A stretch of DNA of 64,000 nucleotides from Thiomicrorhabdus cannonii. GTDB lineage: Bacteria; Pseudomonadota; Gammaproteobacteria; Thiomicrospirales; Thiomicrospiraceae. The translations under genes were made by a program, and so were the position numbers. The notes beneath the pieces were generated by a model, which searched no databases, was not told the DNA's origin, and was given only the letters and a program-made list of their open reading frames with translations. The stretch is taken from positions 62,001 to 126,000 of the forward strand of contig NZ_JACBGH010000003.1 in the NCBI RefSeq assembly GCF_013391695.1, read 5' to 3'. Of the stretch, positions 1-64,000 are shown piece by piece; positions within the stretch are counted from its first letter, which is position 1; each line of letters begins with the position of its first letter.

Positions 1-1
1 T

Positions 2-718
2 TTTTCGCATTTCCGCAACGACGCGGCGGAAGGGATCTTTTTGCTGCCGGCCAAAGCGCAGTTTGACGTGGTGGTGCCGCCGATGTTGCGTACGGTTTAT
101 GTCCGTTTGAATCAGTCGCGTTTGCTGGCGGATTTAAGAACGCTGAATCCGGCCTTCTGGAGTAAAATCCCGCGCCGCTTGAGTCTGATTCAGACGCCGC
201 AAAAAGTCCAACTGATGTGTGCGCTGCTTGATGTCATCGCCACCTTGGCGGAAAGCCCTGCAGCGTCGCCGGAGTTTACGGAGCGTTTGCAGAAAGAGCT
301 GTATCATAGCTTGACGCTGATGCTGAACCAGGCGGACCCTTTTCATGTGGCGAGTTTCAGCGAGGTGCGCAAGCACCGTGACTGGCTCTACCTTTTGAAG
401 CGTTCGCGCGAGTATATCGAGGTGCAGTTTGCCGCCGGAGAGAATCCGACGGTGGTGGATATTTGCGGTTATCTGCAGGTGTCGCAACGTACCTTGCAAA
501 ACTGTTTTTACAAACATCTGCAGATCAGTCCGATCAAGTACCTGCGCATTTTGCGGTTGAATCGTGTGCGTGCGGAGTTGCAGCGCAGTCACAACGAACG
601 CTCGGTCACCGACGTTGCGATGCAGTGGGGGTTTTTGCATCTGGGCAAATTTGCACAGGATTACCGGCAGATGTTCTGTGAACGCCCGTCGGAGACCCTG
701 GCCAAACGGATGCACTGA
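2..718 (+). CDS. AraC-family transcriptional regulator, 5' end outside window
   Basis: The reading frame is open from the first bases of the window, so the start lies upstream; about 238 residues are visible. The last 100 residues form an AraC/XylS double helix-turn-helix: VVDICGYLQVSQRTLQNCF is the first helix-turn-helix and SVTDVAMQWGFLHLGKFAQ the second, with the usual conserved GF-x-x-x-x-x-F pattern. The N-terminal part visible here has no motif I recognise as a ligand-binding fold. The protein should be a DNA-binding activator or repressor; its target cannot be read from this window because the neighbours upstream are missing and the next gene is on the other strand behind a repeat element. 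Confidence 0.85.
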   Translation, partial: FSHFRNDAAEGIFLLPAKAQFDVVVPPMLRTVYVRLNQSRLLADLRTLNPAFWSKIPRRLSLIQTPQKVQLMCALLDVIATLAESPAASPEFTERLQKELYHSLTLMLNQADPFHVASFSEVRKHRDWLYLLKRSREYIEVQFAAGENPTVVDICGYLQVSQRTLQNCFYKHLQISPIKYLRILRLNRVRAELQRSHNERSVTDVAMQWGFLHLGKFAQDYRQMFCERPSETLAKRMH

Positions 719-742
719 CGCCGCGTTGCCGCGGCAGGGTTT

Positions 743-970
743 TAAGAGAGCTTTGCACGAGATGGCTACACGAATAAAAATGGTTAAAAACCGCCTGATT
801 TTTCTCGACTTACCCCTACGGGCGTCGAGTTCTTTGTTTGTTGAAAAACTTGCTAATAGCTCGCTATTAGCAAGTTTTCCGCCTCAACCAGCCAATTTTT
901 CCTCATTTTTATTTCTCGGCTCTACAGCCGAGTTCTTCGGTTCGCGCCCCACTCGTGCAAAGCTCTCTTA
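743..970. mobile_element. Short non-coding element with 19-bp terminal inverted repeats (MITE-like)
   Basis: The ends are a perfect inverted repeat: TAAGAGAGCTTTGCACGAG at 743-761 and its reverse complement at 952-970. The outermost TA (or TTA on the left at 742-744 and on the right at 968-970) could be a target duplication. The interior holds no credible gene but three stem-loops: 804-829 (ctcgac/gtcgag), 845-878 (16-bp stem ending in aaaa/tttt) and 915-932 (ctcggct/agccgag). The segments just inside each end also resemble one another in inverted orientation (aataaaaatg...). A part of the same terminal sequence recurs at 22807. The structure fits a miniature inverted-repeat transposable element mobilised by a transposase elsewhere; a structured RNA or a compound terminator for the flanking convergent genes is the alternative. 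Confidence 0.6.
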
Positions 971-976
971 TAGGCT

Positions 977-1585
977 TTACTGGCCGGTTTGATGGATTGC
1001 CAAAACCAATTCCAGCCGGTCCTTGACGCCCATCTTCTGAAAAATGTTTTGCAAATGTGCCTTGACGGTGCGTTCCGTAATGGCCATATCCATGGCAATT
1101 TCTTTGTTGCTCTTCCCGTCCAAAAGCGCGCGTACGACGTCATTTTCCCTTTCTGTCAGGCGTGTCTGCCATTCAAGCGGCGGCGGGGATTCGTCAAACA
1201 GGATATTCATCATGGCATGCATATGTTGTTTTTCCAGCCACACGCCGCCCATTTTGACCGTCTGAATGGCCTGTTGGATCTGATCCGGATGACTGAAAGT
1301 GTCCAGATAGCCTTTGGCACCGTGTTGATAGGCGGTGATGGCTTCGTCGTCGGACGGGGACGGACTGAACACGACAACCTGATAACCTTTTTCGGCAAAA
1401 TCCTGAATCAGCGAGTGAGACGCCTTTTGCGGATATTGCATGAGTAGCACGCCGGGGGTGAGATGGGAGAGTGAGGAAAGTTGATGAGGGGTTTCGACTA
1501 CAATCGGAGGGCTGTCGCACCCTTTAAACCAGTGGTCGATAACGGGTGGGTGGTTTTCAAAGATGACAATTGGGTTCATATTCAA
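977..1585 (-). CDS. LuxR-family regulator with degenerate receiver domain
   Basis: The 202-residue protein has a receiver-like N-terminal half (residues about 1-125) and a LuxR/NarL helix-turn-helix at the C terminus (LTERENDVVRALLDGKSNKE, then ITERTVKAHLQNIFQKMGVK). The receiver lacks the usual acidic pocket and the phosphoacceptor aspartate: the strand that should end in D reads VLLMQYPQ. It is therefore probably not controlled by classical phosphorylation. It is the last gene of a minus-strand run after the TolC and OmpA-family genes, separated from the latter by 78 bases that carry a repeat hairpin. The same trio occurs with type I secretion systems for large adhesins, so a role in controlling surface attachment is likely but inferred. 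Confidence 0.8.
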   Translation of the reverse strand: MNMNPIVIFENHPPVIDHWFKGCDSPPIVVETPHQLSSLSHLTPGVLLMQYPQKASHSLIQDFAEKGYQVVVFSPSPSDDEAITAYQHGAKGYLDTFSHPDQIQQAIQTVKMGGVWLEKQHMHAMMNILFDESPPPLEWQTRLTERENDVVRALLDGKSNKEIAMDMAITERTVKAHLQNIFQKMGVKDRLELVLAIHQTGQ

Positions 1586-1610
1586 CGCAAATCTAAAATT
1601 GATCTGGGAG

Positions 1611-1640
1611 CAGCAGGCCTACCCGGCCTGCTGAGTTTTT
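1611..1640. repeat. Dispersed CAGGCCGGGT-type repeat (reverse copy) forming a hairpin
   Basis: Positions 1619-1640 match the repeat family in reverse orientation, with the AGCAGG variant. Together with the preceding bases it forms a 9-bp stem (cagcaggcc / ggcctgctg, 1611-1619 and 1625-1633) followed by agttttt on the plus strand. It lies between the OmpA-family gene and the luxR-type gene. Confidence 0.75.
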
Positions 1641-1663
1641 ATCCGCGTAAAAACGCGGGCTTG

Positions 1664-2491
1664 TCAGCGCGCCTCTGCAGGTACTTGCGTGTCAGCTATG
1701 ATCTGCAATTCGATGCGTCGGTTCGCCTGCCGCCCTTCTGCCGTGGCATTGTCGGCGATCGGCGTGGTTTCACCGCGACCCAATACACGAATGGTCACCT
1801 CTTTGAGTGCCGGCAGTTGCTGCAGGAACTGCTTGGTGCTTTCGGCACGCGCCCAGGAAAGTTTCAGATTATGGGCATCGCTGCCGACGCTGTCGGTATG
1901 GCCGGTTACCAGCAGCACTTCGTTTTTCTCAAGGGCATTCAGCGCGGCGGCGTTGCTTTTAAGGGTGTTGATCTGGTCGTCACGGATTTTGGCAGAGTTG
2001 CTGTCAAACACGATATTGCTCAACACAAAAGTGCCCTTTTTGCAGCCGTTTGCATCGACTTCAACGCCGGCGGGGGTGTTGGGGCATTTATCGACCGCAT
2101 TCAATACGCCGTCACGATCGGTATCGTTGTCGATCGCCGGGCATTCGGCCAGGCTTGATGCTTGGCTGCCGTCTTCGCATTGAACCATCACAGGCTGTGG
2201 CGCCTCTTCAATCAACGCACAGCCGTTTTTATCGACGGCTTCCTTTAGACGGCTGTTGGGACAGTGGTCGAGTTCATCGGCAACGCCGTCCTGGTCCAAA
2301 TCCTGGTAGTAGTCTGCGAGTTTGCTGACGTCATCCTCGTATAGCTGGATGATGGCGTAGGGTTTTTCCGTTGCGTTGCCGGCCGCATCGCTGTCGTTCG
2401 GCTGCGCATGGACAAAGGTTGCGGTAAGCAGCAGGCTAAGGCCGATAAAACCGGTTTTCTGCCAGGTGGTGTTGGAGTGAAGAGTTTTCAT
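1664..2491 (-). CDS. OmpA-family outer-membrane/peptidoglycan-associated protein
   Basis: The 275-residue product starts with a signal peptide (hydrophobic LSLLLTATFVHA, cleavage near residue 31). Two thrombospondin type 3-like calcium-binding repeats follow (DLDQDGVADELDHCP and DTDRDGVLNAVDKCP), then a C-terminal OmpA domain with the peptidoglycan-binding signature (TGHTDSVGSDAHNLKLSWAR and NRRIEL near the end). It should be periplasmic and anchor to peptidoglycan. Its start overlaps the end of the TolC gene by four bases, so the two are translated together. TolC, OmpA-domain and LuxR-type genes in this order are commonly found beside type I secretion systems for giant adhesins; the ABC transporter and membrane fusion protein are not in this window. 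Confidence 0.9.
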   Translation of the reverse strand: MKTLHSNTTWQKTGFIGLSLLLTATFVHAQPNDSDAAGNATEKPYAIIQLYEDDVSKLADYYQDLDQDGVADELDHCPNSRLKEAVDKNGCALIEEAPQPVMVQCEDGSQASSLAECPAIDNDTDRDGVLNAVDKCPNTPAGVEVDANGCKKGTFVLSNIVFDSNSAKIRDDQINTLKSNAAALNALEKNEVLLVTGHTDSVGSDAHNLKLSWARAESTKQFLQQLPALKEVTIRVLGRGETTPIADNATAEGRQANRRIELQIIADTQVPAEAR

Positions 2492-3888
2492 TGGTTTTTT
2501 TCCTCTGAATGTTGGGCTTGAGCATCGGGCAGGTTGACCATGTCGAGATGGATGTTCATCTCTTCAAGTAGGGTGCCCATGCCGTTCAGAATGCGGTATT
2601 GCGCCAGACGGTAGTCGGCTTGGCTGGTAACTAGCGTGCGTTGTGCGCTGATGTATTCATCTTCGGTGTTCAGAAGATCCAGCAGGGTTCTGCGTCCCAG
2701 TGTGAATTGTTTGCGGTAGCTCACCAGCGTGTCGTAAGTCAGCTTGATGTGCGACTGGATGTAGTTGAGCTGTTCGCCGATATATTGTTTGGCACCCCAG
2801 GCGTACTGCAGGTTCTCGATCGCCTGACGACGGCTGTTGTTGCGGATTTCAACCGCTTCATGCATGGCACTTGCGGTGCGGGCGCGTTCGGCCTTGTCCT
2901 TGCCGCCGTTATACAGGTTGTAGCGCAGTCTGAGCATGGCTTGAAAGTCTTCGTTACGGCCTTCGATACCCGACAGGTTGTGGTCGTAGGTCTTCTCGAT
3001 TTCCAGGTTGATGGACGGATAGTAGTTGCTGGCCGAAGCGTCGTATTGCGCCTGCGCTTCGCCGATATTGGCGTTGGCCGATTGAATGGTCGGATGTTTT
3101 AGCAACGCCGTGTTGATGGCATCGTCTTTGGTTTGCGGCAAGGCGATATTGGTTTCCGGTGCGACAAGCGCACTGTCGGGCTGGCGTCCGAGAACGCGCT
3201 GAAAACGCGCCAGCATATCGGCGTAATTGTTGCGTGCCGCGGTCAGATTGGATTGTGCCAGAAAGAGACGCGCCTGGGCCTGGTCGACTTCGACCTGATT
3301 GCCGATGCCGGCTTCGCGGCGCTGCGTGATCTGATCGAGGATTCTCTGGTGGGTCAGCACGTTTTCTTCAGAAAGCTTGACCAGATCGCGCTCTTTGAGC
3401 AGATTGATATAGGCTTCCGTCATATCCAGCGCGATTTGGTTGGCCTTGGCGTAGACGTCATAAGCGGCGGCGTCTAAACGGGCGCGCTGGCGTTTGATTT
3501 CGTTTTGCGTGGCAAAGCCTTCAAACAGGTTCTGGGTGAGGCGGATGGCCGATTCGGTGCGCGTCAGGGCTTTGTCGCCGGTGGTATCGGTTACCGTATT
3601 GGCATTTTTGTTTTCAGAATACACTTCTTCATGGCCAATGCCGGCGCTTAAGTCAATGCGCGGATACCAGCCGCCCTCTGCGCCATCCAGTTCGGCTTGA
3701 ATCGCGCGGTAGGCTTTTATTTTCTGACGCAACTCAGGGTTATGCAGGATTGCGTCCTCAACCGTCGGCGTCAACTCGATGGCTTGCGCCGGAAAGCTTA
3801 AGCCGCAAAGCAGAATGCCGGTCAGACCCGCCATATAAAGGTGTTTGAGTCGATGGGGGGCTGTCGTTTGACGAAATAGGGGGCGCAT
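2488..3888 (-). CDS. TolC-family outer-membrane efflux/type I secretion channel
   Basis: The product is 466 residues from the chosen ATG at 3888, which has a strong AAGGAG ribosome site five bases upstream; an in-frame TTG ten codons earlier has none. A signal peptide ends near FPAQA. The rest is the alpha-helical/beta outer-membrane efflux fold in two repeats, including a conserved NLxxG motif in each half (RLTQNLFEGF and LRYNLYNGG). Its length is close to that of TolC/LapE proteins. It is the first gene of the run with the OmpA-family and LuxR-type genes, and probably forms the exit duct of a type I secretion or efflux machine. Confidence 0.92.
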   Translation of the reverse strand: MRPLFRQTTAPHRLKHLYMAGLTGILLCGLSFPAQAIELTPTVEDAILHNPELRQKIKAYRAIQAELDGAEGGWYPRIDLSAGIGHEEVYSENKNANTVTDTTGDKALTRTESAIRLTQNLFEGFATQNEIKRQRARLDAAAYDVYAKANQIALDMTEAYINLLKERDLVKLSEENVLTHQRILDQITQRREAGIGNQVEVDQAQARLFLAQSNLTAARNNYADMLARFQRVLGRQPDSALVAPETNIALPQTKDDAINTALLKHPTIQSANANIGEAQAQYDASASNYYPSINLEIEKTYDHNLSGIEGRNEDFQAMLRLRYNLYNGGKDKAERARTASAMHEAVEIRNNSRRQAIENLQYAWGAKQYIGEQLNYIQSHIKLTYDTLVSYRKQFTLGRRTLLDLLNTEDEYISAQRTLVTSQADYRLAQYRILNGMGTLLEEMNIHLDMVNLPDAQAQHSEEKNQ

Positions 3889-3940
3889 TGAAACTCCTTT
3901 TGAAACAGTGATTTGCAATACCCCTGCAAGCTGAAAAGCA

Positions 3941-3969
3941 GGCGTACTCGATTTTGGTACGCCATTCTA
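3941..3969 (-). promoter_or_regulatory. Possible promoter and leader hairpin of the tolC-ompA-luxR run
   Basis: On the minus strand a TAGAAT -10-like hexamer (3964-3969) is followed at once by the stem ggcgtac / gtacgcc (3957-3963 and 3941-3947). No good -35 box is seen at the proper distance, so the promoter is tentative. Confidence 0.3.
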
Positions 3970-4042
3970 GGCAAGAGTTAGGTAAAGCGACTATCACATT
4001 TTGGCAAATGTGCAATTTATTGCTTGTTTATGGCGGGCGATC

Positions 4043-4729
4043 TTAGCGTTTTAGCGCTTTGACCCATTTCCACAGGTTGAACAGGCTGGAAAGCGAGGCG
4101 GCCACATAGGTCATGGCGCAGGCCCGCAAGATGGCGTGAGCGGATTTCAAATCCTTTTTGGAGAGATATTGCCCCTCTTCCAGAAGCGGCAGGGCGCGCT
4201 TGAAACTGGCGTCAAATTCCACCGGTAAGGTGCTTAAATGGATCATGACTGGCACGCCCATCGCGATAAAGCCGGCGGCAAAGGTCAGCAGGGCGATTAA
4301 GGGGGTGTGTGCCAGCGGAATCAGCAACGGGGTAATCATCAGCGCGATACCGGCAAACTTCTGCATCACGGCAGCGCGTTCGACCAGGGCGGTGCGCTGC
4401 TTGAGCGGCGCATAGTCTTGCCGGTCTTGCAACGCATGACCGATTTCATGGGCCACCGTGGTAATCGCGGTCAGGCTGTTGCTGTGGGCATTGCTACTGG
4501 AAATGCGCACCACTTTTTCGATGGGATCGTAATGGTCGCCCGCGGTGGTTTCCTCAATGCGCACCCCTTTTAAATCGAGTTTTTTGATGAGGTGTTCGCC
4601 AAACTGCAGTCCGCTGCCGGGAATATCGGGATGCGGATGGCTGTGTTTTTGCAGGATATGTCTGGTCCACAGACTCGGCAGCGTGGTCAGAATAAACAAT
4701 AAAATAAAACCGACAAGCAGAATGGCCAT
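4043..4729 (-). CDS. YugP-like zinc metallopeptidase, membrane bound
   Basis: The chosen ATG at 4729 gives 228 residues; a TTG 25 codons upstream is unlikely because it would start next to a dispersed repeat. The protein begins with a membrane segment (MAILLVGFILLFILTTL), has the zinc motif TVAHEIGHALQD (HEIGH), and two to three further hydrophobic stretches in the C-terminal half. This is the pattern of the PF04298 Zn_peptidase_2/YugP family, whose substrates are not well defined. The gene lies downstream of the DUF255 gene on the same strand with 105 bases between them, including a repeat copy. No recognisable ribosome site precedes the ATG. Confidence 0.85.
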   Translation of the reverse strand: MAILLVGFILLFILTTLPSLWTRHILQKHSHPHPDIPGSGLQFGEHLIKKLDLKGVRIEETTAGDHYDPIEKVVRISSSNAHSNSLTAITTVAHEIGHALQDRQDYAPLKQRTALVERAAVMQKFAGIALMITPLLIPLAHTPLIALLTFAAGFIAMGVPVMIHLSTLPVEFDASFKRALPLLEEGQYLSKKDLKSAHAILRACAMTYVAASLSSLFNLWKWVKALKR

Positions 4730-4802
4730 GGTACTAAAGATGTTCAGAAAACTAGGGGGTAGTTTACTGGATTGTGTGATCAAGCCGCAAAAAAGTCGCG
4801 CC

Positions 4803-4825
4803 AAAAACTCAACAGGCCGGGTAGG
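4803..4825 (+). repeat. Dispersed CAGGCCGGGT-type repeat (forward copy)
   Basis: A full copy with A-tract and the AACTCAACAGGCCGGGTAG sequence. It sits 10 bases beyond the stop codon of the DUF255 gene. Read on that gene's strand it ends in a GAGTTTTT run, so it could assist termination, but it has no stem of its own. Confidence 0.8.
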
Positions 4826-4834
4826 TCGTGTTTT

Positions 4835-6586
4835 TTAGGGCGGCGGAGTTTGCAGATAGCTGGCATACGCCAGCGGATTTTGGTGCCAGTCGGGCGGTAA
4901 CAGGAGGTTGGATGATGGTTGCAAGACTTCCAGAATGGCGGTTGGACTGGGGGTGGCGGTATCCGCCAGGGCGAGCTGGCGTTGTTGCCCCAGCAGCAGG
5001 AAGTCGCGGTTGCTTTGCCAGCCGTGTTCGTTGCGGAAATCGTTTTGTAGCCGTTGCTTGATGCGCGCTATCGCCGTCCGGCGTGGCGCCTCGGGCGCGA
5101 TTTGCTGAAGATCATGCAATCCTTGCAGCACATAGGCAAAGTCATCGAGTTGTGCCCATCCGATCGGCTGGCCCTGCGCATCCAGCGCACGCGGGACCTG
5201 CTGGCGTTCAAACAGCGTTAGCAGACGTGCGCTCAAGCGCTCCGCGCTTTGCAAGTAGTGGTTTTTGTCGGTGACACTATAGGCGGTGACATAACTGCTG
5301 AGCAGCAAGCCGTTCCAGCCGGGAATCAGCTTGTTGTCGTGCGGAATCGCCTGCGGTGACTTGGAAAGGCGTTGGCGAATGGTGTCCCAATGGTTCTGTG
5401 TGGGGCGCGGCAGCCAGCCCAGTTCAAATGGCGAGGTGGATTGCAGCCGGTTATGGGCGTTGAATGCGTTGAACAATTCGGTGGGCAATGCGCTTTTGAG
5501 TGCCGGAAGGCTCCACAGATAGGCGCCGCCTTCGCGTCCCTGTGCATCGAGTGCGGACTCACTGCTTTGGAACAGCCCGTTTTGCGGATCGAACAGATGG
5601 CTTTCAAGATAAGTAAGGGTACGTTCTGCGGTTGCCAAGAAATCCGCACGGTGCCAGCGCTGCGCACCCAAAAAATAGAGTCGGGCGAGCTGGGCATTGT
5701 CGTACAGCATTTTCTCAAAATGGGGAATCTGCCATTGCGGATCCACCGTATAGCGGAAGAAACCGCCGTGCACATGGTCCTGGAGATGTTCGTTCTGCAT
5801 CTGTTCGAGAGTCAGTTGCAGCCATTCGTCGAGATCGCCCAAGTCCGTCTGCTGGATAAGCGCCAGCAGCAACGGTGTTTGCGGAAATTTGGAACTGCCT
5901 TGTGACAGGCCGCCGCTTAAGGTGTCCGCGTGGGCGTGCAGGGCGGCATAGAGATGCGTTTTAAAGTCGCTGCGATTAACGGATGATGCGATGGCCGCCT
6001 GGCGGGTGTTGATGGCTTGTGCGGCCAGCTCTTGAATCAAGGGGCGTTGTGTTTGCCAGAGCCGCGTTAATTGAGTAAGGCGGTCTTTAAAGGCGGCATT
6101 GCTTAAGTAACCGAAGGCGGCAAACGGCAAACCCTGGGGAGTGAGCACCACATGCTGCGGCCAGCCGGCACGCCCGGTGGTTTGGCGCGCAAATTCCAGC
6201 AGGTAATTGTCCAGATCGGGATGCAGCTCGCGGTCGAGTTTAACGGCAATAAAGGCCTGATTGACGAGTTCGGCCGCGGCCTGATCCTGATAGTTTTCCT
6301 GCTGCATGACATGGCACCAGTGGCAGGCGAAATAGCCGCTGGAGATCAGGATGGGTTTTTGCTGTTGTTGGGCAAGATGCAGAACGGCTTTCGACCAGTC
6401 GAGCCAGTGAACCGGATCGGCGGCGTGCATCGCCAAATACTGGCTCGGATGGTTTTGTAAAGGCGTGGTTTGCGGAGTGAGGCTGGTATCGGCTGCATAA
6501 CTGCTGGGGCTTGGCAAAAGCCATACAATCCACGGCAAAGCGGCAAGCCATAGCAAACCAGCAAGCGACAGCAAACCGGCTCTCAT
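4835..6586 (-). CDS. Thioredoxin-fold DUF255 (YyaL-like) protein, exported
   Basis: From the ATG at 6586 the protein has 583 residues; this start is preferred because it begins 26 bases after tatC and gives a signal peptide (LLSLAGLLWLAALPWIVWLL, then SSYAADT). Longer starts would overlap tatC by up to 149 bases. After the signal comes a thioredoxin-like DUF255 domain with the characteristic CHWCHVM motif (YFACHWCHVM), HWLDW upstream of it, and then an (alpha/alpha)6-barrel-like C-terminal region (GGLSQGSSKFPQTP, HGGFFRYTVDPQWQIPHFEK). Family members are usually cytoplasmic and about 680 residues; this one is shorter and seems exported to the periplasm, directly behind the Tat genes. The exact reaction is unknown. 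Confidence 0.85.
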   Translation of the reverse strand: MRAGLLSLAGLLWLAALPWIVWLLPSPSSYAADTSLTPQTTPLQNHPSQYLAMHAADPVHWLDWSKAVLHLAQQQQKPILISSGYFACHWCHVMQQENYQDQAAAELVNQAFIAVKLDRELHPDLDNYLLEFARQTTGRAGWPQHVVLTPQGLPFAAFGYLSNAAFKDRLTQLTRLWQTQRPLIQELAAQAINTRQAAIASSVNRSDFKTHLYAALHAHADTLSGGLSQGSSKFPQTPLLLALIQQTDLGDLDEWLQLTLEQMQNEHLQDHVHGGFFRYTVDPQWQIPHFEKMLYDNAQLARLYFLGAQRWHRADFLATAERTLTYLESHLFDPQNGLFQSSESALDAQGREGGAYLWSLPALKSALPTELFNAFNAHNRLQSTSPFELGWLPRPTQNHWDTIRQRLSKSPQAIPHDNKLIPGWNGLLLSSYVTAYSVTDKNHYLQSAERLSARLLTLFERQQVPRALDAQGQPIGWAQLDDFAYVLQGLHDLQQIAPEAPRRTAIARIKQRLQNDFRNEHGWQSNRDFLLLGQQRQLALADTATPSPTAILEVLQPSSNLLLPPDWHQNPLAYASYLQTPPP

Positions 6587-6611
6587 GCTCCGGTTTGCCG
6601 AGTTCGCCGTT

Positions 6612-7709
6612 TTAGGCTTTGTCACCTTTTGCGGAGGTGTCGTTCTGGCCATTGGTTTGCGCTTCCGCCGATTGTGAAGCCTGTGCATCGGTGGTTGTAC
6701 CGTTTGCGGTTGCGTCTGAGGTCGGCGTTTTTTGCGGGTTTTTAGCGTCCTGTTCGGCACGTTGACGTTCGTTGTACTCGCGATCGAGAATGTTCATTTC
6801 ATTATCGATACGGTCAAATTCGGCATCCCAGTCGAGGTCGTCATTGACCTGGTCGGCATAGCGGTCGTCAAACTCGTATTCAGGAGCCTGTGCAGCGCCA
6901 GTGGTTTTGGCATTGGCCGTGTCGGCTGCCTTTTCGTCGGTTTCGTCCTCCGCATCCTCATCGCGAATGCCTTTGCGTTTCAGCACCGTGGCGCCTACCA
7001 GCACGCCAATCTCATACAGAAGCCACATGGGGATGGCGAGCAGGGTTTGCGAGATGATGTCCGGCGGGGTCAGCAACATGCCGATGACAAAGGCGCCGAC
7101 GATAATGTAAGGGCGTGCGTGTGACAGTTTGGCCGGCGTGACCATGCCGGTCAGGATCAACAGCACGGTGACAATCGGCACCTCAAACGCCATGCCGAAG
7201 GCAAAGAACATCTTGATGACAAAGTCCAGATAGAGGGCGATGTCGGTGGCGATGGTGACCCCTTCCGGCGCAGTGGTTGACAGAAAACCGAAAACCAGCG
7301 GGAAGACCACATAATAGGCAAAGGCGCCGCCCGCATAAAACAGGAAGGAGCTGAAGAACAGGATCGGCCCGACCAGCTGGCGTTCGTGCGTATAAAGTGC
7401 CGGAGCGATAAAACGCCACAGTTGGTAGAGCAGAAACGGCATGGCCAGATAGATTGCCAGTACCAAGCTCAATTTGAATGGCGTCAAGAAGGGTGAGGCC
7501 ACGGCCGTGGCGATCATGCTGCTGCCTTCCGGCAGGAAGCGCGTCAGCGGTTCGGAGATGTAGGTGTATATCTCATTCGCAAACGGAAACAAAATCACGA
7601 AGAAGACCAGAATGGCCAGAATACCGCGCGTTAGACTGCTCTTTAAGTCCAACAGGTGCTGCACCAAGGTCATTTCCTGATCATGTGGAGGCAAAGCGGA
7701 GTTGCTCAT
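6612..7709 (-). CDS. tatC: Sec-independent protein translocase TatC, with long acidic tail
   Basis: The multi-spanning subunit of the twin-arginine translocase, which with TatB recognises folded precursors. The first 250 residues have six membrane segments and family motifs (LVQHLLDLKSSLTRGI at the start; SPFLTPFKLSL; PALYTHERQLVGPILFFSS; LLTPPDIISQ). The remaining 110 residues are a soluble tail rich in D, E, A, T and Q that normal TatC proteins of about 250 residues lack. The gene overlaps tatB by four bases. The tail resembles the long tail of TatB next door and may be an acquired low-complexity extension. Confidence 0.97.
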   Translation of the reverse strand: MSNSALPPHDQEMTLVQHLLDLKSSLTRGILAILVFFVILFPFANEIYTYISEPLTRFLPEGSSMIATAVASPFLTPFKLSLVLAIYLAMPFLLYQLWRFIAPALYTHERQLVGPILFFSSFLFYAGGAFAYYVVFPLVFGFLSTTAPEGVTIATDIALYLDFVIKMFFAFGMAFEVPIVTVLLILTGMVTPAKLSHARPYIIVGAFVIGMLLTPPDIISQTLLAIPMWLLYEIGVLVGATVLKRKGIRDEDAEDETDEKAADTANAKTTGAAQAPEYEFDDRYADQVNDDLDWDAEFDRIDNEMNILDREYNERQRAEQDAKNPQKTPTSDATANGTTTDAQASQSAEAQTNGQNDTSAKGDKA

Positions 7710-8263
7710 GAGGATTTTGTTTCCGTAGGACGAACTTCGGCTGCGTTGTTGGTGTTGTTGGCAGCGGGTGCCGGTGCAACGCTGGCTGCCGTTTCGGCAG
7801 GCGCCGGTGGGGTTGCTGGTTGGGTCGCCGTGGTCGCAGCAGCGGCTGGGTTTTGGGTAGCGGAACCCGCTGCGCTCTCCGCTTTGGGCGGAAACTGCGG
7901 TTGCTGCGGCGCCTTCGAAAATTGACTTTGGGTCGGAGTTTCAACCGGTGGCGGTGTGCCGCCGAATGAGGGGCGTGACAGACTTTCAAAGTCGATGTCG
8001 TGTGCCGGTTCCTGCAAGCTGGTTTGCAAGTCGAACTCCAACTCTTTGAGTTGTTTCTTCTCTTCTTGCATGTCCACCGCCGCTTTGAGTTCGCGGACGG
8101 TGTCCTGCCATTCGTTGTCTTCTTTCATCGAATTGATGAAACGTCTGGTCTTGCCCATAAAGGAACCCAGTTTGCGGGCGACTTCAGGCATGCGTTCAGG
8201 CCCGATCACAATCAATGCGATGACCAGTACCAATAACAGTTCGAGAAAACCGATGTCAAACAT
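7706..8263 (-). CDS. tatB: Sec-independent protein translocase TatB
   Basis: The N terminus is typical of TatB: a short membrane helix (MFDIGFLELLLVLVIALIVI), the GPERMPE hinge and an amphipathic helix. The 185 residues end with a long tail of P, A, T and Q repeats. It forms the substrate-binding core of the Tat system with TatC. It follows tatA by 76 bases and overlaps tatC by four bases, so tatABC form one operon. Confidence 0.97.
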   Translation of the reverse strand: MFDIGFLELLLVLVIALIVIGPERMPEVARKLGSFMGKTRRFINSMKEDNEWQDTVRELKAAVDMQEEKKQLKELEFDLQTSLQEPAHDIDFESLSRPSFGGTPPPVETPTQSQFSKAPQQPQFPPKAESAAGSATQNPAAAATTATQPATPPAPAETAASVAPAPAANNTNNAAEVRPTETKSS

Positions 8264-8339
8264 CGTCAGACAACCTACCTAAAACGTCAAAGAAAAGGCC
8301 GTATCCATTTTTAGGAGACGACCAACGAAACCAAGGCAA

Positions 8340-8645
8340 TTACGCTTTGTCTTTGTTTTCGGGTTGCGCTGGCGCTTGAGTGTTGCCTTGCGCAGTAGCG
8401 TTTTGTGCAGGCTTTTGTTCAGCGGCTACGTCAAACACGTTGTCGGCTTTCTTTTCCAACTGTTGAGCTTGCTGTGCCTGTTGTTCAGCTTCCTCTTTTT
8501 TCTTTTCTTCTTCGTCACGCATGGCGTTTTTGAAGCCTTTGATGGCGCCGCCCAAATCGCTGCCGACGTTGCGCAGACGCTTGGCACCGAAAAGAACCAG
8601 TACGATCGCCAGAATGATCAGTAATTGCCAAATGCTAATGCCCAT
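8340..8645 (-). CDS. tatA: Sec-independent protein translocase TatA
   Basis: The ATG at 8645 is chosen because GGAG lies six bases upstream and the product then begins with the canonical [20 protein letters not shown] membrane helix, followed by [19 protein letters not shown]. The 101-residue protein has a charged, Q- and A-rich tail. TatA oligomerises to form the pore of the twin-arginine translocase. It is the first gene of tatABC and lies 195 bases after the end of hinT's coding region, behind a terminator, so it probably has its own promoter. Confidence 0.96.
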
Positions 8646-8763
8646 ATTGTACTCCGTGATATGTGTTGCTTGCCGGGACACGCCATGCTGGCGTGTTCTC
8701 GACTAAAATTGTGGTTTGACCGGTTCTGTCTACGGCCACATATTAATGACCGCTAATAATAGC

Positions 8764-8783
8764 AAAAAGCCCAAGGGCTTTGC
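8764..8783 (-). terminator. Intrinsic terminator behind hinT
   Basis: On the minus strand AAAGCCC/GGGCTTT form a compact stem that runs into a TTTTT tract, 60 bases beyond the hinT stop codon. It separates the his-hinT transcript from tatABC. Confidence 0.6.
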
Positions 8784-8840
8784 ACAAAAAATACTTGTGT
8801 GCCAATGGCTTTTGATTATTGCAGCGGTGCCTCGTTATCG

Positions 8841-9161
8841 TCAGTTTCCAAGCAGGTGAATGTGGACGTGAAAGACTTCCTGTCCGCCTGCTTCGCCTGT
8901 GTTAATTTGGATTTTAAAGCCTTCCAGGTTCTGTGACTGAGCCAGTTGCGGCAGCAAGAGCATCATGTGCCCCATGAGATCACGATCCTCCGGCGTCAGG
9001 TCAAACAGCGTGGGGATTTCCTTTTTGGGGATAATCAGCAGATGAACACGCGCTTTGGGATTGATGTCTTTGATGACGATGCACTTTTCGTCTTCATAGA
9101 CGATGGACGCCGGTATCTGGCGCTCGATGATCTTGGTAAAAATGCTGCTTTCAGCGTTCAT
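8841..9161 (-). CDS. hinT: HIT-family purine nucleoside phosphoramidase
   Basis: The 106-residue protein has the histidine triad HVHIHLLG at its C terminus and the N-terminal FTKIIERQIPASIVYEDE typical of HinT. Family members hydrolyse AMP-lysine and other nucleoside phosphoramidates in the cytoplasm. It begins 11 bases after hisE, a conserved neighbourhood in gammaproteobacteria (his genes, HIT protein, tat genes), and probably ends the his transcript. Confidence 0.95.
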   Translation of the reverse strand: MNAESSIFTKIIERQIPASIVYEDEKCIVIKDINPKARVHLLIIPKKEIPTLFDLTPEDRDLMGHMMLLLPQLAQSQNLEGFKIQINTGEAGGQEVFHVHIHLLGN

Positions 9162-9172
9162 GCACAGGCTCC

Positions 9173-9502
9173 TTATTTTGAGCGGTTGGCTTTTTCTTCA
9201 TGGCCGGATAGGCCGAAGCGTCTTTGTAGTTCTTGCGTGATGTCCTGGCTGGACAGCCCTTGTGAGGCAAGCAGAACGAGGGTGTGAAACCACAGGTCGG
9301 TGATTTCATACACTAAATGAGCTTTATCGCCGTTGTGTTCGAGGTCTTTGGCCGCCATGACGGTTTCCACAGACTCTTCGGCGATTTTTTTCAGAATTTT
9401 TTCCATGCCCTTGGCGTACAGGCTGGCGACATAGGATTGGCTGGGGTCGTCCAGTTTGCGGGCTTCAAGCACCAGGTCGAGTTGTTTGAGAATGTCGCTC
9501 AT
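9173..9502 (-). CDS. hisE: Phosphoribosyl-ATP pyrophosphatase
   Basis: Second step of histidine synthesis: hydrolysis of phosphoribosyl-ATP to phosphoribosyl-AMP. The 109-residue all-helical protein has the MazG-like metal-binding [12 protein letters not shown] and the typical [21 protein letters not shown] start. It overlaps hisF by four bases. In many relatives hisI, the next-step cyclohydrolase, lies between hisF and hisE or is fused to hisE; here it is absent and this protein is only the HisE part. Confidence 0.95.
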
Positions 9503-10272
9503 AGACGCACCTCGATACCTTGTGCCTGCATGGCCTCTTTGGCTTCTTGCACGGTGTATTCTCCAAAATGGAAGATACTGGCGGCCAAGACCGCTTCGGC
9601 GCCGCCTTGTTTGACGCCGTCAACCAGATGCTGCAAGTTGCCGACGCCGCCGGAGGCGATCACCGGGATTTTGACGCGGCGGGTGATTTCATGCATCAGT
9701 TGCAGGTCAAAGCCGCTTTTGGTGCCGTCGCGGTCCATGCTGGTGATCAGCAGTTCGCCGGCGCCCAGCTCTTCCATCTGTTGTGCCCATTCAATGGCGT
9801 CAATGCCGGTCTCTTTGCGGCCGCCGTGGGTGAAGATCTCCCATCTGTCGGCGTCACCCGGCCTGCTGACTTTTTTGGCATCGATGGCAACGACAATGCA
9901 TTGCGAGCCGAAGGTGTCGCAGGCTTCTTTGACAAAACCGGGGTTTACGATAGCGGCCGAGTTGATGGAGACTTTGTCTGCGCCGGCATTGAGCATGCGG
10001 CGGATGTCTTCAAGGCAGCGGATGCCGCCGCCGACGGTCAGCGGAATGAATACCTGGCTGGCCACTTCTTCGACGACATGCACCATGGTGTCACGCTCGT
10101 GGGCGGTGGCGGTGATGTCTAAAAAGGTGATTTCGTCGGCGCCTTGCAGGTCGTAGCGCTTGGCGATTTCGACCGGGTCGCCGGCATCGCGGATGTCGAC
10201 AAACTGCACGCCTTTGACGACGCGGCCGTTATCGACATCCAAACAGGGAATAATGCGTTTCGCTAAACTCAT
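9499..10272 (-). CDS. hisF: Imidazole glycerol phosphate synthase, cyclase subunit
   Basis: The 257-residue TIM-barrel subunit that uses ammonia from HisH to form imidazole glycerol phosphate and AICAR. Family signatures are clear: [20 protein letters not shown] at the N terminus with catalytic aspartate, [18 protein letters not shown], and [12 protein letters not shown] near the end. Nine bases separate it from hisA and it overlaps hisE by four bases. Confidence 0.98.
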
Positions 10273-10281
10273 GGGCGCGCC

Positions 10282-11025
10282 TTATTTAAAAGGGGAAAGT
10301 TCATCGGATAGCGCCTGGCCGGCCTGGAAATCGAGCGTGCCTTCGTAGATGGCGCGGCCGGTTATGGCGCCGCTGACGCCGTCGGCTTCGATGGTCGCCA
10401 GATGGCGGATATCGTCCAGGTTGGTGATGCCGCCTGAGGCGATAATCGGAATATTGACCGCTTTGGCGAGTGCCTGAGTGGCTTCGATATTCACACCCTG
10501 CATCATGCCGTCACGCCCGATGTCGGTATAGATAATCGCTTCAACCCCGTCGTTTTCGAATTGCTTGGCCAGTGTTTTGACCTCGAAATCGGTGACTTCG
10601 GCCCAGCCGTTGATGGCGACCATGCCGTCTTTAGCGTCAAGGCCGACCATGATGTGACCCGGGAAGGCTTGGCAGGCTTCGGCAACGAACTCAGGGTTGT
10701 GAACCGCTTTGGTGCCGATAATGCAGTAGCTGACGCCGGCGTTCAGGTAGGCTTCGATGGTTTTCAGGTCGCGGATGCCGCCGCCGATTTGGATCGGTAG
10801 TTCAGGATAGGCTTCACGCACTTGATACACGGCTGAGTCATTGACCGGTTTGCCGTCGAAGGCGCCGTTGAGGTCAACCATGTGCAGGCGGCGTGCGCCC
10901 TGGCTGACCCAGCGTTCCGCCATGGCGACGATGTCGCCGGAGAAAACGGTGGCGTCTTCCATAATGCCTTGACGCAGGCGTACGCATTGGCCGTCTTTTA
11001 AGTCAATTGCTGGAATGAGTAGCAT
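10282..11025 (-). CDS. hisA: ProFAR isomerase
   Basis: The 247-residue TIM barrel converts ProFAR to PRFAR, the substrate of HisF/HisH. It shows [19 protein letters not shown] at the N terminus with catalytic D8, [12 protein letters not shown], and the second catalytic aspartate in [13 protein letters not shown]. It lies between hisH and hisF in the operon. Confidence 0.98.
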
Positions 11026-11050
11026 AGAGTTTACGTCCTAGGAAATCAGA

Positions 11051-11689
11051 TCAGTGGCCGTTCCAGGCCAGGAAATTCTTAAACAGTTGCAGGCCATGTT
11101 CGGCGCTTTTTTCGGGATGCGCTTGAATGGCAAATAGGTTTTGGTGGCTCAGTGCCGAGGCAAAAGTCTGTCCATGCGTGGTTTCGCCGGCAATGTAGGC
11201 TTTGTTTTCCGGCTGCACAAAGTAGCTGTGTACGAAATAAAAGCGGCTATCCTGGGGGATGTTATGCCATAAAGGGTGATCGTTGGTTTGATGGATTTGG
11301 TTCCAGCCCATATGCGGGATCTTGAGTTCCGGGTGGGCGGTTTCATCAAAATGTACCACTTGGCCTTTGATGACATCCAAACAGTCAACGCCGTTGTTCT
11401 CGTCGCTGTGACTCATCAACACTTGCAGGCCCATGCAGATGCCGAAAAAAGGTTTTTCTTTGGCGGCTTTCTGGATGGGGTGAATCATGCCGGTATCCAT
11501 CAGGGCTTTCATGCACGCTTTGGCCGCGCCCTGGCCGGGGAAAATGATGGCGTCGGCGTCTTCGATTTCACCAGGATGGCTGGTGACGATGATGCGCGTC
11601 TGCGCGTCGGCCATGTGCTCAGCCGCTTTGGAAACCGAACGCAGATTGCCCATGCCGTAGTCAACGACGGCGACGAGTTTCTGATTCAT
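11051..11689 (-). CDS. hisH: Imidazole glycerol phosphate synthase, glutaminase subunit
   Basis: A class I glutamine amidotransferase of 212 residues that feeds ammonia to HisF. The nucleophile elbow is PFFGICMGLQVLM with the catalytic cysteine, and the catalytic His and Glu are in IQAHPEKSAEHG. The N terminus VAVVDYGMGNLRSV is typical. Its ATG overlaps the hisB stop by one base. Confidence 0.98.
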   Translation of the reverse strand: MNQKLVAVVDYGMGNLRSVSKAAEHMADAQTRIIVTSHPGEIEDADAIIFPGQGAAKACMKALMDTGMIHPIQKAAKEKPFFGICMGLQVLMSHSDENNGVDCLDVIKGQVVHFDETAHPELKIPHMGWNQIHQTNDHPLWHNIPQDSRFYFVHSYFVQPENKAYIAGETTHGQTFASALSHQNLFAIQAHPEKSAEHGLQLFKNFLAWNGH

Positions 11690-12276
11690 TACAGGCTTCC
11701 TTTGGTTGACGGCATTTTGCCGGCCATGCGTTCATCGGTGGAAAGCGCCATGCGCAATGCACGCCCAAAGGCTTTGAAAATGGTTTCGGCCTGATGGTGG
11801 GCGTTGATGCCGCGAATGTTGTCGATATGCAAGGTGGCCTGCGCGTGGTTCACAAAGCCTTGGAAGAATTCCATGACAAGCTGTGTTTCGAACGTGCCGA
11901 TCTGTTCACGGGTAAAGTCGCAGTGAAATTGCAAACCGGGACGACCCGACAGATCGATGACGACGCGCGACAGGGCTTCGTCCAGCGGTACATAGGCATG
12001 TCCGTAGCGGGTGATGCCTTTTTTGTCGCCCACGGCGGTTTTGATGGCCTGGCCCAATGCAATGCCGACATCTTCAACGGTATGATGGTCGTCGATGTGC
12101 AGATCGCCATTGGCTTGGATATCTAGGTCAATCATGCCGTGACGTGCGATCTGGTCGAGCATATGTTCAAAAAAAGGCACGCCAGTGTTGAGCTTGGCTT
12201 CACCTTGGCCGTCAAGATTGACAGAAATTTTGATTTGGGTTTCTAAAGTATTGCGTTCAATCGTGGCTGTGCGCAT
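11689..12276 (-). CDS. hisB: Imidazoleglycerol-phosphate dehydratase
   Basis: The chosen ATG at 12276 gives 195 residues, the normal length for the monofunctional enzyme, with an AGGA element upstream; an in-frame TTG six codons earlier is less likely. Metal-binding histidine motifs are present: [27 protein letters not shown], and [17 protein letters not shown]. It lacks the histidinol-phosphatase domain found in the E. coli fusion. It is the first gene of hisBHAFE-hinT. Confidence 0.97.
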
Positions 12277-12294
12277 TGCTTGAATCCTGTACAA

Positions 12295-12726
12295 CTGTAA
12301 GTGGCAATATAATAACTGAAAATTGTGAATAATGTCGGTTAGATGTCAGTCAATCCATAGGGTGGGATTTTGCGTTGACGGCCGGTTAAAGCGGTTGTAC
12401 CTGGCAGGGTGGTCCAGGTAGCTTGCAAGTTTGGTAAAGATTGTTTGATATACCCATATAAATTTTTTTTAGTACAGAATAAAAGGTATGTTTGGGATAA
12501 TTGCGGGGTTTAACTTCTGGAATCGCCTGTTTCGTTTTGAAAGTGTTTGGGTTTGGATTGCATCAAAATCTTGATGTGAAACAAGTTTGAACGGCATTTA
12601 ATAAAAAAAGGCCGGAAGCGAGCATTGTATAATCAAGCTCGACTGAGGAGCCTCTTTTTGTTAATGAAATGCAATTTTCAAAACGGAAGGGGTAAAACTT
12701 AAAGACTATAAAGGGGAATCCGACTG
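12295..12726 (+). promoter_or_regulatory. Intergenic region with promoter of the ccoNOQP operon
   Basis: A 432-base stretch without genes between the divergent his and cco operons. A TATAAT box lies at 12628-12633, 94 bases before ccoN, without an obvious -35 box, which would suit an activator-dependent promoter. A perfect 16-base palindrome CATCAAaatcTTGATG lies at 12561-12576; it has the two FNR half-sites in the wrong orientation. Another stem (tacctgg/ccaggta) lies near 12399-12421. A small GAGG/CCTC stem with T-run at 12644-12659 and an AGGGGA ribosome site precede ccoN. Confidence 0.5.
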
Positions 12727-14157
12727 ATGGATACTGTAGCAAAACCACAATATGACAATGGGGTGGTTAAGTATTTAACGGTGGGTGCAATCGTCTTCTT
12801 GGTGCTGGGTACTTTTATGGGTACGTTTGCAGCATCGCAGTTGGCATGGCCTGCGTTAAATTTTGACATTGCGGAAATTACGTTTGCTCGTTTGCGTGTA
12901 ATGCATACGAACACCGTTATCTTCGCGTTTGGTGGTATGACTTTGATGGCGACCGCTTTCTATACCGTACAGCGTACGAACGGTGTGAAGCTGTGGAGCA
13001 ACTCAATGGCCTGGTGGACAGCGATTTTGTTCACAATTGGTCTGTTGGCCGTTGTTGTGACCATCTCTTTAGGGATGACGACTGGTAAAGAGTACCATGA
13101 GCAAGAGTGGCCGCTGGCAATCGCGGTTGCAGTTGTATGGACTTTGTATACGTTCAACTTTGTAATGACCATTGCGTCACGTAACAAAGAAACTCACCCG
13201 AACGTGTATGTTTCTAACTGGTTCTTCCTGGGTATGATGATCGCAATCACTTACTTGTATGTGGTTAACGGTTTGGCAATTCCTGTTTCTCTGTTCCGTT
13301 CTTACTCTATGTTTGCCGGTGTGCAAGATGCCATGATTCAGTGGTGGTGGGGTCATAACGCGGTAGGTTTCTTCTTGACGGCTGGTTTCTTGGCGATCAT
13401 GTACTACTTCGTTCCTAAGCAAGCACAGCGTCCAATCTACTCATACCGCCTGTCAGTCATTCACTTCTGGGCATTGATGTTCGGTTATGTATGGTTGGGT
13501 GCTCACCACTTGCAATACACGGCACTGCCAGACTGGACAGGTTCGTTGGGTGCGGTTATTTCTTTGGCGATGATTATCCCTTCATGGGGTGGCGCGCTTA
13601 ACGGTATGTTGACGCTTTCAGGTGCTTGGGACCGTCTGCGTACGGATTACATTCTTCGTTTCTTGATCATCTCATTGGCTTTCTATGCGATGTCAACGTT
13701 CGAAGGTCCTGTAATGGCTTCTAAAACTGTAAACGCACTATCTCACTACACTGACTGGACGGTTGGTCACGTTCACTCTGGCGCTTTGGGTTGGGTTGCG
13801 ATGGTTTCTATCGGTGCGTTGTACCACATGGTAATGAAATTGTGGAACACTGAAATGTACTCGATGAAACTGATTAACTTCCATTTCTGGTTGGCTACGA
13901 TTGGTACGGTGTTCTATATCGTTGCAATGTGGGTATCAGGCATCATGCAAGGTTTGATGTGGCGTGCTTATGACGAGTACGGTACTTTGGCCTACACCTT
14001 TGCTGAGTCTGTTGCAGCAATGCACCCATACTATGCAATGCGTGCACTAGGTGGTCTGTTGTTCTTCAGTGGTGCTGCGGTGATGTTGTACAACGTTGTG
14101 ATGACAATCCGTATGGCTAACGCTAAAGCGACAAGCCAAGTCGGTGCACACGCATAA
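12727..14157 (+). CDS. ccoN: cbb3-type cytochrome c oxidase catalytic subunit I
   Basis: The 476-residue protein has about 12 membrane helices and the histidine ligands of low-spin haem b, high-spin haem b3 and CuB (ARLRVMHTNTVIFAFGG, QWWWGHNAVGFFLTAGFLA, WLGAHHLQYTALPDW, DWTVGHVHSGALGWV). It reduces oxygen to water with high affinity and pumps protons. It is first in ccoNOQP. Codon use here favours GGT, CGT and AAC more than the neighbouring operons, as expected for a highly expressed gene. Confidence 0.98.
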   Translation: MDTVAKPQYDNGVVKYLTVGAIVFLVLGTFMGTFAASQLAWPALNFDIAEITFARLRVMHTNTVIFAFGGMTLMATAFYTVQRTNGVKLWSNSMAWWTAILFTIGLLAVVVTISLGMTTGKEYHEQEWPLAIAVAVVWTLYTFNFVMTIASRNKETHPNVYVSNWFFLGMMIAITYLYVVNGLAIPVSLFRSYSMFAGVQDAMIQWWWGHNAVGFFLTAGFLAIMYYFVPKQAQRPIYSYRLSVIHFWALMFGYVWLGAHHLQYTALPDWTGSLGAVISLAMIIPSWGGALNGMLTLSGAWDRLRTDYILRFLIISLAFYAMSTFEGPVMASKTVNALSHYTDWTVGHVHSGALGWVAMVSIGALYHMVMKLWNTEMYSMKLINFHFWLATIGTVFYIVAMWVSGIMQGLMWRAYDEYGTLAYTFAESVAAMHPYYAMRALGGLLFFSGAAVMLYNVVMTIRMANAKATSQVGAHA

Positions 14158-14171
14158 TAACGATAGAGCAT

Positions 14172-14195
14172 AAGCGGTAAGTAACGTTACCGCTT
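14172..14195 (+). promoter_or_regulatory. Stem-loop between ccoN and ccoO
   Basis: A perfect 9-bp stem (aagcggtaa / ttaccgctt) with a six-base loop lies 14 bases after the ccoN stop. There is no T-run, so it probably stabilises or adjusts the relative amount of the upstream message rather than terminating it. Confidence 0.45.
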
Positions 14196-14228
14196 GACTG
14201 AAACTAATGAGTTGAGGAGCACAAACTC

Positions 14229-15059
14229 ATGGCTGACAATCAACAACCAAAAAACCTTCAGGATGGTTTGGAGCGCAATATTTTTGCGCTGTTCCTGGCA
14301 ACGGCATTCGCGGTTTCTATCGCGGGTATTGTTGAAATCGTACCGCTGTTTTATCTCAAATCTGCTGTGGATTACACCGAGCAAACAGATAAATACGGTA
14401 ACGCTAAAAACGAAAAGTTCCCAGAATTGGTTTGGGAACGTACTTTCACTGAAGACGCAAACGGTAAACTGGTAGCCGACAAGGCGCTTTACAAGTTGGA
14501 TAAAAACGGTAAAGCGGTTATGGCGGACTGGAAAGCCGGAGATGGCGTGCGTCCATACACTCCTCTAGAGTTGGCTGGCCGTGACATCTACCTTCGTGAA
14601 GGTTGCTATATCTGTCACTCGCAAATGATCCGTCCGTTCCGTGATGAACGCGAGCGTTATGGTCATTATTCTTTGGCGACTGAGTCCATGTACGATCACC
14701 CGATGCAGTGGGGTTCAAAACGTACTGGTCCTGACTTGGCTCGTCTTGGCGGCAAATACTCAGATGAATGGCACGTTATGCACTTGATCCGTCCACAAGA
14801 CATGGTGCCCGAGTCAGTTATGCCGGCTTATCCTTGGTTGGTCGAGAACAGTATTGAAAAAGATTTCTTTGGTACTGAGCGTGATATGAACAAGCGTCTT
14901 TCAGTAATGCGTACTCTGGGTGTTCCGTACACTGATGAGGAAATTGAAAACGCCAATGCGGCTATCAAAGGGCATACTGAGATGGATGCACTAGTAGCTT
15001 ACCTGCAAGTTCTTGGAACAATGGTTAAGCTTGACGATAGCAAAACATATCGTGAGTAA
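14229..15059 (+). CDS. ccoO: cbb3 oxidase mono-haem cytochrome c subunit II
   Basis: The 276-residue protein has one N-terminal membrane helix (residues about 18-42) and a periplasmic cytochrome c domain with the haem site CYICH at 126-130; the methionine ligand is likely in [12 protein letters not shown]. It passes electrons from CcoP to CcoN. A GAGGAG ribosome site precedes the ATG. It is somewhat longer than many CcoO proteins because of a lysine-rich insert at residues 50-105. Confidence 0.97.
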
Positions 15060-15064
15060 ACTGC

Positions 15065-15247
15065 GTGAGCAATCTTGAACAATATCTGAGCACGGACTGG
15101 TCTGCAATGACAGGCCAGGACTGGGCTGGATTAATCATCACAGTCTTGGTTTTCTTGGGAATGCTGATTACCTTCTGGATGACTCTGCGTCCCGGTAAGC
15201 GTAAAGAGCTTGAAGAAGAAAAATACAAAATACTGAAAGATGACTAA
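15065..15247 (+). CDS. ccoQ: cbb3 oxidase small subunit CcoQ
   Basis: A 60-residue protein with a single membrane helix (LIITVLVFLGMLITFWMTL) followed by the charged tail RPGKRKELEEEKYKI, typical for CcoQ/FixQ, which stabilises the complex. The start is the GTG at 15065, five bases after the ccoO stop, with only a weak ribosome site, so translation is probably coupled to ccoO. It lies between ccoO and ccoP in the canonical order. Confidence 0.9.
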   Translation: MSNLEQYLSTDWSAMTGQDWAGLIITVLVFLGMLITFWMTLRPGKRKELEEEKYKILKDD

Positions 15248-15268
15248 TTTATTCTGAGGAGACTAACT

Positions 15269-16177
15269 ATGGCACTACACAATCCATGGCCAGATGAAGG
15301 GAATACCGGCCATATTTGGGATGAAGATCTACGTGAACTAGACAACCCGCCGCCGCTATGGTGGATGCTGTCGTTTTACGCAGGCTTTATCATGATCGTT
15401 TTCTATGCTTTGTACTACCCAACTATTCCGTTGACGGATAACTCCGGTGAGTTCACCAAAGGTATGGCAGGTTGGACACAGGTTGAAGAGTACCATGATG
15501 ATTACACGGTACTTAAAGACTGGCGTAAGGCCAAATTCGCTGACAAGGAAGAAAAACTGGCGACTATGTCGGTTGATGAAATCCTGAAAGACGAAGATAT
15601 GAAGTCTTATGCAGTGGCTACTTCAAAAATGCTTTTCGGTGACTACTGTGCGGCGTGTCATGGCGCGGGCGGTCAAGGTAACCCGAACTTCCCGGTTTTG
15701 GCGGATGATGATTGGTTGTGGGGCGGTAAAGCGGCTCAAATCGAAGCGACTATCAACAATGGCCGTATCGGTAATATGCCTGCAAAAGGCATGATGGGTA
15801 ACTTGACTGAACAAGAAATCGCTGACGTTGCTGATTACGTGATCGCGTTGTCTGAAGGTAAAGGCAATGACACTACGTTTGCTGCAGGTAAGGCAGTCTA
15901 CACCAAAGGTATGTGTATGGCTTGCCATGGCCCGGCCGGTAAGCCATTGGCTCCAGCAGGTGCGGCTAACCTAACAGACCAGGTTTGGCGTTTCAGTGCT
16001 GATCGTGATGAAGTTATTAACGTCATCACAAACGGTGTAAACGTGAAGAAAAACGGTGTTTACCTAGCTGGTACAAAACAAGCGGTAATGCCGGCGTTCA
16101 AAGAGCGTTTGCCAAATGCTGAAGTTAACGTTAAACGTCTAGCTGTTTATGTTCACGCGCTTGGCGGTGGACAGTAA
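15269..16177 (+). CDS. ccoP: cbb3 oxidase di-haem cytochrome c subunit III
   Basis: The 302-residue protein has an N-terminal membrane helix (LWWMLSFYAGFIMIVFYALY) and two cytochrome c domains with CAACH at about 127-131 and CMACH at about 216-220. It accepts electrons from soluble cytochromes and passes them to CcoO. A GAGGAG site stands before the ATG. The ccoNOQP transcript appears to end with a weak G/C-rich stem shortly after this gene. Confidence 0.98.
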   Translation: MALHNPWPDEGNTGHIWDEDLRELDNPPPLWWMLSFYAGFIMIVFYALYYPTIPLTDNSGEFTKGMAGWTQVEEYHDDYTVLKDWRKAKFADKEEKLATMSVDEILKDEDMKSYAVATSKMLFGDYCAACHGAGGQGNPNFPVLADDDWLWGGKAAQIEATINNGRIGNMPAKGMMGNLTEQEIADVADYVIALSEGKGNDTTFAAGKAVYTKGMCMACHGPAGKPLAPAGAANLTDQVWRFSADRDEVINVITNGVNVKKNGVYLAGTKQAVMPAFKERLPNAEVNVKRLAVYVHALGGGQ

Positions 16178-16206
16178 GGTGATTGATGTGATCATCGCTT
16201 AACTGA

Positions 16207-16242
16207 AAGAGGAGGGGAGGGCGTTTGTTCTCCCTTCTTTGT
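16207..16242 (+). terminator. Weak terminator-like stem behind ccoP
   Basis: The sequence gaggggag ... ctcccttc forms an imperfect stem followed by a short mixed T-tract (tttgttt), 30 bases after ccoP. Confidence 0.4.
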
Positions 16243-16259
16243 TTCGGTCGTTCATTAAC

Positions 16260-16273
16260 TTGATTTAAATCAA
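16260..16273 (+). promoter_or_regulatory. Perfect FNR/Anr-type palindrome
   Basis: TTGATTTAAATCAA matches the FNR consensus TTGAT-N4-ATCAA without mismatch. It is centred about 27 bases before the start of the 46-residue reading frame at 16294. At the usual -41.5 spacing transcription would start inside that frame, so the site either activates a transcript for ccoG downstream, acts as a repressor site, or serves an unusual promoter geometry. Confidence 0.7.
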
Positions 16274-16293
16274 GAATACTGAGGAGTATAGAT

Positions 16294-16434
16294 ATGGGTG
16301 ATTTAAATAATGACTGGGTACTATGGGGCTCTATTGGCGCGCTGGTACTTTCAATCGTAGCGTTGGTTGCCTTTGGATGGAAAGCAACGCGCGGAATTGA
16401 AGGTCTTGAAAAAGACGAAAACACAAAGGACTGA
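16294..16434 (+). CDS. 46-residue single-helix membrane protein next to ccoNOQP
   Basis: An ATG at 16294 with a GAGGAG ribosome site seven bases upstream opens a 46-codon frame. The product starts MGDLNNDWVLWGSIG, has one membrane helix (about residues 9-28, LWGSIGALVLSIVALVAFGW) and a charged tail ending EKDENTKD. It lies between ccoP and ccoG, directly behind an FNR palindrome and before a strong terminator. Size and context recall CcoM, the small extra subunit of the Pseudomonas stutzeri cbb3 oxidase, but sequence identity to CcoM cannot be claimed from inspection. It is too short for routine gene calling and could be missed in annotation. Confidence 0.75.
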   Translation: MGDLNNDWVLWGSIGALVLSIVALVAFGWKATRGIEGLEKDENTKD

Positions 16435-16452
16435 TATTCGGTTCTTGTGAAT

Positions 16453-16490
16453 AAAAATAGGCCTACAGATGTAGGCCTATTTTTATTTAT
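16453..16490. terminator. Strong bidirectional terminator
   Basis: A perfect 14-bp stem (aaaaataggcctac / gtaggcctattttt, 16453-16466 and 16471-16484) with a four-base loop, with A-run before and T-run after it. It closes the transcript of the 46-residue gene and isolates ccoG. Confidence 0.85.
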
Positions 16491-16579
16491 AAGCCACAAT
16501 AAAAATATTGACTTATCACTGGTAGGGTAATTTTTATAGAATGTCAGCCGAAAGGAATTAGGATTGCAAGGATCGCCTT

Positions 16580-18049
16580 ATGTCTACTGAAAACAAAGAA
16601 GTAAAAAACAAAAGTGCTACCGCAGCCTCAGTATTTGATGATGTGGAAACCACCAATAAGAATCTGCAGAGCATCGGGGTAGAAATCCTCCCGGTGCATA
16701 CTGGCGGAACCGTGCATGCGAAACGTATTCCAGGTGCGTTCCGTACCTTCAAATGGTGGGCAGCTTCATTCTGGATTATTCTGTTTGTTGGCCCTTACCT
16801 TCGCTGGGATGGGCATCAGGCCATTCTGTTTGATTTGCCAAATCGCCAATTTCATATCTTTGGCATGACCATTCTGCCGCAGGATATCTGGATTCTGGCA
16901 ATGATTTTGCTGTTTTTTGCGCTGTTGTTGGCCGCTTCTACCGCTATTGCGGGGCGCCTATGGTGCGGGTATTTCTGTTTCCATACCGTCTGGACAGACG
17001 TTTATACCTGGATTGAAGAAAAAATCGAAGGTCAACCCAATAAGCGCATGAAGTTGGACGAAGAACCGATGAGTCTGTCCAAGTTAAAGGTCAAAGTGCC
17101 TAAACATGCGCTGTGGTTGTTGATTGGCCTGGCAACTTCATTCAGTTTTGTGGCTTATTTTGTGGATGCGTTTGACCTGTGGCAACGCCTGTTCACTCTG
17201 GACTGGGGGGTTACTGAAACTACAACGGTTATAGCGTTGGGACTGGCGACTTACTTCTTTGCGGGTATTCTGCGTGAGCAGGTGTGTATCGGTTTCTGCC
17301 CTTATGCGCGTATCCAGGGTGCGATGTACGACACCGAAACGGTGGTGCCAACCTACGACAAGGAGCGCGGTGAGCCACGCGGGCGTATGAAACGCGTCAA
17401 GCCGGGTGAAGAAGCGCCTGAATTGGGGGATTGTATCGACTGTAACCTGTGTGTGGCGGTCTGTCCGACCGGGGTGGATATTCGTTACGGTCAACAGTTT
17501 GGATGTATCACCTGCGGCTTGTGTATCGATGCGTGTGACTCGGTCATGGAAAAGATCAAAAAACCGAAAGGCTTGATCCGTTACGCCTCGCTGGCTGAGT
17601 TTGCCGGTAAAGAGTTGCCTGCGATCTGGAAGCGTCCGCGAGTGGTCGTTTATTCTTCGATTATGACGCTTGCTGCGGTCATGATTTTGTGGGGACTGAC
17701 GACTATGTCGCCGATGGATGTCAAAGCCCTGCATGAGCGCGCGCCTTTATTTGTGCAGATGAGCGACGGCAATATCCAGAACAAATGGACCATGAAAGTC
17801 GTCAACAAGGGCAATATGCCGATGAAGGCCGAAATCACGGTTGAAGGGCCAGAAGGTATGGCCTTCAATGTCGACAAGGTGCTGGATATTCAGCCGGGTA
17901 ACGTTGGCTCCACCAATCTGTTTGTGCGCATTCCGAGAACGCAGCTCAAGGATGTCAATACGCCGATTGTCATTAAAGTGGTCGACCTCAATAACCCAGT
18001 TGTTGTTGAGTATTATGAAACGACCTTTATCGGCCCACGCGTGCGCTAA
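16580..18049 (+). CDS. ccoG: Cytochrome oxidase assembly ferredoxin CcoG (RdxA/FixG)
   Basis: A 489-residue membrane protein with five or so helices and two four-iron clusters: CIDCNLCVAVCPTG and CITCGLCIDAC. The membrane motif LWCGYFCFHTVWTD and QVCIGFCPYARIQGAMYD are family hallmarks. CcoG proteins reduce Cu(II) for the CuB centre of cbb3 oxidase. The C-terminal 120 residues form the periplasmic Ig-like domain. It lies 146 bases beyond a terminator, so it has its own promoter; a TTGACT element at 16508 is a weak candidate -35 box. Confidence 0.97.
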   Translation: MSTENKEVKNKSATAASVFDDVETTNKNLQSIGVEILPVHTGGTVHAKRIPGAFRTFKWWAASFWIILFVGPYLRWDGHQAILFDLPNRQFHIFGMTILPQDIWILAMILLFFALLLAASTAIAGRLWCGYFCFHTVWTDVYTWIEEKIEGQPNKRMKLDEEPMSLSKLKVKVPKHALWLLIGLATSFSFVAYFVDAFDLWQRLFTLDWGVTETTTVIALGLATYFFAGILREQVCIGFCPYARIQGAMYDTETVVPTYDKERGEPRGRMKRVKPGEEAPELGDCIDCNLCVAVCPTGVDIRYGQQFGCITCGLCIDACDSVMEKIKKPKGLIRYASLAEFAGKELPAIWKRPRVVVYSSIMTLAAVMILWGLTTMSPMDVKALHERAPLFVQMSDGNIQNKWTMKVVNKGNMPMKAEITVEGPEGMAFNVDKVLDIQPGNVGSTNLFVRIPRTQLKDVNTPIVIKVVDLNNPVVVEYYETTFIGPRVR

Positions 18050-18093
18050 TAAGGTTATTAATCTTATTGTCTCAAGTCGACGGCTTACGGTTA

Positions 18094-18121
18094 AAGACAA
18101 GAGATAAGGATGCTGTATAAT
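18094..18121 (+). promoter_or_regulatory. Probable promoter of ccoHIS
   Basis: TATAAT at 18116-18121 with a partial -35 box AAGACA at 18094-18099, spacer 16 bases. Transcription would start within the following terminator stem, so that stem would act only on readthrough from ccoG. Confidence 0.5.
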
Positions 18122-18122
18122 G

Positions 18123-18149
18123 AAAGCCCTTTTTACAAGGGCTTTTTTA
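18123..18149 (+). terminator. Intrinsic terminator behind ccoG
   Basis: Stem aaagccctt / aagggcttt (18123-18131 and 18137-18145) with a five-base loop and a run of six T. Confidence 0.75.
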
Positions 18150-18167
18150 TTTTCAGGAGAAAATACA

Positions 18168-18689
18168 ATGTCTTATACAAATGAAGATCGCCGTGATTGG
18201 AGCAATGCGTGGAAAAATCCGTTTGTGATTGCCTGGTTTGTGCTGCTGACCATTGTCCTTGCGGTGAACTTCTTTATGGTGAGCATGGCGATTGTCACCA
18301 ACCCCGGTCTGGTCATTGACGATTTCTACGAGAAAGGCAAAAACATGGATGCGGTGCTGGCGGCGCGCAAGCGCATGGAGCAGTTAGGCTGGCAACTGGA
18401 TGTCGATATGCCTATCCTCTCCGAAGGCAAGGTGCAGCGAGTTACCCTTACGGTATTGAATAAGGAGCATCAACCCATGGATGTGGATACGGCGATGCTC
18501 TATTACTACCGTCCGTCGGACAAGAAGCTGGACGGTGAAGTGGCTTTACATTCAACCGGCATCACCGGGCAATACGCGGTAGATTTTGTACTGCCGCTTA
18601 AAGGCAAGTGGGATCTGATGGTCGAGGTCAATAAAGGCGAAGAGCGCTTTAATATCGGGCGATCCATCATGGTACAGGACCCTCAGTAA
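18168..18689 (+). CDS. ccoH: FixH/CcoH-family cbb3 oxidase assembly protein
   Basis: The ATG at 18168 has AGGAG upstream; an earlier in-frame ATG falls in the terminator. The 173-residue protein has one membrane helix ([21 protein letters not shown]) and a periplasmic domain ending with [16 protein letters not shown], the FixH signature. CcoH binds the forming oxidase and is needed for its stability. It is separated from ccoI by three bases. Confidence 0.92.
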
Positions 18690-18692
18690 GTC

Positions 18693-21185
18693 ATGGCGCA
18701 GCAGTGCTTTCATTGCGGTCAGGCCATCCCGCAAGGCGAATTGGTTCTCAGACCTATTCAGGGTGAAGAAAGAGCCTTCTGCTGTCACGGCTGCGCTTCT
18801 GTCTGCGAGGTCATCTATGAAGCCGGTATGCAGAGTTTCTACCAGCGCACACCTGACGGCGAACTGCTCTCGCCGCCGCCTCCGCCGAATAAAGATATCG
18901 AATTCTACGACCATGATGAGGTTCAATCGCAGTATGTCGGCGATTTAGGCGATCGCCGCGAAATCACGTTGATGTCCGAAGCCATCCACTGTGCCGCCTG
19001 CGTCTGGCTGATCGAGCACACCATGGCTAAAATGGACGGTGTACTGCTGGCGACCGTCAACTTCACCAACAAGCAGATCAAGGTGCGCTGGGATAACCAG
19101 CGCGTCAAGCTGTCCGATATCATCAAAAAACTCAACAGCATCGGCTACGATGCCACGCCTTACGACCCGTCCGCCAGCGAAGCCGCCTATCGCAAAGCCA
19201 ATCGTGAACTGCTTTACCGACTGGGATTTGCCGGTTTTACGATGATGAACGTCATGTGGTTCTCGGTAGCCCTGTATAGCGGCGCTGCCGACGATCTGGA
19301 ATACCGCAATTATTTCCACTGGCTGGAATTTATCATCGCCACGGCGACACTCGCCTACTCCGGACAGCCTTTCCTGAAAGGCGCGTGGACGTCCATCAAA
19401 TCGCGCAGCGTCGGCATGGATGTGTCCATCAGTCTTGGCATGCTGACGACCTATTTCTACTCGTTGTGGGTCACGATGCACCCCGAAAACGTCGGCGAAG
19501 TCTACTTTGATACGCTGATCGATTTTATGTTCCTGTTGCTGATAGGCCGTTACCTGGAGGCCATCTCCAAAAACAAAGCGATTGACGCCTCGCGGCGTTT
19601 GATGGACCTGCAACCCAAGGTGGCGCGCTTATGGGAAAACGGCGAGAGCAGAATTGTGCCGGTGCGCACCTTGTTGAAAGGCGCCACTATTTTGGTCAAA
19701 CCGGGCGACCAGTTTCCGGTGGATGGGCATGTCGTCGACGGCGAAAGCATGGTCAACGAGGCGATGTTGAGCGGCGAATCCCGGGAAATTCCAAAAAGCA
19801 AAGGCGATGCGGTGTCTGCCGGTACGCTGAATATCGATGGCACTTTGAGCGTTGCGGTGGATTCGATTTTGCAGGATACCAAGTTGGGGCGCATCGTGCA
19901 TCTGGTCGAGGAAGCGCAGGGCTCGAAAGCGCCTATTCAATGCACCGCGGATAAGATCATGCCGTGGTTTGTCAGCACCACCATTACCCTGGCCGCCATG
20001 AGTTTTGTCTACTGGTATTTCAATGCCGGCATCGAATTTGCGATTATGACGGGCACTGCGGTATTGATCATTACCTGCCCCTGCGCCTTCGGTTTGGCCA
20101 CGCCGATGGCGATAGCCGTCGCCTCCGGCGTTTCGGCACGCAACGGGATTTTGATCAAGAATGGCACGGTGCTGGAAACCCTCCATCAAATTGAGCATTT
20201 TGTTTTCGATAAAACCGGCACCCTGACCAAAGGGCAGATGAAGCTGGTGGATGCGCTATGGGAAGCAGAGGTTGATGAAAAGCGCCTGTTGCAACAAGTC
20301 GCGTCGGTCGAATTCAGATCGGAGCACAGTCTGGCGCACGCCTTGACCGAGTCGGTCAAGCAGCGTTATGGATTCGGCAGCCGTGACTGGCTGGAGGTCG
20401 AAAGCTTTAAGGCTCATCCCGGCAAAGGGGTGTATGGAGTGGTCAACGCCGTTGCTCTGCAGATCGGTACCGCCAAATGGCTGCAGAGCGAAGGCGTAGC
20501 CTTGCCGCCAGCCTTGCAGGACGCGGCAGAACAGCGTGCCTATCAAGCGCAAACGGCCGTGTGGGTTGCCAAAGCGGGTCAGGTGCAGGGGGTGCTCTTT
20601 CTGGAAGACGAAATCCGTCCTGAAGCGGCGGAACTGGTCGCGCGCCTCAAGGCTCAGGGCAAACGCGTCACCCTGTTAAGCGGCGACTGCAAGGTCGTGG
20701 CCGACAGCGTTGCAGAGAAACTCGGCGGCATGCATGTGATTGCCGAAGTCCTGCCGGAAGATAAAAACCAGGTGATTCGCGACCTGCAGGCAGAGGGACA
20801 GAAAGTCGCCATGATCGGTGATGGCGTCAATGACGCTCCGGCTTTGGTGCGTGCCGATGTCGGCATAGCGCTGGGTTCGGGAACCGACGTTTCCATGGAC
20901 AGTGCCGATATTGTTTTGATGGGGAACGATATTCTGGCGGTAGACACCGCGGTGGCATTGTCGGCACGCACCCTGAAGACGATTAAGCAGAACATTGCCA
21001 GCTCGATTACCTATAACCTGATTATGGTGCCCTTGGCGATGAGCGGCGTGCTGACGCCGTTGATTGCGGCGATCACCATGCCGCTAAGCAGTCTGGTGGT
21101 GATTGGCAACGCCGCGCGGATTCGCAGTTTTTTCACCCCTAAAGCGATTGCGGCACGCCGCCGTCCGCAGCAAGGAGAACACTGA
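18693..21185 (+). CDS. ccoI: Copper-exporting P-type ATPase CcoI (FixI)
   Basis: An 830-residue P1B-type ATPase that delivers copper for the CuB centre. The N terminus has the FixI-type cysteine cluster (CFHCGQ, CCHGCASVC), then a heavy-metal domain with CAACVW, membrane helices with the ion motif TCPCAFGLATP, phosphorylation site DKTGTLTKG, HSLAHAL-type HP region (SEHSLAHAL) and hinge GDGVNDAPAL. It overlaps ccoS by one base (TGATG). Confidence 0.97.
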   Translation: MAQQCFHCGQAIPQGELVLRPIQGEERAFCCHGCASVCEVIYEAGMQSFYQRTPDGELLSPPPPPNKDIEFYDHDEVQSQYVGDLGDRREITLMSEAIHCAACVWLIEHTMAKMDGVLLATVNFTNKQIKVRWDNQRVKLSDIIKKLNSIGYDATPYDPSASEAAYRKANRELLYRLGFAGFTMMNVMWFSVALYSGAADDLEYRNYFHWLEFIIATATLAYSGQPFLKGAWTSIKSRSVGMDVSISLGMLTTYFYSLWVTMHPENVGEVYFDTLIDFMFLLLIGRYLEAISKNKAIDASRRLMDLQPKVARLWENGESRIVPVRTLLKGATILVKPGDQFPVDGHVVDGESMVNEAMLSGESREIPKSKGDAVSAGTLNIDGTLSVAVDSILQDTKLGRIVHLVEEAQGSKAPIQCTADKIMPWFVSTTITLAAMSFVYWYFNAGIEFAIMTGTAVLIITCPCAFGLATPMAIAVASGVSARNGILIKNGTVLETLHQIEHFVFDKTGTLTKGQMKLVDALWEAEVDEKRLLQQVASVEFRSEHSLAHALTESVKQRYGFGSRDWLEVESFKAHPGKGVYGVVNAVALQIGTAKWLQSEGVALPPALQDAAEQRAYQAQTAVWVAKAGQVQGVLFLEDEIRPEAAELVARLKAQGKRVTLLSGDCKVVADSVAEKLGGMHVIAEVLPEDKNQVIRDLQAEGQKVAMIGDGVNDAPALVRADVGIALGSGTDVSMDSADIVLMGNDILAVDTAVALSARTLKTIKQNIASSITYNLIMVPLAMSGVLTPLIAAITMPLSSLVVIGNAARIRSFFTPKAIAARRRPQQGEH

Positions 21186-21451
21186 TGGATGTCATCTATG
21201 GTCTGATTCCGATGATGCTGTTATTTGGCTTTCTGGTCGTTGTGGTGTTTATCTGGATGGCCAAAAGCGGCCAGTTTGACGATCTGGACGGTGCCGCCAA
21301 TCGCATCTTTATGGATGACGACTTTCCGGAGGAGCGCCCAAACGGCGCACAAAAAACTCAACAGGCCGGGTCGGATGCCCAGACTGACGCAAGCGACGCC
21401 ACTAAGGCCGATACGCAGGCGCAATCCCTGGAGCAAAACGCCAAGAATTGA
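21185..21451 (+). CDS. ccoS: cbb3 oxidase maturation protein CcoS, with repeat in its tail
   Basis: An 88-residue protein with one membrane helix (LIPMMLLFGFLVVVVFIW) followed by the family motif SGQFDDLDGAANRIFMDDD. CcoS is required to insert cofactors into CcoN. Normal CcoS ends soon after that motif; here the tail continues for about 40 residues and includes QKTQQAGSD, which is encoded by a copy of the dispersed repeat (21352-21371). The low-complexity rest of the tail (AQTDASDATKADTQAQ) looks unconstrained. Confidence 0.93.
   Translation: MDVIYGLIPMMLLFGFLVVVVFIWMAKSGQFDDLDGAANRIFMDDDFPEERPNGAQKTQQAGSDAQTDASDATKADTQAQSLEQNAKN
21352..21371 (+). repeat. Dispersed repeat inside ccoS coding sequence
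   Basis: Exact AACTCAACAGGCCGGGT core with preceding A-tract, read in the frame that gives K-T-Q-Q-A-G. It is the first of a direct pair about 105 bases apart. Confidence 0.85.
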
Positions 21452-21456
21452 GGCAT

Positions 21457-21482
21457 AAAAAAACTCAACAGGCCGGGTAGGG
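21457..21482 (+). repeat. Dispersed repeat, forward copy behind ccoS
   Basis: Full copy with a seven-base A-tract and AACTCAACAGGCCGGGTAG, six bases after the ccoS stop and before the shared terminator. Confidence 0.85.
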
Positions 21483-21496
21483 TTGCTGCCCATAAA

Positions 21497-21530
21497 AAAG
21501 CCTCGGTTGCTATGCTGCAACCGAGGCTTT
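21497..21530. terminator. Bidirectional terminator between ccoS and the converging gene
   Basis: A 14-bp perfect stem (aaagcctcggttgc / gcaaccgaggcttt) with a six-base loop, A-run before and T-rich after it. Confidence 0.85.
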
Positions 21531-21552
21531 GTTGTTTATGCAGAACCCGAGA

Positions 21553-22194
21553 TTAATGCGCGCTGTATTGTAGCGCCTCCGGCCCTTCAGGGTCGATGAT
21601 CATTTCCAGCCCCAGTTTGGGGAAGAACCAATGGTCCAGACCGTCAGATTGCTTTTCCTTGCGTTCCGGTTCACCAAAGCGCAAGGCAATGCCGCGCTCC
21701 GTCAGATTATTGCGCGGAATCAGGGTGGCGCTGACGATGGTTTTATCGAGGAAGGCCAGATTGTCGTCGGAGGCGAGTTTGATCTCCTTGGCACCCGAAC
21801 CGGTCGGGCTGATTTTGGCGCCGCGGTTATAGACTACCTCCAACTCCTCCGCAGGCACCTGCAGACGCACAGCGATGGCCGCTTTGATTGAGCCGATATA
21901 AATCGCCGGAAAATAAGCCTCGGCGGTTTTATTGCTGCCGTCATGGTCGGTGAACAGGCGAATCTCCACATCCTTGCCATAAATCGTCATGGCTTCACGC
22001 AGTGTGGTTTGCTGCAGCACCACGCCAAGGGTGTGCAAACGGCCCTGCTCGTCAAAGCGCGCGTTCCACGGCAGCTGTGCTTCATCCAGCGGTTCACGTT
22101 GCGGCTGCATCCAGATAAACAGCGCCAGCAGCGCAAAAGAACCGAATAGAACGATCAGGAAAGGCGGAATACCGCGTTTTTTAGTCTGCTTCAT
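21553..22194 (-). CDS. Unrecognised membrane-anchored protein, 213 residues
   Basis: I do not recognise the family. There is one N-terminal membrane helix (PPFLIVLFGSFALLALFIWM) after a basic start (MKQTKKRG), so the remaining 180 residues are probably periplasmic. No cysteines or catalytic motifs stand out. Its start overlaps the preceding membrane-protein gene by four bases, so the pair is co-translated. It converges on ccoS; a link to the oxidase is possible only by neighbourhood. Confidence 0.7.
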   Translation of the reverse strand: MKQTKKRGIPPFLIVLFGSFALLALFIWMQPQREPLDEAQLPWNARFDEQGRLHTLGVVLQQTTLREAMTIYGKDVEIRLFTDHDGSNKTAEAYFPAIYIGSIKAAIAVRLQVPAEELEVVYNRGAKISPTGSGAKEIKLASDDNLAFLDKTIVSATLIPRNNLTERGIALRFGEPERKEKQSDGLDHWFFPKLGLEMIIDPEGPEALQYSAH

Positions 22195-22778
22195 GCGCCG
22201 CTCTTTTCGTTGGGGTTGGCTTCATCCGCGCCATTGCCAAGCTCGGCATTGGCGTTTTCGCCGCGCGGCAGATATTTGGCGATGGCCGGATTGGAGATGC
22301 CGTTGCCGGCATCGTAAACCGAAATGCCGGTCTGCATAAAGGTGATCAGCACCGCCACAAAGATCACCACGGCGGCAAAGCGCAGCGTAATGATTTCACC
22401 CAGATTGGTCTGTCCGCCTTCCATAGAGAAATCGTTCATGCTGAAGCCACCCGGGAAGATCGCGTCAATCAGGGTGTAGATCAACACCATGGCGATGGCG
22501 ATGCCGTAGCTGATCAACAGGATACGTCCGCGACGCCATGCCATGGTCCAGTGCGATGCCACAAACCAGGTGTCGTTGGCAATCACCTGTTTACGCTTGA
22601 AGAAGAGGTAGGCGATGACCAGCGAAGAGATGACCGGCACCAGCAGCAGTTCGACGGTCTGGCCGATCTCCAGAACGATCATCGAGATAAACAGGTGGGT
22701 GATAATGACATTGATATTGAAGATATGATGCGGCGTTTTGGCGCGGCGTTTTTCGTCTTCGGTCACTTGATAGTGCAT
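22191..22778 (-). CDS. Unrecognised four-helix membrane protein, 195 residues
   Basis: Four hydrophobic segments are visible at about residues 22-45, 45-60, 87-112 and 132-152, with a charged, asparagine- and glutamate-rich tail that is cytoplasmic or periplasmic. No family motif is recognised. The ATG at 22778 has an AAGGAG ribosome site on the minus strand. It overlaps the next gene by four bases and follows the Hpt gene by 59 bases that contain a hairpin. Confidence 0.7.
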   Translation of the reverse strand: MHYQVTEDEKRRAKTPHHIFNINVIITHLFISMIVLEIGQTVELLLVPVISSLVIAYLFFKRKQVIANDTWFVASHWTMAWRRGRILLISYGIAIAMVLIYTLIDAIFPGGFSMNDFSMEGGQTNLGEIITLRFAAVVIFVAVLITFMQTGISVYDAGNGISNPAIAKYLPRGENANAELGNGADEANPNEKSGA

Positions 22779-22806
22779 GGCCTTCTCCTTGGCTGAAATT
22801 CTATGC

Positions 22807-22832
22807 GAGAGCTTTGCACGAGTGAAGCTCTC
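22807..22832. repeat. Short relic of the 743-970 inverted-repeat element
   Basis: GAGAGCTTTGCACGAG is identical to 16 bases of the terminal repeat at 746-761. It continues with tgaagctctc, so the site folds as gagagctt / aagctctc. It may be an internally deleted copy of the same element, or a terminator reused between two genes. Confidence 0.6.
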
Positions 22833-22837
22833 ATGGA

Positions 22838-23197
22838 TCAGAGCGAATCTAAAAAGGTTTGTAAGTCGGCTATTATCGCCGAATTCTCCCGTTGAATCAT
22901 TGAAAGAATTTGGGTCATTTGATGAGTATTTTTTGTGGTTTGCAGTTCATTTTGCATTTGCTGGCAGAGGCTTGGCAGTTTCAAGGCGCCGATATTGCCG
23001 GAACTGCCTTTAAGACGGTGACACTCCCGGTCGAGCTGCGACCAGTCTTGCACGGCAAACGCGTTGCTGAGATTCTCCAGATTGATTGCGCTGTTGCTGA
23101 TATAGGTGTGCAATATCGGCGGCAATTTGCTGCTGATGGCAGCGTGCAGCGCATCAAGATGGGCGAAGGAGATGGCGTGGAAGGCGGACTTAGTCAT
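22838..23197 (-). CDS. Histidine phosphotransfer (Hpt) protein
   Basis: From the ATG at 23197, overlapping the dtd stop by four bases, the product has 119 residues, the usual size of a single Hpt domain. The phosphorylatable histidine is in DRECHRLKGSSGNIGALKLP, a good Hpt signature. Hpt proteins pass phosphate between a hybrid sensor kinase and a response regulator. No hybrid kinase lies in the window, so its partners are unknown. Co-translation with dtd is odd functionally. Confidence 0.88.
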   Translation of the reverse strand: MTKSAFHAISFAHLDALHAAISSKLPPILHTYISNSAINLENLSNAFAVQDWSQLDRECHRLKGSSGNIGALKLPSLCQQMQNELQTTKNTHQMTQILSMIQRENSAIIADLQTFLDSL

Positions 23198-23634
23198 GCA
23201 ACTTCCAGCCAGAAGGTGACCGGACCGTTGTTGGTCAGGCTGACCTGCATATCCGCTCCGAAACGGCCGCATTGCGGGGAGCGGTAGCGTGTCTTGACGC
23301 AAGCCACAAAATCGTCAAACAGTGCGCTGGCTTGATTCGGTGGTGCGCTGCTGCTGAAGCTGGGACGCAAGCCGGAACGCGTATCGGCCGCCAGTGTGAA
23401 TTGCGGCACCAGCAGCAGTTCGCCATTGGCTTGCTGGACATTCAGATTCATCTTGTCTTTCTCGTCGGCAAATACCCGGTAATGCAGCAGCTTGTGGGTC
23501 ATTTTGGCAATGGTTTCGGCATTGTCGGCCGGCTGGAAACCCACCAGAACGACCAGGCCGGTTGAAATGCTGCCGATGGTTTCTCCGGCAACCTCCACCC
23601 TGCCTTGGGTCACGCGCTGCAACAAACAGATCAT
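23194..23634 (-). CDS. dtd: D-aminoacyl-tRNA deacylase
   Basis: A 146-residue protein that removes D-amino acids from charged tRNA. Family motifs: LLQRVTQGRVEV at the start, LLVPQFTLAADTRSGLRPSF containing the substrate SQFTL-like motif (here PQFTL), and NNGPVTFWLE, the Gly-cisPro NGPVT motif. It overlaps both the iminopeptidase gene upstream and the Hpt gene downstream by four bases. Confidence 0.96.
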   Translation of the reverse strand: MICLLQRVTQGRVEVAGETIGSISTGLVVLVGFQPADNAETIAKMTHKLLHYRVFADEKDKMNLNVQQANGELLLVPQFTLAADTRSGLRPSFSSSAPPNQASALFDDFVACVKTRYRSPQCGRFGADMQVSLTNNGPVTFWLEVA

Positions 23635-24602
23635 TCGACGCCTCCGACATTGACGAAATCGTCGGTGGCTTGCAGCAGGGCTTCGCAGATTTCGCGTTCA
23701 AAGGCGGAGTGGCCGGCATGGTGGCAGATGACCAGTTTGGCATTCGGCAGCCGTTCTGCCAGATCAAACGCCTGGTTCACCGGGCAGACCATGTCGTAAC
23801 GTCCGTGGATAATGGTGGTCGGAATATGCTGGATGACGGCGGCGTTGTGCAGAATCTGCGCCTCTTCGATAAACGCCTCATGGTAGAAATAGTGGCACTC
23901 GATGCGCGCCATCGCCAGCGCATGGAAAGGGTCGCCAAAGTGGTTGATCAGGTTGGGATCGGGTTGCAGCGTAGAGGTGCGTCCTTCCCAGACAGACCAG
24001 GCTTCGGCGGCGCGCATCCGCGCGATTTCATCGGTGCCGGTCAGCACCTCATGGTAGGCGGCAATCAGGTCGTGACGTTTCTCGACGGGAATCGGCGCGA
24101 TGTAATCCTGCCAGAAATCGGGGTAGATGCGGTCCGCTCCCTGTTGGTAAAACCAGTGCAGATCGGTTTTGCGGCATAAAAAGATGCCCCGTAGAATCAT
24201 GCCCGAAACCCGTTCCGGATACGCCTGTGCATAGAGCAGCGCCAGCGTGGAACCCCAGGAACCGCCAAACAGGGCCCATTTGTCGATTTGCAGATGGCGG
24301 CGGATTTTCTCGATATCTTCAATCAGGTGAGCGGTGGTATTGTTGGTCAGGCAGGCGTGCGGGCGGGAGCGCCCGCAGCCGCGTTGATCAAACAGTACGA
24401 TACGGTAGCTGTCGGGATTGAAAAACTGGCGATGAATGGCGCTGTAGCCTCCGCCCGGACCGCCATGAATAAAGAGTACCGGCGTACCGTTCGGATTGCC
24501 GCACTCCTCAACGTGCAGGGTATGCGTGGCATCCACCTGCAGGCTGTGCTGCGAGTAGGGTTCGATAGGGGGATAGAGGCAGTCATAAGGCGTCATAGGC
24601 AT
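23631..24602 (-). CDS. pip: Proline iminopeptidase
   Basis: An alpha/beta hydrolase of 323 residues that releases N-terminal proline. It has HGGPGGGYS (oxyanion region), the nucleophile elbow GGSWGSTLALLYAQ, catalytic Asp in GRYDMVCPV and His in HHAGHSAFE, with the DQRGCGRS motif of the family. First gene of the pip-dtd-hpt run, with overlapping ends. Confidence 0.95.
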   Translation of the reverse strand: MPMTPYDCLYPPIEPYSQHSLQVDATHTLHVEECGNPNGTPVLFIHGGPGGGYSAIHRQFFNPDSYRIVLFDQRGCGRSRPHACLTNNTTAHLIEDIEKIRRHLQIDKWALFGGSWGSTLALLYAQAYPERVSGMILRGIFLCRKTDLHWFYQQGADRIYPDFWQDYIAPIPVEKRHDLIAAYHEVLTGTDEIARMRAAEAWSVWEGRTSTLQPDPNLINHFGDPFHALAMARIECHYFYHEAFIEEAQILHNAAVIQHIPTTIIHGRYDMVCPVNQAFDLAERLPNAKLVICHHAGHSAFEREICEALLQATDDFVNVGGVE

Positions 24603-24659
24603 TTCCAGCTCAAATAATGGCTACAGTTTACCGCAAGGATAGCGGATTTTGGATACAAA

Positions 24660-24693
24660 AAAACCGGCCGAAGAGGTTTCTTGGGCCGGTTTT
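24660..24693 (-). terminator. Intrinsic terminator behind typA
   Basis: A 10-bp stem (aaaaccggcc / ggccggtttt) followed on the minus strand by a T-run; it lies 23 bases after the typA stop. Confidence 0.8.
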
Positions 24694-24715
24694 AAGAGCA
24701 GCAGCGGGCGCTGAA

Positions 24716-26536
24716 TTACTCTTTAGAACGTCCTGCACGTTTACGGTCGTTTTCCGTTAGCAGTTTCTTACGGATACGTACGCTCTTCGGCGTGACTTCA
24801 ACCAACTCATCATCATCGATGAATTCCAATGCCTGTTCCAGCGAGAAACGGATTGGCGGAGTCAGAATCAACGCTTCATCCGTACCAGATGCACGCATGT
24901 TGGTCAGCTGCTTGCCTTTCAGCGGGTTTACCGTCAAATCGTTTGAACGGGTGTGCAGACCGATGACCTGACCTTCATACACTTCGTCACCGTGACCGAT
25001 GTACAGACGGCCGCGATCCTGCAAGCTGAACAGCGCAAACGCCAATGCCTTGCCTTGGCCGTTGGAGATCAGCACGCCGTTGATACGCTCACCCAAAGAA
25101 CCGGAGAATTTAGGACCGTAGTGAGAGAAGCTCGAGAAGATCAAGCCTTCACCCTGGGTGGCCGTCATAAATTCGGTACGGAAGCCGATCAGACCGCGTG
25201 AAGGGATCACGAAGTCGATACGCACGCGGCCGTGTCCGTCGGGTACCATGTCAACCATCTCGGCTTTACGCATACCGAGTTTTTCCATGATGGTCCCTTG
25301 CGATTCCTCTGGAACGTCAACCGTCAGGTTTTCATAAGGTTCTTGGATTTCGCCGTCGATTTCACGGAAGATTACTTCCGGACGGGAAATGCCCATTTCA
25401 AAACCTTCGCGGCGCATCGTTTCAATCAAAACAGACAAGTGCAGTTCGCCGCGACCTGAAACGCGGAAGCGGTTAGCATCTTCAGTGTCTTCTACGCGCA
25501 ACGCTACGTTGGTCAACAATTCTTTGTCCAAACGCTCACGAATCTGACGTGACGTCAGCAATTTACCCTCTTTACCGACGAATGGAGAGTCGTTAACCTG
25601 GAATGTCATGCTTACGGTCGGTTCGTCAACGCTCACCGGAGGCAGAGCTTCAGGGTGGTTAGGATCACACAAAGTATCGGAGATATTCAGAGGATCCAAA
25701 CCGCTGAAAGCGACGATGTCACCAGCATGCGCTTCGTCAACGTTAATACGTTGCAGGCCGTGGTAGCCGAACAGTTCACCGATTTTGCCGCGACGAGAGT
25801 TGCCTTTGGCATCAATGATAGTGATTGGCATACCCACTTGTACTGAACCACGCTTGATACGGCCAGTACCGATAACGCCTTTGTAGTTATCGTAATCCAA
25901 AGAGATACACTGCAGCTGGAATGGCCCGCCCAGATCAACATCAGGAGGGGATACCTTGTCGATGATGGTTTCAAAGACCGGTGTCATGTCGCCTTCGCGT
26001 ACGGTTTCGTCGTAACCGGCAAAGCCGTTCAGACCGGAAGCATAAAGCACGTGGAAATCCATCTGCTCGTCAGTCGCACCCAAACGGTCGAACAGGTCGA
26101 ACGTCTGATCCAGAACCCAGTCAGGACGTGCGCCAGGACGGTCGATTTTGTTGATGACCACAATCGGTTTCAAACCTTGTTTCAACGCTTTTTCGGTTAC
26201 AAAGCGGGTCTGCGGCATCGGACCTTCAACCGCATCCACCAACAACAATACCGAGTCAACCATCGACAGGATACGTTCCACTTCGCCGCCGAAGTCCGCG
26301 TGGCCTGGGGTATCCACGATGTTGATGCGGAAGTCGTTCCATTTAATGGCCGTGTTTTTGGACAGAATGGTGATTCCACGCTCTTTTTCCAGGTCGTTGG
26401 AGTCCATGACACGTTCGCCGGTGTCTTTACGTACGTCCAGTGTGCCGGATTGACGCAATAGCTGGTCAACCAGAGTGGTTTTACCATGGTCAACGTGGGC
26501 AATAATGGCTATATTGCGGATGTGTTGTGTGGTCAT
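24716..26536 (-). CDS. typA: Ribosome-associated GTPase TypA/BipA
   Basis: A 606-residue translational GTPase with [15 protein letters not shown] (P-loop), RGITI (switch I), [12 protein letters not shown] (switch II), [13 protein letters not shown] (G4) and the domain arrangement of EF-G without domain IV. The C terminus [22 protein letters not shown] is typical of BipA. It acts in ribosome assembly and stress responses. It is a single gene between a terminator and its own promoter; a TATAAT is present on the minus strand at 26659-26664. Confidence 0.98.
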
Positions 26537-26793
26537 GCAGGGGTGCTCTTTATGCTAGCTCAGGCCGACTGATGGGCGAGTGTGTCGTTTAAGGCGGTTG
26601 AATGTCTAAACCGTTCTAAAAACAATCGCTTAGAACCTGAGTGTTTGAAAAAGAGGGTATTATAATGAAAATTAAAGGAATTTATAGACTAAAAGCGGAA
26701 TTTTGCCGTTGCCTTTGGTGAATGTTTTATGGCAACGGCGAATTTTCAGGGGGTTGCAAGAATGGTTCGGCCTGAAAAACGCTTACGAACAGC

Positions 26794-27309
26794 TTAATCG
26801 CAGCCGTCTTTTAGCGTGTCCCTCAGGCGGCCGTTGTTGGACACAAAGGTTTGCAGTACACCGTAGGCCATGGTTCCCAACAGAAGTCCTGCCAGCACGA
26901 ATAAGGCCCCCATTTTGCCCTCTCCGATCATGGCCGGCACCGTGCCGGGGCAGGAGGCAGTCATCGCCCAGCCGATACCGAACAGCAAGGCGCCGGCAAT
27001 CAGCCCCTTCTGATAAGGTTTTTTGACAAAATCCACCTCTTCGCCGGTTGTAACTGCACGCACGTGGAATTTTTTCAATAGCCAAACGCCCAGCATGGCC
27101 ACAACCACAGCGGAACCGATGACCTCCATCAACTGCATGTCGATCAGCAGGAACATTTTGGCGTGGTAGTCATAGGTGGTCGCACCGGCATGGCTCATCA
27201 GGAAGCCAAAGAGCACGCCCATCAACAGCGCCAGAAAATTGGCGCGGTAAACAAAGCTGAACGAGATCAGGAAGAGCTTGATGCTTTTAAAAATCGGAAA
27301 TTTATACAT
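26794..27309 (-). CDS. YeeE/YedE-family transporter half, PmpB-like
   Basis: From the ATG at 27309 the protein has 171 residues with four to five membrane helices. It carries the conserved core GIGWAMTASCPGTVPAMIGEG with the cysteine found in sulfur-transport YeeE/YedE proteins. Large YeeE proteins contain two such halves; here each half is a separate gene. It follows the partner gene by 27 bases. The family imports thiosulfate or moves other sulfur compounds, which would suit a sulfur oxidiser, but the substrate cannot be read from the sequence. Confidence 0.88.
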   Translation of the reverse strand: MYKFPIFKSIKLFLISFSFVYRANFLALLMGVLFGFLMSHAGATTYDYHAKMFLLIDMQLMEVIGSAVVVAMLGVWLLKKFHVRAVTTGEEVDFVKKPYQKGLIAGALLFGIGWAMTASCPGTVPAMIGEGKMGALFVLAGLLLGTMAYGVLQTFVSNNGRLRDTLKDGCD

Positions 27310-27336
27310 GTTCAATGTCTGTCCAATCAGAAACTA

Positions 27337-27825
27337 TCAGAAATTAAAGAGCAGTTGGGTGGTGACCATGGCACTGATAAAAAACACCGCGCCTGCCAGC
27401 AGGCTCGGCGGGTTCATCATGGCGCCACCTACCAACGCGTGACCGGTCGTACAAGCCCCGGCGAGGCGGGCACCGAATCCCAGCAGCATGCCGCCGAACG
27501 TTAGCCAGAGTGCCTTGGCTGCGTCCGACTGAGGCAGAATCGCTTCGTACATGCCCATGTCAAAGCTCATATGCCATTCACCAGGCGCCCCCAGCGCGCT
27601 CAATAACCCACCCAGCGGAATTCCGATCAAAAACCACAGTTTGGTATTGTTGAGATTGCTGTATTCGCCTTGCTGATAGTACTGCATTTTCTTGCAGATC
27701 AAGCCGCAAACATTGCCATAGCCGGTTGAGCAGCCAGCCGGTTTGCCCATGAGCCAAAAATGCAGAATAACAAAAAAACCGATGGCGATTCCTCCAAGCC
27801 ATCCGGCCCAAACAACCACTTCCAT
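27337..27825 (-). CDS. YeeE/YedE-family transporter half, PmpA-like
   Basis: The 162-residue membrane protein has the other conserved YeeE/YedE core, GFGARLAGACTTGHALVGG, and a second cysteine-bearing loop (GKPAGCSTGYGNVCGLICKK). Cysteines in these motifs bind thiosulfate in characterised homologues. An AGGA ribosome site stands seven bases before the ATG. It is the first gene of the two-gene transporter unit and lies downstream of the GGDEF/EAL gene on the same strand. Confidence 0.9.
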   Translation of the reverse strand: MEVVVWAGWLGGIAIGFFVILHFWLMGKPAGCSTGYGNVCGLICKKMQYYQQGEYSNLNNTKLWFLIGIPLGGLLSALGAPGEWHMSFDMGMYEAILPQSDAAKALWLTFGGMLLGFGARLAGACTTGHALVGGAMMNPPSLLAGAVFFISAMVTTQLLFNF

Positions 27826-27949
27826 TAGTATTTCCTAATAAATTATTTTTATGATGACGCTTATTTTGTTGCGTTTTCGGCGGGCTGTCAAAACAAGGAT
27901 TTTTTAAAAGGGATAAGCGGGATTTATTGAGGCTGATAAAAGAGGGTTA

Positions 27950-27974
27950 AAAAAACTGAACAGGCCGGGTAGGG
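27950..27974 (+). repeat. Dispersed repeat, forward copy at the 3' end of the GGDEF/EAL gene
   Basis: Full copy with A-tract and the AACTGAACAGGCCGGGTAG variant, directly abutting the stop codon of the minus-strand gene at 27975. With the reverse copy at 31060 it brackets a 3.1-kb segment. Confidence 0.85.
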
Positions 27975-30116
27975 TTATGCGGATGGGTGGGTGTCCAGCC
28001 ACATTTGGTGCGGAATCGGTCTGGCATAGAGATAGCCTTGAATAATCGGCGTGCCCAGTTGTTGCAAGATGATTTCCTGTTCTTTGGTTTCAACGCCTTC
28101 GACCACGACATTGAGTCCGAAGGTGTCGGCCAGTTCAAACATGGCCTTGACGAGGGTCAGATCCTCCTGCTTGTGGGTGATGTTTTGGATGAAGGAACGG
28201 TCAATTTTGATTTCATCCACCGGGAGGCGTTTCAGGTAGGACAGCGAAGAGTAGCCGGTGCCGAAATCGTCAATCGAAAAATGCACGCCGAGCTGCTTTA
28301 AACGCTGCATTTTGTTGATGACGGCTTCGTAATCGCTTAAAAAGATGTTTTCCGTCACTTCCAATGTGAGTTGTTGCGGGTCGACACCGGTCTGGTTAAA
28401 AATGGTTTCTAGATTATCGACAAACCCGGGGTGCAGAAGGTGGTGGCCGGAAAGGTTGATGGAAATGCGGAAAATCTTGTCGTGCCGTTTTTGCTCCACA
28501 AGGAATGCGCAGACTTGCGACAGCATCCATTTGTCGATGGCGATAATCAAGTTTGACTGTTCGGCAAGCGGAATGAAAAGGTCGGGGGCAACCCAGCCGC
28601 GCGTCGGGTGTTTCCAGCGAATCAGCGCTTCCGCTCGGGCAATGCCGTCATAAGGATGGATCTGCGACTGCAGATAGAACTCTAGCGCATTTTCTTCAAT
28701 CGCCTTTTCCAGATCTTTTTCCAGCGCAAAATAGTCGCTGACCTGTTGCGACAGTTCGGCCTGATAGATGACGTTCTGACCACTGCCGAACTCTTTGGAT
28801 TTGTGTAATGCAATCATCGCATTACGGATGATGTCCTGTGCGGAGTCGTGGCTGGAATCTGGAAAGGTCACTAATCCCAGATTACAGGTCAGCGAAAAGC
28901 TTTCCTGCTTGATTTTGAAAGGCTCGGCGACCAGACCTTGGATTTTTGCCGAGAGCGTATCAAGCAGCATTTTTTTCTGATCGTGCGGTATCACCGTGGG
29001 GTGAATCAAAATAAAAAACTCATCGGCACTGCCGCGATAGCATTTACAGTCGTAGTCGGAAAATTGGCGGAGGCGTTTGGCGAAATCTGCGAGTATTTCA
29101 TCGCCGAAACTATAGCCCAGCGCGTTGTTAAACACCTTGAAGCGGTTGATGTTGAGTTTGATCAGTACGCCTTTAAGAGCTTTGCGGCGCGCTTTTTCAA
29201 GTTCACCCTCCAGGTCTTTATTCAGCATTTGTATATTGGGCAGGCCGGTTAATTCATCAAAAAAAGCGAGGCGGAAAACGCGCTGTTCCTCCTCCTGATT
29301 AAGCAGCAAACTCTCTTTGAATTTAAGCACTGATTCACCAAGCAGGCGTAGCTCGCCGTTGGTCTGGCGAATCATACGGTCAACGGCCTCAAGTCGGGGA
29401 ACCTCTTGTTTCATATTGGCCAGTTCATGCAAGGAGGAAAGAATGATTTGTAAATAGCGCGTCAGTCGCGAGGCGGAAAAAAGGGCTATTACAAAGGCCA
29501 GTACAAAACCTGCAAATCCCAGATAATAAATCGAGTTCAGCGCCTTCTGGGTACGTTGGCTGGCATGTTGCATCGTTGTATCGGTGTATTCGGAAAGTGT
29601 GTTCGATAGCAAATTGGACTGGTAGACGAATTTAAAATATTCCGTTTGTGCTGACTGGATGTAGTTTTTGGAGGTCTGCGGGTCAATCGCGACGATGTCG
29701 GAAGCCATCAGGGTAAAGTTTTTAAAGTTAATGAAACTTTTTTGCCAATGATTGAGGTCAAGATTGGCCAGGTGCAGTGAGTCCAAGTGTTGGCGCAGCT
29801 CATTGAGATTCTGCTCGGTTTCGGCCAGCTCATCGACCATGTGGGAGTGAATGCGATAGGCCTCTGCATGGCTGAGCGCGCCTTCATGGGTTTGTTCAAG
29901 CAGTTGATTTAAGAGGTTGTACTGTTGGCCGACCGACTCGATGAAACCGATGGTCTGTCTGAGTTCTTCAACGATTTTTTTGACGTTTTGCTGGCTGTTT
30001 TCCTGAACACGAGAGAACTCGGTCAGGCTAAATGCGTTTATGGCTGCGACCAAGATGAGCACAATCAAGGCAGGCAGTAAAAAAAGCAGAAGTGCCGAAT
30101 AACTTGGTCGCAGCAT
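27975..30116 (-). CDS. Membrane GGDEF/EAL protein, probable c-di-GMP phosphodiesterase
   Basis: The 713-residue protein has a membrane helix at residues 8-28, a mostly helical periplasmic sensor of about 165 residues, a second helix near 195-217, then a GGDEF domain and a C-terminal EAL domain. The GGDEF site is degenerate (RGSADEF), so cyclase activity is unlikely. The EAL domain keeps its catalytic motifs: EALIRWKHP, INLSGHH, LEVTEN, IDDFGTGYSSLSYLKR and VVEGVET. It should hydrolyse c-di-GMP in response to a periplasmic signal. Next gene upstream is a periplasmic phosphatase and beyond it a haem-type GGDEF/EAL protein. Confidence 0.93.
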   Translation of the reverse strand: MLRPSYSALLLFLLPALIVLILVAAINAFSLTEFSRVQENSQQNVKKIVEELRQTIGFIESVGQQYNLLNQLLEQTHEGALSHAEAYRIHSHMVDELAETEQNLNELRQHLDSLHLANLDLNHWQKSFINFKNFTLMASDIVAIDPQTSKNYIQSAQTEYFKFVYQSNLLSNTLSEYTDTTMQHASQRTQKALNSIYYLGFAGFVLAFVIALFSASRLTRYLQIILSSLHELANMKQEVPRLEAVDRMIRQTNGELRLLGESVLKFKESLLLNQEEEQRVFRLAFFDELTGLPNIQMLNKDLEGELEKARRKALKGVLIKLNINRFKVFNNALGYSFGDEILADFAKRLRQFSDYDCKCYRGSADEFFILIHPTVIPHDQKKMLLDTLSAKIQGLVAEPFKIKQESFSLTCNLGLVTFPDSSHDSAQDIIRNAMIALHKSKEFGSGQNVIYQAELSQQVSDYFALEKDLEKAIEENALEFYLQSQIHPYDGIARAEALIRWKHPTRGWVAPDLFIPLAEQSNLIIAIDKWMLSQVCAFLVEQKRHDKIFRISINLSGHHLLHPGFVDNLETIFNQTGVDPQQLTLEVTENIFLSDYEAVINKMQRLKQLGVHFSIDDFGTGYSSLSYLKRLPVDEIKIDRSFIQNITHKQEDLTLVKAMFELADTFGLNVVVEGVETKEQEIILQQLGTPIIQGYLYARPIPHQMWLDTHPSA

Positions 30117-30141
30117 AATGCAATTAACCCTTCATTAGGTT

Positions 30142-30789
30142 TTAGGGCTGTGTAAGCAGTACAGTCCAGTCTCGTGGGCGGATGCTGCCAAGGTATTCAT
30201 ATTGGCCATGCTCTTTGGGTTTAAAAATAACCAAAGTGGCCTCCTCCGGGAAGTATCCCATCATATCCATGATATTAGGCGCATGAGCTACCAGAAAGCG
30301 GTTGGTCCCGGCGGGCACCGGGGCGGAAATCAAACTGCGCGTTTTGGCAATCACCGGTTTTTTTTCGGCGGTTGTCATACTGCCGGAGTACATCAGCCCG
30401 ATTTCTATGGCGTAACGATGAAATGCGTTCGCAGCGGAATCTTTGGCACGACACATCGGGCTGGCAAACACGTCACCCACCGGAATTCCCGCCTTACGGA
30501 TATTTTCGCCGACCGTTTCGGTCACCTGCTGGCCTTTGGTATTAAGCACACGCTGTGTGCTGCAATCGTTCAAATCTACTTTCGGCACCCGGTCGGGACG
30601 GCTGTTGTCGGTGTTGCCGTGACGCATATAGATAACATAGCCCCCGGCTTTCAACTGTTCTAACAGGGCGGGGGTGGCAATCACTTCCTGAAATTCCGGC
30701 TGTTGGGTTTGTGCCTGTGTGCTAAATGGCGCCGCAAAGAACAAGAAGCCCCATAGCATCGTAAAGATTGTCAGTGTTCTGGCTTTCAT
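30142..30789 (-). CDS. Periplasmic histidine-phosphatase superfamily protein
   Basis: From the ATG at 30789 (GGGAGA upstream) the protein has 215 residues with a signal peptide (LWGFLFFAAPFSTQAQ). The catalytic motif is VIYMRHGNTD, with a second histidine in VAHAPNIMDM, and an arginine in SPMCRAKDSA, the set used by phosphoglycerate-mutase-like phosphatases. The substrate is unknown. It stands between two c-di-GMP genes and lies 25 bases before the start of one of them, so it may belong to the same signalling unit. Confidence 0.88.
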   Translation of the reverse strand: MKARTLTIFTMLWGFLFFAAPFSTQAQTQQPEFQEVIATPALLEQLKAGGYVIYMRHGNTDNSRPDRVPKVDLNDCSTQRVLNTKGQQVTETVGENIRKAGIPVGDVFASPMCRAKDSAANAFHRYAIEIGLMYSGSMTTAEKKPVIAKTRSLISAPVPAGTNRFLVAHAPNIMDMMGYFPEEATLVIFKPKEHGQYEYLGSIRPRDWTVLLTQP

Positions 30790-31040
30790 TAGGCGTATCT
30801 CCCTGAAATGTGATACTGGCATTGGCTACGCTTAGGGTTTTATTGTACTGTAATTTACGTATTTTCAAGAAGTTAATTTGATGCAGATTGCTCTTTGAGG
30901 ATGAGGCCGGTGAGTTTTGCAGCGCAGGAAAAATAAGGGAAGCTGGTTTTATTATGCGCTCTCGTCGGGCCCATTCAAAAAGAGTCGTTGGCGGAATCTT
31001 CGGAATTATATCCCAAATAATGCCCTTTTTGGTGTGTTCC

Positions 31041-31081
31041 GCGCGGCCCGATAGCCGCGCTACCCGGCCTGTTGAGTTTTA
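31041..31081 (-). repeat. Dispersed repeat, reverse copy with adjacent hairpin
   Basis: 31060-31081 is the repeat in reverse orientation, overlapping the stop codon of the haem-type GGDEF/EAL gene. Immediately beyond it lies a 7-bp stem, gcgcggc / gccgcgc (31041-31047 and 31054-31060), which could act as a terminator for that gene. Confidence 0.8.
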
Positions 31082-33712
31082 AAGGCGATCTTTTTGGTCG
31101 GCGTGCAGCGCATCGAGAACCTGATCGGGCACGGCTTGCAGGAATAGCGGTTGTGCCGCGCCGATAAAATAACCTTGTGCAAATTCAATGCCGCTTTCAT
31201 GGACGGCACGCAGCACTTCGGGGGATTCGATAAACTCGGCCACGGTTTTGATGCCGATCGATTTGGCTAAGGTCACCGCACTTTCCACAAACGCGAGATC
31301 GATGCGGTCGGTGACCATGTTGCAGATAAATTCGCCCTCGATTTTGAGGTAATCAATCGGGAAGCGTTTCAGATAATGGAAAGAAGAGAAGCCCGAACCG
31401 AAATCGTCGATGGCAAACATAAAGCCCTCGAACTTGAGCTCGCGGACGAACTTTTCCAGCAGGCTGATATTCCGCACGGTTTCCCGTTCGGTAATCTCGA
31501 AAACAATGCGGTTGGGGCGGATGCCGTACTCTCTGGCCAGCGTTTTGACCTCGTTGATAAATTCGTTGAGAATCAGCGCCTTGGGCGACAGGTTGATGAA
31601 TAGCAGCCCCTCGTAATGCTGCTCGCGCACCGCCTGGAAAGCTTTTTTGATGAGCAGGTAGTCGAGTTTGTGGACGATGCCCATATTTTCCGCCACATCG
31701 ATAAACTCGCCAGCCGGAATCAGTTTTCCGTCTTTGCGGATGCGCATCAGCAGCTCATGCACGGCGATATGCGGGTTGTGGTCGGCGAAAGCCAGAATCG
31801 GCTGGAAATGCGGCTCGATGCAACTCTCGTCTTCCAGCGCCTGTAGTAAGAACGCGCTCTTTTCGGTGTTGCGGCGGTAGAGTTCGGCCAGTTCGTGCGC
31901 ATCGGGCACGCAATATTGGTCTTTGCCGTTCGCCTTGCCTTTGTACATCATGTTGTCGGCGACGATGTAGAGATCCTGCGGTGTTTTAGCATGTTCAGGA
32001 TAGCTCGACACGCCGATCGAGCAGGTCAGGTGGACGCGTTCCATATTGGGAGAGATCTCCTCGATATGGTGAATGCTGGTCATCACCCGTTCGGCCAGAT
32101 GGTGCGCCTGAGTGCTGTCGGTTTCAGGCAGCAGGATGCAGAATTCGTCTCCGCCGTAGCGTGCCAGTACGTCCTCGCTGCGCAACGCTTTCTGCAGTTC
32201 GCGGGCAAAGCCCTGCAGCATCTGATCGCCGAAGGCGTGGCCGTGGCGGTCGTTGATGAACTTGAAATTGTCAAAGTCGATCATCATCAGCGAGAAGGCG
32301 TAATTGTGGCGATCGGCGCGGTGGATTTCGTAATCCAGCAACTCCTGAAAGACGCGGCGATTGTAGAGGTTGGTCAGCGGGTCGCGCGTGGCATAGTATT
32401 CGAGATCACGGGTGTATTTGTTGATCGCTTTGATCGAGCCGACCACGTTCACCAGGGTCGTCAGAATACTTTCGATGACAATGGTGCGCGTCAAATCCTG
32501 TTTATAGCCTTGAATGCCGATGCCCACCACGCCGCCAACGCGCGGTGTTTCGAGCATCAGACTCTTGGTTTGCAGGTCGATCGCTTCCTCGACATATTCC
32601 AGGTGCAAGTCGGGGTTGGCGATGGAGTGGTGAATATCTACCGTGGGATTCTGTTTGAGGATCGGGTGATCGTTGATGCGCGCTTCGGCAATCTTCTGGA
32701 AGTGGTCGCGCATGGTTTCCGAAGGCCGGCCTGCCCAAAATATTTCCATGCCGAAACGCTCTTCGTCATCGGTGCGGAACACCACAAACAGCGCGTACAT
32801 CGGCAAAATCTTGGTGATCTCCAGAATCATCTGGTTGACGTGCTCTTTCCAGTCGCGCACCACCTCGGAGGTGATAATGAACTTATCGAGCAGTTTGATT
32901 TCAAATTCGAGAATGTCGCGATCCACCGCGATGGTTTGCAGTTTTTCTGCAAGCTGCTCAAACTCTTGCCCCAGTTTTTCCAGCTCCTGATATTTTGAAA
33001 GCAGTTCGGAGGGTTTAATCTCCTTGAGGTCGCGCACCTTGTCTACATGCTCTATTTTTTCGTGCAAGGCCTGTATGACCTGTTGCATAAAATCGCTGAG
33101 TTTATGGCTGATGAAGTAGGCAATCAGAATCGGCAGCGGCAGAAGCAGCAAAAAGAACATCAAAAAATTCTGATTGGCGGCGTTGAGTGTGCTCGCCATA
33201 TCCTGGCGAAAATGCATCACGCCCAGCACGTCGCCGACCTTGGCGTTGCTGTGGCAGCTCAGGCAGCGCGTTTCCGCCTGGAGCGGCAGCATGCTGTCGA
33301 GAATATTGTCGCGCAGTTCCACCGACTCCTGCGCGCTGGCGAAAACCGAATCGAGACGGTCCAGCTGCACCGCATTGAGCGATTCGTGCGGGTCGAATTC
33401 GCCGTATTGTGCAGACACGAGGCGGCTGCGATACAGTTCGATCTGAATATTGGAGAGGCGGTAGGTATCCTGGGTCTGCTTGATGAATTCGTTGAGCTGC
33501 TCGCGGCTCCAGCCCTGGCTCATGATCTGGTACATATTGTCAAACGTCAGACGCGAGAAGGTGGCGGCGTTCTGATGGCTGTTGTTGCTGATGGCGTGCT
33601 CGAACAGCTTCGACGAAAACAGGTAGGAAACCGCAAATAACAGCAATGACACTGTCATTGCGCCGACAAGAATGGTTCGTTTAATGCTATTGTTTGATCG
33701 GGTTTGATTCAT
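31079..33712 (-). CDS. GGDEF/EAL protein with periplasmic haem-c sensor
   Basis: The 877-residue protein has a membrane helix at 12-33, a periplasmic domain with a c-type haem motif CLSCH at about 150-154, a second helix near 183-203, a long coiled coil, a GAF-like region (about 270-430), a GGDEF domain and an EAL domain. The cyclase site is intact (RYGGDEF). The EAL signature is ELL (VHELLMRI) but the other catalytic motifs are kept: INLSPKA, FEITERE and AIDDFGSGFSSFHYLKR; VAEFIES replaces VAEGVET. The family with CxxCH in the sensor (DUF3365/Tll0287-like) senses redox state or gases. This is likely a dual c-di-GMP enzyme responding to redox conditions. Confidence 0.92.
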   Translation of the reverse strand: MNQTRSNNSIKRTILVGAMTVSLLLFAVSYLFSSKLFEHAISNNSHQNAATFSRLTFDNMYQIMSQGWSREQLNEFIKQTQDTYRLSNIQIELYRSRLVSAQYGEFDPHESLNAVQLDRLDSVFASAQESVELRDNILDSMLPLQAETRCLSCHSNAKVGDVLGVMHFRQDMASTLNAANQNFLMFFLLLLPLPILIAYFISHKLSDFMQQVIQALHEKIEHVDKVRDLKEIKPSELLSKYQELEKLGQEFEQLAEKLQTIAVDRDILEFEIKLLDKFIITSEVVRDWKEHVNQMILEITKILPMYALFVVFRTDDEERFGMEIFWAGRPSETMRDHFQKIAEARINDHPILKQNPTVDIHHSIANPDLHLEYVEEAIDLQTKSLMLETPRVGGVVGIGIQGYKQDLTRTIVIESILTTLVNVVGSIKAINKYTRDLEYYATRDPLTNLYNRRVFQELLDYEIHRADRHNYAFSLMMIDFDNFKFINDRHGHAFGDQMLQGFARELQKALRSEDVLARYGGDEFCILLPETDSTQAHHLAERVMTSIHHIEEISPNMERVHLTCSIGVSSYPEHAKTPQDLYIVADNMMYKGKANGKDQYCVPDAHELAELYRRNTEKSAFLLQALEDESCIEPHFQPILAFADHNPHIAVHELLMRIRKDGKLIPAGEFIDVAENMGIVHKLDYLLIKKAFQAVREQHYEGLLFINLSPKALILNEFINEVKTLAREYGIRPNRIVFEITERETVRNISLLEKFVRELKFEGFMFAIDDFGSGFSSFHYLKRFPIDYLKIEGEFICNMVTDRIDLAFVESAVTLAKSIGIKTVAEFIESPEVLRAVHESGIEFAQGYFIGAAQPLFLQAVPDQVLDALHADQKDRL

Positions 33713-33964
33713 AAATCGCCATGACCAACAGGCCGTTCAGCCCGCAGACGTAAATTGCACATTATTTGTATGGTTAAGGCGTTATTCTACAGCAGAGACA
33801 GTTTGAAGCTAAAGCAATTTATTAATTGAAAATCGTTTTTGTTTGCACTTGCCGATTTGTTTTAAGCCGTTGCCGCCCCTTTGTCGATGCTCTTATCAAT
33901 AGGGCGCTTTTTTGTGGCATGATGTGCGCCTGTTTACTGTGTTGTAATCTTAAAAGGGTATTTT

Positions 33965-34504
33965 GTGGCACTCAAACCAACCGTTTATAAATTCAAAATC
34001 TCGCTGTCAGACCTCAACCGTTCCCATTTTGACGCCTTGAGTCTGACGGTGGCCAAACACCCCTCGGAAAACGACGAGCGCATGATGACGCGCCTGCTAG
34101 CCTATTGCATCAATGCGCAAGAAGGCTTGAGCTTTGGGGCGGGGCTGAGTGAGGTCGATGATCCGGCGATTTCAGTCACCACCCTGGATGACCAGATTGC
34201 CCTATGGGTCGATGTGGGCGAACCCGCTTTTGAGCGCATGAAAAAAGCCACCCGCAAAGCCAAACAGACAAAAGTCTATAGCTTCAACACCAAGTCCGAT
34301 GTTTGGTGGGAGCAGGGCAAGGCGCAGTTCGGTCAACTGGCTGCCGATGTTTGTCGCTTTAACTGGAACGAAATCCAGACGTTTGCCGCCATGTTGGAGC
34401 GCACCATGGATTTTTCGGTGACGATCAGCGGCAATTCGGCGTACATCGCCACCGCCAAAGGCGAGTGCGAAGTGCATTGGGAAGTTTTGCAGGAGCAGGC
34501 GTAA
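33965..34504 (+). CDS. yaeQ: YaeQ family protein
   Basis: The 179-residue protein matches YaeQ throughout: VYKFKISLSDLNRSHFD at the start, HPSENDERMMTRLLAYC, and VWWEQGKAQFG. YaeQ has a PD-(D/E)xK-like nuclease fold; an anti-termination role first proposed for it is doubtful. The start is a GTG at 33965 with AAAAGGG upstream. It is probably transcribed alone or with the VF530-type gene 44 bases later. Confidence 0.93.
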   Translation: MALKPTVYKFKISLSDLNRSHFDALSLTVAKHPSENDERMMTRLLAYCINAQEGLSFGAGLSEVDDPAISVTTLDDQIALWVDVGEPAFERMKKATRKAKQTKVYSFNTKSDVWWEQGKAQFGQLAADVCRFNWNEIQTFAAMLERTMDFSVTISGNSAYIATAKGECEVHWEVLQEQA

Positions 34505-34507
34505 ATT

Positions 34508-34526
34508 TAACGTTACTCTGAAACCG
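34508..34526 (-). repeat. Extragenic repeat TAACGTTACTCTG-type, left of VF530-like gene
   Basis: TAACGTTACTCTGAAACCGA, whose complement pairs with AGAGTAACGTTA at 35498-35509 and resembles ACCGGGGTCAGAATAA at 34877-34892. It lies between yaeQ and the next gene. Confidence 0.5.
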
Positions 34527-34548
34527 ATTATTTTTTAGGAGCCGGAAA

Positions 34549-34893
34549 ATGACGGATAAATCGCATAAATCATCGCAGAACAAGTCGGAGGGCCAATCGT
34601 CAAAGGCTTCGAATTCGCCGCCTCGTCTGGAGCAGAGTGCCAGCCAGCGCAATAATCCGTTGCACGGCATTACCCTCAAAATCATTGTCAGCGAATTGCA
34701 TGACTATTATGGCGGTTGGCAGGGACTGGCGCAAAAAGCGCCGATGAACTGTTTTAAAAACAATCCAACGCTAAAATCGGCACTGACTTTTTTGCGCAAA
34801 ACGCCTTGGGCGCGTGAGAAAGTTGAACAGCTTTATCTGTTTACCCAGCGTGAAATCCAACGCCGGAATAGAACGAAACCGGGGTCAGAATAA
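34549..34893 (+). CDS. VF530-family DNA-binding-like protein
   Basis: A 114-residue protein whose C-terminal 75 residues carry the VF530/PF09905 signature: NPLHGITLKIIVSELHDYYG, CFKNNPTLKSALTFLRKTPW. The structure of a Vibrio homologue suggests a double-strand-binding fold; no cellular role is firmly known. The first 35 residues are polar and disordered (K, S, Q, N). The stop and last residues KPGSE are encoded by the repeat-like segment at 34877-34892. AGGAG precedes the ATG. Confidence 0.88.
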   Translation: MTDKSHKSSQNKSEGQSSKASNSPPRLEQSASQRNNPLHGITLKIIVSELHDYYGGWQGLAQKAPMNCFKNNPTLKSALTFLRKTPWAREKVEQLYLFTQREIQRRNRTKPGSE

Positions 34894-34957
34894 GGGCATC
34901 CAAAACGCCAATGAAAGAGAAAAGGCAAGACCCTTGCCAAGAAAGTGGATGCCTTTT
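34877..34957 (+). repeat. Repeat element and terminator-like fold behind the VF530-type gene
   Basis: ACCGGGGTCAGAATAA at 34877-34892 covers the end of the coding region. It is followed by a branched fold: ggcatcc / ggatgcc as outer stem (about 34895-34952) around ggcaag-ac-ccttgcc (about 34924-34938), ending in a cTTTTg run. The fold may terminate transcription. The frame at 34814-35128 spanning this region is not credible as a gene. Confidence 0.5.
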
Positions 34958-35177
34958 GTAATATTAACGACTCGTAGCTTGGTTCAGCGCGAAATTAAAG
35001 CGTGTTGCGCTGGGAACAACCACCGGGCTGCCGGTTATTTAAGATGGCTGCGGGCCGCAGGTTTATCGATTTGTTTGGGTATTGAATTATTTTTGGGTGG
35101 GATAAAAATTACCAACGGAAGGCCATAAATAAATGCTTTATAGTGGCGCTTTTTTCAACTCGGTAGAGGGATATTCC

Positions 35178-35321
35178 ATGTCTGATAATATGCAAAACAC
35201 CCAATCAAAACCTTCAAAAAGCCGCATGGCGATTAAATACGGCGCAATCGGCGTATTACTTGCCGCCGCTCCGGTGATTCTGGCAGCTGAAATTTTGATG
35301 CCAATGCTTTCAGTTCGCTAG
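35178..35321 (+). CDS. 47-residue single-helix membrane protein, unrecognised
   Basis: The ATG at 35178 has GAGGG eight bases upstream. The product has a polar N terminus (MSDNMQNTQSKPSKSR), one membrane helix (YGAIGVLLAAAPVILAAEIL) and the end MPMLSVR. I do not recognise it. Codon use looks normal and a stem-loop follows the gene, which supports a real small gene. Confidence 0.5.
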   Translation: MSDNMQNTQSKPSKSRMAIKYGAIGVLLAAAPVILAAEILMPMLSVR

Positions 35322-35342
35322 GCCTTTCTCAAAGCCTGATTC

Positions 35343-35374
35343 CTATGCTCTCACGCTCATTGTCGGGAGCATAG
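35343..35374 (+). terminator. Stem-loop behind the 47-residue gene
   Basis: An 8-bp stem ctatgctc / gagcatag with a loop of about 16 bases. There is no T-run, so termination would be weak. Confidence 0.4.
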
Positions 35375-35488
35375 CTGCCCTCGGGTTGCTCGTTCCAATC
35401 AATTGCCACCTGTCTAACATCATCACGTTGTTTCTGATGCGGCTGCATCTTCGATTTGCGCATCGCCATCCTGAAAATACTGAACATA

Positions 35489-35511
35489 ACCGGGGTTAGA
35501 GTAACGTTATC
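35489..35511 (+). repeat. Extragenic repeat ACCGGGGTTAGAGTAACGTTA
   Basis: A third member of the group at 34508 and 34877; its AGAGTAACGTTA half is a perfect inverse of 34508-34519. It overlaps the stop codon of the converging EamA gene. A weaker relative, tggccccgattctttat, lies at 36558. Confidence 0.5.
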
Positions 35512-36445
35512 CGGCGTTGGTTTTTTGCAGTACCGCTTTGCGGTGTTGATTGCGACCGATAATAACCAAACCGATGCCGCCGAGCATCAGCAGGGCGGCC
35601 AAGATAAAGCGCAAAGTAATCGGTTCTGCCAACAGCCAGTTGGCGCCGACGGCCGCGAGCAGCGGCACCAGCAGTTGCGAGGTGGAAGCCATGCTCGGGG
35701 AAAGATTGGTCAACGCCTTGTACCACAAGATATAACCCAAGCCCGAAGTGACCGCGCCAGAAAACAGCGCCAAACCGATTCCCTTGGCCGTAAAATGAAT
35801 GTTCGGCAGAAAAAACAGGCTGACGACGGTAGCCAGCGCCACCAGCGGCAGCGTGCGGTAAAAGTTGAACGCGGTATCGCGCAGAGGATCAAGCGATTTG
35901 CGGCCGTACAAACTGTACAGCGCCCAGGTGTAGGCCGAGATGACCACCATCACCAATCCCCACCAAGACGGAGTGCTCAGTTTCGGGTAGACCAAATACA
36001 GCAGACCGAACAACGCCAATGCCACGCCGATCCACTCCGCCGCGTGAAGTTTGTGGCCTTGCCGAACGCCATAAACGATCATCGTCAACTGCACCACCAC
36101 CGCCAGAATCAGAGCGCCGTTTGCCGTGCTGATGGCCACATAACCGTAAGAGAATGTAATCGCGTAGACAAACAGCACCACCGCTGATCGCCAACTGCCT
36201 CTGCTGGCATGGGTTGTTTTTTCAGCCCGCAAAACCGTGTTGGATTGCCGGCGTGACATCCACAGCATCACCAAAAACAGCATCGCCGCGGCCGAACCGA
36301 GCCGTAAATTGGTGAAGCTCACCGGATCGATCAGCTGACCGTCAAGCGCCCATCGGCAGACAATCGCGTTGGTGGCGAAAGCGACCATCGACAAAAATGT
36401 AAACAGGGCGGTTTGAAATAGCGCGGCGCGGCTTAGATGTGGCAT
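35507..36445 (-). CDS. EamA/DMT-family transporter
   Basis: Ten predicted membrane helices in two homologous five-helix halves, the EamA/RhaT arrangement, in 312 residues from the ATG at 36445 (a TTG four codons upstream is an alternative). Typical features are the first-half AIVCRWALDGQLIDP-F-LR region and the second-half SPSMASTSQLLVPLLAA followed by LLAEPITLRFILAALLMLGG. These proteins export amino acids or other small metabolites; substrate unknown. It converges on the 47-residue gene. Confidence 0.92.
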   Translation of the reverse strand: MPHLSRAALFQTALFTFLSMVAFATNAIVCRWALDGQLIDPVSFTNLRLGSAAAMLFLVMLWMSRRQSNTVLRAEKTTHASRGSWRSAVVLFVYAITFSYGYVAISTANGALILAVVVQLTMIVYGVRQGHKLHAAEWIGVALALFGLLYLVYPKLSTPSWWGLVMVVISAYTWALYSLYGRKSLDPLRDTAFNFYRTLPLVALATVVSLFFLPNIHFTAKGIGLALFSGAVTSGLGYILWYKALTNLSPSMASTSQLLVPLLAAVGANWLLAEPITLRFILAALLMLGGIGLVIIGRNQHRKAVLQKTNAG

Positions 36446-36588
36446 ATCGAATCTCAAGAAACGACCGACATGGTCGCGTGCGCTATTTTAAAGGTTGGCT
36501 AAAAAGAAGCCAGTGGAATTTGAAGCTGGGGAAAACGGAAAAGAATTTTTCATTCTGGCCCCGATTCTTTATCAGTGTCGGCGGATGG

Positions 36589-37119
36589 TTATTGGCACTC
36601 TCTTACCCAAATCCACTGTTGGGTATCAACGCCGATCGCCTTGGCTTTATCCGAGTACGCCTGGCACTGCGCTTTAGGCGGATTGGGGGAGCGTGCTAAA
36701 ATCCAGGCGTAATCGGTGTTTGGGCCAATCACCAGGCTCATGCTGTATTCCTTGTCCAGCATCGCCACATTGTAACCGCCGTAAAAAGGGCCAAAAAAAG
36801 AGACTTTTAAGGCACCACGATTACTCGCGCCTGTAAAGTAAGCTTTGCCTTCGGCCAAACTGGCCTCTCCATTTTCGTCAATGCCTTGGTTTATAACGCG
36901 CACGCCACCGTCTTCGCGCAGCGAATAGGTCGCGGTTACCTCGCTCAGGCCGCGTTCAAACGAGTGATCCAAACGCGGGATTTCGTACCATTTGCCTAAA
37001 TATTGGTTCAGCTCAAAAGGGGTCACCGGCTCAACCTTGTCCGGTACTTTGGTGCAGCCTGCCAGCGCCGCCATTGCGGCGGTAAATCCCATAATATTTA
37101 ACCAAGTGCGCTGCGACAT
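36589..37119 (-). CDS. blc: Outer-membrane lipoprotein lipocalin (Blc-like)
   Basis: From the ATG at 37119, with AAGGAG five bases upstream, the protein has 176 residues. It has a lipoprotein signal with lipobox LAGC and the lipocalin signature YLGKWYEIPRLDHSFERG, then YSLREDGGVRVINQG and FFGPFYGGYNV, and the C-terminal WILARSPN and QWIWVRECQ region. Blc binds lysophospholipids or fatty acids at the outer membrane, often under stress. Confidence 0.95.
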   Translation of the reverse strand: MSQRTWLNIMGFTAAMAALAGCTKVPDKVEPVTPFELNQYLGKWYEIPRLDHSFERGLSEVTATYSLREDGGVRVINQGIDENGEASLAEGKAYFTGASNRGALKVSFFGPFYGGYNVAMLDKEYSMSLVIGPNTDYAWILARSPNPPKAQCQAYSDKAKAIGVDTQQWIWVRECQ

Positions 37120-37177
37120 AAGAACTCCTTGACGATTTAAAACCGAACCACTCAGCCAGAGAAACGGCAGGTGCAGT

Positions 37178-40100
37178 CTACTGCGCAAAATCTTCCGGAT
37201 CGTAACCCAGATTCGGTGCTAGCCATTTCTCGGCTTCTTCGATGCTCCATTTTTTGCGTTTGGCGTAGTCTTCGACCTGGTCGCGGCCGATGGAGCCGAC
37301 ACCGAAGTATTTCGATTCCGGATGCGAGAAGTAAACGCCGGAAACCGCCGCGGTCGGATACATCGCATAGCTTTCGGTGATTTGCAGGCCGATGGCGGTA
37401 TCCGGTTTGAGCAGTTCCCAGATCGTGCCTTTTTCGGTGTGTTCCGGACAGGCCGGGTAGCCGGGCGCCGGGCGTATGCCGAGATATTTCTCTTTAATCA
37501 GCTCTTCGTTGCTCAGCTCTTCGTCCGGCGCATAGCCCCATTCGGTCTTGCGCACCATTTCATGCAAAGTTTCGGCAAAGGCTTCGGCAAAACGGTCGGC
37601 CAGCGCTTTCAGCATAATCGACTCATAGTCGTTGTGTTCGGCTTCAAACTCGGCGACTTTTTCATCCACGCCGATCCCGCCGGACACCGCGAATAGACCA
37701 ACATAATCGGCAATACCGGTTTCTTTGGGCGCCACATAATCGCTCAAACACTGGTTGTAACCGCCGCGTTTTTTCTCCGCCTGCTGGCGCAGGTTGTGCA
37801 GTACGGTCAGCACCTCGCTGCGCGACTCGTCGGTATAGACTTCGATGTCGTCGCCGATGGCATTGGCGGGATAGAAGCCGTAGACGGCTTTGGCGGTAAT
37901 CCATTTTTCGGCAACGATTTTCTCGAGCATCGCCTGCGCATCGGCATAGACCTTGCGCGCTTCTTCGCCAACCACATGGTCGTCGAGAATACGTGGGAAC
38001 AGGCCGTGCAGTTCCCAGGACTGGAAGAACGGCGACCAGTCGAAACGCTCCAGCAGTTTTTCCAGCGGGAAGTCTTCAATCACGCGTGTGCCGAGGAAGG
38101 AAGGCTTAACCGGCTGGTAGCCGTTCCAGTCGATTTCGATGCGGTTTTCGCGCGCCTTGTTGATCGGGATGCGTTTGACCTCTTTGGCGCGTGCCTTACG
38201 CTCTTCACGCACCTGTTCGTACTCGGCTTTGATTTTGGCGGCAAAATCGGCTTTGAGTTCGTTGGAAATCAGACTTTGCGCCACGCCCACCGCGCGCGAG
38301 GCGTCTTTCACGTAAACCACCGGGTGCGAATATTGCGGTTCTATCTTGACCGCCGTGTGCGCTTTGGAGGTGGTCGCACCGCCAATCAGCAGCGGCAGGT
38401 TCATGCCGCGCTCTTCCATCAGTTTGGCGACATTCACCATCTCTTCCAAAGACGGGGTGATCAGACCGGACAGGCCGATGACGTTGGCGCCCTGTTCGAT
38501 GGCGGTATCCAGAATCTTCTCGGCCGGCACCATGACGCCCAGGTCGATGACCTCGAAATTGTTACACTGCAGCACCACGCCGACGATATTCTTGCCGATG
38601 TCGTGCACGTCGCCCTTAACGGTCGCCATGACGATCTTGCCATTGGCCTGGCCTTCGGTTTTGGCGGCCAGAATGTAAGGGTCAAGATAGGCCACCGCGC
38701 GCTTCATCACACGTGCCGATTTCACCACCTGCGGCAGGAACATTTTGCCCGAGCCGAACAGGTCGCCGACCACGTTCATGCCGTCCATCAAAGGCCCTTC
38801 AATTACACTCAAGCCGGAGCCTAGTTTTTGATAGGCCTCTTCGGTATCGGCTTCGATAAAGTCGGTAATGCCTTTGACCAGGGCATGTTCCAGGCGTTTC
38901 TCGACTGGTGCATCGCGCCACGCCAAATCCGCTTCTTTGCCAGCGGCAGAGCCATCGCCACGGAATTCGGCGGCGACTTCCAGCAAGCGTTCGCCGGCTT
39001 CCGGGTCTTTGTTCAAAATCACGTCTTCAACGGCCAAACGCAGTTTCTCGGGCAGGTCGTCGTAGATCGCCATCTGACCGGCGTTGACAATCCCCATGTC
39101 CATGCCTTCTTTGATGGCGTAGTAGAGGAATACTGAGTGGATCGCTTCACGCACCGGGTTATTGCCGCGGAACGAGAAGGAGACGTTGGAGACACCGCCG
39201 GAAATCTTGGCGTGCGGCAGGTTGGCCTTGATCCAGGTGACCGCGTTGATGAAATCCAAACCGTAGTTGTTGTGTTCTTCGATGCCGGTCGCCACCGCGA
39301 AGATGTTCGGGTCGAAAATGATGTCCTGCGGCAAAAAGCCCACTTTCTGGGTCAGCACGTCGTAAGAGCGTTGACAGATTTCGATTTTGCGCGCCAGCGT
39401 GTCGGCCTGTCCGGTTTCGTCGAACGCCATGACAATCGCTGCTGCGCCGTATTGTTTGACCAGCTTGGCCTGCTCGATAAACTTCTCTTCGCCCTCTTTC
39501 AGCGAGATGGAGTTGACCACGCCCTTGCCCTGAATGCATTTCAGACCGGCTTCGATGACCTCCCATTTGGAGGAGTCGATCATAATCGGCACGCGCGACG
39601 CTTCCGGTTCCGAGGCCAATAGATTCAAGAAACGCACCATGCAAGCCTTGGCGTCCAACATGCCTTCGTCCATATTGACGTCGATAATCTGCGCGCCGTC
39701 CTGCACCTGTTTGACGGCGATTTCAATCGCCTCTTCGTAGTTCTCTTCGATAATCAAACGCTTGAACAGCGCCGAACCGGTGACGTTGTTACGCTCGCCG
39801 ACGTTCACAAACAGGGTGTTCTCGTCGATGTTCAACGGTTCCAAACCGGAAAGTCGACAGGCCGGGTGTACGTCTGGCAGTTCGCGGCGCGGATGCGCCT
39901 GCGCGGCCTTGGCCATCGCTTCAACGTGGTCGGGCGTGGTGCCGCAGCAACCGCCGATAATATTGATCCAGCCGTTTTTCGCCCAATGGTTGATTTCGGC
40001 GGCCATCTGTTCGGGGGTTTCGTCGTATTCGCCGAACTCGTTGGGCAGACCGGCATTGGGGTGTACGGAAACGTAGGTTTCGCAAACGCGGCTCAGTTCC

Positions 40101-40882
40101 TGCACGTAAGGGCGCAACTCTTCCGGTCCCAAGGCGCAGTTTAGGCCGACCGACAGCGGTTGGGCGTGCGCGACGGCGTTGTAGAAGGCTTCGGTGGTTT
40201 GACCGGAAAGGGTTCTTCCACTGGCGTCCGTAATTGTCCCAGATAGCATAATCGGCACTTCATAACCGACCTCTTTTTCCACTTCCTTAACTGCAAAAAT
40301 AGCGGCTTTGGCATTCAGGGTGTCGAATACGGTTTCAATCAGAATGGTGTCGACGCCGCCTTCCAGCAGCGCGTGAGTCGCTTGTTTGTAGGCGGTCACC
40401 AGCTCGTCAAAAGAGGTGTTACGGAAGCCTGGGTCATTCACATCCGGCGAAATCGAGGCGGTGCGGTTTGTCGGCCCTAAAACGCCGGCCACAAAACGCG
40501 GTTTGCCGTCTTCGGATTCCGCAATGTCGCACGCTTCGCGCGCCACTTTCGCCGCCGCCAGATTGATTTCTCTGACATGGGCTTCCATTTCGTAGTCGGC
40601 CTGGGCGATGGTGGTGGCGTTGAAGGAGTTGGTCTCAAGAATATCCACGCCCTTGCGCAGAAAGCTCAGATGGATGTCACGAATCACGTCCGGTTTGGTA
40701 ATGACCAGAATGTCGTTATTGCCCTTGATGTCCATGTGGTAGTCGGCAAAACGCTCGCCGCGGAAGTCTTCTTCGCTGAGGTTGAAGCCCTGAATCATCG
40801 TGCCCATCGCCCCGTCAAGCACGACAATGCGTTCTTGTAGCAGTGTTTTCAGGGTTTGCAGGCGTTCGGTTCTTTGACTCAT
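37178..40882 (-). CDS. metH: Cobalamin-dependent methionine synthase
   Basis: The ATG at 40882 gives about 1234 residues, close to the E. coli enzyme (1227). All modules are present in order: homocysteine-binding barrel with zinc cysteines (GLNCALG and GGCCGTTP), pterin-binding barrel ([26 protein letters not shown]), cobalamin-binding Rossmann domain with [10 protein letters not shown] and the lower-ligand histidine, and the activation domain ([24 protein letters not shown]). It transfers the methyl group of methyltetrahydrofolate to homocysteine. I see no cobalamin riboswitch upstream; only about 130 bases separate it from the preceding gene, and these hold a terminator. Confidence 0.98.
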
Positions 40883-40903
40883 AACTGATTCCATCAATGG
40901 CAA

Positions 40904-40932
40904 AAAATAATCGGGCTATTTTACCCGATTTA
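40904..40932 (-). terminator. Terminator between the receiver-GGDEF gene and metH
   Basis: On the minus strand AATCGGG / CCCGATT forms a stem with a run of six T, 80 bases beyond the stop of the upstream gene and 20 bases before metH. Confidence 0.7.
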
Positions 40933-41010
40933 TCACTTGAGCACTAATTTCAGCTGAGAGGCGCGCGGTTTCTGCAATGGCTTTTGACGCGGGGGGATGG
41001 CTTTTGAACG

Positions 41011-42258
41011 TTAAAACTCGACACTCACACGGTTGCGGCCGTTTTCTTTGGAGCGGTACAAGGCTTTGTCGGCGCGTGCAATCGCGCCCTCCAGGTCTTC
41101 GCCTGAAAAGGTCAGGCCCTGACTGACGGTAAACGGAATGCCGACTTTTTTGGGTGACTCCTCTTCCACCATGACTCTGAGCTGCGCGCAGAGTTCTTCG
41201 ATTTTGGCGGCATCCTTGGCTTCGCCCAAAACGCAGAACTCCTCACCGCCGAAGCGCGCCACCAGAAAGTCGGCAAAGACCGTTTGCAGCGCATCGGCCA
41301 TAAAGATAATGGCCTCGTCGCCTTTCTGATGGCCGTGGTTGTCGTTGACGAGTTTGAAGTGGTCGATATCGGCCATGACCACAAAAAAGTATTTGCGCAT
41401 CTGCTTTAGCTGGTTGAAAAGCACATGGCCTTGCTTGAAGAAGTAGCCGCGGTTGTAGGCGCCGGTCAGCGCATCGCGCTGCGAGATGTACTCGATTTCG
41501 TTGTAGGCATTGGCGTGGTCGATGTTCTGCTTGATGCGCACATACAGCTCTTCCGCCGTGAAGGTGGTGTTGAAGAAGTCGTTGACCCCGTATTTCATCA
41601 TCTTGATGGCGGTGGCGATGTTGTCGCTCGGTTCGCAGGCCATCATCGGCAGCTGGTTCTGGCTGAAGCGTTCGCGGACCTTGTTGATGAATTCATAGAT
41701 GTTGCTGTGACGGATGTTGTCCACGTCTTCAAGCAGAATCAGGTCGGGCTGGGATTTTGCCAGCTGGGTGGACAGCTCTTCGGGCGATTCAAACAGTTTG
41801 ACCTGAAAACGGTGGATGCGTAACAGTCCGACGAGTTTGTTGCTGTAGGCCGATTTGCCGGAAGTCAGAATCCACAAGGTGCGTTGCGCGTTTTTATAGA
41901 GGGTGATGACGGTTTGCAAGGCGTAACGGATTGACGAAGGACTGTCTTTAATGACGTAGTCGGCCACCTTTTTCTGGAACATCTCCTTGCGAATCTCTTC
42001 ACTGTAGCTGCCGGTCAGTACCACGGTGGTAATGTGATGGCTGTTGAGCAGGTCGATGGCTTCGCCGCGCGGCGCGTCGGGCAGGTGTAAATCGCTTAGG
42101 CAGACCACCACGTTGATGTCGGTATTGAGAACGGCTTTGGCTTCGGCCAGGCTGTGGCAGGTCAGAACGGGGAGTGGGCTGAGTTGTTCGAGTTGATCTT
42201 TTAAAAACAGGGCGATGGATTTCTGGTCGTCGATAATTAAAAAAACATCTTCTCGCAT
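41011..42258 (-). CDS. Double-receiver diguanylate cyclase response regulator
   Basis: A 415-residue cytoplasmic protein with two receiver domains (residues 1-120 and about 125-245) and a GGDEF domain. The first receiver has the acidic pair IDDQ and phosphoacceptor in CLSDLHLPD; the second has DLILLEDVDN. The cyclase site is intact (RFGGEEFCVL) and DALTGAYNRGYFF and FKLVNDNHGHQKGDE are typical. It synthesises c-di-GMP when phosphorylated. It resembles PleD in layout but its partner kinase is not here. Confidence 0.93.
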   Translation of the reverse strand: MREDVFLIIDDQKSIALFLKDQLEQLSPLPVLTCHSLAEAKAVLNTDINVVVCLSDLHLPDAPRGEAIDLLNSHHITTVVLTGSYSEEIRKEMFQKKVADYVIKDSPSSIRYALQTVITLYKNAQRTLWILTSGKSAYSNKLVGLLRIHRFQVKLFESPEELSTQLAKSQPDLILLEDVDNIRHSNIYEFINKVRERFSQNQLPMMACEPSDNIATAIKMMKYGVNDFFNTTFTAEELYVRIKQNIDHANAYNEIEYISQRDALTGAYNRGYFFKQGHVLFNQLKQMRKYFFVVMADIDHFKLVNDNHGHQKGDEAIIFMADALQTVFADFLVARFGGEEFCVLGEAKDAAKIEELCAQLRVMVEEESPKKVGIPFTVSQGLTFSGEDLEGAIARADKALYRSKENGRNRVSVEF

Positions 42259-42515
42259 GTTGGTTTCCGCTGGAATTAAGGAGTTTGGGAATGCCCTAAA
42301 GTATAAATGCTTATTTTTTTAAATGCTATGGCGCAAGCGAACGAATCGCCGGGTTTTTTGCCCGGGAGTGTCGGGCGGCGATATGTGGCGGCAATATCGG
42401 GCGGCAAGTTCGTCTCAATGGCGCCAGGTAATTGTTATAATAAGCGATTTTAAACAGCCGGGTGTCGCGCAAGCCTTTGCAAACAAGGCGGTGGCCTCAT
42501 GTAGTTGGAACGTCT

Positions 42516-43610
42516 ATGCTCTGCCAAGTTTTTCCTGAAGAATATCAAACGCAACTTGACCATAAAGTGGCACGTTTGCAAGCGCTGCTGCCTGCGCAGA
42601 CCGAGGTAAGGGTTTTCCCGTCGCCTCCGCAACATTACCGTGCGCGTGCGGAGTTCCGCGTTTGGCACGAGGGTGACGAATCCTTTTACATTATGTTTGA
42701 CGGCGACAGCAAACAGAAGGTGCGGGTGGATCGTTGTCCGATGGCGATTGAGGCTATTGATGCGCTGATGCCTGAACTGATGGCCGCGATCAATGCCGAT
42801 GCCGCACTGCGCCACAAGCTGTTTCAGGTCGATTTTTTGGCGACCCTGAGCGGCGAGATGCTGGTGACCTTGATTTACCGCCGTCCGATCGAGGAGGACC
42901 CGGCCTGGTCGGATTCGGTGGCGCGTTTGAAAACGCAGCTGCCGATTACGCATGTGATCGGCCGTGCGCGCAAACAGAAAGTCCTCAAAGACAGCGATTA
43001 TGTGGTCGAGCGTTTGACGGTGGATAACAAAACCTTTGTTTACCAGCAGGTGGAAAACAGCTTCACCCAGCCTAATGCCTACGTGGCGCAGCAGATGCTC
43101 GGCTGGGCGCGCGGCATGGCCGCCAACTATCTGGATGGTCAGGGCGATTTAATCGAGCTATACTGCGGCAACGGCAATTTTTCGATTGCGTTGGCCGACA
43201 AGTTCCGCCGTGTGCTGGCCACGGAAATTTCCAAGACGTCGGTGGCCTCGGCGCAGTTCAATATCGCCGCCAATCAGGTGGAAAACCTGACGATTATCAA
43301 AATGGCCGCCGAAGAGGTCAGCGAGGCTCTGGCCGGCAAAGCGTTCAACCGTTTGCAGGCGGTGGATCTGGCCAGTTACGCTTTTCAGGCGATTCTGGTT
43401 GACCCGCCGCGCGCCGGGCTGGACGATCTGACGCGTCACATGGTCACGGAGTATGAGCATATTCTCTATATCTCCTGTAATCCGGAAACCCTGGCGCGTG
43501 ACCTGGAAAGCATTTTACAAACGCACGATGTGCTGGAAGCGGCGCTGTTTGACCAGTTTCCCTATACCCACCACATTGAAAGCGGCGTGTTTCTGAAACG
43601 TAAAGCGTAA
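42516..43610 (+). CDS. trmA: tRNA (uracil-54-C5)-methyltransferase
   Basis: The ATG at 42516 gives 364 residues, matching E. coli TrmA (366); a longer start at 42462 lacks support. Motifs: [25 protein letters not shown], the SAM site [24 protein letters not shown], and the catalytic cysteine in ISCNPETL. It makes ribothymidine at position 54 of tRNA. It starts a plus-strand run with the next four genes, spacing 16, 50, 33 and then overlap. Confidence 0.96.
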
Positions 43611-43626
43611 GTTGTAAGGAAAAAAG

Positions 43627-44391
43627 ATGTTATTAGCTTGGATTGGCGCACTTTTTATCGGCATTACCCTCGGTTTGTTGGGCTCCGGCGGCTCGATTCT
43701 GACCGTACCGGTGCTCACCTATCTGGTGGGGCAGGAAACCAAGGTGGCGATTGCCAGTTCCTTGATGATCGTCGGTGTCATCAGTGTCTTCTCGGCCATT
43801 CCCTATGCCCGTCAGCAGCTGGTTAAATGGCGCACGGTCGTCTTGTTTGGTATTCCCGGTATGGCCGGTGCGGTCGCGGGAGCCTGGCTGGCGCATTATG
43901 TCGCCGATGCGCTGCAGATGCTCATTTTTGCGGTGCTGATGATCGGTGCGGCTTACCTGATGTATAAGCCGATGAAGCTCGACGAAGGCGAGCAGGTTGA
44001 GCGCGCCATGTATAAGATCGCATTGGACGGTTTTATTGTGGGGGCGGTCACCGGCCTGGTCGGCGTGGGCGGCGGCTTCCTGATTATTCCGGCTTTGGTG
44101 CTGCTCGGCGGTTTGTCGATGCGCCTGGCGGTGGGCACGAGTTTGGTGATTATTGCGGTCAAATCGTTTGCCGGTTTTATCGAGTACCTGTCGGTGCTGA
44201 AGACATTGAATCTGACGCTCGATTGGGGTGTCATCGGTCTGTTCTCGGTGATAGGGGTGATCGGCGGCTGGCTTGGGCATAAAATCAGTAGTAAAGTGAA
44301 TCAGGAACACCTCAAAAAAGGCTTTGCTGTTTTCCTGATTCTGATGGGGGTCTTTATTCTCTATAAAAACCTGCCGACTCTCTTCGCCTGA
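43627..44391 (+). CDS. TauE/SafE-family sulfite/anion exporter
   Basis: A 254-residue TSUP-family membrane protein with about eight helices in two halves: GITLGLLGSGGSILTVPVL in the first and GAVTGLVGVGGGFLIIPALV in the second, both bearing the glycine-rich TSUP motif. Family members export sulfite, sulfoacetate or other sulfur anions. In this organism sulfite export is plausible but not proven. It is placed between trmA and the MOSC gene. Confidence 0.93.
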   Translation: MLLAWIGALFIGITLGLLGSGGSILTVPVLTYLVGQETKVAIASSLMIVGVISVFSAIPYARQQLVKWRTVVLFGIPGMAGAVAGAWLAHYVADALQMLIFAVLMIGAAYLMYKPMKLDEGEQVERAMYKIALDGFIVGAVTGLVGVGGGFLIIPALVLLGGLSMRLAVGTSLVIIAVKSFAGFIEYLSVLKTLNLTLDWGVIGLFSVIGVIGGWLGHKISSKVNQEHLKKGFAVFLILMGVFILYKNLPTLFA

Positions 44392-44441
44392 CATTAAAAC
44401 GGCGCAAGAGTGATGCGGACAAGCGCTTATAAGGGGGGCGT

Positions 44442-45080
44442 ATGCGGGTCGAATCCATTAATGTCGGCGCGGTAGAAACATTGCGCTGGCGCGATGGTGA
44501 GGAGTCGGGGGTGCATCCCCGGGCGCTTCACGGTCTGGTGAGGGTCAATAAAACCGGTCTTGAAGGCGATTCTAAAGTCGGGAAGCCGCAGGATGGAGAA
44601 GACAAGGCGGTGTTTGTGATGCCGGCCCAGGCATACGAACGCTTGGGGTTGCGCGAGCCGTTTGGATTCTTGGGTGAAAACCTCACCATTTCAGGTCTGG
44701 ATGAGCGTCAGGTCTGTTTGGGCGATCATTTGCGCATCGGCAGTGTATTGCTGGAGGTGTCGCAGCCGCGTGCCCCCTGTTGGAATCTGGACGAGCAGGA
44801 GCCGAACGCCTATTCGCAGAAGGGGTGTGTCGGTTTTTACTGCCGCGTGCTGCAGGAAGGTTTGTTGCATAAAGGCGATAGCGTGACGGTGGAGCCCTAT
44901 TCCGAAGCCTTGGGACGCACCTTCAGTTGCATCACGGTGTACGACCTGTATCGCGCCAAACTCTACCACCATAATGAGAAGGAATGGCTGATACTGCAGT
45001 CCGTCGTGAAACATCCGGCGTTGGCAGAGGCATGGCGCAAGGCGATTTTGGAGTTGCTCAAAATTCACTCCGCGGGATAA
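44442..45080 (+). CDS. MOSC-domain protein (YiiM-like)
   Basis: The 212-residue protein matches the MOSC/3-alpha domain pattern of YiiM: V-RV-KTGLEGDSKVG near residue 35, FVMPAQAYERL, GFLGENLTISGLDE, and QPRAPCWNLDE, where the conserved cysteine of MOSC domains sits. The C-terminal 3-alpha segment follows (VYDLYRAKLYHHN). YiiM-type proteins reduce N-hydroxylated compounds with molybdenum cofactor; a role in sulfur chemistry is possible by neighbourhood. Confidence 0.88.
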   Translation: MRVESINVGAVETLRWRDGEESGVHPRALHGLVRVNKTGLEGDSKVGKPQDGEDKAVFVMPAQAYERLGLREPFGFLGENLTISGLDERQVCLGDHLRIGSVLLEVSQPRAPCWNLDEQEPNAYSQKGCVGFYCRVLQEGLLHKGDSVTVEPYSEALGRTFSCITVYDLYRAKLYHHNEKEWLILQSVVKHPALAEAWRKAILELLKIHSAG

Positions 45081-45113
45081 GGATTCAAAAAAGGCAAAGG
45101 ACACAGCAAGATT

Positions 45114-45986
45114 ATGGTCGAACAAACGGCTCTGGCCATCACCCCGGATGTGGAGGGGGCGGCCAAACCCAGTAAAAAAGAGCGCACCAAAGACTGGATT
45201 ATTCCGCCCAAGGCGATTATGAAGCCGGTGGGTCGTGCCATGGCGCAGTTCGGTATGCTGCGCGACGGCGACCGCGTATTGCTGGGGTTGTCAGGCGGCA
45301 AGGATTCGCTGGCGTTGCTGGTGATTCTGAAGCATCTGCAGCGTCATGCGCCGATCAAGTTCGAGTTGGCCGCCTGCACCATCGATCCGGAAATCCCCGG
45401 TTTCGATCCGTCCCCGCTGAAGGAGTGGGTCGCCAAGCTGGGCGTGCCCTATTTTTATGAAGCCGAAGACCTGGTGGCGCTCGCCAACCAGCATATGAAA
45501 GGCGACTCCTTCTGCAGTTTCTGCGCGCGTCAGAAGCGCGGCAAACTCTACACCGTGTGCCGCCGCGAAGGCTATAATGTCCTGGCCTTGGCGCAGCATC
45601 TCGACGATCTGGCGGAAAGTTTCATTATGTCGGCTTTCAATGCCGGTCAGCTGCGCACCATGAAAGCGCATTACCTCAACGACGACGGCGATATCCGCAT
45701 TATCCGTCCGCTGGTGCGGGTGCGCGAGAATCAGACGCGCGATTTCGCCAAGGCCGCCAACCTGCCGGTCATTCCCGACAACTGCCCGGCCTGTTATGCC
45801 AAGCCGCAGGCGCGCGCCGAAACCAAGGCGCTGCTGCTAGAGCAGGAGAAAAAGAACAAACATCTTTATGCCAATCTGTGGACGGCGATGCAGCCGCTGA
45901 TTGCCGACGATAATCATGCCGGTCTGGCGCATCTTACCGCAGAGGATTCAGTGGATGACGCGGCCACCGAGGAGAAGATCGGGTGA
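45114..45986 (+). CDS. ttcA: tRNA 2-thiocytidine synthase TtcA
   Basis: A 290-residue PP-loop ATPase: VLLGLSGGKDSLALL is the loop, FCSFCARQKRGKLY the CxxC, and DNCPACYAKP the third-cysteine region that together hold the iron-sulfur cluster. It thiolates C32 of tRNA. The first 45 residues are variable. It overlaps the acyltransferase gene by four bases. It lies next to other tRNA and RNA modification genes only loosely (trmA). Confidence 0.94.
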   Translation: MVEQTALAITPDVEGAAKPSKKERTKDWIIPPKAIMKPVGRAMAQFGMLRDGDRVLLGLSGGKDSLALLVILKHLQRHAPIKFELAACTIDPEIPGFDPSPLKEWVAKLGVPYFYEAEDLVALANQHMKGDSFCSFCARQKRGKLYTVCRREGYNVLALAQHLDDLAESFIMSAFNAGQLRTMKAHYLNDDGDIRIIRPLVRVRENQTRDFAKAANLPVIPDNCPACYAKPQARAETKALLLEQEKKNKHLYANLWTAMQPLIADDNHAGLAHLTAEDSVDDAATEEKIG

Positions 45987-46927
45987 GCAGCGTGCGCCAA
46001 AAAACCGCCAAAAAATCTCAACAGGCCGGGTGGGGCGACCGCATCAAGGGTGCGTTGCTGATTGGTCTGGTGCGTTTTCTGGGCTGGCTGCCGCTGTCGC
46101 TTAACCGCCTGTTGGGGCGTTTTATCGGGCGCCTGCTGTGGTGGATTCCCAATAGCAATAAAAAGGTGACCGAACGCAATATTCAGGCAGCGTTTCCGCA
46201 GTTGAATCCGACTGAGCAGCGTCAATTAAGCCGCGAAAGTCTGTTGCAACTGGGCATGGCCACCGCCGAGCTGGGGCCGATGTGGTGCTGGTCGGCAGAC
46301 AAATTGATGCCGTTGGTCAAAGAGGTCAAGGGACAAGCATTGTTGGACGCCGCCATTGCCGAAGGGCGCGGTGTGATTTTTCTGGGGCCGCATATCGGTG
46401 CCTGGGAGTTGGTGGGCAACTGGCTGGCGCTGCATTATCCGCTGACCGCCATGTACCGTCCGCCCAATATCGCCAGTGTGGAAGGTTTTATGCTCGATTC
46501 GCGCAACCGTTTCGGCGGGCACTATATTCCCGCCGAGCTGCGCGGCGTGCGCGAGATTATCAAAGCCCTCAAGCACAGCGGCGTGACCGGTATTCTGCCC
46601 GACCAGGATCCGGGCGATAACGGCGGCGTCTATGCGCCGTTTTTCGGGCGTCCGGCGCGCACCATGACATTGGTGGCCAAACTGCTGCAAAAGGCGCAGT
46701 GTGCCTGTCTGTTGGTGATGGCGGAGCGTCTGCCGGGGACGGAGGGGTTCCGATTGCATTTTCTGCCGGCAGAGGCCGATATCGCGTCCGACGATGATGT
46801 GGTGGCTGCGGCCGCGCTTAACCGCGGGGTGGAAGCGTGCGTGCAGATCGCTCCGGCCCAGTATTTGTGGGCCTACAAACGCTACCGCAAACCGCCGGCC
46901 GGAATCGACGATATTTACAAGGCCTGA
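45983..46927 (+). CDS. LpxL/HtrB-family lipid A acyltransferase, bracketed by repeats
   Basis: The 314-residue protein has a membrane helix near residues 22-50 and the acyltransferase motif H-x4-E in LGPHIGAWELVGNW, then GILPDQDPGDNGGVYAPFFG typical for late acyltransferases of lipid A. It adds a secondary acyl chain to lipopolysaccharide at the inner membrane. The start is a GTG at 45983 overlapping ttcA, with GGAG upstream. The first residues SSVRQKTAKKSQQAGWGD contain the product of a dispersed repeat, and the stop codon lies in a reverse copy, so the gene is bracketed by an inverted pair. Confidence 0.93.
   Translation: MSSVRQKTAKKSQQAGWGDRIKGALLIGLVRFLGWLPLSLNRLLGRFIGRLLWWIPNSNKKVTERNIQAAFPQLNPTEQRQLSRESLLQLGMATAELGPMWCWSADKLMPLVKEVKGQALLDAAIAEGRGVIFLGPHIGAWELVGNWLALHYPLTAMYRPPNIASVEGFMLDSRNRFGGHYIPAELRGVREIIKALKHSGVTGILPDQDPGDNGGVYAPFFGRPARTMTLVAKLLQKAQCACLLVMAERLPGTEGFRLHFLPAEADIASDDDVVAAAALNRGVEACVQIAPAQYLWAYKRYRKPPAGIDDIYKA
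46011..46033 (+). repeat. Dispersed repeat at the 5' end of the acyltransferase gene
   Basis: AATCTCAACAGGCCGGGTGG with A-tract, coding for K-S-Q-Q-A-G-W, in the same reading frame as the copy in ccoS. Confidence 0.8.
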
Positions 46928-46970
46928 CCCGGCCTGTTCACTTTTCTGACGCGCATTTTGCGCGTTTTTT
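46927..46970 (+). terminator. Reverse repeat copy followed by an intrinsic terminator
   Basis: 46927-46945 is the reverse repeat (ACCCGGCCTGTTCACTTTT), overlapping the stop codon. Four bases later acgcgca / tgcgcgt (46949-46955, 46959-46965) forms a stem with six T. Confidence 0.8.
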
Positions 46971-46992
46971 GTGCGTATGGCGTTAGATGACG

Positions 46993-47586
46993 TTAAGCCG
47001 TCTTTTGGCCGATATACCAGGCGTAACGCTGCTTGGCAGGCTGTTCGGCGGTGTCGTTTTCATTGGCCAGCCAGCCTTCGCCGTACACCCGGGTTTGCAA
47101 ATGGGGGCAGAGGCGCACCAGTTCTCCCGGTTGCACATAAAAGTCGGGATTTTGCGGCGCGTTGCTTTGCACCGGCGCCAGAAAGGTCTGGTAGATCAGC
47201 AGTCCATTGGGTTTAAGGGCGCTTTCCAGCTGTTTGAAGAGTGTGCGGTCGAGATAGCGGCTCACCACAATCACATCATATTGCTGATAGGGCAGCAGCA
47301 TCTGCGTGAGGTCGGTAATCAGCGGTTCAATCGGCAGTTTGTTGAGGCTCGCCCAGTTGTTGAGCACGGTCAGGGCGTTATCGGAGATATCCCACGCCTG
47401 GGTTTTCAAACCGCATTGTGCCAGAAAACGGGCATTACCGCCCAGCCCGCAGGCGACTTCCAGCGCCCTGCCTTTGAAGGGCAGCAGCCGGCTGTGCTGC
47501 TTGAGCGCAAAGCAGGGGTTGGCCGGCGTGCTCAGACTGGCCTGTTGATATTTTTGATCCCATTTTTCGGCGGTTGTTATCGTCAT
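46993..47586 (-). CDS. Class I SAM-dependent methyltransferase (TehB-like)
   Basis: From the ATG at 47586 the protein has 197 residues, with the SAM-binding motif ALEVACGLGGNARFLAQCG and the following acidic loop AWDISDNALTVL, then DLTQMLLPYQQYDVIVVSRYL. The substrate is unknown. It lies ten bases after trkH and may share its transcript. A longer frame start at 47670 would overlap trkH and is rejected. Confidence 0.88.
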   Translation of the reverse strand: MTITTAEKWDQKYQQASLSTPANPCFALKQHSRLLPFKGRALEVACGLGGNARFLAQCGLKTQAWDISDNALTVLNNWASLNKLPIEPLITDLTQMLLPYQQYDVIVVSRYLDRTLFKQLESALKPNGLLIYQTFLAPVQSNAPQNPDFYVQPGELVRLCPHLQTRVYGEGWLANENDTAEQPAKQRYAWYIGQKTA

Positions 47587-47596
47587 GAACGTCTGT

Positions 47597-49048
47597 CTAT
47601 TTGCGCCAGAAAGCGGCGGTAAAGAGCACCAACAGGGTAAACAGTTCCAAACGACCCAGCAGCATCGCAAAAGTCAGAATCCACTTGGCCGGGTCGCTCA
47701 GACTGCTGAAATTGCTGGCCACCTCGCCCAGCCCCGGGCCGAGATTGGTAATGGTGGCCGCCAGCGCTGAAAAGGCGGTGACCTGGTCAAGTCCGAGTGC
47801 CATGAGCAGCAGCATGAGCACTGCAAAAATCGCCACGTACATCGAGAAAAAGCCCCATACCGCACTGATAATGCGCTCTTCGACCGGCCTGCCGTTGAGT
47901 TTGATGGAGATGAGTGCATTGGGGTGTAGCAGACGATGCACTTCGCGGATGCCCTGCTTGAAAAGTAACATAAAGCGGATGACTTTCATGCCGCCGCCGG
48001 TGGAATAGGCGCTGGCACCGATAAACGCCATAAAGATCAGCATGACCGGTAAAAAGCCCGGCCAGGAGGCGAAATCGGTGTTGCCAAAACCGGTCGTCGT
48101 CGCCACCGAAACCGTCATAAAGGCGCCGTAACGCAAAGCCTCGCTGAAGCTGGCGAAGACGTCTTGAAAGTACAGGTAAAGGGTGCTGACCGTGATGCCG
48201 ACCAGAAGCATGGCTGTGTAGACTCTGAATTCCGGATCCAGACGGTACGGGTTGACGCTCATGTGACGGAAGGCGCTGAAATGCAACGCGAAATTAATGC
48301 CGGAAAAGAACATGAAAAAGATGGCGATGGTTTCAATCGTCTGGTTATTGAAGTAGGCGAAACTGGCGTCATGCGTGGAGAATCCGCCGATGGCCACGGT
48401 AGCGAAGCTGTGGCCGATGGCATCAAAGAGATTCATGCCCGCCCACCAGTAGGCGAGTCCGCAGACAATGGTCAATCCAAGGTAGATCAACCAAAGTGCT
48501 TTGGCGGTTTCGGATATGCGCGGAGCCAGTTTGTTGTCTTTGACCGGTCCCGGCGTTTCCGCACGATAAAGCTGCATGCCCCCTACGCCAAGAATCGGCA
48601 GAATGGCGACCGCCAGAACGATAATCCCCATGCCTCCAAGCCATTGCAATTGCTGGCGATACCACAGAATCGCGTGCGGCAGGGTGTCCAGCCCGCTGAT
48701 GACGGTCGCGCCGGTGGTGGTCAGGCCGGAAAAGGATTCAAAGATGGCGTCGGTGACGCTCAGCGGAACGTCCTCTTCTATATAGAGTGGCAGGGCGCCG
48801 ACCAGTCCGAGTACCGTCCAGAACATGACTACGACCAGAAAGCCGTCGCGTATCTTAAGATCACGTTTGTGGCGGCGTAACGGATACCACAACAGCAATC
48901 CGGTGACCAAAACGCCCAGCAGTACGCTGCCAAATGCAAAAGTGGCGCCGTCGCCGTAGATTAATGAGACGGCCAGCGGCGGAACCAGACTAAAGCTGTA
49001 GATGATAAGCAGCAGTCCGAGAATTTTGATGATGAGCGTCGATTGCAT
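47597..49048 (-). CDS. trkH: Trk potassium uptake channel TrkH
   Basis: The 483-residue membrane protein has the four-repeat K+ channel fold with selectivity loops, e.g. FSGLTTTGATVISGLD, HSFATVAIGGFSTHD, TVSVATTTGFGN and TITNLGPGLGEV. It imports potassium, driven by the proton gradient, with TrkA as its gate. It lies 30 bases after trkA. Confidence 0.97.
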   Translation of the reverse strand: MQSTLIIKILGLLLIIYSFSLVPPLAVSLIYGDGATFAFGSVLLGVLVTGLLLWYPLRRHKRDLKIRDGFLVVVMFWTVLGLVGALPLYIEEDVPLSVTDAIFESFSGLTTTGATVISGLDTLPHAILWYRQQLQWLGGMGIIVLAVAILPILGVGGMQLYRAETPGPVKDNKLAPRISETAKALWLIYLGLTIVCGLAYWWAGMNLFDAIGHSFATVAIGGFSTHDASFAYFNNQTIETIAIFFMFFSGINFALHFSAFRHMSVNPYRLDPEFRVYTAMLLVGITVSTLYLYFQDVFASFSEALRYGAFMTVSVATTTGFGNTDFASWPGFLPVMLIFMAFIGASAYSTGGGMKVIRFMLLFKQGIREVHRLLHPNALISIKLNGRPVEERIISAVWGFFSMYVAIFAVLMLLLMALGLDQVTAFSALAATITNLGPGLGEVASNFSSLSDPAKWILTFAMLLGRLELFTLLVLFTAAFWRK

Positions 49049-49078
49049 TGGGTTGAGAAATCCTGATCTGACAAGTTG

Positions 49079-50479
49079 TTAACCGAACCAGCTCCTGGGT
49101 TCTGTCGGTGAGAATAGTTTGGCAATTTGCGGGGCGACCTGTGGATCGGTGAGGAAGAGGATGACATGGTCTTCCGCTTCGATTTCCAGATCGCGGTGCG
49201 CAATGATGACCTGCTCTTCGCGGATAATGCAGCCGATGGTGATCTCCTTGGGCCAATCAATCTCGCCGATGCGGCGGCCGATGACCTGCGAGGAGTTTTC
49301 GCTGCCGTGGGCGATGACTTCCATCGCCTCGGCGGCGCCGCGGCGCAACGATGCGACCTGTACGGTGTCGCCCTGACGCATATAGTGCAGCAGTTTGCTG
49401 GTGGTGATCTGATCGGCGGAAATGGCCACGTCGATGCTGTTGAGCTGGATCAGCTCGATATACGACTGGTTGTTGACCAGCGCGATGACGCGGCGTACGC
49501 CGAGTTTTTTGGCGAGCATGCCGGAGATGATATTGGCTTCATCGGAGTTGGTCACGGCGACGAACAGATCGATTTCGTCGATGTTCTCTTCCAGCAGCAG
49601 TTCCTTGTCGGCCACATCGCCGTGAATGATAATGGTTTTTTCCAAGGTTTCGGCGACGCGGCGAGCCTGGTGGATGTTGTGGTCGATGAGTTTGACCTGG
49701 TGGTGCTTTTCAAGCCCCTGCGCCAGACTGAAACCGATATTGCCGCCGCCGGCGATCATGATGTTGCGCGAGGGGCGTTCCTTGTGGCGGCGGATCTCTT
49801 CCACGATCGACGGAATGTGCTTGGGTTCGGCCAAAAAGAACACTTCGTCGTCCGCCTTGATGGTGGCTTCACCGGTGGGCATGACCACCTCGTCTTTGCG
49901 GTAGATCGCGGCGATGCGGGTTGTGACCCCTTTGGGCAGATAGTTTTTGAGTTCCTTGATCTGCTTGTCCACCAGGATGCTGCCTTTGAAGGCGCGTACC
50001 GCGACCAACCGCACTTTGCCGCCGGCAAAGTCGATGACCTGCAGGGAGCCGGGATATTCAATGAGCTGCAAAATGTAGTTGGTGACCAGCGTTTCCGGAC
50101 TGATCAACACGTCAATCGGCAGGGTGTCGGTGTTGTAGCTGCGGCTGAAAAGTTCGGGGTGGTCGAGATAGGAACGGCTGCGGACGCGGGCGATTTTGGT
50201 CTGGGTTTTGTAGAGCAAGTGCGCGATATGGCAGGCCAGAATATTGGTTTCGTCGTTCTGGGTGGCGGCAATCAGCATATCAGCTTCTTCAAGTCCGGCT
50301 TTTTCAAGTATATCCGGGTAAGAAGCGTGGCCACTGACCGTACGGATGTCGAGGCGGTCCTGCAGACGCTGCAGGTTGGCTTGCTCGAGATCGACAACGG
50401 TCACATCATTGTTTTCGTTGGCGAGGTGTTCAGCAAGCGAAGAGCCGACTTGGCCGGCACCGAGAATGACGATGTTCAT
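49079..50479 (-). CDS. trkA: Trk potassium system regulator TrkA
   Basis: The 466-residue cytoplasmic protein has two RCK_N nucleotide-binding domains (VIILGAGQVGSSLAEHLA and IMIAGGGNIGFSLAQGLE), each followed by a TrkA-C domain. It binds NAD(H)/ATP and gates TrkH. It follows ntrX by 79 bases and lies in the run def-fmt-rsmB...trkA, an order widely kept in gammaproteobacteria. Confidence 0.97.
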   Translation of the reverse strand: MNIVILGAGQVGSSLAEHLANENNDVTVVDLEQANLQRLQDRLDIRTVSGHASYPDILEKAGLEEADMLIAATQNDETNILACHIAHLLYKTQTKIARVRSRSYLDHPELFSRSYNTDTLPIDVLISPETLVTNYILQLIEYPGSLQVIDFAGGKVRLVAVRAFKGSILVDKQIKELKNYLPKGVTTRIAAIYRKDEVVMPTGEATIKADDEVFFLAEPKHIPSIVEEIRRHKERPSRNIMIAGGGNIGFSLAQGLEKHHQVKLIDHNIHQARRVAETLEKTIIIHGDVADKELLLEENIDEIDLFVAVTNSDEANIISGMLAKKLGVRRVIALVNNQSYIELIQLNSIDVAISADQITTSKLLHYMRQGDTVQVASLRRGAAEAMEVIAHGSENSSQVIGRRIGEIDWPKEITIGCIIREEQVIIAHRDLEIEAEDHVILFLTDPQVAPQIAKLFSPTEPRSWFG

Positions 50480-50558
50480 AGACAGAATCTTCTTGAATAC
50501 AAATTGTGCGGGTTATTGTATGGTTTTTTTGTGTTGGCCACCATGTTCTCATGCCCTC

Positions 50559-51908
50559 TTACAACGGATTTTTCGGATCGATACCGAGCGCTTTGAGCTT
50601 GCGGTAGAGATTGGTGCGGTCCACGCCGGAACGCTTGGCGGTGTCGGACACATTGCCGCCGGTTTCGCGCAGCAGCTGGCTTAAATAGGCCTTTTCAAAC
50701 TGGTCTTTGGCGTCCTTGAGATTGAGGCTGGTGTCCACCGAGGTGCAACCCAGTTCGGCGCTTTCTGACTGGGTCAGCGCGGACTTGATTTCGCTGTCGC
50801 TGACATCGCCGCTGCCCAGAATCAGCAGTTTCTGAATCAGGTTCTGCAGTTCGCGCATATTGCCCGGCCAGGCGTACTGGCGCAGGATGTTCTGTGCCGA
50901 CACGCTGAAGTGGCGGTAGATCAGCCCTTCATGGGTGACGAAGTAGTTGATGAAATACTCGATCAGTTCGGGTACATCCTCGGTGTGCTGGCGCAGTGCC
51001 GGGATGGCGATGGTCATGACCTGAAAACGCTGATAGAGGTCGTCGCGAATCGCACCGCGTTCATGCGCGGCTTCCAGTCCGGCTTTGCTCAAGGCGATCA
51101 GGCGCAGGTCGAGCTGGGTGCCTTCGCGGTGATTGGGGGTGATGAAACTGTGTTGCTGAATCAGGTGCATCAGCAGGCTCTGCGCCGCCTCGCTGAGCTG
51201 TTCGCTGTCGGTAATCACCAGCGTGCCGCCGTCGATCTGGCGCAGCTGGTTGAGCAGTTCCAGATCGTCGGCTTCAAGCACCTTTTGCACCAGCGTGTTG
51301 AAATCGCGCGCGTAAAAAGTCAACAGGCCGGCTTCCTTGCGTTCGCTGCTTTTGTGCACGGCGCGGGCAAAGTGCTTCTTGCCGCTGCCGGCTTCGCCGG
51401 TAATCAGAATGGGCATGCTGTATTTGGCAAGGCGTTCGATGGATTCGCGCAGCGCACTCATCAGTTTGCTTTTGCCGATGGGCAGAATCTGTTCGGGCAG
51501 GGTCTGTTTGAGTTGGCGGTTTTCCTGATTGAGGCGGGTGTGCTTCAGGGCGCGTTCGGCCACCACAATCAATTTGGCCAGCGAAAGCGGTTTTTCAAGG
51601 AAATCATAGGCGCCGAGTTTGGTGGCCTCGATGGCGGTTTCGATGGTGCCGTGGCCGGACATCATGACGATACTGGTCTGTTCCAGCAGCGGATCCTGCT
51701 GCATCTCTTTGAGCAGGGTGATGCCGTCGATGTCCGGCATCCAGACATCCAGAAAGATCACGTCGGGCACGCTGGCTTTCCAGGCGCTTTTGGCCTGCAC
51801 GCCGTTGCCGGCGGTATCGATTTGATAGCCTTCTTCCTCAAAGATTTCCTGCATCAGGTTACGGATGTCTTTTTCATCATCCACAATCAGAATCTTGCCT
51901 GGTTTCAT
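50559..51908 (-). CDS. ntrX: NtrX-like response regulator with degenerate sigma-54 ATPase domain
   Basis: The 449-residue protein has a normal receiver (ILIVDDEKDIRN, phosphoacceptor in IFLDVWMPDIDG, KPLS lysine), an AAA+ domain and a Fis-type helix-turn-helix (LRETGGNVSDTAKRSGVDRT). The AAA+ part is degenerate: Walker A is TGEAGSGKKHFAR, the GAFTGA sigma-54 loop is missing, and Walker B reads GGTLVITD instead of GGTLFLDE. It can therefore probably not activate sigma-54 in the standard way. It overlaps the sensor ntrY by four bases. Confidence 0.88.
   Translation of the reverse strand: MKPGKILIVDDEKDIRNLMQEIFEEEGYQIDTAGNGVQAKSAWKASVPDVIFLDVWMPDIDGITLLKEMQQDPLLEQTSIVMMSGHGTIETAIEATKLGAYDFLEKPLSLAKLIVVAERALKHTRLNQENRQLKQTLPEQILPIGKSKLMSALRESIERLAKYSMPILITGEAGSGKKHFARAVHKSSERKEAGLLTFYARDFNTLVQKVLEADDLELLNQLRQIDGGTLVITDSEQLSEAAQSLLMHLIQQHSFITPNHREGTQLDLRLIALSKAGLEAAHERGAIRDDLYQRFQVMTIAIPALRQHTEDVPELIEYFINYFVTHEGLIYRHFSVSAQNILRQYAWPGNMRELQNLIQKLLILGSGDVSDSEIKSALTQSESAELGCTSVDTSLNLKDAKDQFEKAYLSQLLRETGGNVSDTAKRSGVDRTNLYRKLKALGIDPKNPL
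51313..51329 (+). repeat. Partial dispersed-repeat match in ntrX
   Basis: AAAAAGTCAACAGGCCGG shares 14 or so bases with the repeat but diverges after CCGG, so it lacks the 10-base core. It falls in the region of the lost GAFTGA loop. Possibly chance or a decayed copy. Confidence 0.3.
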
Positions 51909-54094
51909 GTATCCGTGTCGCTCAAAATAATCGGTAAATAAATTATAAAACAGGTGCCTTCGCCGGGCGTAGAGTGTAACTGAATTTGGCCGTTATGTTC
52001 TTCGACGATTTTACGGACGATGGCCAGACCCAACCCGGTGCCTTTGGGTTTGTCGGTGGCGTAGGGTTCAAATATCCAGTTTTGCGCTTCTTCATCGATG
52101 CCCGGGCCGTTGTCGCAAATGCGGATTTCAAGGTCGGTGGCGTTGATGGCGCAGTCGGTGGTCACCGTAATGGTCGGTGAAGGCGTGTTCTCGGTGGCCT
52201 CAATCGCATTTTTGATGAGGTTGTGGAACAGCTGGCGCAGGCGCGAGGCATCGGCGCGGATGAAGGGGCATTCCGGGTCGAGCTGGTTTTCAATCGTCCA
52301 CTTGGCGTTGGAACCCTGGTACATCAGGGTGATGTCGCCGATCAGGCGGTTGATATCGGTCTTGCGCAGCTGGATTTCGGGGGTGTTGGCGTAGTCCGAG
52401 AAGGCCTGTACCAAGGTTTGCATGGTAGAGACTTGTTCCGTGATGGTATGGGTCATGCGTTCCAGCAGATCGCGGTCGCCGTTCGTCAGCTTGTCTTGCA
52501 GTTTGTATTGCAGGCGCTCCGCGGACAGCTGGATCGGCGTCAGCGGATTTTTGATTTCATGCGCCAAACGGCGCGCCACGTCGCTCCAGGCGGCGTTGAG
52601 CTGGGCCTGAACCAGTTGGGTGATGTCGTCGATAACGATAACGTAGCCGCCGATTTTTTTATCCAGGCTCGGCAGGGTGGAACCGTGCAGCAGCAGGATT
52701 TTCTGGCCCTGTTTGCAGGAAAACTTGTGTTGCAGGCTCCAGGGTTTGGCATCTTTGTCGAACATCGGTTCGATCATTTCGAACAAAGGGTGCAAGTGGC
52801 CGCTGTCCTCGCGTTCGGAAATCTCGAAAAGGCGTTTGCCCAGATGGCGGTTAAGATCGGTGTTGAGAATCACGGCCGCCGCGTCATTGCAGGTTCTGAG
52901 GCGTTTGTTCATGTCAAACGTGAGTACGCCGCTGGAGAGGTTCTGAATGATGGTTTGCAGATAGAGTTTCTGCACCTCGGTCTGCTGATGGCCGATCTTG
53001 ATGTCGTTACGCGCCTGCGCGATCTTTTGGATCATGTCGTTGAAGGAGTCGATCAAGTTGCCGAATTCGTCATGGCGGTCGGCCGGCATTTTGACGCTGT
53101 AATCGCCGCGTGCGACCAAGGCGGTACCGCGCGCCAGCGTGCGGATGGGACGTGTCAGGTTCTGCACCGCCTGAATCGTGAAGAGCAGGGCGGTGACGAC
53201 CGTGAGCAGCAGCACCATCGACAGAATCAGCGTGAAGCTCGCCGTCAGCGGGCCTTTGAGATACGAGAGTTCTTTATATTGTCCGGAGGCGACCTTGACC
53301 GATTCGGCCAGTTCGGTAATGCTGCCGGGGATATTGAAAATCACCTGCAAGGCGTAGTTGCCGGCCAGTTCCAGATCGGAAAAGGGGATGATGACGCGGA
53401 TGATTTCCTGATCGCGCAGGGTGCCGGGAAGCGTTTCGATCGCGGCGTAAGTCTTTTTCTGGCGGATCTGCTGGAACAGGTTGTCGCCCGGCGGAATCGG
53501 CAGAATGTCGGTTTCGTCCAAACTGTTGAAGGCGATGAGCTGCTGGTTGGAGTGGTAGAGCGCGACTTCCTGGGCGTTGAGCTGCGCGCGCAAGGTGCCC
53601 ACGCCGATAAACGGCGAGGTGGCCAGCAGGGTGCGGTTGTCCTTGGCGACGCTCAGTGTCAGGTTGAGGCTGTCGATGGTTTTGTTGTCGAGCGTCATGC
53701 GCACCAGCGCGGCGGCATTACCCAACGCCGTTTCGGTTTTCACGTCGAACCACTGGCTGATGCCCTGATGGATAAAGGTGATGGCGAAATAGAAGATTAT
53801 GGCGACCGGAATGCCGATCAGCAGCGTGAAAATGGCGGTGATTTTGACGGTGATGTGGATGCCCGGGGTTTTCTGGTCGTAACGCTTTTTGAGTGTCCAC
53901 AAGGTGTGGATCAGCATGGCCAGCAGAACGCTGGCGCCGGCAAAGGTGAAAAATAGCAGGCTGGAATAGGCTTCGGCGAACTCGGAGGCGTTCTGCAGAA
54001 TCTGGCTCATCATAATCAGCGCAATCAGCAACGCGCTGGAGAGCAGTCCAAGCCAACCGTATTGTTTGATAAAGCGCCAATTGAAGATTTTCAT
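51905..54094 (-). CDS. ntrY: NtrY-like membrane sensor histidine kinase
   Basis: A 729-residue kinase from the ATG at 54094: three or four N-terminal membrane helices, an approx. 150-residue periplasmic domain, a HAMP domain (LTRPIRTLARGTALVARGDY), a PAS domain (GVLTFDMNKRLRTCNDAA), the histidine box RRLAHEIKNPLTPIQLSAER, and an ATPase domain with N (LIKNAIEA), G1 (DNGPGIDEE) and G2 (GTGLGLAIV). It overlaps DUF4390 upstream and ntrX downstream by four bases each. It phosphorylates the adjacent NtrX-like regulator. Confidence 0.95.
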   Translation of the reverse strand: MKIFNWRFIKQYGWLGLLSSALLIALIMMSQILQNASEFAEAYSSLLFFTFAGASVLLAMLIHTLWTLKKRYDQKTPGIHITVKITAIFTLLIGIPVAIIFYFAITFIHQGISQWFDVKTETALGNAAALVRMTLDNKTIDSLNLTLSVAKDNRTLLATSPFIGVGTLRAQLNAQEVALYHSNQQLIAFNSLDETDILPIPPGDNLFQQIRQKKTYAAIETLPGTLRDQEIIRVIIPFSDLELAGNYALQVIFNIPGSITELAESVKVASGQYKELSYLKGPLTASFTLILSMVLLLTVVTALLFTIQAVQNLTRPIRTLARGTALVARGDYSVKMPADRHDEFGNLIDSFNDMIQKIAQARNDIKIGHQQTEVQKLYLQTIIQNLSSGVLTFDMNKRLRTCNDAAAVILNTDLNRHLGKRLFEISEREDSGHLHPLFEMIEPMFDKDAKPWSLQHKFSCKQGQKILLLHGSTLPSLDKKIGGYVIVIDDITQLVQAQLNAAWSDVARRLAHEIKNPLTPIQLSAERLQYKLQDKLTNGDRDLLERMTHTITEQVSTMQTLVQAFSDYANTPEIQLRKTDINRLIGDITLMYQGSNAKWTIENQLDPECPFIRADASRLRQLFHNLIKNAIEATENTPSPTITVTTDCAINATDLEIRICDNGPGIDEEAQNWIFEPYATDKPKGTGLGLAIVRKIVEEHNGQIQLHSTPGEGTCFIIYLPIILSDTDT

Positions 54095-54702
54095 AACCAA
54101 CTTTTCGGGGTGTAAAGGGTGGTTTCAAACCAGCCGCTGTCGAGTTGCCAATCGTTATCGACCAATGAGTTTAACACCAAAGGGGCCGGCAGGCGCCAGC
54201 GGTTTAAGCGAATCCGCAGTTTCAGGGTATATTTCTGTCCGGGGTGCAGTTCCGACAAGGAAATGACCGGAAAGGCCGCCAGAGTGCCCAGGGTCGACAG
54301 GGCCTTTTTGAGGTTGCTAAAGGACTCCACATTGTTGTTGCGTTCGTTCAGCAACACATAGCGGTTATTGAAATTGGAGTACTGCAGCAGGGTGTGATAG
54401 CGGACGTGGGCGCGCTCGCGGTCGTATTTGACGCCGATGATTTGCTGGTGCTCGGTCAGCACGATTTCGGTTTGAAAAGTCAACGCCACTTCGTGATGGA
54501 TGGCGTCGACCAGCGAATCGGGCAGGTGGAATTGGGTTTGCGAATCAAACAGCAGTTGCTGCTCCTGCTGGTAGTCGGTCACTTGCATAATGCGAACCGG
54601 GACAGGTTGATTCGGATCCGCCGCCCACACCGTCTGCACCGAACAGGCCACCCCTAAGAGTAAGGCGAGTAGCGCGGCATGCAGCGAACCCAGCCGGGTC
54701 AT
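54091..54702 (-). CDS. DUF4390-family exported protein
   Basis: The ATG at 54702 shares its A with the rsmB stop (TAATG) and gives 203 residues with a signal peptide (LGSLHAALLALLLGVACS, cleavage near VWAADP). The C-terminal part matches the DUF4390 pattern often found between rsmB and the ntrYX genes (GQKYTLKLRIRLNRWRLPAPL). It is probably periplasmic; function unknown. Because it sits next to the kinase, it may modulate its periplasmic sensor. Confidence 0.85.
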   Translation of the reverse strand: MTRLGSLHAALLALLLGVACSVQTVWAADPNQPVPVRIMQVTDYQQEQQLLFDSQTQFHLPDSLVDAIHHEVALTFQTEIVLTEHQQIIGVKYDRERAHVRYHTLLQYSNFNNRYVLLNERNNNVESFSNLKKALSTLGTLAAFPVISLSELHPGQKYTLKLRIRLNRWRLPAPLVLNSLVDNDWQLDSGWFETTLYTPKSWL

Positions 54703-56030
54703 TAGACGTCCTTTTCCAGCAGGCAGTAGAAGAAACCGTCCATGCCGTGTTCGCCGGGCAGAATCTGGCGGCCGGGCGTGGTAAATGTCATGCCCCACTG
54801 TGCGTCAATCGGCACCACCCTGGCGTCGGCATGCTGTGCGACAAAATCGGCCATCTGCAGGGTGTTTTCCTGCGGCAGCACCGAACAGGTCGCGTAAAGC
54901 AGCCGCCCGCCCGGTTTTAACAGCGGCCAGAGCGCTTTGAGAATCGCCGCTTGGGTTTCAACCAACTGTTCGATGTCTTCTTCGGTGCGGTGCCATTTGA
55001 TGTCCGGGTGGCGGCGGATAATGCCGGTGGCTGAACAGGGGGCGTCGAGCAGGATTTTGTCGAACAGTTGACCATCCCACCACGTATCGGGTTCGGCCGC
55101 GTCGCCGGCGGCGTAGTCCGCGGTCAGCTCCAAACGGTGCAGGTTTTCGGCGAGACGTTCCAGGCGTTCCGGCTCTTTTTCCAAGGCAAACACCTGTGCC
55201 TGATTGCCGCTCAACTCCAGCAGATGCGTGGTTTTGCCGCCGGGCGCGGCGCAGGCGTCGAGAATGCGTTCCTTCGCTTGCGGCTCAAGCAGGTAAGCGG
55301 CCTGCTGCGCGGCCGGATCCTGCACGCTGAAAGCGCCTTCCTCAAAACCGGGCAGTTGGCTGATATCGGTGCTTTTTTGCAGCACAATGCCTTGCGCTGC
55401 CTGCGGATGCGCGCTGGCCTCAATCTCCTGCGCCTGCAAGGTCTGCAAATAAACGTCGCGTGACTGCACCAGCGGATTGACGCGCAAAGTCAAAGGCGCG
55501 GGTTCGTTATTGGCTTGCAGCATCGCCTCCCACTGCTCGGGATAGGCTTTGCGCAAGACGCGCACCAGCCACTGCGGATGGGAATGTTTATGCGCCGGTT
55601 TAACATCCACCGCTTCACAAAGAGTGTCCTTATCGCGCAGGAAATTCCGTAACACGCCGTTGACCAGCGCTTTGGCCCAGGGTTTTTTGAGGTTTTGGGT
55701 GACCGCTACGGTTTCGGAAACGGCGGCGTGTTCCGGCACATCCATATACAGAATCTGGTAGAGGCCAAGCAGAATGAGCTGGTTGACGTCCTCGTCCTTG
55801 GCTTTAAGGGCTTTTTTGAGGAGCTGCTCGCGGATGGCTTCCAGACGTGCCTGCCAACGCAGGGTGCCGAGTACCAGGTTCTGGGTGAAGGCGCGCTCGC
55901 GGCGGTCGTCAAACTGCGCCAAACCTTCCGGCAGCACTTGGCTGAGCGAACGGCCGTTTTCGATGACGTTGAGGCACATCTTTAACGCAATGTAACGACT
56001 GTTCTGGGGACTATTGAGTGGTTTGCTCAT
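54702..56030 (-). CDS. rsmB: 16S rRNA m5C967 methyltransferase
   Basis: The 442-residue protein has an N-terminal NusB-like RNA-binding domain and a C-terminal SAM domain: DACAAPGGKTTHLLEL, DAPCSATGIIRRHPDIK and YATCSVLPQEN, with both catalytic cysteines (in PC and TC motifs). It overlaps fmt by four bases and DUF4390 by one base. Confidence 0.97.
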   Translation of the reverse strand: MSKPLNSPQNSRYIALKMCLNVIENGRSLSQVLPEGLAQFDDRRERAFTQNLVLGTLRWQARLEAIREQLLKKALKAKDEDVNQLILLGLYQILYMDVPEHAAVSETVAVTQNLKKPWAKALVNGVLRNFLRDKDTLCEAVDVKPAHKHSHPQWLVRVLRKAYPEQWEAMLQANNEPAPLTLRVNPLVQSRDVYLQTLQAQEIEASAHPQAAQGIVLQKSTDISQLPGFEEGAFSVQDPAAQQAAYLLEPQAKERILDACAAPGGKTTHLLELSGNQAQVFALEKEPERLERLAENLHRLELTADYAAGDAAEPDTWWDGQLFDKILLDAPCSATGIIRRHPDIKWHRTEEDIEQLVETQAAILKALWPLLKPGGRLLYATCSVLPQENTLQMADFVAQHADARVVPIDAQWGMTFTTPGRQILPGEHGMDGFFYCLLEKDV

Positions 56031-56971
56031 GCGAATGAATGCCCGAGCAGTTGACGCGATTGCGCAAAATCATAAGCGGCCATCGGCTTCTTGCCGGCCG
56101 GCTGCAGTTGCGTGACCCAAATGGGGGTGCTGCCGGTGCCGATGAGAATCCCCTGTTTTTCCACGGCCAGTACCCGGCCTGCTGAGTTTTCGGAAGCGGT
56201 TTTTTCGGCCGCGATCTGCGCGCCGAGAATGCGCAAAGGTTGGTCTTGGAAATCGGTATAAGCCATCGGCCATGGGTTAAAGGCGTGGATTTTACGCACA
56301 ATGGTTTCCGCCGGCTCGCTCCAGTGGATTTCGGCTTCGGCTTTGTTGAGTTTTTCGGCATAGGTGACGAGGCTGTCGTCCTGTTTTTGCGCCTGTTGCT
56401 GCAGGTTTTCGAGGTCTGAAAGGGTCGCCATCAGCGCTTCGGCGCCGAGCGTGCTTAAGCGGTCGTGCAGGCTTTGGGCGCTGTCATCGGCGGCAATCGG
56501 CGTGGTGACTTTGTAGAGCATGTCGCCGGTATCGAGCCCGACATCCATCTGCATAATGGTGACGCCGCTTTCGGCGTCGCCGGCTTCGATGGCGCGCTGA
56601 ATCGGTGCGGCACCGCGCCAGCGCGGCAGTAGCGAGGCGTGGATGTTCAAGCAGCCGTAGATTGGCATCTCCAACACGGCTTTGGGCAGAATCAGGCCGT
56701 AAGCCACCACAATCATCAAATCGGCATTGAGGGCGGCCAGTTCGGCCTGGGCGTGTTCGTTGCGCAAGGTTTCCGGTTGAAAGACCGGGATATTATGTTG
56801 CAGCGCGACTTCCTTGACCGGACTGGCGGTGAGTTTGCGGCCGCGTCCGGCGGGGCGGTCGGGCTGGGTGTAAACGGCCACCACGTCATGCGGTGAATCC
56901 AGCAGCGCCTTTAGGGGGGCGACGGAAAAGTCCGGCGTGCCGGCAAACACAATGCGTAAACTGGGTTTCAT
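56027..56971 (-). CDS. fmt: Methionyl-tRNA formyltransferase
   Basis: From the ATG at 56971 the protein has 314 residues, as in E. coli. Motifs: IVFAGTPDFSVAPLKALL, YTQPDRPAGRGRKL, HASLLPRWRGAAPIQRAI and MQMDVGLDTGDML. It formylates initiator Met-tRNA. A dispersed repeat in reverse lies within the gene at 56171-56190, in the linker before the C-terminal domain, coding ENSAGRVLAV. The gene lies eight bases after def. Confidence 0.97.
   Translation of the reverse strand: MKPSLRIVFAGTPDFSVAPLKALLDSPHDVVAVYTQPDRPAGRGRKLTASPVKEVALQHNIPVFQPETLRNEHAQAELAALNADLMIVVAYGLILPKAVLEMPIYGCLNIHASLLPRWRGAAPIQRAIEAGDAESGVTIMQMDVGLDTGDMLYKVTTPIAADDSAQSLHDRLSTLGAEALMATLSDLENLQQQAQKQDDSLVTYAEKLNKAEAEIHWSEPAETIVRKIHAFNPWPMAYTDFQDQPLRILGAQIAAEKTASENSAGRVLAVEKQGILIGTGSTPIWVTQLQPAGKKPMAAYDFAQSRQLLGHSFA
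56171..56190 (-). repeat. Dispersed repeat inside fmt
   Basis: Reverse copy TACCCGGCCTGCTGAGTTTT (AGCAGG variant), read on the coding strand in a different frame from the ccoS and acyltransferase copies (N-S-A-G-R-V). Confidence 0.8.
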
Positions 56972-56979
56972 GCTCACTC

Positions 56980-57489
56980 TTATTCTTCGGTTTGTTCTTG
57001 CTGCAGTTTTTTGAATTTTTGCAGGGCGCGGGTGCGTTTCAGGCCGGACATATGGTCCACGAACAGCTTGCCGTTGAGGTGGTCGATTTCGTGTTGCAAG
57101 CAGACCGCCAGGAGGTCGTTGGCTTCAAATTCGACCATTTTGCCGTCGCGGTCCATGCCGCGCACCAGAATGTCGCTGGGGCGGGTGACTTTGCCATAAA
57201 CGCCGGGAATGGAGAGACAGCCTTCTTCCCAGGTTATTTCGCCGGCGGAGCGGATGATTTCGGGGTTGATCAGCGCGATCGGCTGGTCTTTGCTTTCGGA
57301 AACATCCACCACAATGACCCGCTGCTGCACCGCCACCTGCGGTGCCGCGAGGCCGATGCCCGGGGCGTCGTACATGGTGTAGAACATGTCGTCGATGAGT
57401 TTGTCGAGTTCGTCGGACATCGCATCGACGGGTGTGCAGATTTCCCTTAGGCCTTTTTCGGGGTAGAGGACAATATCGAGTTTTTCCAT
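56980..57489 (-). CDS. def: Peptide deformylase
   Basis: The ATG at 57489 gives 169 residues, as in E. coli; the longer frame from 57522 is unlikely. All three motifs of the iron enzyme are present: GIGLAAPQV, EEGCLSIPG and QHEIDHLNG. It removes the formyl group from new proteins. First gene of def-fmt-rsmB; the divergent dprA starts 48 bases away. Confidence 0.97.
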   Translation of the reverse strand: MEKLDIVLYPEKGLREICTPVDAMSDELDKLIDDMFYTMYDAPGIGLAAPQVAVQQRVIVVDVSESKDQPIALINPEIIRSAGEITWEEGCLSIPGVYGKVTRPSDILVRGMDRDGKMVEFEANDLLAVCLQHEIDHLNGKLFVDHMSGLKRTRALQKFKKLQQEQTEE

Positions 57490-57537
57490 GGTGTCGTTTA
57501 TACTTAGGTGATTCCAATCCATATATTATAGCCGACT

Positions 57538-58653
57538 ATGTCCCGTTTTTACGAATTAGCCGATCTGCTGGCGCTGCACCTGAATTTCTTTTCGCTGAAG
57601 CAGTTGCAGCAGGCGGAATCTTACTTTGGCAGTCTGGCGGCGGCATTGCAGGCGGGCGAGTCGGTCTGGCGGGGTACGGGGATTGCCACCGATAAGCAGT
57701 TGCAAGGTTTGTTTGCGGACGATCTGAAGGCCAGAATCGACGCCTCGCTGGCCTGGCAGGGCGCACAGCAGCATTGGGTCGGCTGGCAGGATGAGGATTA
57801 CCCGCCGTTGCTGGCGCAGATTGACGATGCGCCTATTTTATTGGGCGTGCGTGGGCGGGTGGAGTTGTTGCGTGATCCGCAGGTGGCGATTGTCGGTTCG
57901 CGCCATGCCTCCAAGGCCGGGGTGAATGCGGCGGAGGATTTTGCCGAATTTCTCTCCTCGCAAGGCATTACCGTGACCAGCGGCTTGGCGCTGGGAATCG
58001 ATGCGGCGGCGCACCGCGGCGCTTTGCGCGGTTTGGGCAAAACCGTGGCGGTGGTGGCGACCGGCTTGGATCGCATCTATCCGGCGGCCAACAAGGCGTT
58101 GGCGCACCAGATTGTCGAAGAGGGCGCGATGGTGTCGGAGTTTCCGCTGGGCACCAAACCGCTGAACTACAACTTCCCAAAACGTAACCGGATTATCAGC
58201 GGTTTGAGTGTGGGCACCTTGGTGGTGGAGGCGGCATTGCAGAGCGGTTCGCTGATTACCGCCAAAATGGCGGCCGAGCAGGGGCGCGAGGTGTTTGCGG
58301 TGCCGGGGTCGATTCACAATCCGCAGGCCAAAGGCTGCCATCAGCTGATCAAACAGGGCGCCAAACTGGTGGAGAGCGGCGAGGATGTGCTGGTGGAGCT
58401 CGCGCCCGTGTTGCAGGGATTCTGGCCAAAGCGGCAGGCAAACGAACAGGCCGGTTCTCAAGCGCCCGCCGAACCGGTGAAAGCCGCTAAAGAAGGGTTG
58501 CTGGCGTTTATCGAATACGAGCCGATCGGTCTCGATGAGTTGGTGGTGGTGAGCAAGTGGCCGGTGTCCGCCATTCAAAGCGAGTTGCTGCTGCTGGAGC
58601 TTTCCGGTGCAATCGAAGCCTTGTCGGCCGGACGCTATCGCCGTTTGCGCTAG
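57538..58653 (+). CDS. dprA: DNA-processing protein DprA (Smf)
   Basis: The 371-residue protein has a SAM-like N-terminal domain, the Rossmann-fold core with VAIVGSRHASKAGV, TSGLALGIDAAAHRGAL, FPKRNRIISGLS, and a C-terminal winged-helix-like domain. DprA loads RecA on incoming single strands in natural transformation. An expanded linker (NEQAGSQAPAEP) contains a near-match to the dispersed repeat. It is divergent from def, as in many gammaproteobacteria. Confidence 0.95.
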   Translation: MSRFYELADLLALHLNFFSLKQLQQAESYFGSLAAALQAGESVWRGTGIATDKQLQGLFADDLKARIDASLAWQGAQQHWVGWQDEDYPPLLAQIDDAPILLGVRGRVELLRDPQVAIVGSRHASKAGVNAAEDFAEFLSSQGITVTSGLALGIDAAAHRGALRGLGKTVAVVATGLDRIYPAANKALAHQIVEEGAMVSEFPLGTKPLNYNFPKRNRIISGLSVGTLVVEAALQSGSLITAKMAAEQGREVFAVPGSIHNPQAKGCHQLIKQGAKLVESGEDVLVELAPVLQGFWPKRQANEQAGSQAPAEPVKAAKEGLLAFIEYEPIGLDELVVVSKWPVSAIQSELLLLELSGAIEALSAGRYRRLR

Positions 58654-58665
58654 CTGGCGGATTTT

Positions 58666-59577
58666 TCAGAGTTGAATGGTGCAGCACACGCGTGTGCCGC
58701 CGTCCAGAAATTGCAAACGGTCAAAACTGAGTTTATTGGCCATCATCAAGCCGCGGCCGTGGCTGTCCATGGCGCGCTCCAGCGAAAACTCCATGTAGGG
58801 TTGATAGTCAAATCCCGTTCCCTGGTCCTGAATGCTGATGTCGATGCGGTCGGCGTGACGCTGTATTTCCAGATCGGCATATTTATGGGCGTTTTCCGGC
58901 AGGGTCTGGCGGCGTTCGATTTCGTCCTGCAAGGTATTGCTGGCCATCAGGCGGGTTTTTTCAGCGTAACCGATACCCAGATTGCCATGCTCGATGGCGT
59001 TGACCATAATTTCGAACAGACCGATGGCGGTTTTGTGCGGTTCGGGCGTCAGCAGCGACACCATTTGCGACAGTTGACGCGCCTCAGTCAAGGTTCGGAA
59101 ACGGAACTTCGCCTGCTCCAGCAGCTGCAAGCTTTGCGGAAAGGTCGCGGCCAGGCGCAGGCTGTCGCGCTGCAGCTTCTGATAAGTGGCATAACCGTTG
59201 ACGGCGGTTTCCACCAGTGACAGCAGATGGTTTTTGGAAAAGGGTTTGAGCAGATAATAGAAAGCGCCGGCCTCGATGCCGCGTTGGATGTCTTCGGCGC
59301 TGTCGGCCGAGGTTTGCATGATGGCCGGCACCATCTGGTAGTGATGGTTGCGTTTCAGTTCCTGCAATAGGCTGATGCCGTCCAATTCAGGCATGTGGTA
59401 ATCGAGCACATAGGCGCTGAAATATTCCGCAGGATGTCGGTAGATCAGTTCGCGGGCTGCAATGCCGTTGTGTGCGGTTTCCACCTGATAGTGGGCCGAT
59501 TCGAAATAGGCGCAAAGCAATGCCAGACAGGTCGGGTCGTCATCAACCAGCAGCAGGCGGTGTGGGGAGGCGGTCAT
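58666..59577 (-). CDS. Receiver plus anti-sigma-type ATPase regulator
   Basis: A 303-residue protein with a receiver domain (LLLVDDDPTCL, phosphoacceptor in AYVLDYHMPELDG, lysine in LLKPFSK) and a C-terminal HATPase_c of the RsbW type (EIMVNAIEHGNLGIG, IQDQGTGFDY, GRGLMMANKLSFD). There is no histidine box, so it is not a classical kinase; the ATPase probably binds or phosphorylates an anti-sigma antagonist-like partner. The stop is 12 bases from that of dprA. Function in the cell unknown. Confidence 0.87.
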   Translation of the reverse strand: MTASPHRLLLVDDDPTCLALLCAYFESAHYQVETAHNGIAARELIYRHPAEYFSAYVLDYHMPELDGISLLQELKRNHHYQMVPAIMQTSADSAEDIQRGIEAGAFYYLLKPFSKNHLLSLVETAVNGYATYQKLQRDSLRLAATFPQSLQLLEQAKFRFRTLTEARQLSQMVSLLTPEPHKTAIGLFEIMVNAIEHGNLGIGYAEKTRLMASNTLQDEIERRQTLPENAHKYADLEIQRHADRIDISIQDQGTGFDYQPYMEFSLERAMDSHGRGLMMANKLSFDRLQFLDGGTRVCCTIQL

Positions 59578-59784
59578 GCAGATATTGTTAACTAAGTAGT
59601 AGTGTGTAGATTGTGCTTGATTTTAAAGGTTTTTGTGAAAAGGGTGTTAGCCTTTTATAAAAATATGCGTTTGCTTGAAATTTTAGTTTGCAAATTGTGG
59701 GAATTTTTTGCACCCTTTTAAAAATATGTATCCCATAAGTTAGATTGAATGGGTTGATAAAATTTATTTAGAGTTTGAGACTAT
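59578..59784 (+). promoter_or_regulatory. A/T-rich region between the receiver gene and topA
   Basis: A 207-base, strongly A/T-rich stretch that must hold the divergent promoters. I see several weak boxes (TTGCTTG at 59672, TATAAAAATATG at 59657, TTGAAT at 59746) but no confident pair. No repeat or stem of note. Confidence 0.3.
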
Positions 59785-62268
59785 ATGACAAATTTGGTGA
59801 TTGTGGAGTCGCCCGCCAAGGCAAAGACGATCGAAAAGTATCTCGGCAAGGATTTTACGGTGCGTTCCAGTTACGGCCATATCCGTGATATTCAGAAAAA
59901 AGGCATGGGCATCGATCTGCAGAACGGCTTCGAGCCGCAGTATGAGGTTTCCGCCGACAAGAAGAAAAACGTCACCGAACTGAAAAAGCTCACCAAAACC
60001 GCCGAGACGGTCTGGCTGGCAACGGACGAGGACCGCGAGGGGGAGGCGATTGCCTGGCACCTTGCGGAAGCCCTGAATCTGGATATTAAAACCACCAAAC
60101 GCATCGTCTTTCACGAGATCACCAAGCCGGCCATTCAGGCGGCAATTGCCGCACCGCGCACCGTCGATATGGATCTGGTCAACGCCCAGCAGGCGCGCCG
60201 CATTCTCGACCGGATTGTCGGTTTTGAACTCTCGCCGATTTTGTGGAAAAAAATCCGCACCGGATTGTCAGCAGGCCGGGTACAGTCGGTCGCCGTGCGC
60301 CTGATTGTCGAGCGCGAGCGCGAAATCGATGCCTTTGAATCGAGTTATGTGTTCCGGGTACAGGGATTGTTGCAGTTGCTGGATGCCGCCGGCAAGCCCA
60401 CCGGTAATCTGGAGGTCAAACGCACCGCCACGTTTGAGACCGAAGCCGAAGCGCAGGCGTTTCTGGAGGCGGTCGCCCAAGCCAATCTGAGCGTGATGTC
60501 GCTGGAGGAAAAACCCGCCAAGCGCAGTCCGAAGGCACCGTTCACCACCTCGACGCTGCAGCAGGAAGCCGCCTCCAAACTCGGTTTTTCGGTCAAGCAG
60601 ACCATGACGATTGCGCAGCGTTTGTACGAGTCCGGCAAGATCACCTATATGCGTACCGACTCGGTCAACCTGTCGGAGCTGGCGATCGCCCAGGCCAAAG
60701 AGGTGATTTCCAAAGAATATGGCGCCGACTACAGTCATCCGCGCCGCTACAAAACCAAACAGGCCGATGCGCAGGAAGCGCACGAGGCGATCCGTCCGAC
60801 CGATTTTGGCATGAAAGACATTACCGGCGAGCGCAACGAGCAGCGTTTGTATCAGTTGATCTGGCGTCGCGCGCTGGCGTCGCAGATGAGTGATGCGACC
60901 CTGATGCGCACCACGGTGGAGATTGCCATCGACAATCTGCCGGGCGACAAATTCACCGCCAAAGGCGAAGTGGTCACCTTTGAAGGTTTCTTGAAAGCCT
61001 ATGATCTGGACGACGACGCCGAAGGCGGTTTGCTGCCGCCGATGCATATCGGTCAGGCGTTGCAGGTGGCGGAACTGAGCGCGCGTCAGAGTTACAGCCG
61101 TCCGCCGGCGCGTTACAACGAGGCGAGTCTGGTGCGTACCTTGGAAGAGATGGGCATCGGCCGTCCTTCGACCTATGCGCCGACCATCGACACGGTTCAG
61201 CAGCGCGGCTATGTGGTCAAGGAAGACCGCGAAGGCAAACCGCGCGATTACCGCTTGCTGACCTTGCAGGACGGCCAAGTTTCCGCAGAAACCCTCACAG
61301 AGATGGCTGGCAGCGAGAAGAACAAGTTGTTCCCGACTGACATCGCCGGGATTGTCACCAATTTCCTGACCAAGCATTTCGATGATGTGGTCGATTACCA
61401 GTTCACCGCCAAGGTCGAGGACAAGTTCGACCAGATCGCGCAGGGCAAGGTCGAGTGGCGCGCCATGCTGGACGAATTCTACCGTCATTTCCATCCGCGT
61501 GTCGAAGCGGCCGAGGATGTGTCGCGCGAGGAGGCCGGCCAGGCGCGTCTGTTGGGATCGCATCCGGAAAACGGCAAGCCGATGTATGTCAAAATCGGCC
61601 GTTTCGGGCCTTATGTGCAGATCGGCGACGGCGAAAACGACGAGAAGCCGGTCTTCGCCAGTCTGATGCCGGGGCAGAAAATGGACGTGATTTCGCTGGA
61701 CGAGGCGCTGGAGTTGTTCAAGCTGCCGCGCGATGTCGGCGAAATCCCCGAAGATTTCAGCGCCACGGCGGTGGACGGCACGGTGTTTGGCGTCAAGAAA
61801 GGCCAGAAAATCATGGCCAAGCAGGGGCCTTTCGGGCCTTATCTGGAATACGGGCCGAAACAGTATGCGCCGATCAAGGGCTTCGACCCGATCAGCATTC
61901 CGCTGGAAGATGCGGTGGCGTTGATCGAGGCCAAAATTCAGGCGGATGCGGAGAAGATCGTCAAGACCTTCCCGGGCACCAATGTGCAGATTCTCAAAGG
62001 ACGCTGGGGGCCGTACATTACCGATCTGGTGACCAAGAAAAACGCCAAAATCGCCAAGGACGAAGATGCGCTGGCGCTGAGTCTGGAGGAGTGTGAGAAG
62101 CGTCTTGAGGAAGCGCCGGAGCCGAAAAAACGCGGCCGTGCGGCCGCGAAAAAACCGGCGGTGAAGGACGCGGAACCTAAAAAGGCGGCGGCCAAAAAAA
62201 CCACAGCCAAGAAGGCGCCGGCCAAAAAGGCCGCCGCTAAAACCACGCGCAAGAAGGCGGCTGAGTAA
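59785..62268 (+). CDS. topA: DNA topoisomerase I
   Basis: The 827-residue type IA enzyme relaxes negative supercoils. Toprim domain: LVIVESPAKAKTIEKYLG and ATDEDREGEAIAWHL; catalytic tyrosine in GKITYMRTDSVNLS; RPSTYAPTIDTVQ. Instead of zinc fingers, the C terminus has two topo-C repeats (KIGRFGPYVQIGDG, AKQGPFGPYLEYGP, KGRWGPYITDL) and a lysine/alanine tail of about 65 residues. The segment coding for the universally conserved SAGRVQSVAVR includes a full core of the dispersed repeat (60268-60283). Confidence 0.97.
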   Translation: MTNLVIVESPAKAKTIEKYLGKDFTVRSSYGHIRDIQKKGMGIDLQNGFEPQYEVSADKKKNVTELKKLTKTAETVWLATDEDREGEAIAWHLAEALNLDIKTTKRIVFHEITKPAIQAAIAAPRTVDMDLVNAQQARRILDRIVGFELSPILWKKIRTGLSAGRVQSVAVRLIVEREREIDAFESSYVFRVQGLLQLLDAAGKPTGNLEVKRTATFETEAEAQAFLEAVAQANLSVMSLEEKPAKRSPKAPFTTSTLQQEAASKLGFSVKQTMTIAQRLYESGKITYMRTDSVNLSELAIAQAKEVISKEYGADYSHPRRYKTKQADAQEAHEAIRPTDFGMKDITGERNEQRLYQLIWRRALASQMSDATLMRTTVEIAIDNLPGDKFTAKGEVVTFEGFLKAYDLDDDAEGGLLPPMHIGQALQVAELSARQSYSRPPARYNEASLVRTLEEMGIGRPSTYAPTIDTVQQRGYVVKEDREGKPRDYRLLTLQDGQVSAETLTEMAGSEKNKLFPTDIAGIVTNFLTKHFDDVVDYQFTAKVEDKFDQIAQGKVEWRAMLDEFYRHFHPRVEAAEDVSREEAGQARLLGSHPENGKPMYVKIGRFGPYVQIGDGENDEKPVFASLMPGQKMDVISLDEALELFKLPRDVGEIPEDFSATAVDGTVFGVKKGQKIMAKQGPFGPYLEYGPKQYAPIKGFDPISIPLEDAVALIEAKIQADAEKIVKTFPGTNVQILKGRWGPYITDLVTKKNAKIAKDEDALALSLEECEKRLEEAPEPKKRGRAAAKKPAVKDAEPKKAAAKKTTAKKAPAKKAAAKTTRKKAAE
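60268..60283 (+). repeat. Core of the dispersed repeat inside topA
   Basis: TCAGCAGGCCGGGTAC, identical to the fmt variant over 16 bases and in the same reading frame (S-A-G-R-V). The protein motif here is under strong constraint, so this copy may be shared by coincidence or favoured by codon choice. Confidence 0.6.
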
Positions 62269-62609
62269 GTTGTAAAGCCGGTCGCAAAGAACGTCAAAAA
62301 CAGCGCTTAAAAAACTGAACAGGCCGGGTAGGAGAGTGCTTCTACCCGGCCTGTTCAGTTTTTAGGGTATGTAAATTTTGTGATTGTTATAAATAGACTT
62401 TACACCCAGTAAATATTCTTGAGGACGGGTAGGGGTGCCCTTTCTTTTCGCCTCTTTTCTTTGGGCAAGCAAAGAAAAGGGGCATCTCAAGGTATTCACA
62501 ATTTCTATTTTGGATGCTTTTGACTGCTTGAGAAAAATATAAATTGTGGACAAAACCATCACAAAATTTATATACCCAATTTTTAAAACCTTAAAATCGG
62601 CCAGGCGTT
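62269..62609. repeat. Intergenic region behind topA: repeat pair and second hairpin
   Basis: A 341-base stretch without genes between the converging topA and PAS-GGDEF genes. 62310-62331 and 62342-62363 are two full dispersed repeats in inverted orientation, giving a perfect 22-bp stem with a ten-base loop and a T-run: the topA terminator. A further stem, cctcttttcttt / aaagaaaagg, lies at 62450-62479 in a sequence resembling pyrimidine-rich extragenic repeats seen in many proteobacteria. The remaining bases show nothing I can support. Confidence 0.85.
62310..62363. terminator. topA terminator made of an inverted pair of dispersed repeats
   Basis: Arms AAAACTGAACAGGCCGGGTA and its complement, loop ggagagtgct, then TTTT. 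The same use of paired uptake sequences as terminators is well known in Neisseria. Confidence 0.85.
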
Positions 62610-64000
62610 TTAGCCGGCCAGTGCATCGAATTCGGCATAACGACCCTTGCCGGCGCGTTTTGCGAGGTACATGGCATCATCCGCGGCTTTCATCAGCGTC
62701 TGGCGTTCAGCGCCGTCCTGCGGATAGCGCGCAATGCCGATGCTGGTGCCGATCTGCACGGTATGGCCTTCAATCTCGAAAGGCTGCCGCAACATTTGGA
62801 TGATGGCTTGCGCGAGCTCGGTGTCGGTGAGATTTATGGCCTGCGGGGTGAAGTAGAGCACGAATTCGTCGCCGCCCAGGCGTGCGAGCATGACGTGTTC
62901 ATTTAACAGCGCCAGCAGACGCCGCGCCACTTGCTGCAGGAGAATGTCGCCGATGTCGTGACCGAGGGTGTCGTTGACCTGTTTGAAGCCGTCAAGGTCG
63001 AGGAAAAAGAAGCACAGCGGGTTGCCTTGGGTCAGGGCGTGATCGAGACATTGATAGAGTTTGTTGCGGTTGGCCAGTCCGGTGATGGTGTCTTTGTTGG
63101 CCAGGTCATCCAACGCCTGCTGGGTGCGTTTGAGGTCGGTGATGTCGAGTTGCATCAGGCTGTAGTTTTCGCGCTGGCTGGTTTCGTGAAAGATTTTTTG
63201 CAGATGCACGATGCTTGCCAGTTTGAGGTTGCCGTCGGGATCGTGCAGTGTGAGTTCGCCGTGCCAGGCGCTGTAGTTTTTTAGGCTTTCGAATATCTTA
63301 GGATTGGGTTCGTCCTGCATCCGGTTGAGCAGTTCTTCAAGTGTCAGGGTTTTTAGTTGATTGGTGTCCAGCCCCAGGGAAACCGCCAGGGCGTGGTTGC
63401 AGCGCACGACTTGCTGGTCGGCATTTGCCACCGCAATGCCCTCCGAAGAGAGGTCGATAATCGCCGCATCCAGTTCCAGCTCGTCTTCTATCCACTTCTG
63501 TTTGCTGACATCCAGACGGATGGCGCTAAGACGCTCGATGTCGCCCTGCGGCGAGTAGAAAATCTGTCCTTTGTCGTGCACCCAGATATAGTGGCCGTCT
63601 TCATGTTTGACGCGATGGGTGCACTCAAAATAAGGGCGGTTGCCGCTGAGGATTTTCAGCATCTGGCGCTGCACCTCTTCCTGGTCTTTGGGGTGGATGC
63701 GTTTTTGCAGATCGTGGAGATTGTTGAGCGGCGTCTGCTCGGACAGCCCCACCATTTTTTTCCACTGGGGCGAGAAACGAGCCTGGTTGTTCTGGATATC
63801 CCATTCCCAATAGGCGATGAGGTCGCCCTGCAGCAGCGTGTTGATCTGCTGCTCTTCGCCGCGGAACTGTTTTTTGAGCGCTTTGATTTCCTGTTTGTGT
63901 TGGATGATCTGCGCTTCAAGCTGGGCCCGCAAGCGCTGGCTGCGATAAGTCAGCAACCAGCCGGTCAGAGCCAGTAGCAGCAGCATGACCAGTGTCTGGT
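62610..64000 (-). CDS. PAS-GGDEF diguanylate cyclase, 5' end outside window
   Basis: The minus-strand frame is open to the window edge; the visible ATG at 63986 falls in a membrane segment (MLLLLALTGWLLTYR), so the true start is probably beyond the window. At least 458 residues: a membrane helix, a coiled-coil linker, a PAS domain (residues about 50-165, DLIAYWEWDIQNNQARFS, then YIWVHDKGQIFYS), a second PAS (EGIAVANADQQVVRCN) and a GGDEF domain with intact LARLGGDEFVLYF and FLDLDGFKQVNDTLGHDIG. No EAL domain. It makes c-di-GMP. Confidence 0.9.
   Translation of the reverse strand, partial: QTLVMLLLLALTGWLLTYRSQRLRAQLEAQIIQHKQEIKALKKQFRGEEQQINTLLQGDLIAYWEWDIQNNQARFSPQWKKMVGLSEQTPLNNLHDLQKRIHPKDQEEVQRQMLKILSGNRPYFECTHRVKHEDGHYIWVHDKGQIFYSPQGDIERLSAIRLDVSKQKWIEDELELDAAIIDLSSEGIAVANADQQVVRCNHALAVSLGLDTNQLKTLTLEELLNRMQDEPNPKIFESLKNYSAWHGELTLHDPDGNLKLASIVHLQKIFHETSQRENYSLMQLDITDLKRTQQALDDLANKDTITGLANRNKLYQCLDHALTQGNPLCFFFLDLDGFKQVNDTLGHDIGDILLQQVARRLLALLNEHVMLARLGGDEFVLYFTPQAINLTDTELAQAIIQMLRQPFEIEGHTVQIGTSIGIARYPQDGAERQTLMKAADDAMYLAKRAGKGRYAEFDALAG

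What the first reader, a model, noticed from the sequence alone, without database searches (positions are those of the whole stretch)
1611..62363. New dispersed repeat family with core CAGGCCGGGT, behaving like a DNA uptake sequence
Read directly: the 10-base core CAGGCCGGGT, either strand, occurs at 1622-1631, 4814, 21362, 21469, 27961, 31062, 46022, 46927, 56172, 60272, 62320 and 62344 (approximate core starts), i.e. 12 times. With both strands of 64 kb and equal base use about 0.1 is expected. Most copies extend to A-tract plus AACT(C/G)AACAGGCCGGGTAG; a variant has AGCAGG. Copies lie mostly beside stop codons, in either orientation, as an inverted terminator pair behind topA, and inside four coding regions with different frames. 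From established knowledge, this mix (dense, strand-independent, paired as terminators, tolerated in coding regions) is characteristic of DUS/USS uptake signals; dprA is present. Such a signal is not known to me for this group, so it would be new. Inference, not proof: the estimated 300-450 copies per genome is below the Neisseria density.
Basis: partly seen in the sequence, partly recalled or inferred. Interest (0 to 1): 0.85.

Follow-up and report, generated by a model that had tools for sequence, protein, structure and literature searches.

The report
New DNA uptake-like repeat in sulfur bacteria
A family of marine sulfur-oxidising bacteria carries hundreds of copies of a short DNA tag that changes from species to species and looks like a self-recognition label for taking up DNA, something so far known only in two other bacterial families; uptake itself has not been tested.

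Summary
The repeat is real and denser than reported. CAGGCCGGGT occurs 16 times in the window (0.15 expected) and 596 times in the 2.49 Mb genome (reversed control 2). The host is a Thiomicrorhabdus-like member of Thiomicrospiraceae. Read on the other strand it is ACCCGGCCTGTTGAGTTTTT with further T-tracts about 13 and 11 bases on, the layout of Pasteurellaceae USS with a different core. T-tracts persist inside genes; single copies do not fold, inverted pairs do; exact copies outnumber one-mismatch copies; atypical DNA has fewer. Of 37 family genomes 21 carry this or a related dialect, Hydrogenovibrio JE_KL2 another; four of six dialects are palindromes. The window's dialect is nested within another (moderate support), and sites recur at the same gene junctions. 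I judge it a third, independently evolved uptake-sequence system (0.72). Weak points: no uptake experiment, receptor unknown (a lone pilin beside hslV is a candidate), no canonical PilQ, and this strain's comEC is split by a Mu-like prophage.

The parts
1621..1639 (+). dialect-D site (19-mer, 1 mismatch), between ORFs
4804..4822 (-). dialect-D site, exact 19-mer, between ORFs 4043-4804 and 4835-6760
21353..21371 (-). dialect-D site, exact 19-mer, inside a small ORF (21185-21451)
21460..21478 (-). dialect-D site, exact 19-mer, between converging ORFs
27952..27970 (-). dialect-D site (1 mismatch), between ORFs
31062..31080 (+). dialect-D site, exact 19-mer, between ORFs
37440..37458 (-). 10-base core only (7 mismatches in 19), inside the B12-dependent methionine synthase gene; probably incidental
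39849..39867 (-). core with weak extension (3 mismatches), inside the same gene
42898..42916 (+). core only (5 mismatches), inside ORF 42462-43610; probably incidental
46013..46031 (-). dialect-D site (1 mismatch), inside the lipid A acyltransferase-like gene 45983-46927
46927..46945 (+). dialect-D site (2 mismatches) at the stop codon of 45983-46927
56172..56190 (+). dialect-D site (1 mismatch), inside the formyltransferase gene 56027-56977
60263..60281 (-). core with weak extension (5 mismatches), inside topA
62311..62329 (-). dialect-D site (1 mismatch), left arm of the inverted pair behind topA
62344..62362 (+). dialect-D site (1 mismatch), right arm of the inverted pair behind topA; such pairs fold as hairpins
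57538..58653 (+). dprA (DNA processing protein of natural transformation)
   Evidence: PF02481 E 8.5e-79, PF17782
59785..62268 (+). topA, used to place the genome and to compare the downstream site across species

Best explanation
The repeat is the genomic half of a sequence-specific DNA uptake system (a DUS/USS analogue) in Thiomicrospiraceae. A surface receptor is inferred to bind GGCCTG plus a T-tract about 10-12 bases from the centre of the site, so that competent cells prefer DNA of their own kind. Uptake and recombination of tagged DNA then spreads tags over the genome (molecular drive, inferred), most where sequence is free to change: gene junctions and unconserved stretches of proteins. 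When receptor specificity drifts the tags follow, giving dialects. Shown here: abundance, strong consensus, phased T-tracts, dialects arranged along the topA tree, positional recurrence, lower density in atypical DNA, ComEC and ComEA in most of the family and DprA in this genome. Inferred: binding, uptake, receptor. Receptor candidate: a lone type IV pilin-like gene, in three genomes between an xerC-like gene and hslV.
For: 596 copies, both strands, control 2; 346 in a sister species. Core plus T-tracts at helical-turn spacing. At the 28 antisense intragenic sites T-tracts are kept (AT 0.83 and 0.79, spacer 0.41); single sites do not fold (mean z -0.4 to 0), pairs do (-9). Exact copies 95 against a one-mismatch excess of 32; dialect A 190 against 64, the pattern PMC1626085 calls typical of USS and DUS (passages). 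55 of 95 sites lie between ORFs in DNA about 83% coding; 7 inverted pairs spaced 20-24 bases. Related motif in 21 of 37 family genomes and another dialect in JE_KL2; D groups with B species. Same junctions: 11 of 29 against 11 of 94, P 0.004. 2 sites in the Mu-like prophage, 7.8 expected; density falls with compositional atypicality, rho -0.58. Even round the chromosome of G030 (16 places). ComEC in 33 and ComEA in 32 of 37 family genomes; DprA in the window.
Against: No uptake data. Four of six dialects are palindromes, unlike DUS or USS. T-tracts are not universal: in G005 37 of 95 and in the pooled dialect-A set 20 of 50 sites have none by my rule; G035 shows no clear T-tract, and in G036 the flanks read TTTTGACC...GGTCAAAA, the reverse polarity. 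With a 12-mer (CCCGGCCTGTTG) exact and one-mismatch copies are even (56 against 57 excess), and for the dialect-B 9-mer one-mismatch copies exceed exact ones, nearly all at the first base. No ComP_DUS protein in G000. No canonical PilQ above cut-off in any of 37 family genomes. comEC is split in this strain and no ComEC match was found in motif-bearing G004 and G006, both fragmented. ComEC and ComEA also occur without the motif. The lone pilin is missing from motif-bearing G018 and was not seen at the expected place in G009. Low density in atypical windows is confounded with G+C (rho +0.56). At the 12 sense-oriented intragenic sites T-tracts are weaker (AT 0.70, 0.65).
Confidence: 0.72

Rival explanations
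1. A HIP-like highly iterated palindrome: a GC-rich palindrome kept by a cognate DNA methyltransferase or mismatch repair, as proposed for HIP1 and alternate HIPs in cyanobacteria. Dialects would be alternate HIPs.
For: Dialects A, B, C and E are palindromes centred on GGCC. One-base deviations in dialect A fall mostly on the outer bases, as PMC4390886 says of HIP1 (abstract). That paper describes replacement by other palindromes, and mentions a GGCC methyltransferase in Anabaena (passage).
Against: Dialect D is not a palindrome as a whole (only CCGG and GGCC inside it), and F (CCCAACCTG) has no palindromic centre. Phased T-tracts outside the core and inverted pairs are not explained. Methyltransferases were not searched.
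Confidence: 0.13
2. Intrinsic transcription terminators, or a terminator-derived repeat.
For: Sites are enriched between ORFs, 23 of 55 of these between converging ones; inverted pairs fold strongly.
Against: 40 of 95 sites lie in ORFs and keep T-tracts, most clearly when antisense; single sites do not fold; orientation to facing 3' ends is near even (25 with, 21 against).
Confidence: 0.05
3. Binding sites of a nucleoid or chromosome-segregation protein (SlmA, Noc, MatP or FtsK type; families recalled).
For: Symmetric sites suit a dimeric protein.
Against: No strand bias over all contigs (288 against 308), no ori-ter gradient in 16 sampled places of G030, hundreds of copies, strong consensus, species-specific dialects.
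Confidence: 0.07
4. A dispersed mobile element (MITE, REP or transposon end).
For: Many near-identical copies.
Against: The well-conserved part is about 20 bases with degenerate T-tracts beyond it; 57 of 71 orthologue alignments show no gap at intragenic sites; 3 IMG/VR stretches hold the 18-mer; fewer, not more, copies in the prophage.
Confidence: 0.03

Closest known systems
Pasteurellaceae uptake signal sequence (USS; AAGTGCGGT / ACAAGCGGT)
   Same: Asymmetric core followed on one side by AT-rich segments about a helical turn apart; strong consensus; dialects by subclade; inverted pairs; copies inside genes (here; USS side from PMC1626085 passages, and PMC12616744 section 3).
   Different: Core unrelated (GGCCTG or CCTG against GCGG); four of six dialects are palindromic; different family of Gammaproteobacteria; receptor not proven in either.
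Neisseriaceae DNA uptake sequence (DUS; e.g. AT-GCCGTCTGAA and its dialects)
   Same: Dialects that follow phylogeny with a constant inner core, inverted terminator pairs (PMC3630211 passages); CCTG is shared here by dialects A, B, C, D and F and contains the DUS inner core CTG, probably by coincidence.
   Different: No ComP_DUS family protein in G000; T-tracts, while DUS has no flanking motifs (PMC1626085 passage); fewer copies (596 against about 1,500-5,900 in the passages).
HIP1 and alternate HIPs of cyanobacteria
   Same: Short GC-rich palindrome over-represented, replaced by another in some relatives (PMC4390886 abstract).
   Different: Two dialects here are not palindromes; phased T-tracts and inverted pairs.

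Membership tests
Pasteurellaceae USS | 9-base core with inner GCGG | tested here: not met
   Core is ACCCGGCCTG / CAGGCCTG / CCCAACCTG
Pasteurellaceae USS | AT-rich segments 3' of the core at about helical-turn spacing | tested here: met
   Dialect D: T-tracts centred near positions 17, 30 and 41, first core base counted as 0; only the first segment stands out in palindromic dialects
Pasteurellaceae USS | Belongs to Pasteurellaceae | tested here: not met
   topA places it with Thiomicrorhabdus
Neisseriaceae DUS | DUS 12-mer or a dialect of it | tested here: not met
   Sequence differs
Neisseriaceae DUS | ComP receptor (PF16732) | tested here: not met
   0 matches at E up to 1 in G000; relatives not searched for it
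DNA uptake sequences in the wide sense | Hundreds to thousands of copies, both strands, far above chance | tested here: met
   596 against control 2
DNA uptake sequences in the wide sense | Exact core matches outnumber one-mismatch copies | tested here: met
   D 10-mer 95 against excess 32, A 190 against 64; but D 12-mer 56 against 57, and B 9-mer 78 against 121 and 53 against 108, nearly all at its first base
DNA uptake sequences in the wide sense | Dialects tracking phylogeny with a constant inner core | tested here: met
   E breaks CCTG to CCGG and F breaks GGCC; tree support at some forks is below 95
DNA uptake sequences in the wide sense | Under-represented in acquired DNA | tested here: met
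   partly confounded with G+C
DNA uptake sequences in the wide sense | Competence machinery present | tested here: inconclusive
   ComEC 33 of 37 and ComEA 32 of 37 family genomes, DprA in the window; canonical PilQ 0 of 37; comEC split in this strain
DNA uptake sequences in the wide sense | The motif raises uptake or transformation | not testable with these tools
   Needs an uptake experiment
HIP (highly iterated palindrome) | Palindromic core | tested here: not met
   Met for A, B, C and E, not for D (the window's own) or F
HIP (highly iterated palindrome) | Cognate methyltransferase | not tested
Intrinsic terminator | Hairpin then T-run at 3' ends of transcripts | tested here: not met
   Not met for single sites, hairpin met for inverted pairs

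The most novel reading that the evidence does not exclude
A third, independently evolved self-DNA code, in marine chemolithoautotrophs, whose ancestral sign is a palindrome read in either orientation; one lineage broke the symmetry and converged on the Haemophilus USS layout (half-site plus phased T-tracts). It would be read by a pilin-like receptor, perhaps the lone pilin beside hslV, on a pilus machine without canonical PilQ.
Probability: 0.35. Interest if true: 0.92.

Novelty: new variant of a known kind. Interest (0 to 1): 0.82.

Why it matters
[quoted passage not shown] A third family, free-living, would show that such codes evolve repeatedly and outside animal hosts. With six dialects, species without the motif, and an apparent change from palindrome to half-site inside one clade, it gives a natural series for asking how receptor and genome change together and which protein reads the sequence, still open for USS.

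Tried and rejected
Receptor by known family: ComP_DUS none in G000. Numbers of pilin-like genes do not separate bearing from non-bearing genomes cleanly. Pilin cluster N (G000 C1:439-444 kb) occurs in G000, G005, G025, G018 and also in motif-free G024; not seen in G030: inconclusive. Lone pilin: full length in G000, G005, G025 and G030; a 23-residue N-terminal match at a fragment edge in G021 and nothing at the expected place in G009; absent between its flanking genes in motif-bearing G018 and motif-free G020. In one search (N_methyl model, 10 genomes chosen after the motif counts) 4 of 5 bearing and 0 of 5 non-bearing genomes show such a lone gene (P 0.048; G021 and G009 not counted; one very weak isolated hit in G031, a 60-residue frame, set aside). 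The pilin sequence itself was not searched in whole genomes. It matches only N-terminal pilin models (two other weak hits there look like chance).

Motifs in species without the GGCC type: 7 genomes scanned over 47-100 kb gave no uptake-like word. TTCACGTGAA in G020 looks like parS (recalled); the G024 repeats sit in repeated gene contexts that look like an IS66-type element (label recalled). G001, G012, G017, G022, G026, G028, G029, G032 and G034 were scanned over 20 kb or less, or not at all, so other dialects could be missed there.

Full report
OBSERVATION. In the whole genome (2,493,962 bases, 59 contigs, window = C3:62001-126000) there are 288 + 308 copies against 0 + 2 for the reversed control. 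Of 57 related genomes searched with it only one, in the same genus, has many (346); the others have 31 or fewer. Twelve of the 16 window copies match the 19-base form with at most two mismatches.

WHAT IT LOOKS LIKE. Aligned on 95 sites from 464 kb of this genome (400 kb of contig C1 plus the window), the element reads ACCCGGCCTG-TT-(G/C)-A-G-TTTT, with T-rich positions again at 29-32 and weakly at 40-42, the first core base counted as 0. T frequency reaches 87% in the first tract, 58% in the second and 41% in the third, background about 23%. This is the layout of Pasteurellaceae USS, where two AT segments follow the core, the second centred 12 positions beyond the first (PMC1626085, passages).

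NOT TERMINATORS, NOT INSERTIONS. With a simple ORF caller of my own, 55 of 95 sites lie between ORFs, while about 83% of the DNA is coding; 23 of the 55 lie between converging ORFs; all 7 close pairs (20-24 bases) are inverted. At the 28 intragenic sites lying antisense the two T-tracts are kept (AT 0.83 and 0.79, spacer 0.41); at the 12 sense-oriented ones they are weaker (0.70 and 0.65). Single sites do not fold better than shuffles (mean z -0.39 between ORFs, about 0 inside), paired ones do (mean z -9.1). Orientation to facing gene ends is near even, 25 against 21. Of 40 intragenic sites 18 had orthologue alignments; 57 of 71 alignments had no gap at the site, so copies mostly arise by base change, often in poorly conserved stretches. 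An 18-mer hits 3 stretches in IMG/VR.

STRONG CONSENSUS. D 10-mer: 95 exact (1.5 expected), one-mismatch copies 72 (40.5 expected), the excess mostly at positions 1-2. Dialect A in about 320 kb of G030: 190 exact, one-mismatch excess 64, almost all at the outer bases. Less clear: the D 12-mer CCCGGCCTGTTG has 56 exact and 57 excess one-mismatch copies, and the dialect-B 9-mer has more one-mismatch than exact copies, because its first base is free. PMC1626085 describes an excess of perfect core copies as typical of USS and DUS and unlike ordinary regulatory sites (passages).

RELATIVES AND DIALECTS. topA of the window is closest to Thiomicrorhabdus. CAGGCCTG is present 236-1173 times in 18 of 37 family genomes (own included) and at most 74 times in the other 19. 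With D (G000, G004) and E (G023) this makes 21 of 37. Dialects read in fetched stretches of part of these genomes: A ACCAGGCCTGGT; B (T)GAACAGGCCTGTTCA; C AGCAGGCCTGCTGA; D as above; E ACCGGCCGGT; and F CCCAACCTGG(C/T)AGATTTT in Hydrogenovibrio JE_KL2, outside those 37 handles (13 CCCAACCTG in 54 kb, 0.62 expected; 11 of 13 with the extension). In A, B, C and E a T triplet lies at about the same distance from the centre as in D, on both arms, but not at every site (none by my rule in 37 of 95 sites of G005, 20 of 50 of the pooled A set). G035 shows no clear T-tract and in G036 the flanks have the reverse polarity, TTTTGACC...GGTCAAAA. The half-site GGCCNGNNNANTTT built from this separates bearing from other genomes (G008 740 against control 16, G033 240 against 6; non-bearing family members at most 44), weakly in G006 (32 against 10) and G035 (37 against 22). 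Genomes of other families have at most 45, mostly with controls of like size (largest ratios on small numbers: G038 17 against 5, G052 13 against 3). Named bearers include T. chilensis, sp. zzn3, ZW0627, Milos-T2, Hydrogenovibrio SC-1, H. halophilus and Thiomicrospira WB1; T. marina, T. heinhorstiae and 6S3-12 are not (tied to G handles by identical counts or contig lengths). On a tree of 20 topA rows D forms a clade with three B species (95/94) and lies inside them (88/88); A occurs on both main branches (100/99 each); T. marina, 6S3-12 and ZodW_Metabat.390, a clade without the motif, branch early in Thiomicrorhabdus.

SAME PLACES. Between G000 and stretches of two B-dialect genomes, orthologous spacers with a D site have a B core in 11 of 29 cases, those without in 11 of 94 (odds ratio 4.6, Fisher P 0.004; the two relatives are not independent). 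In a smaller earlier comparison it was 4 of 6 against 1 of 9; behind topA the D pair has counterparts in ZW0627, T. chilensis and a C-dialect MAG, none by exact core in zzn3.

DISTRIBUTION. In G030 counts of CAGGCCTG at 16 places round the chromosome are 11,8,7,8,10,9,11,2,7,12,11,4,9,9,6,9 per 20 kb. In G000, the fifth of 46 windows most atypical in tetranucleotides has 0.80 sites per 10 kb, the rest 2.33; rho -0.58, with G+C also correlated (+0.56).

COMPETENCE. ComEC matches 33 of 37 family genomes (not G004, G006, G029, G031) and ComEA 32 of 37 at E up to 0.001, some below the curated cut-off, with and without the motif. dprA is in the window. Here comEC is split: the C-terminal part lies at C1:50.6-51.4 kb, the N-terminal part at C1:88.0-89.8 kb, with a Mu-like prophage between (Mu transposase; terminase, portal, head, tail sheath and tape measure among 10 ORFs scanned). 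It holds 2 sites, 7.8 expected, P 0.016. G005, G025 and G020 have undivided comEC. So this strain itself may no longer transform; the code would be kept up in its kin (inference). Canonical PilQ is not found above cut-off in any of the 37; G000 has an MSHA-like operon (secretin, MshE-type ATPase, T2SSF), a T2SS pseudopilin cluster (labels recalled) and a Tad-like locus (from gene order, recalled).

RECEPTOR. A lone pilin gene sits between an xerC-like gene and hslV in G000, G005 and G025, and elsewhere in G030. Its C-terminal half is strongly conserved, its first half varies more. In G000 its soluble part is basic (pI 8.0), unlike the other non-T2SS pilins there (4.1-4.6), but in G005, G025 and G030 it is acidic (5.4, 5.6, 4.6). 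It is absent at that place from motif-bearing G018. It is a lead only.

LITERATURE. Neisseriaceae and Pasteurellaceae are called the only families known to do this (PMC12616744, section 3). I found no report for this family in search listings: Thiomicrorhabdus + competence; Thiomicrospira + DNA uptake; Hydrogenovibrio + natural transformation; the 10-mer; uptake sequences in general; open-licence papers only. A genome paper on Thiomicrospira crunogena (recalled) was not held.

VERDICT. An uptake-sequence system in function with probability about 0.72; not a DUS or USS by descent. The best rival is a HIP-like palindrome (0.13), which fits dialects A, B, C and E but not D or F.

Noticed in passing
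G000 C1:51.4-88.0 kb (L011-L013): A Mu-like contractile-tailed prophage splits comEC, so this strain may have lost transformation recently.
   Followed up: partly
37 family genomes; L127, L128: No canonical PilQ above cut-off in any of them; in G000 an MSHA-like pilus operon and a Tad-like locus are present (Tad label recalled).
   Followed up: partly
L103:14270-19100, L105:10263-13998: Two clusters with large pilin-like proteins (258-500 aa) sharing a CPDxDxDGxE-type stretch; the first is interleaved with a kinase-like and a response-regulator gene.
   Followed up: partly
L106:6636-7175 (G000 C1:647 kb): Lone pilin-like gene between an xerC-like gene and hslV, with no specific family match.
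   Followed up: partly
L073, L113-L116 (first 100 kb of G020): TTCACGTGAA palindrome, 14 counts over both strands: probably parS sites (motif recalled).
   Followed up: no
L035, L220, L221: Other repeated words in Hydrogenovibrio JE_KL2, GGGGTAAGGC (7) and GTAAGGCGAGA (6).
   Followed up: no
window 27975-30116, 31079-33712, 41011-42258, 62610-63986: Four GGDEF or EAL proteins in 64 kb.
   Followed up: no
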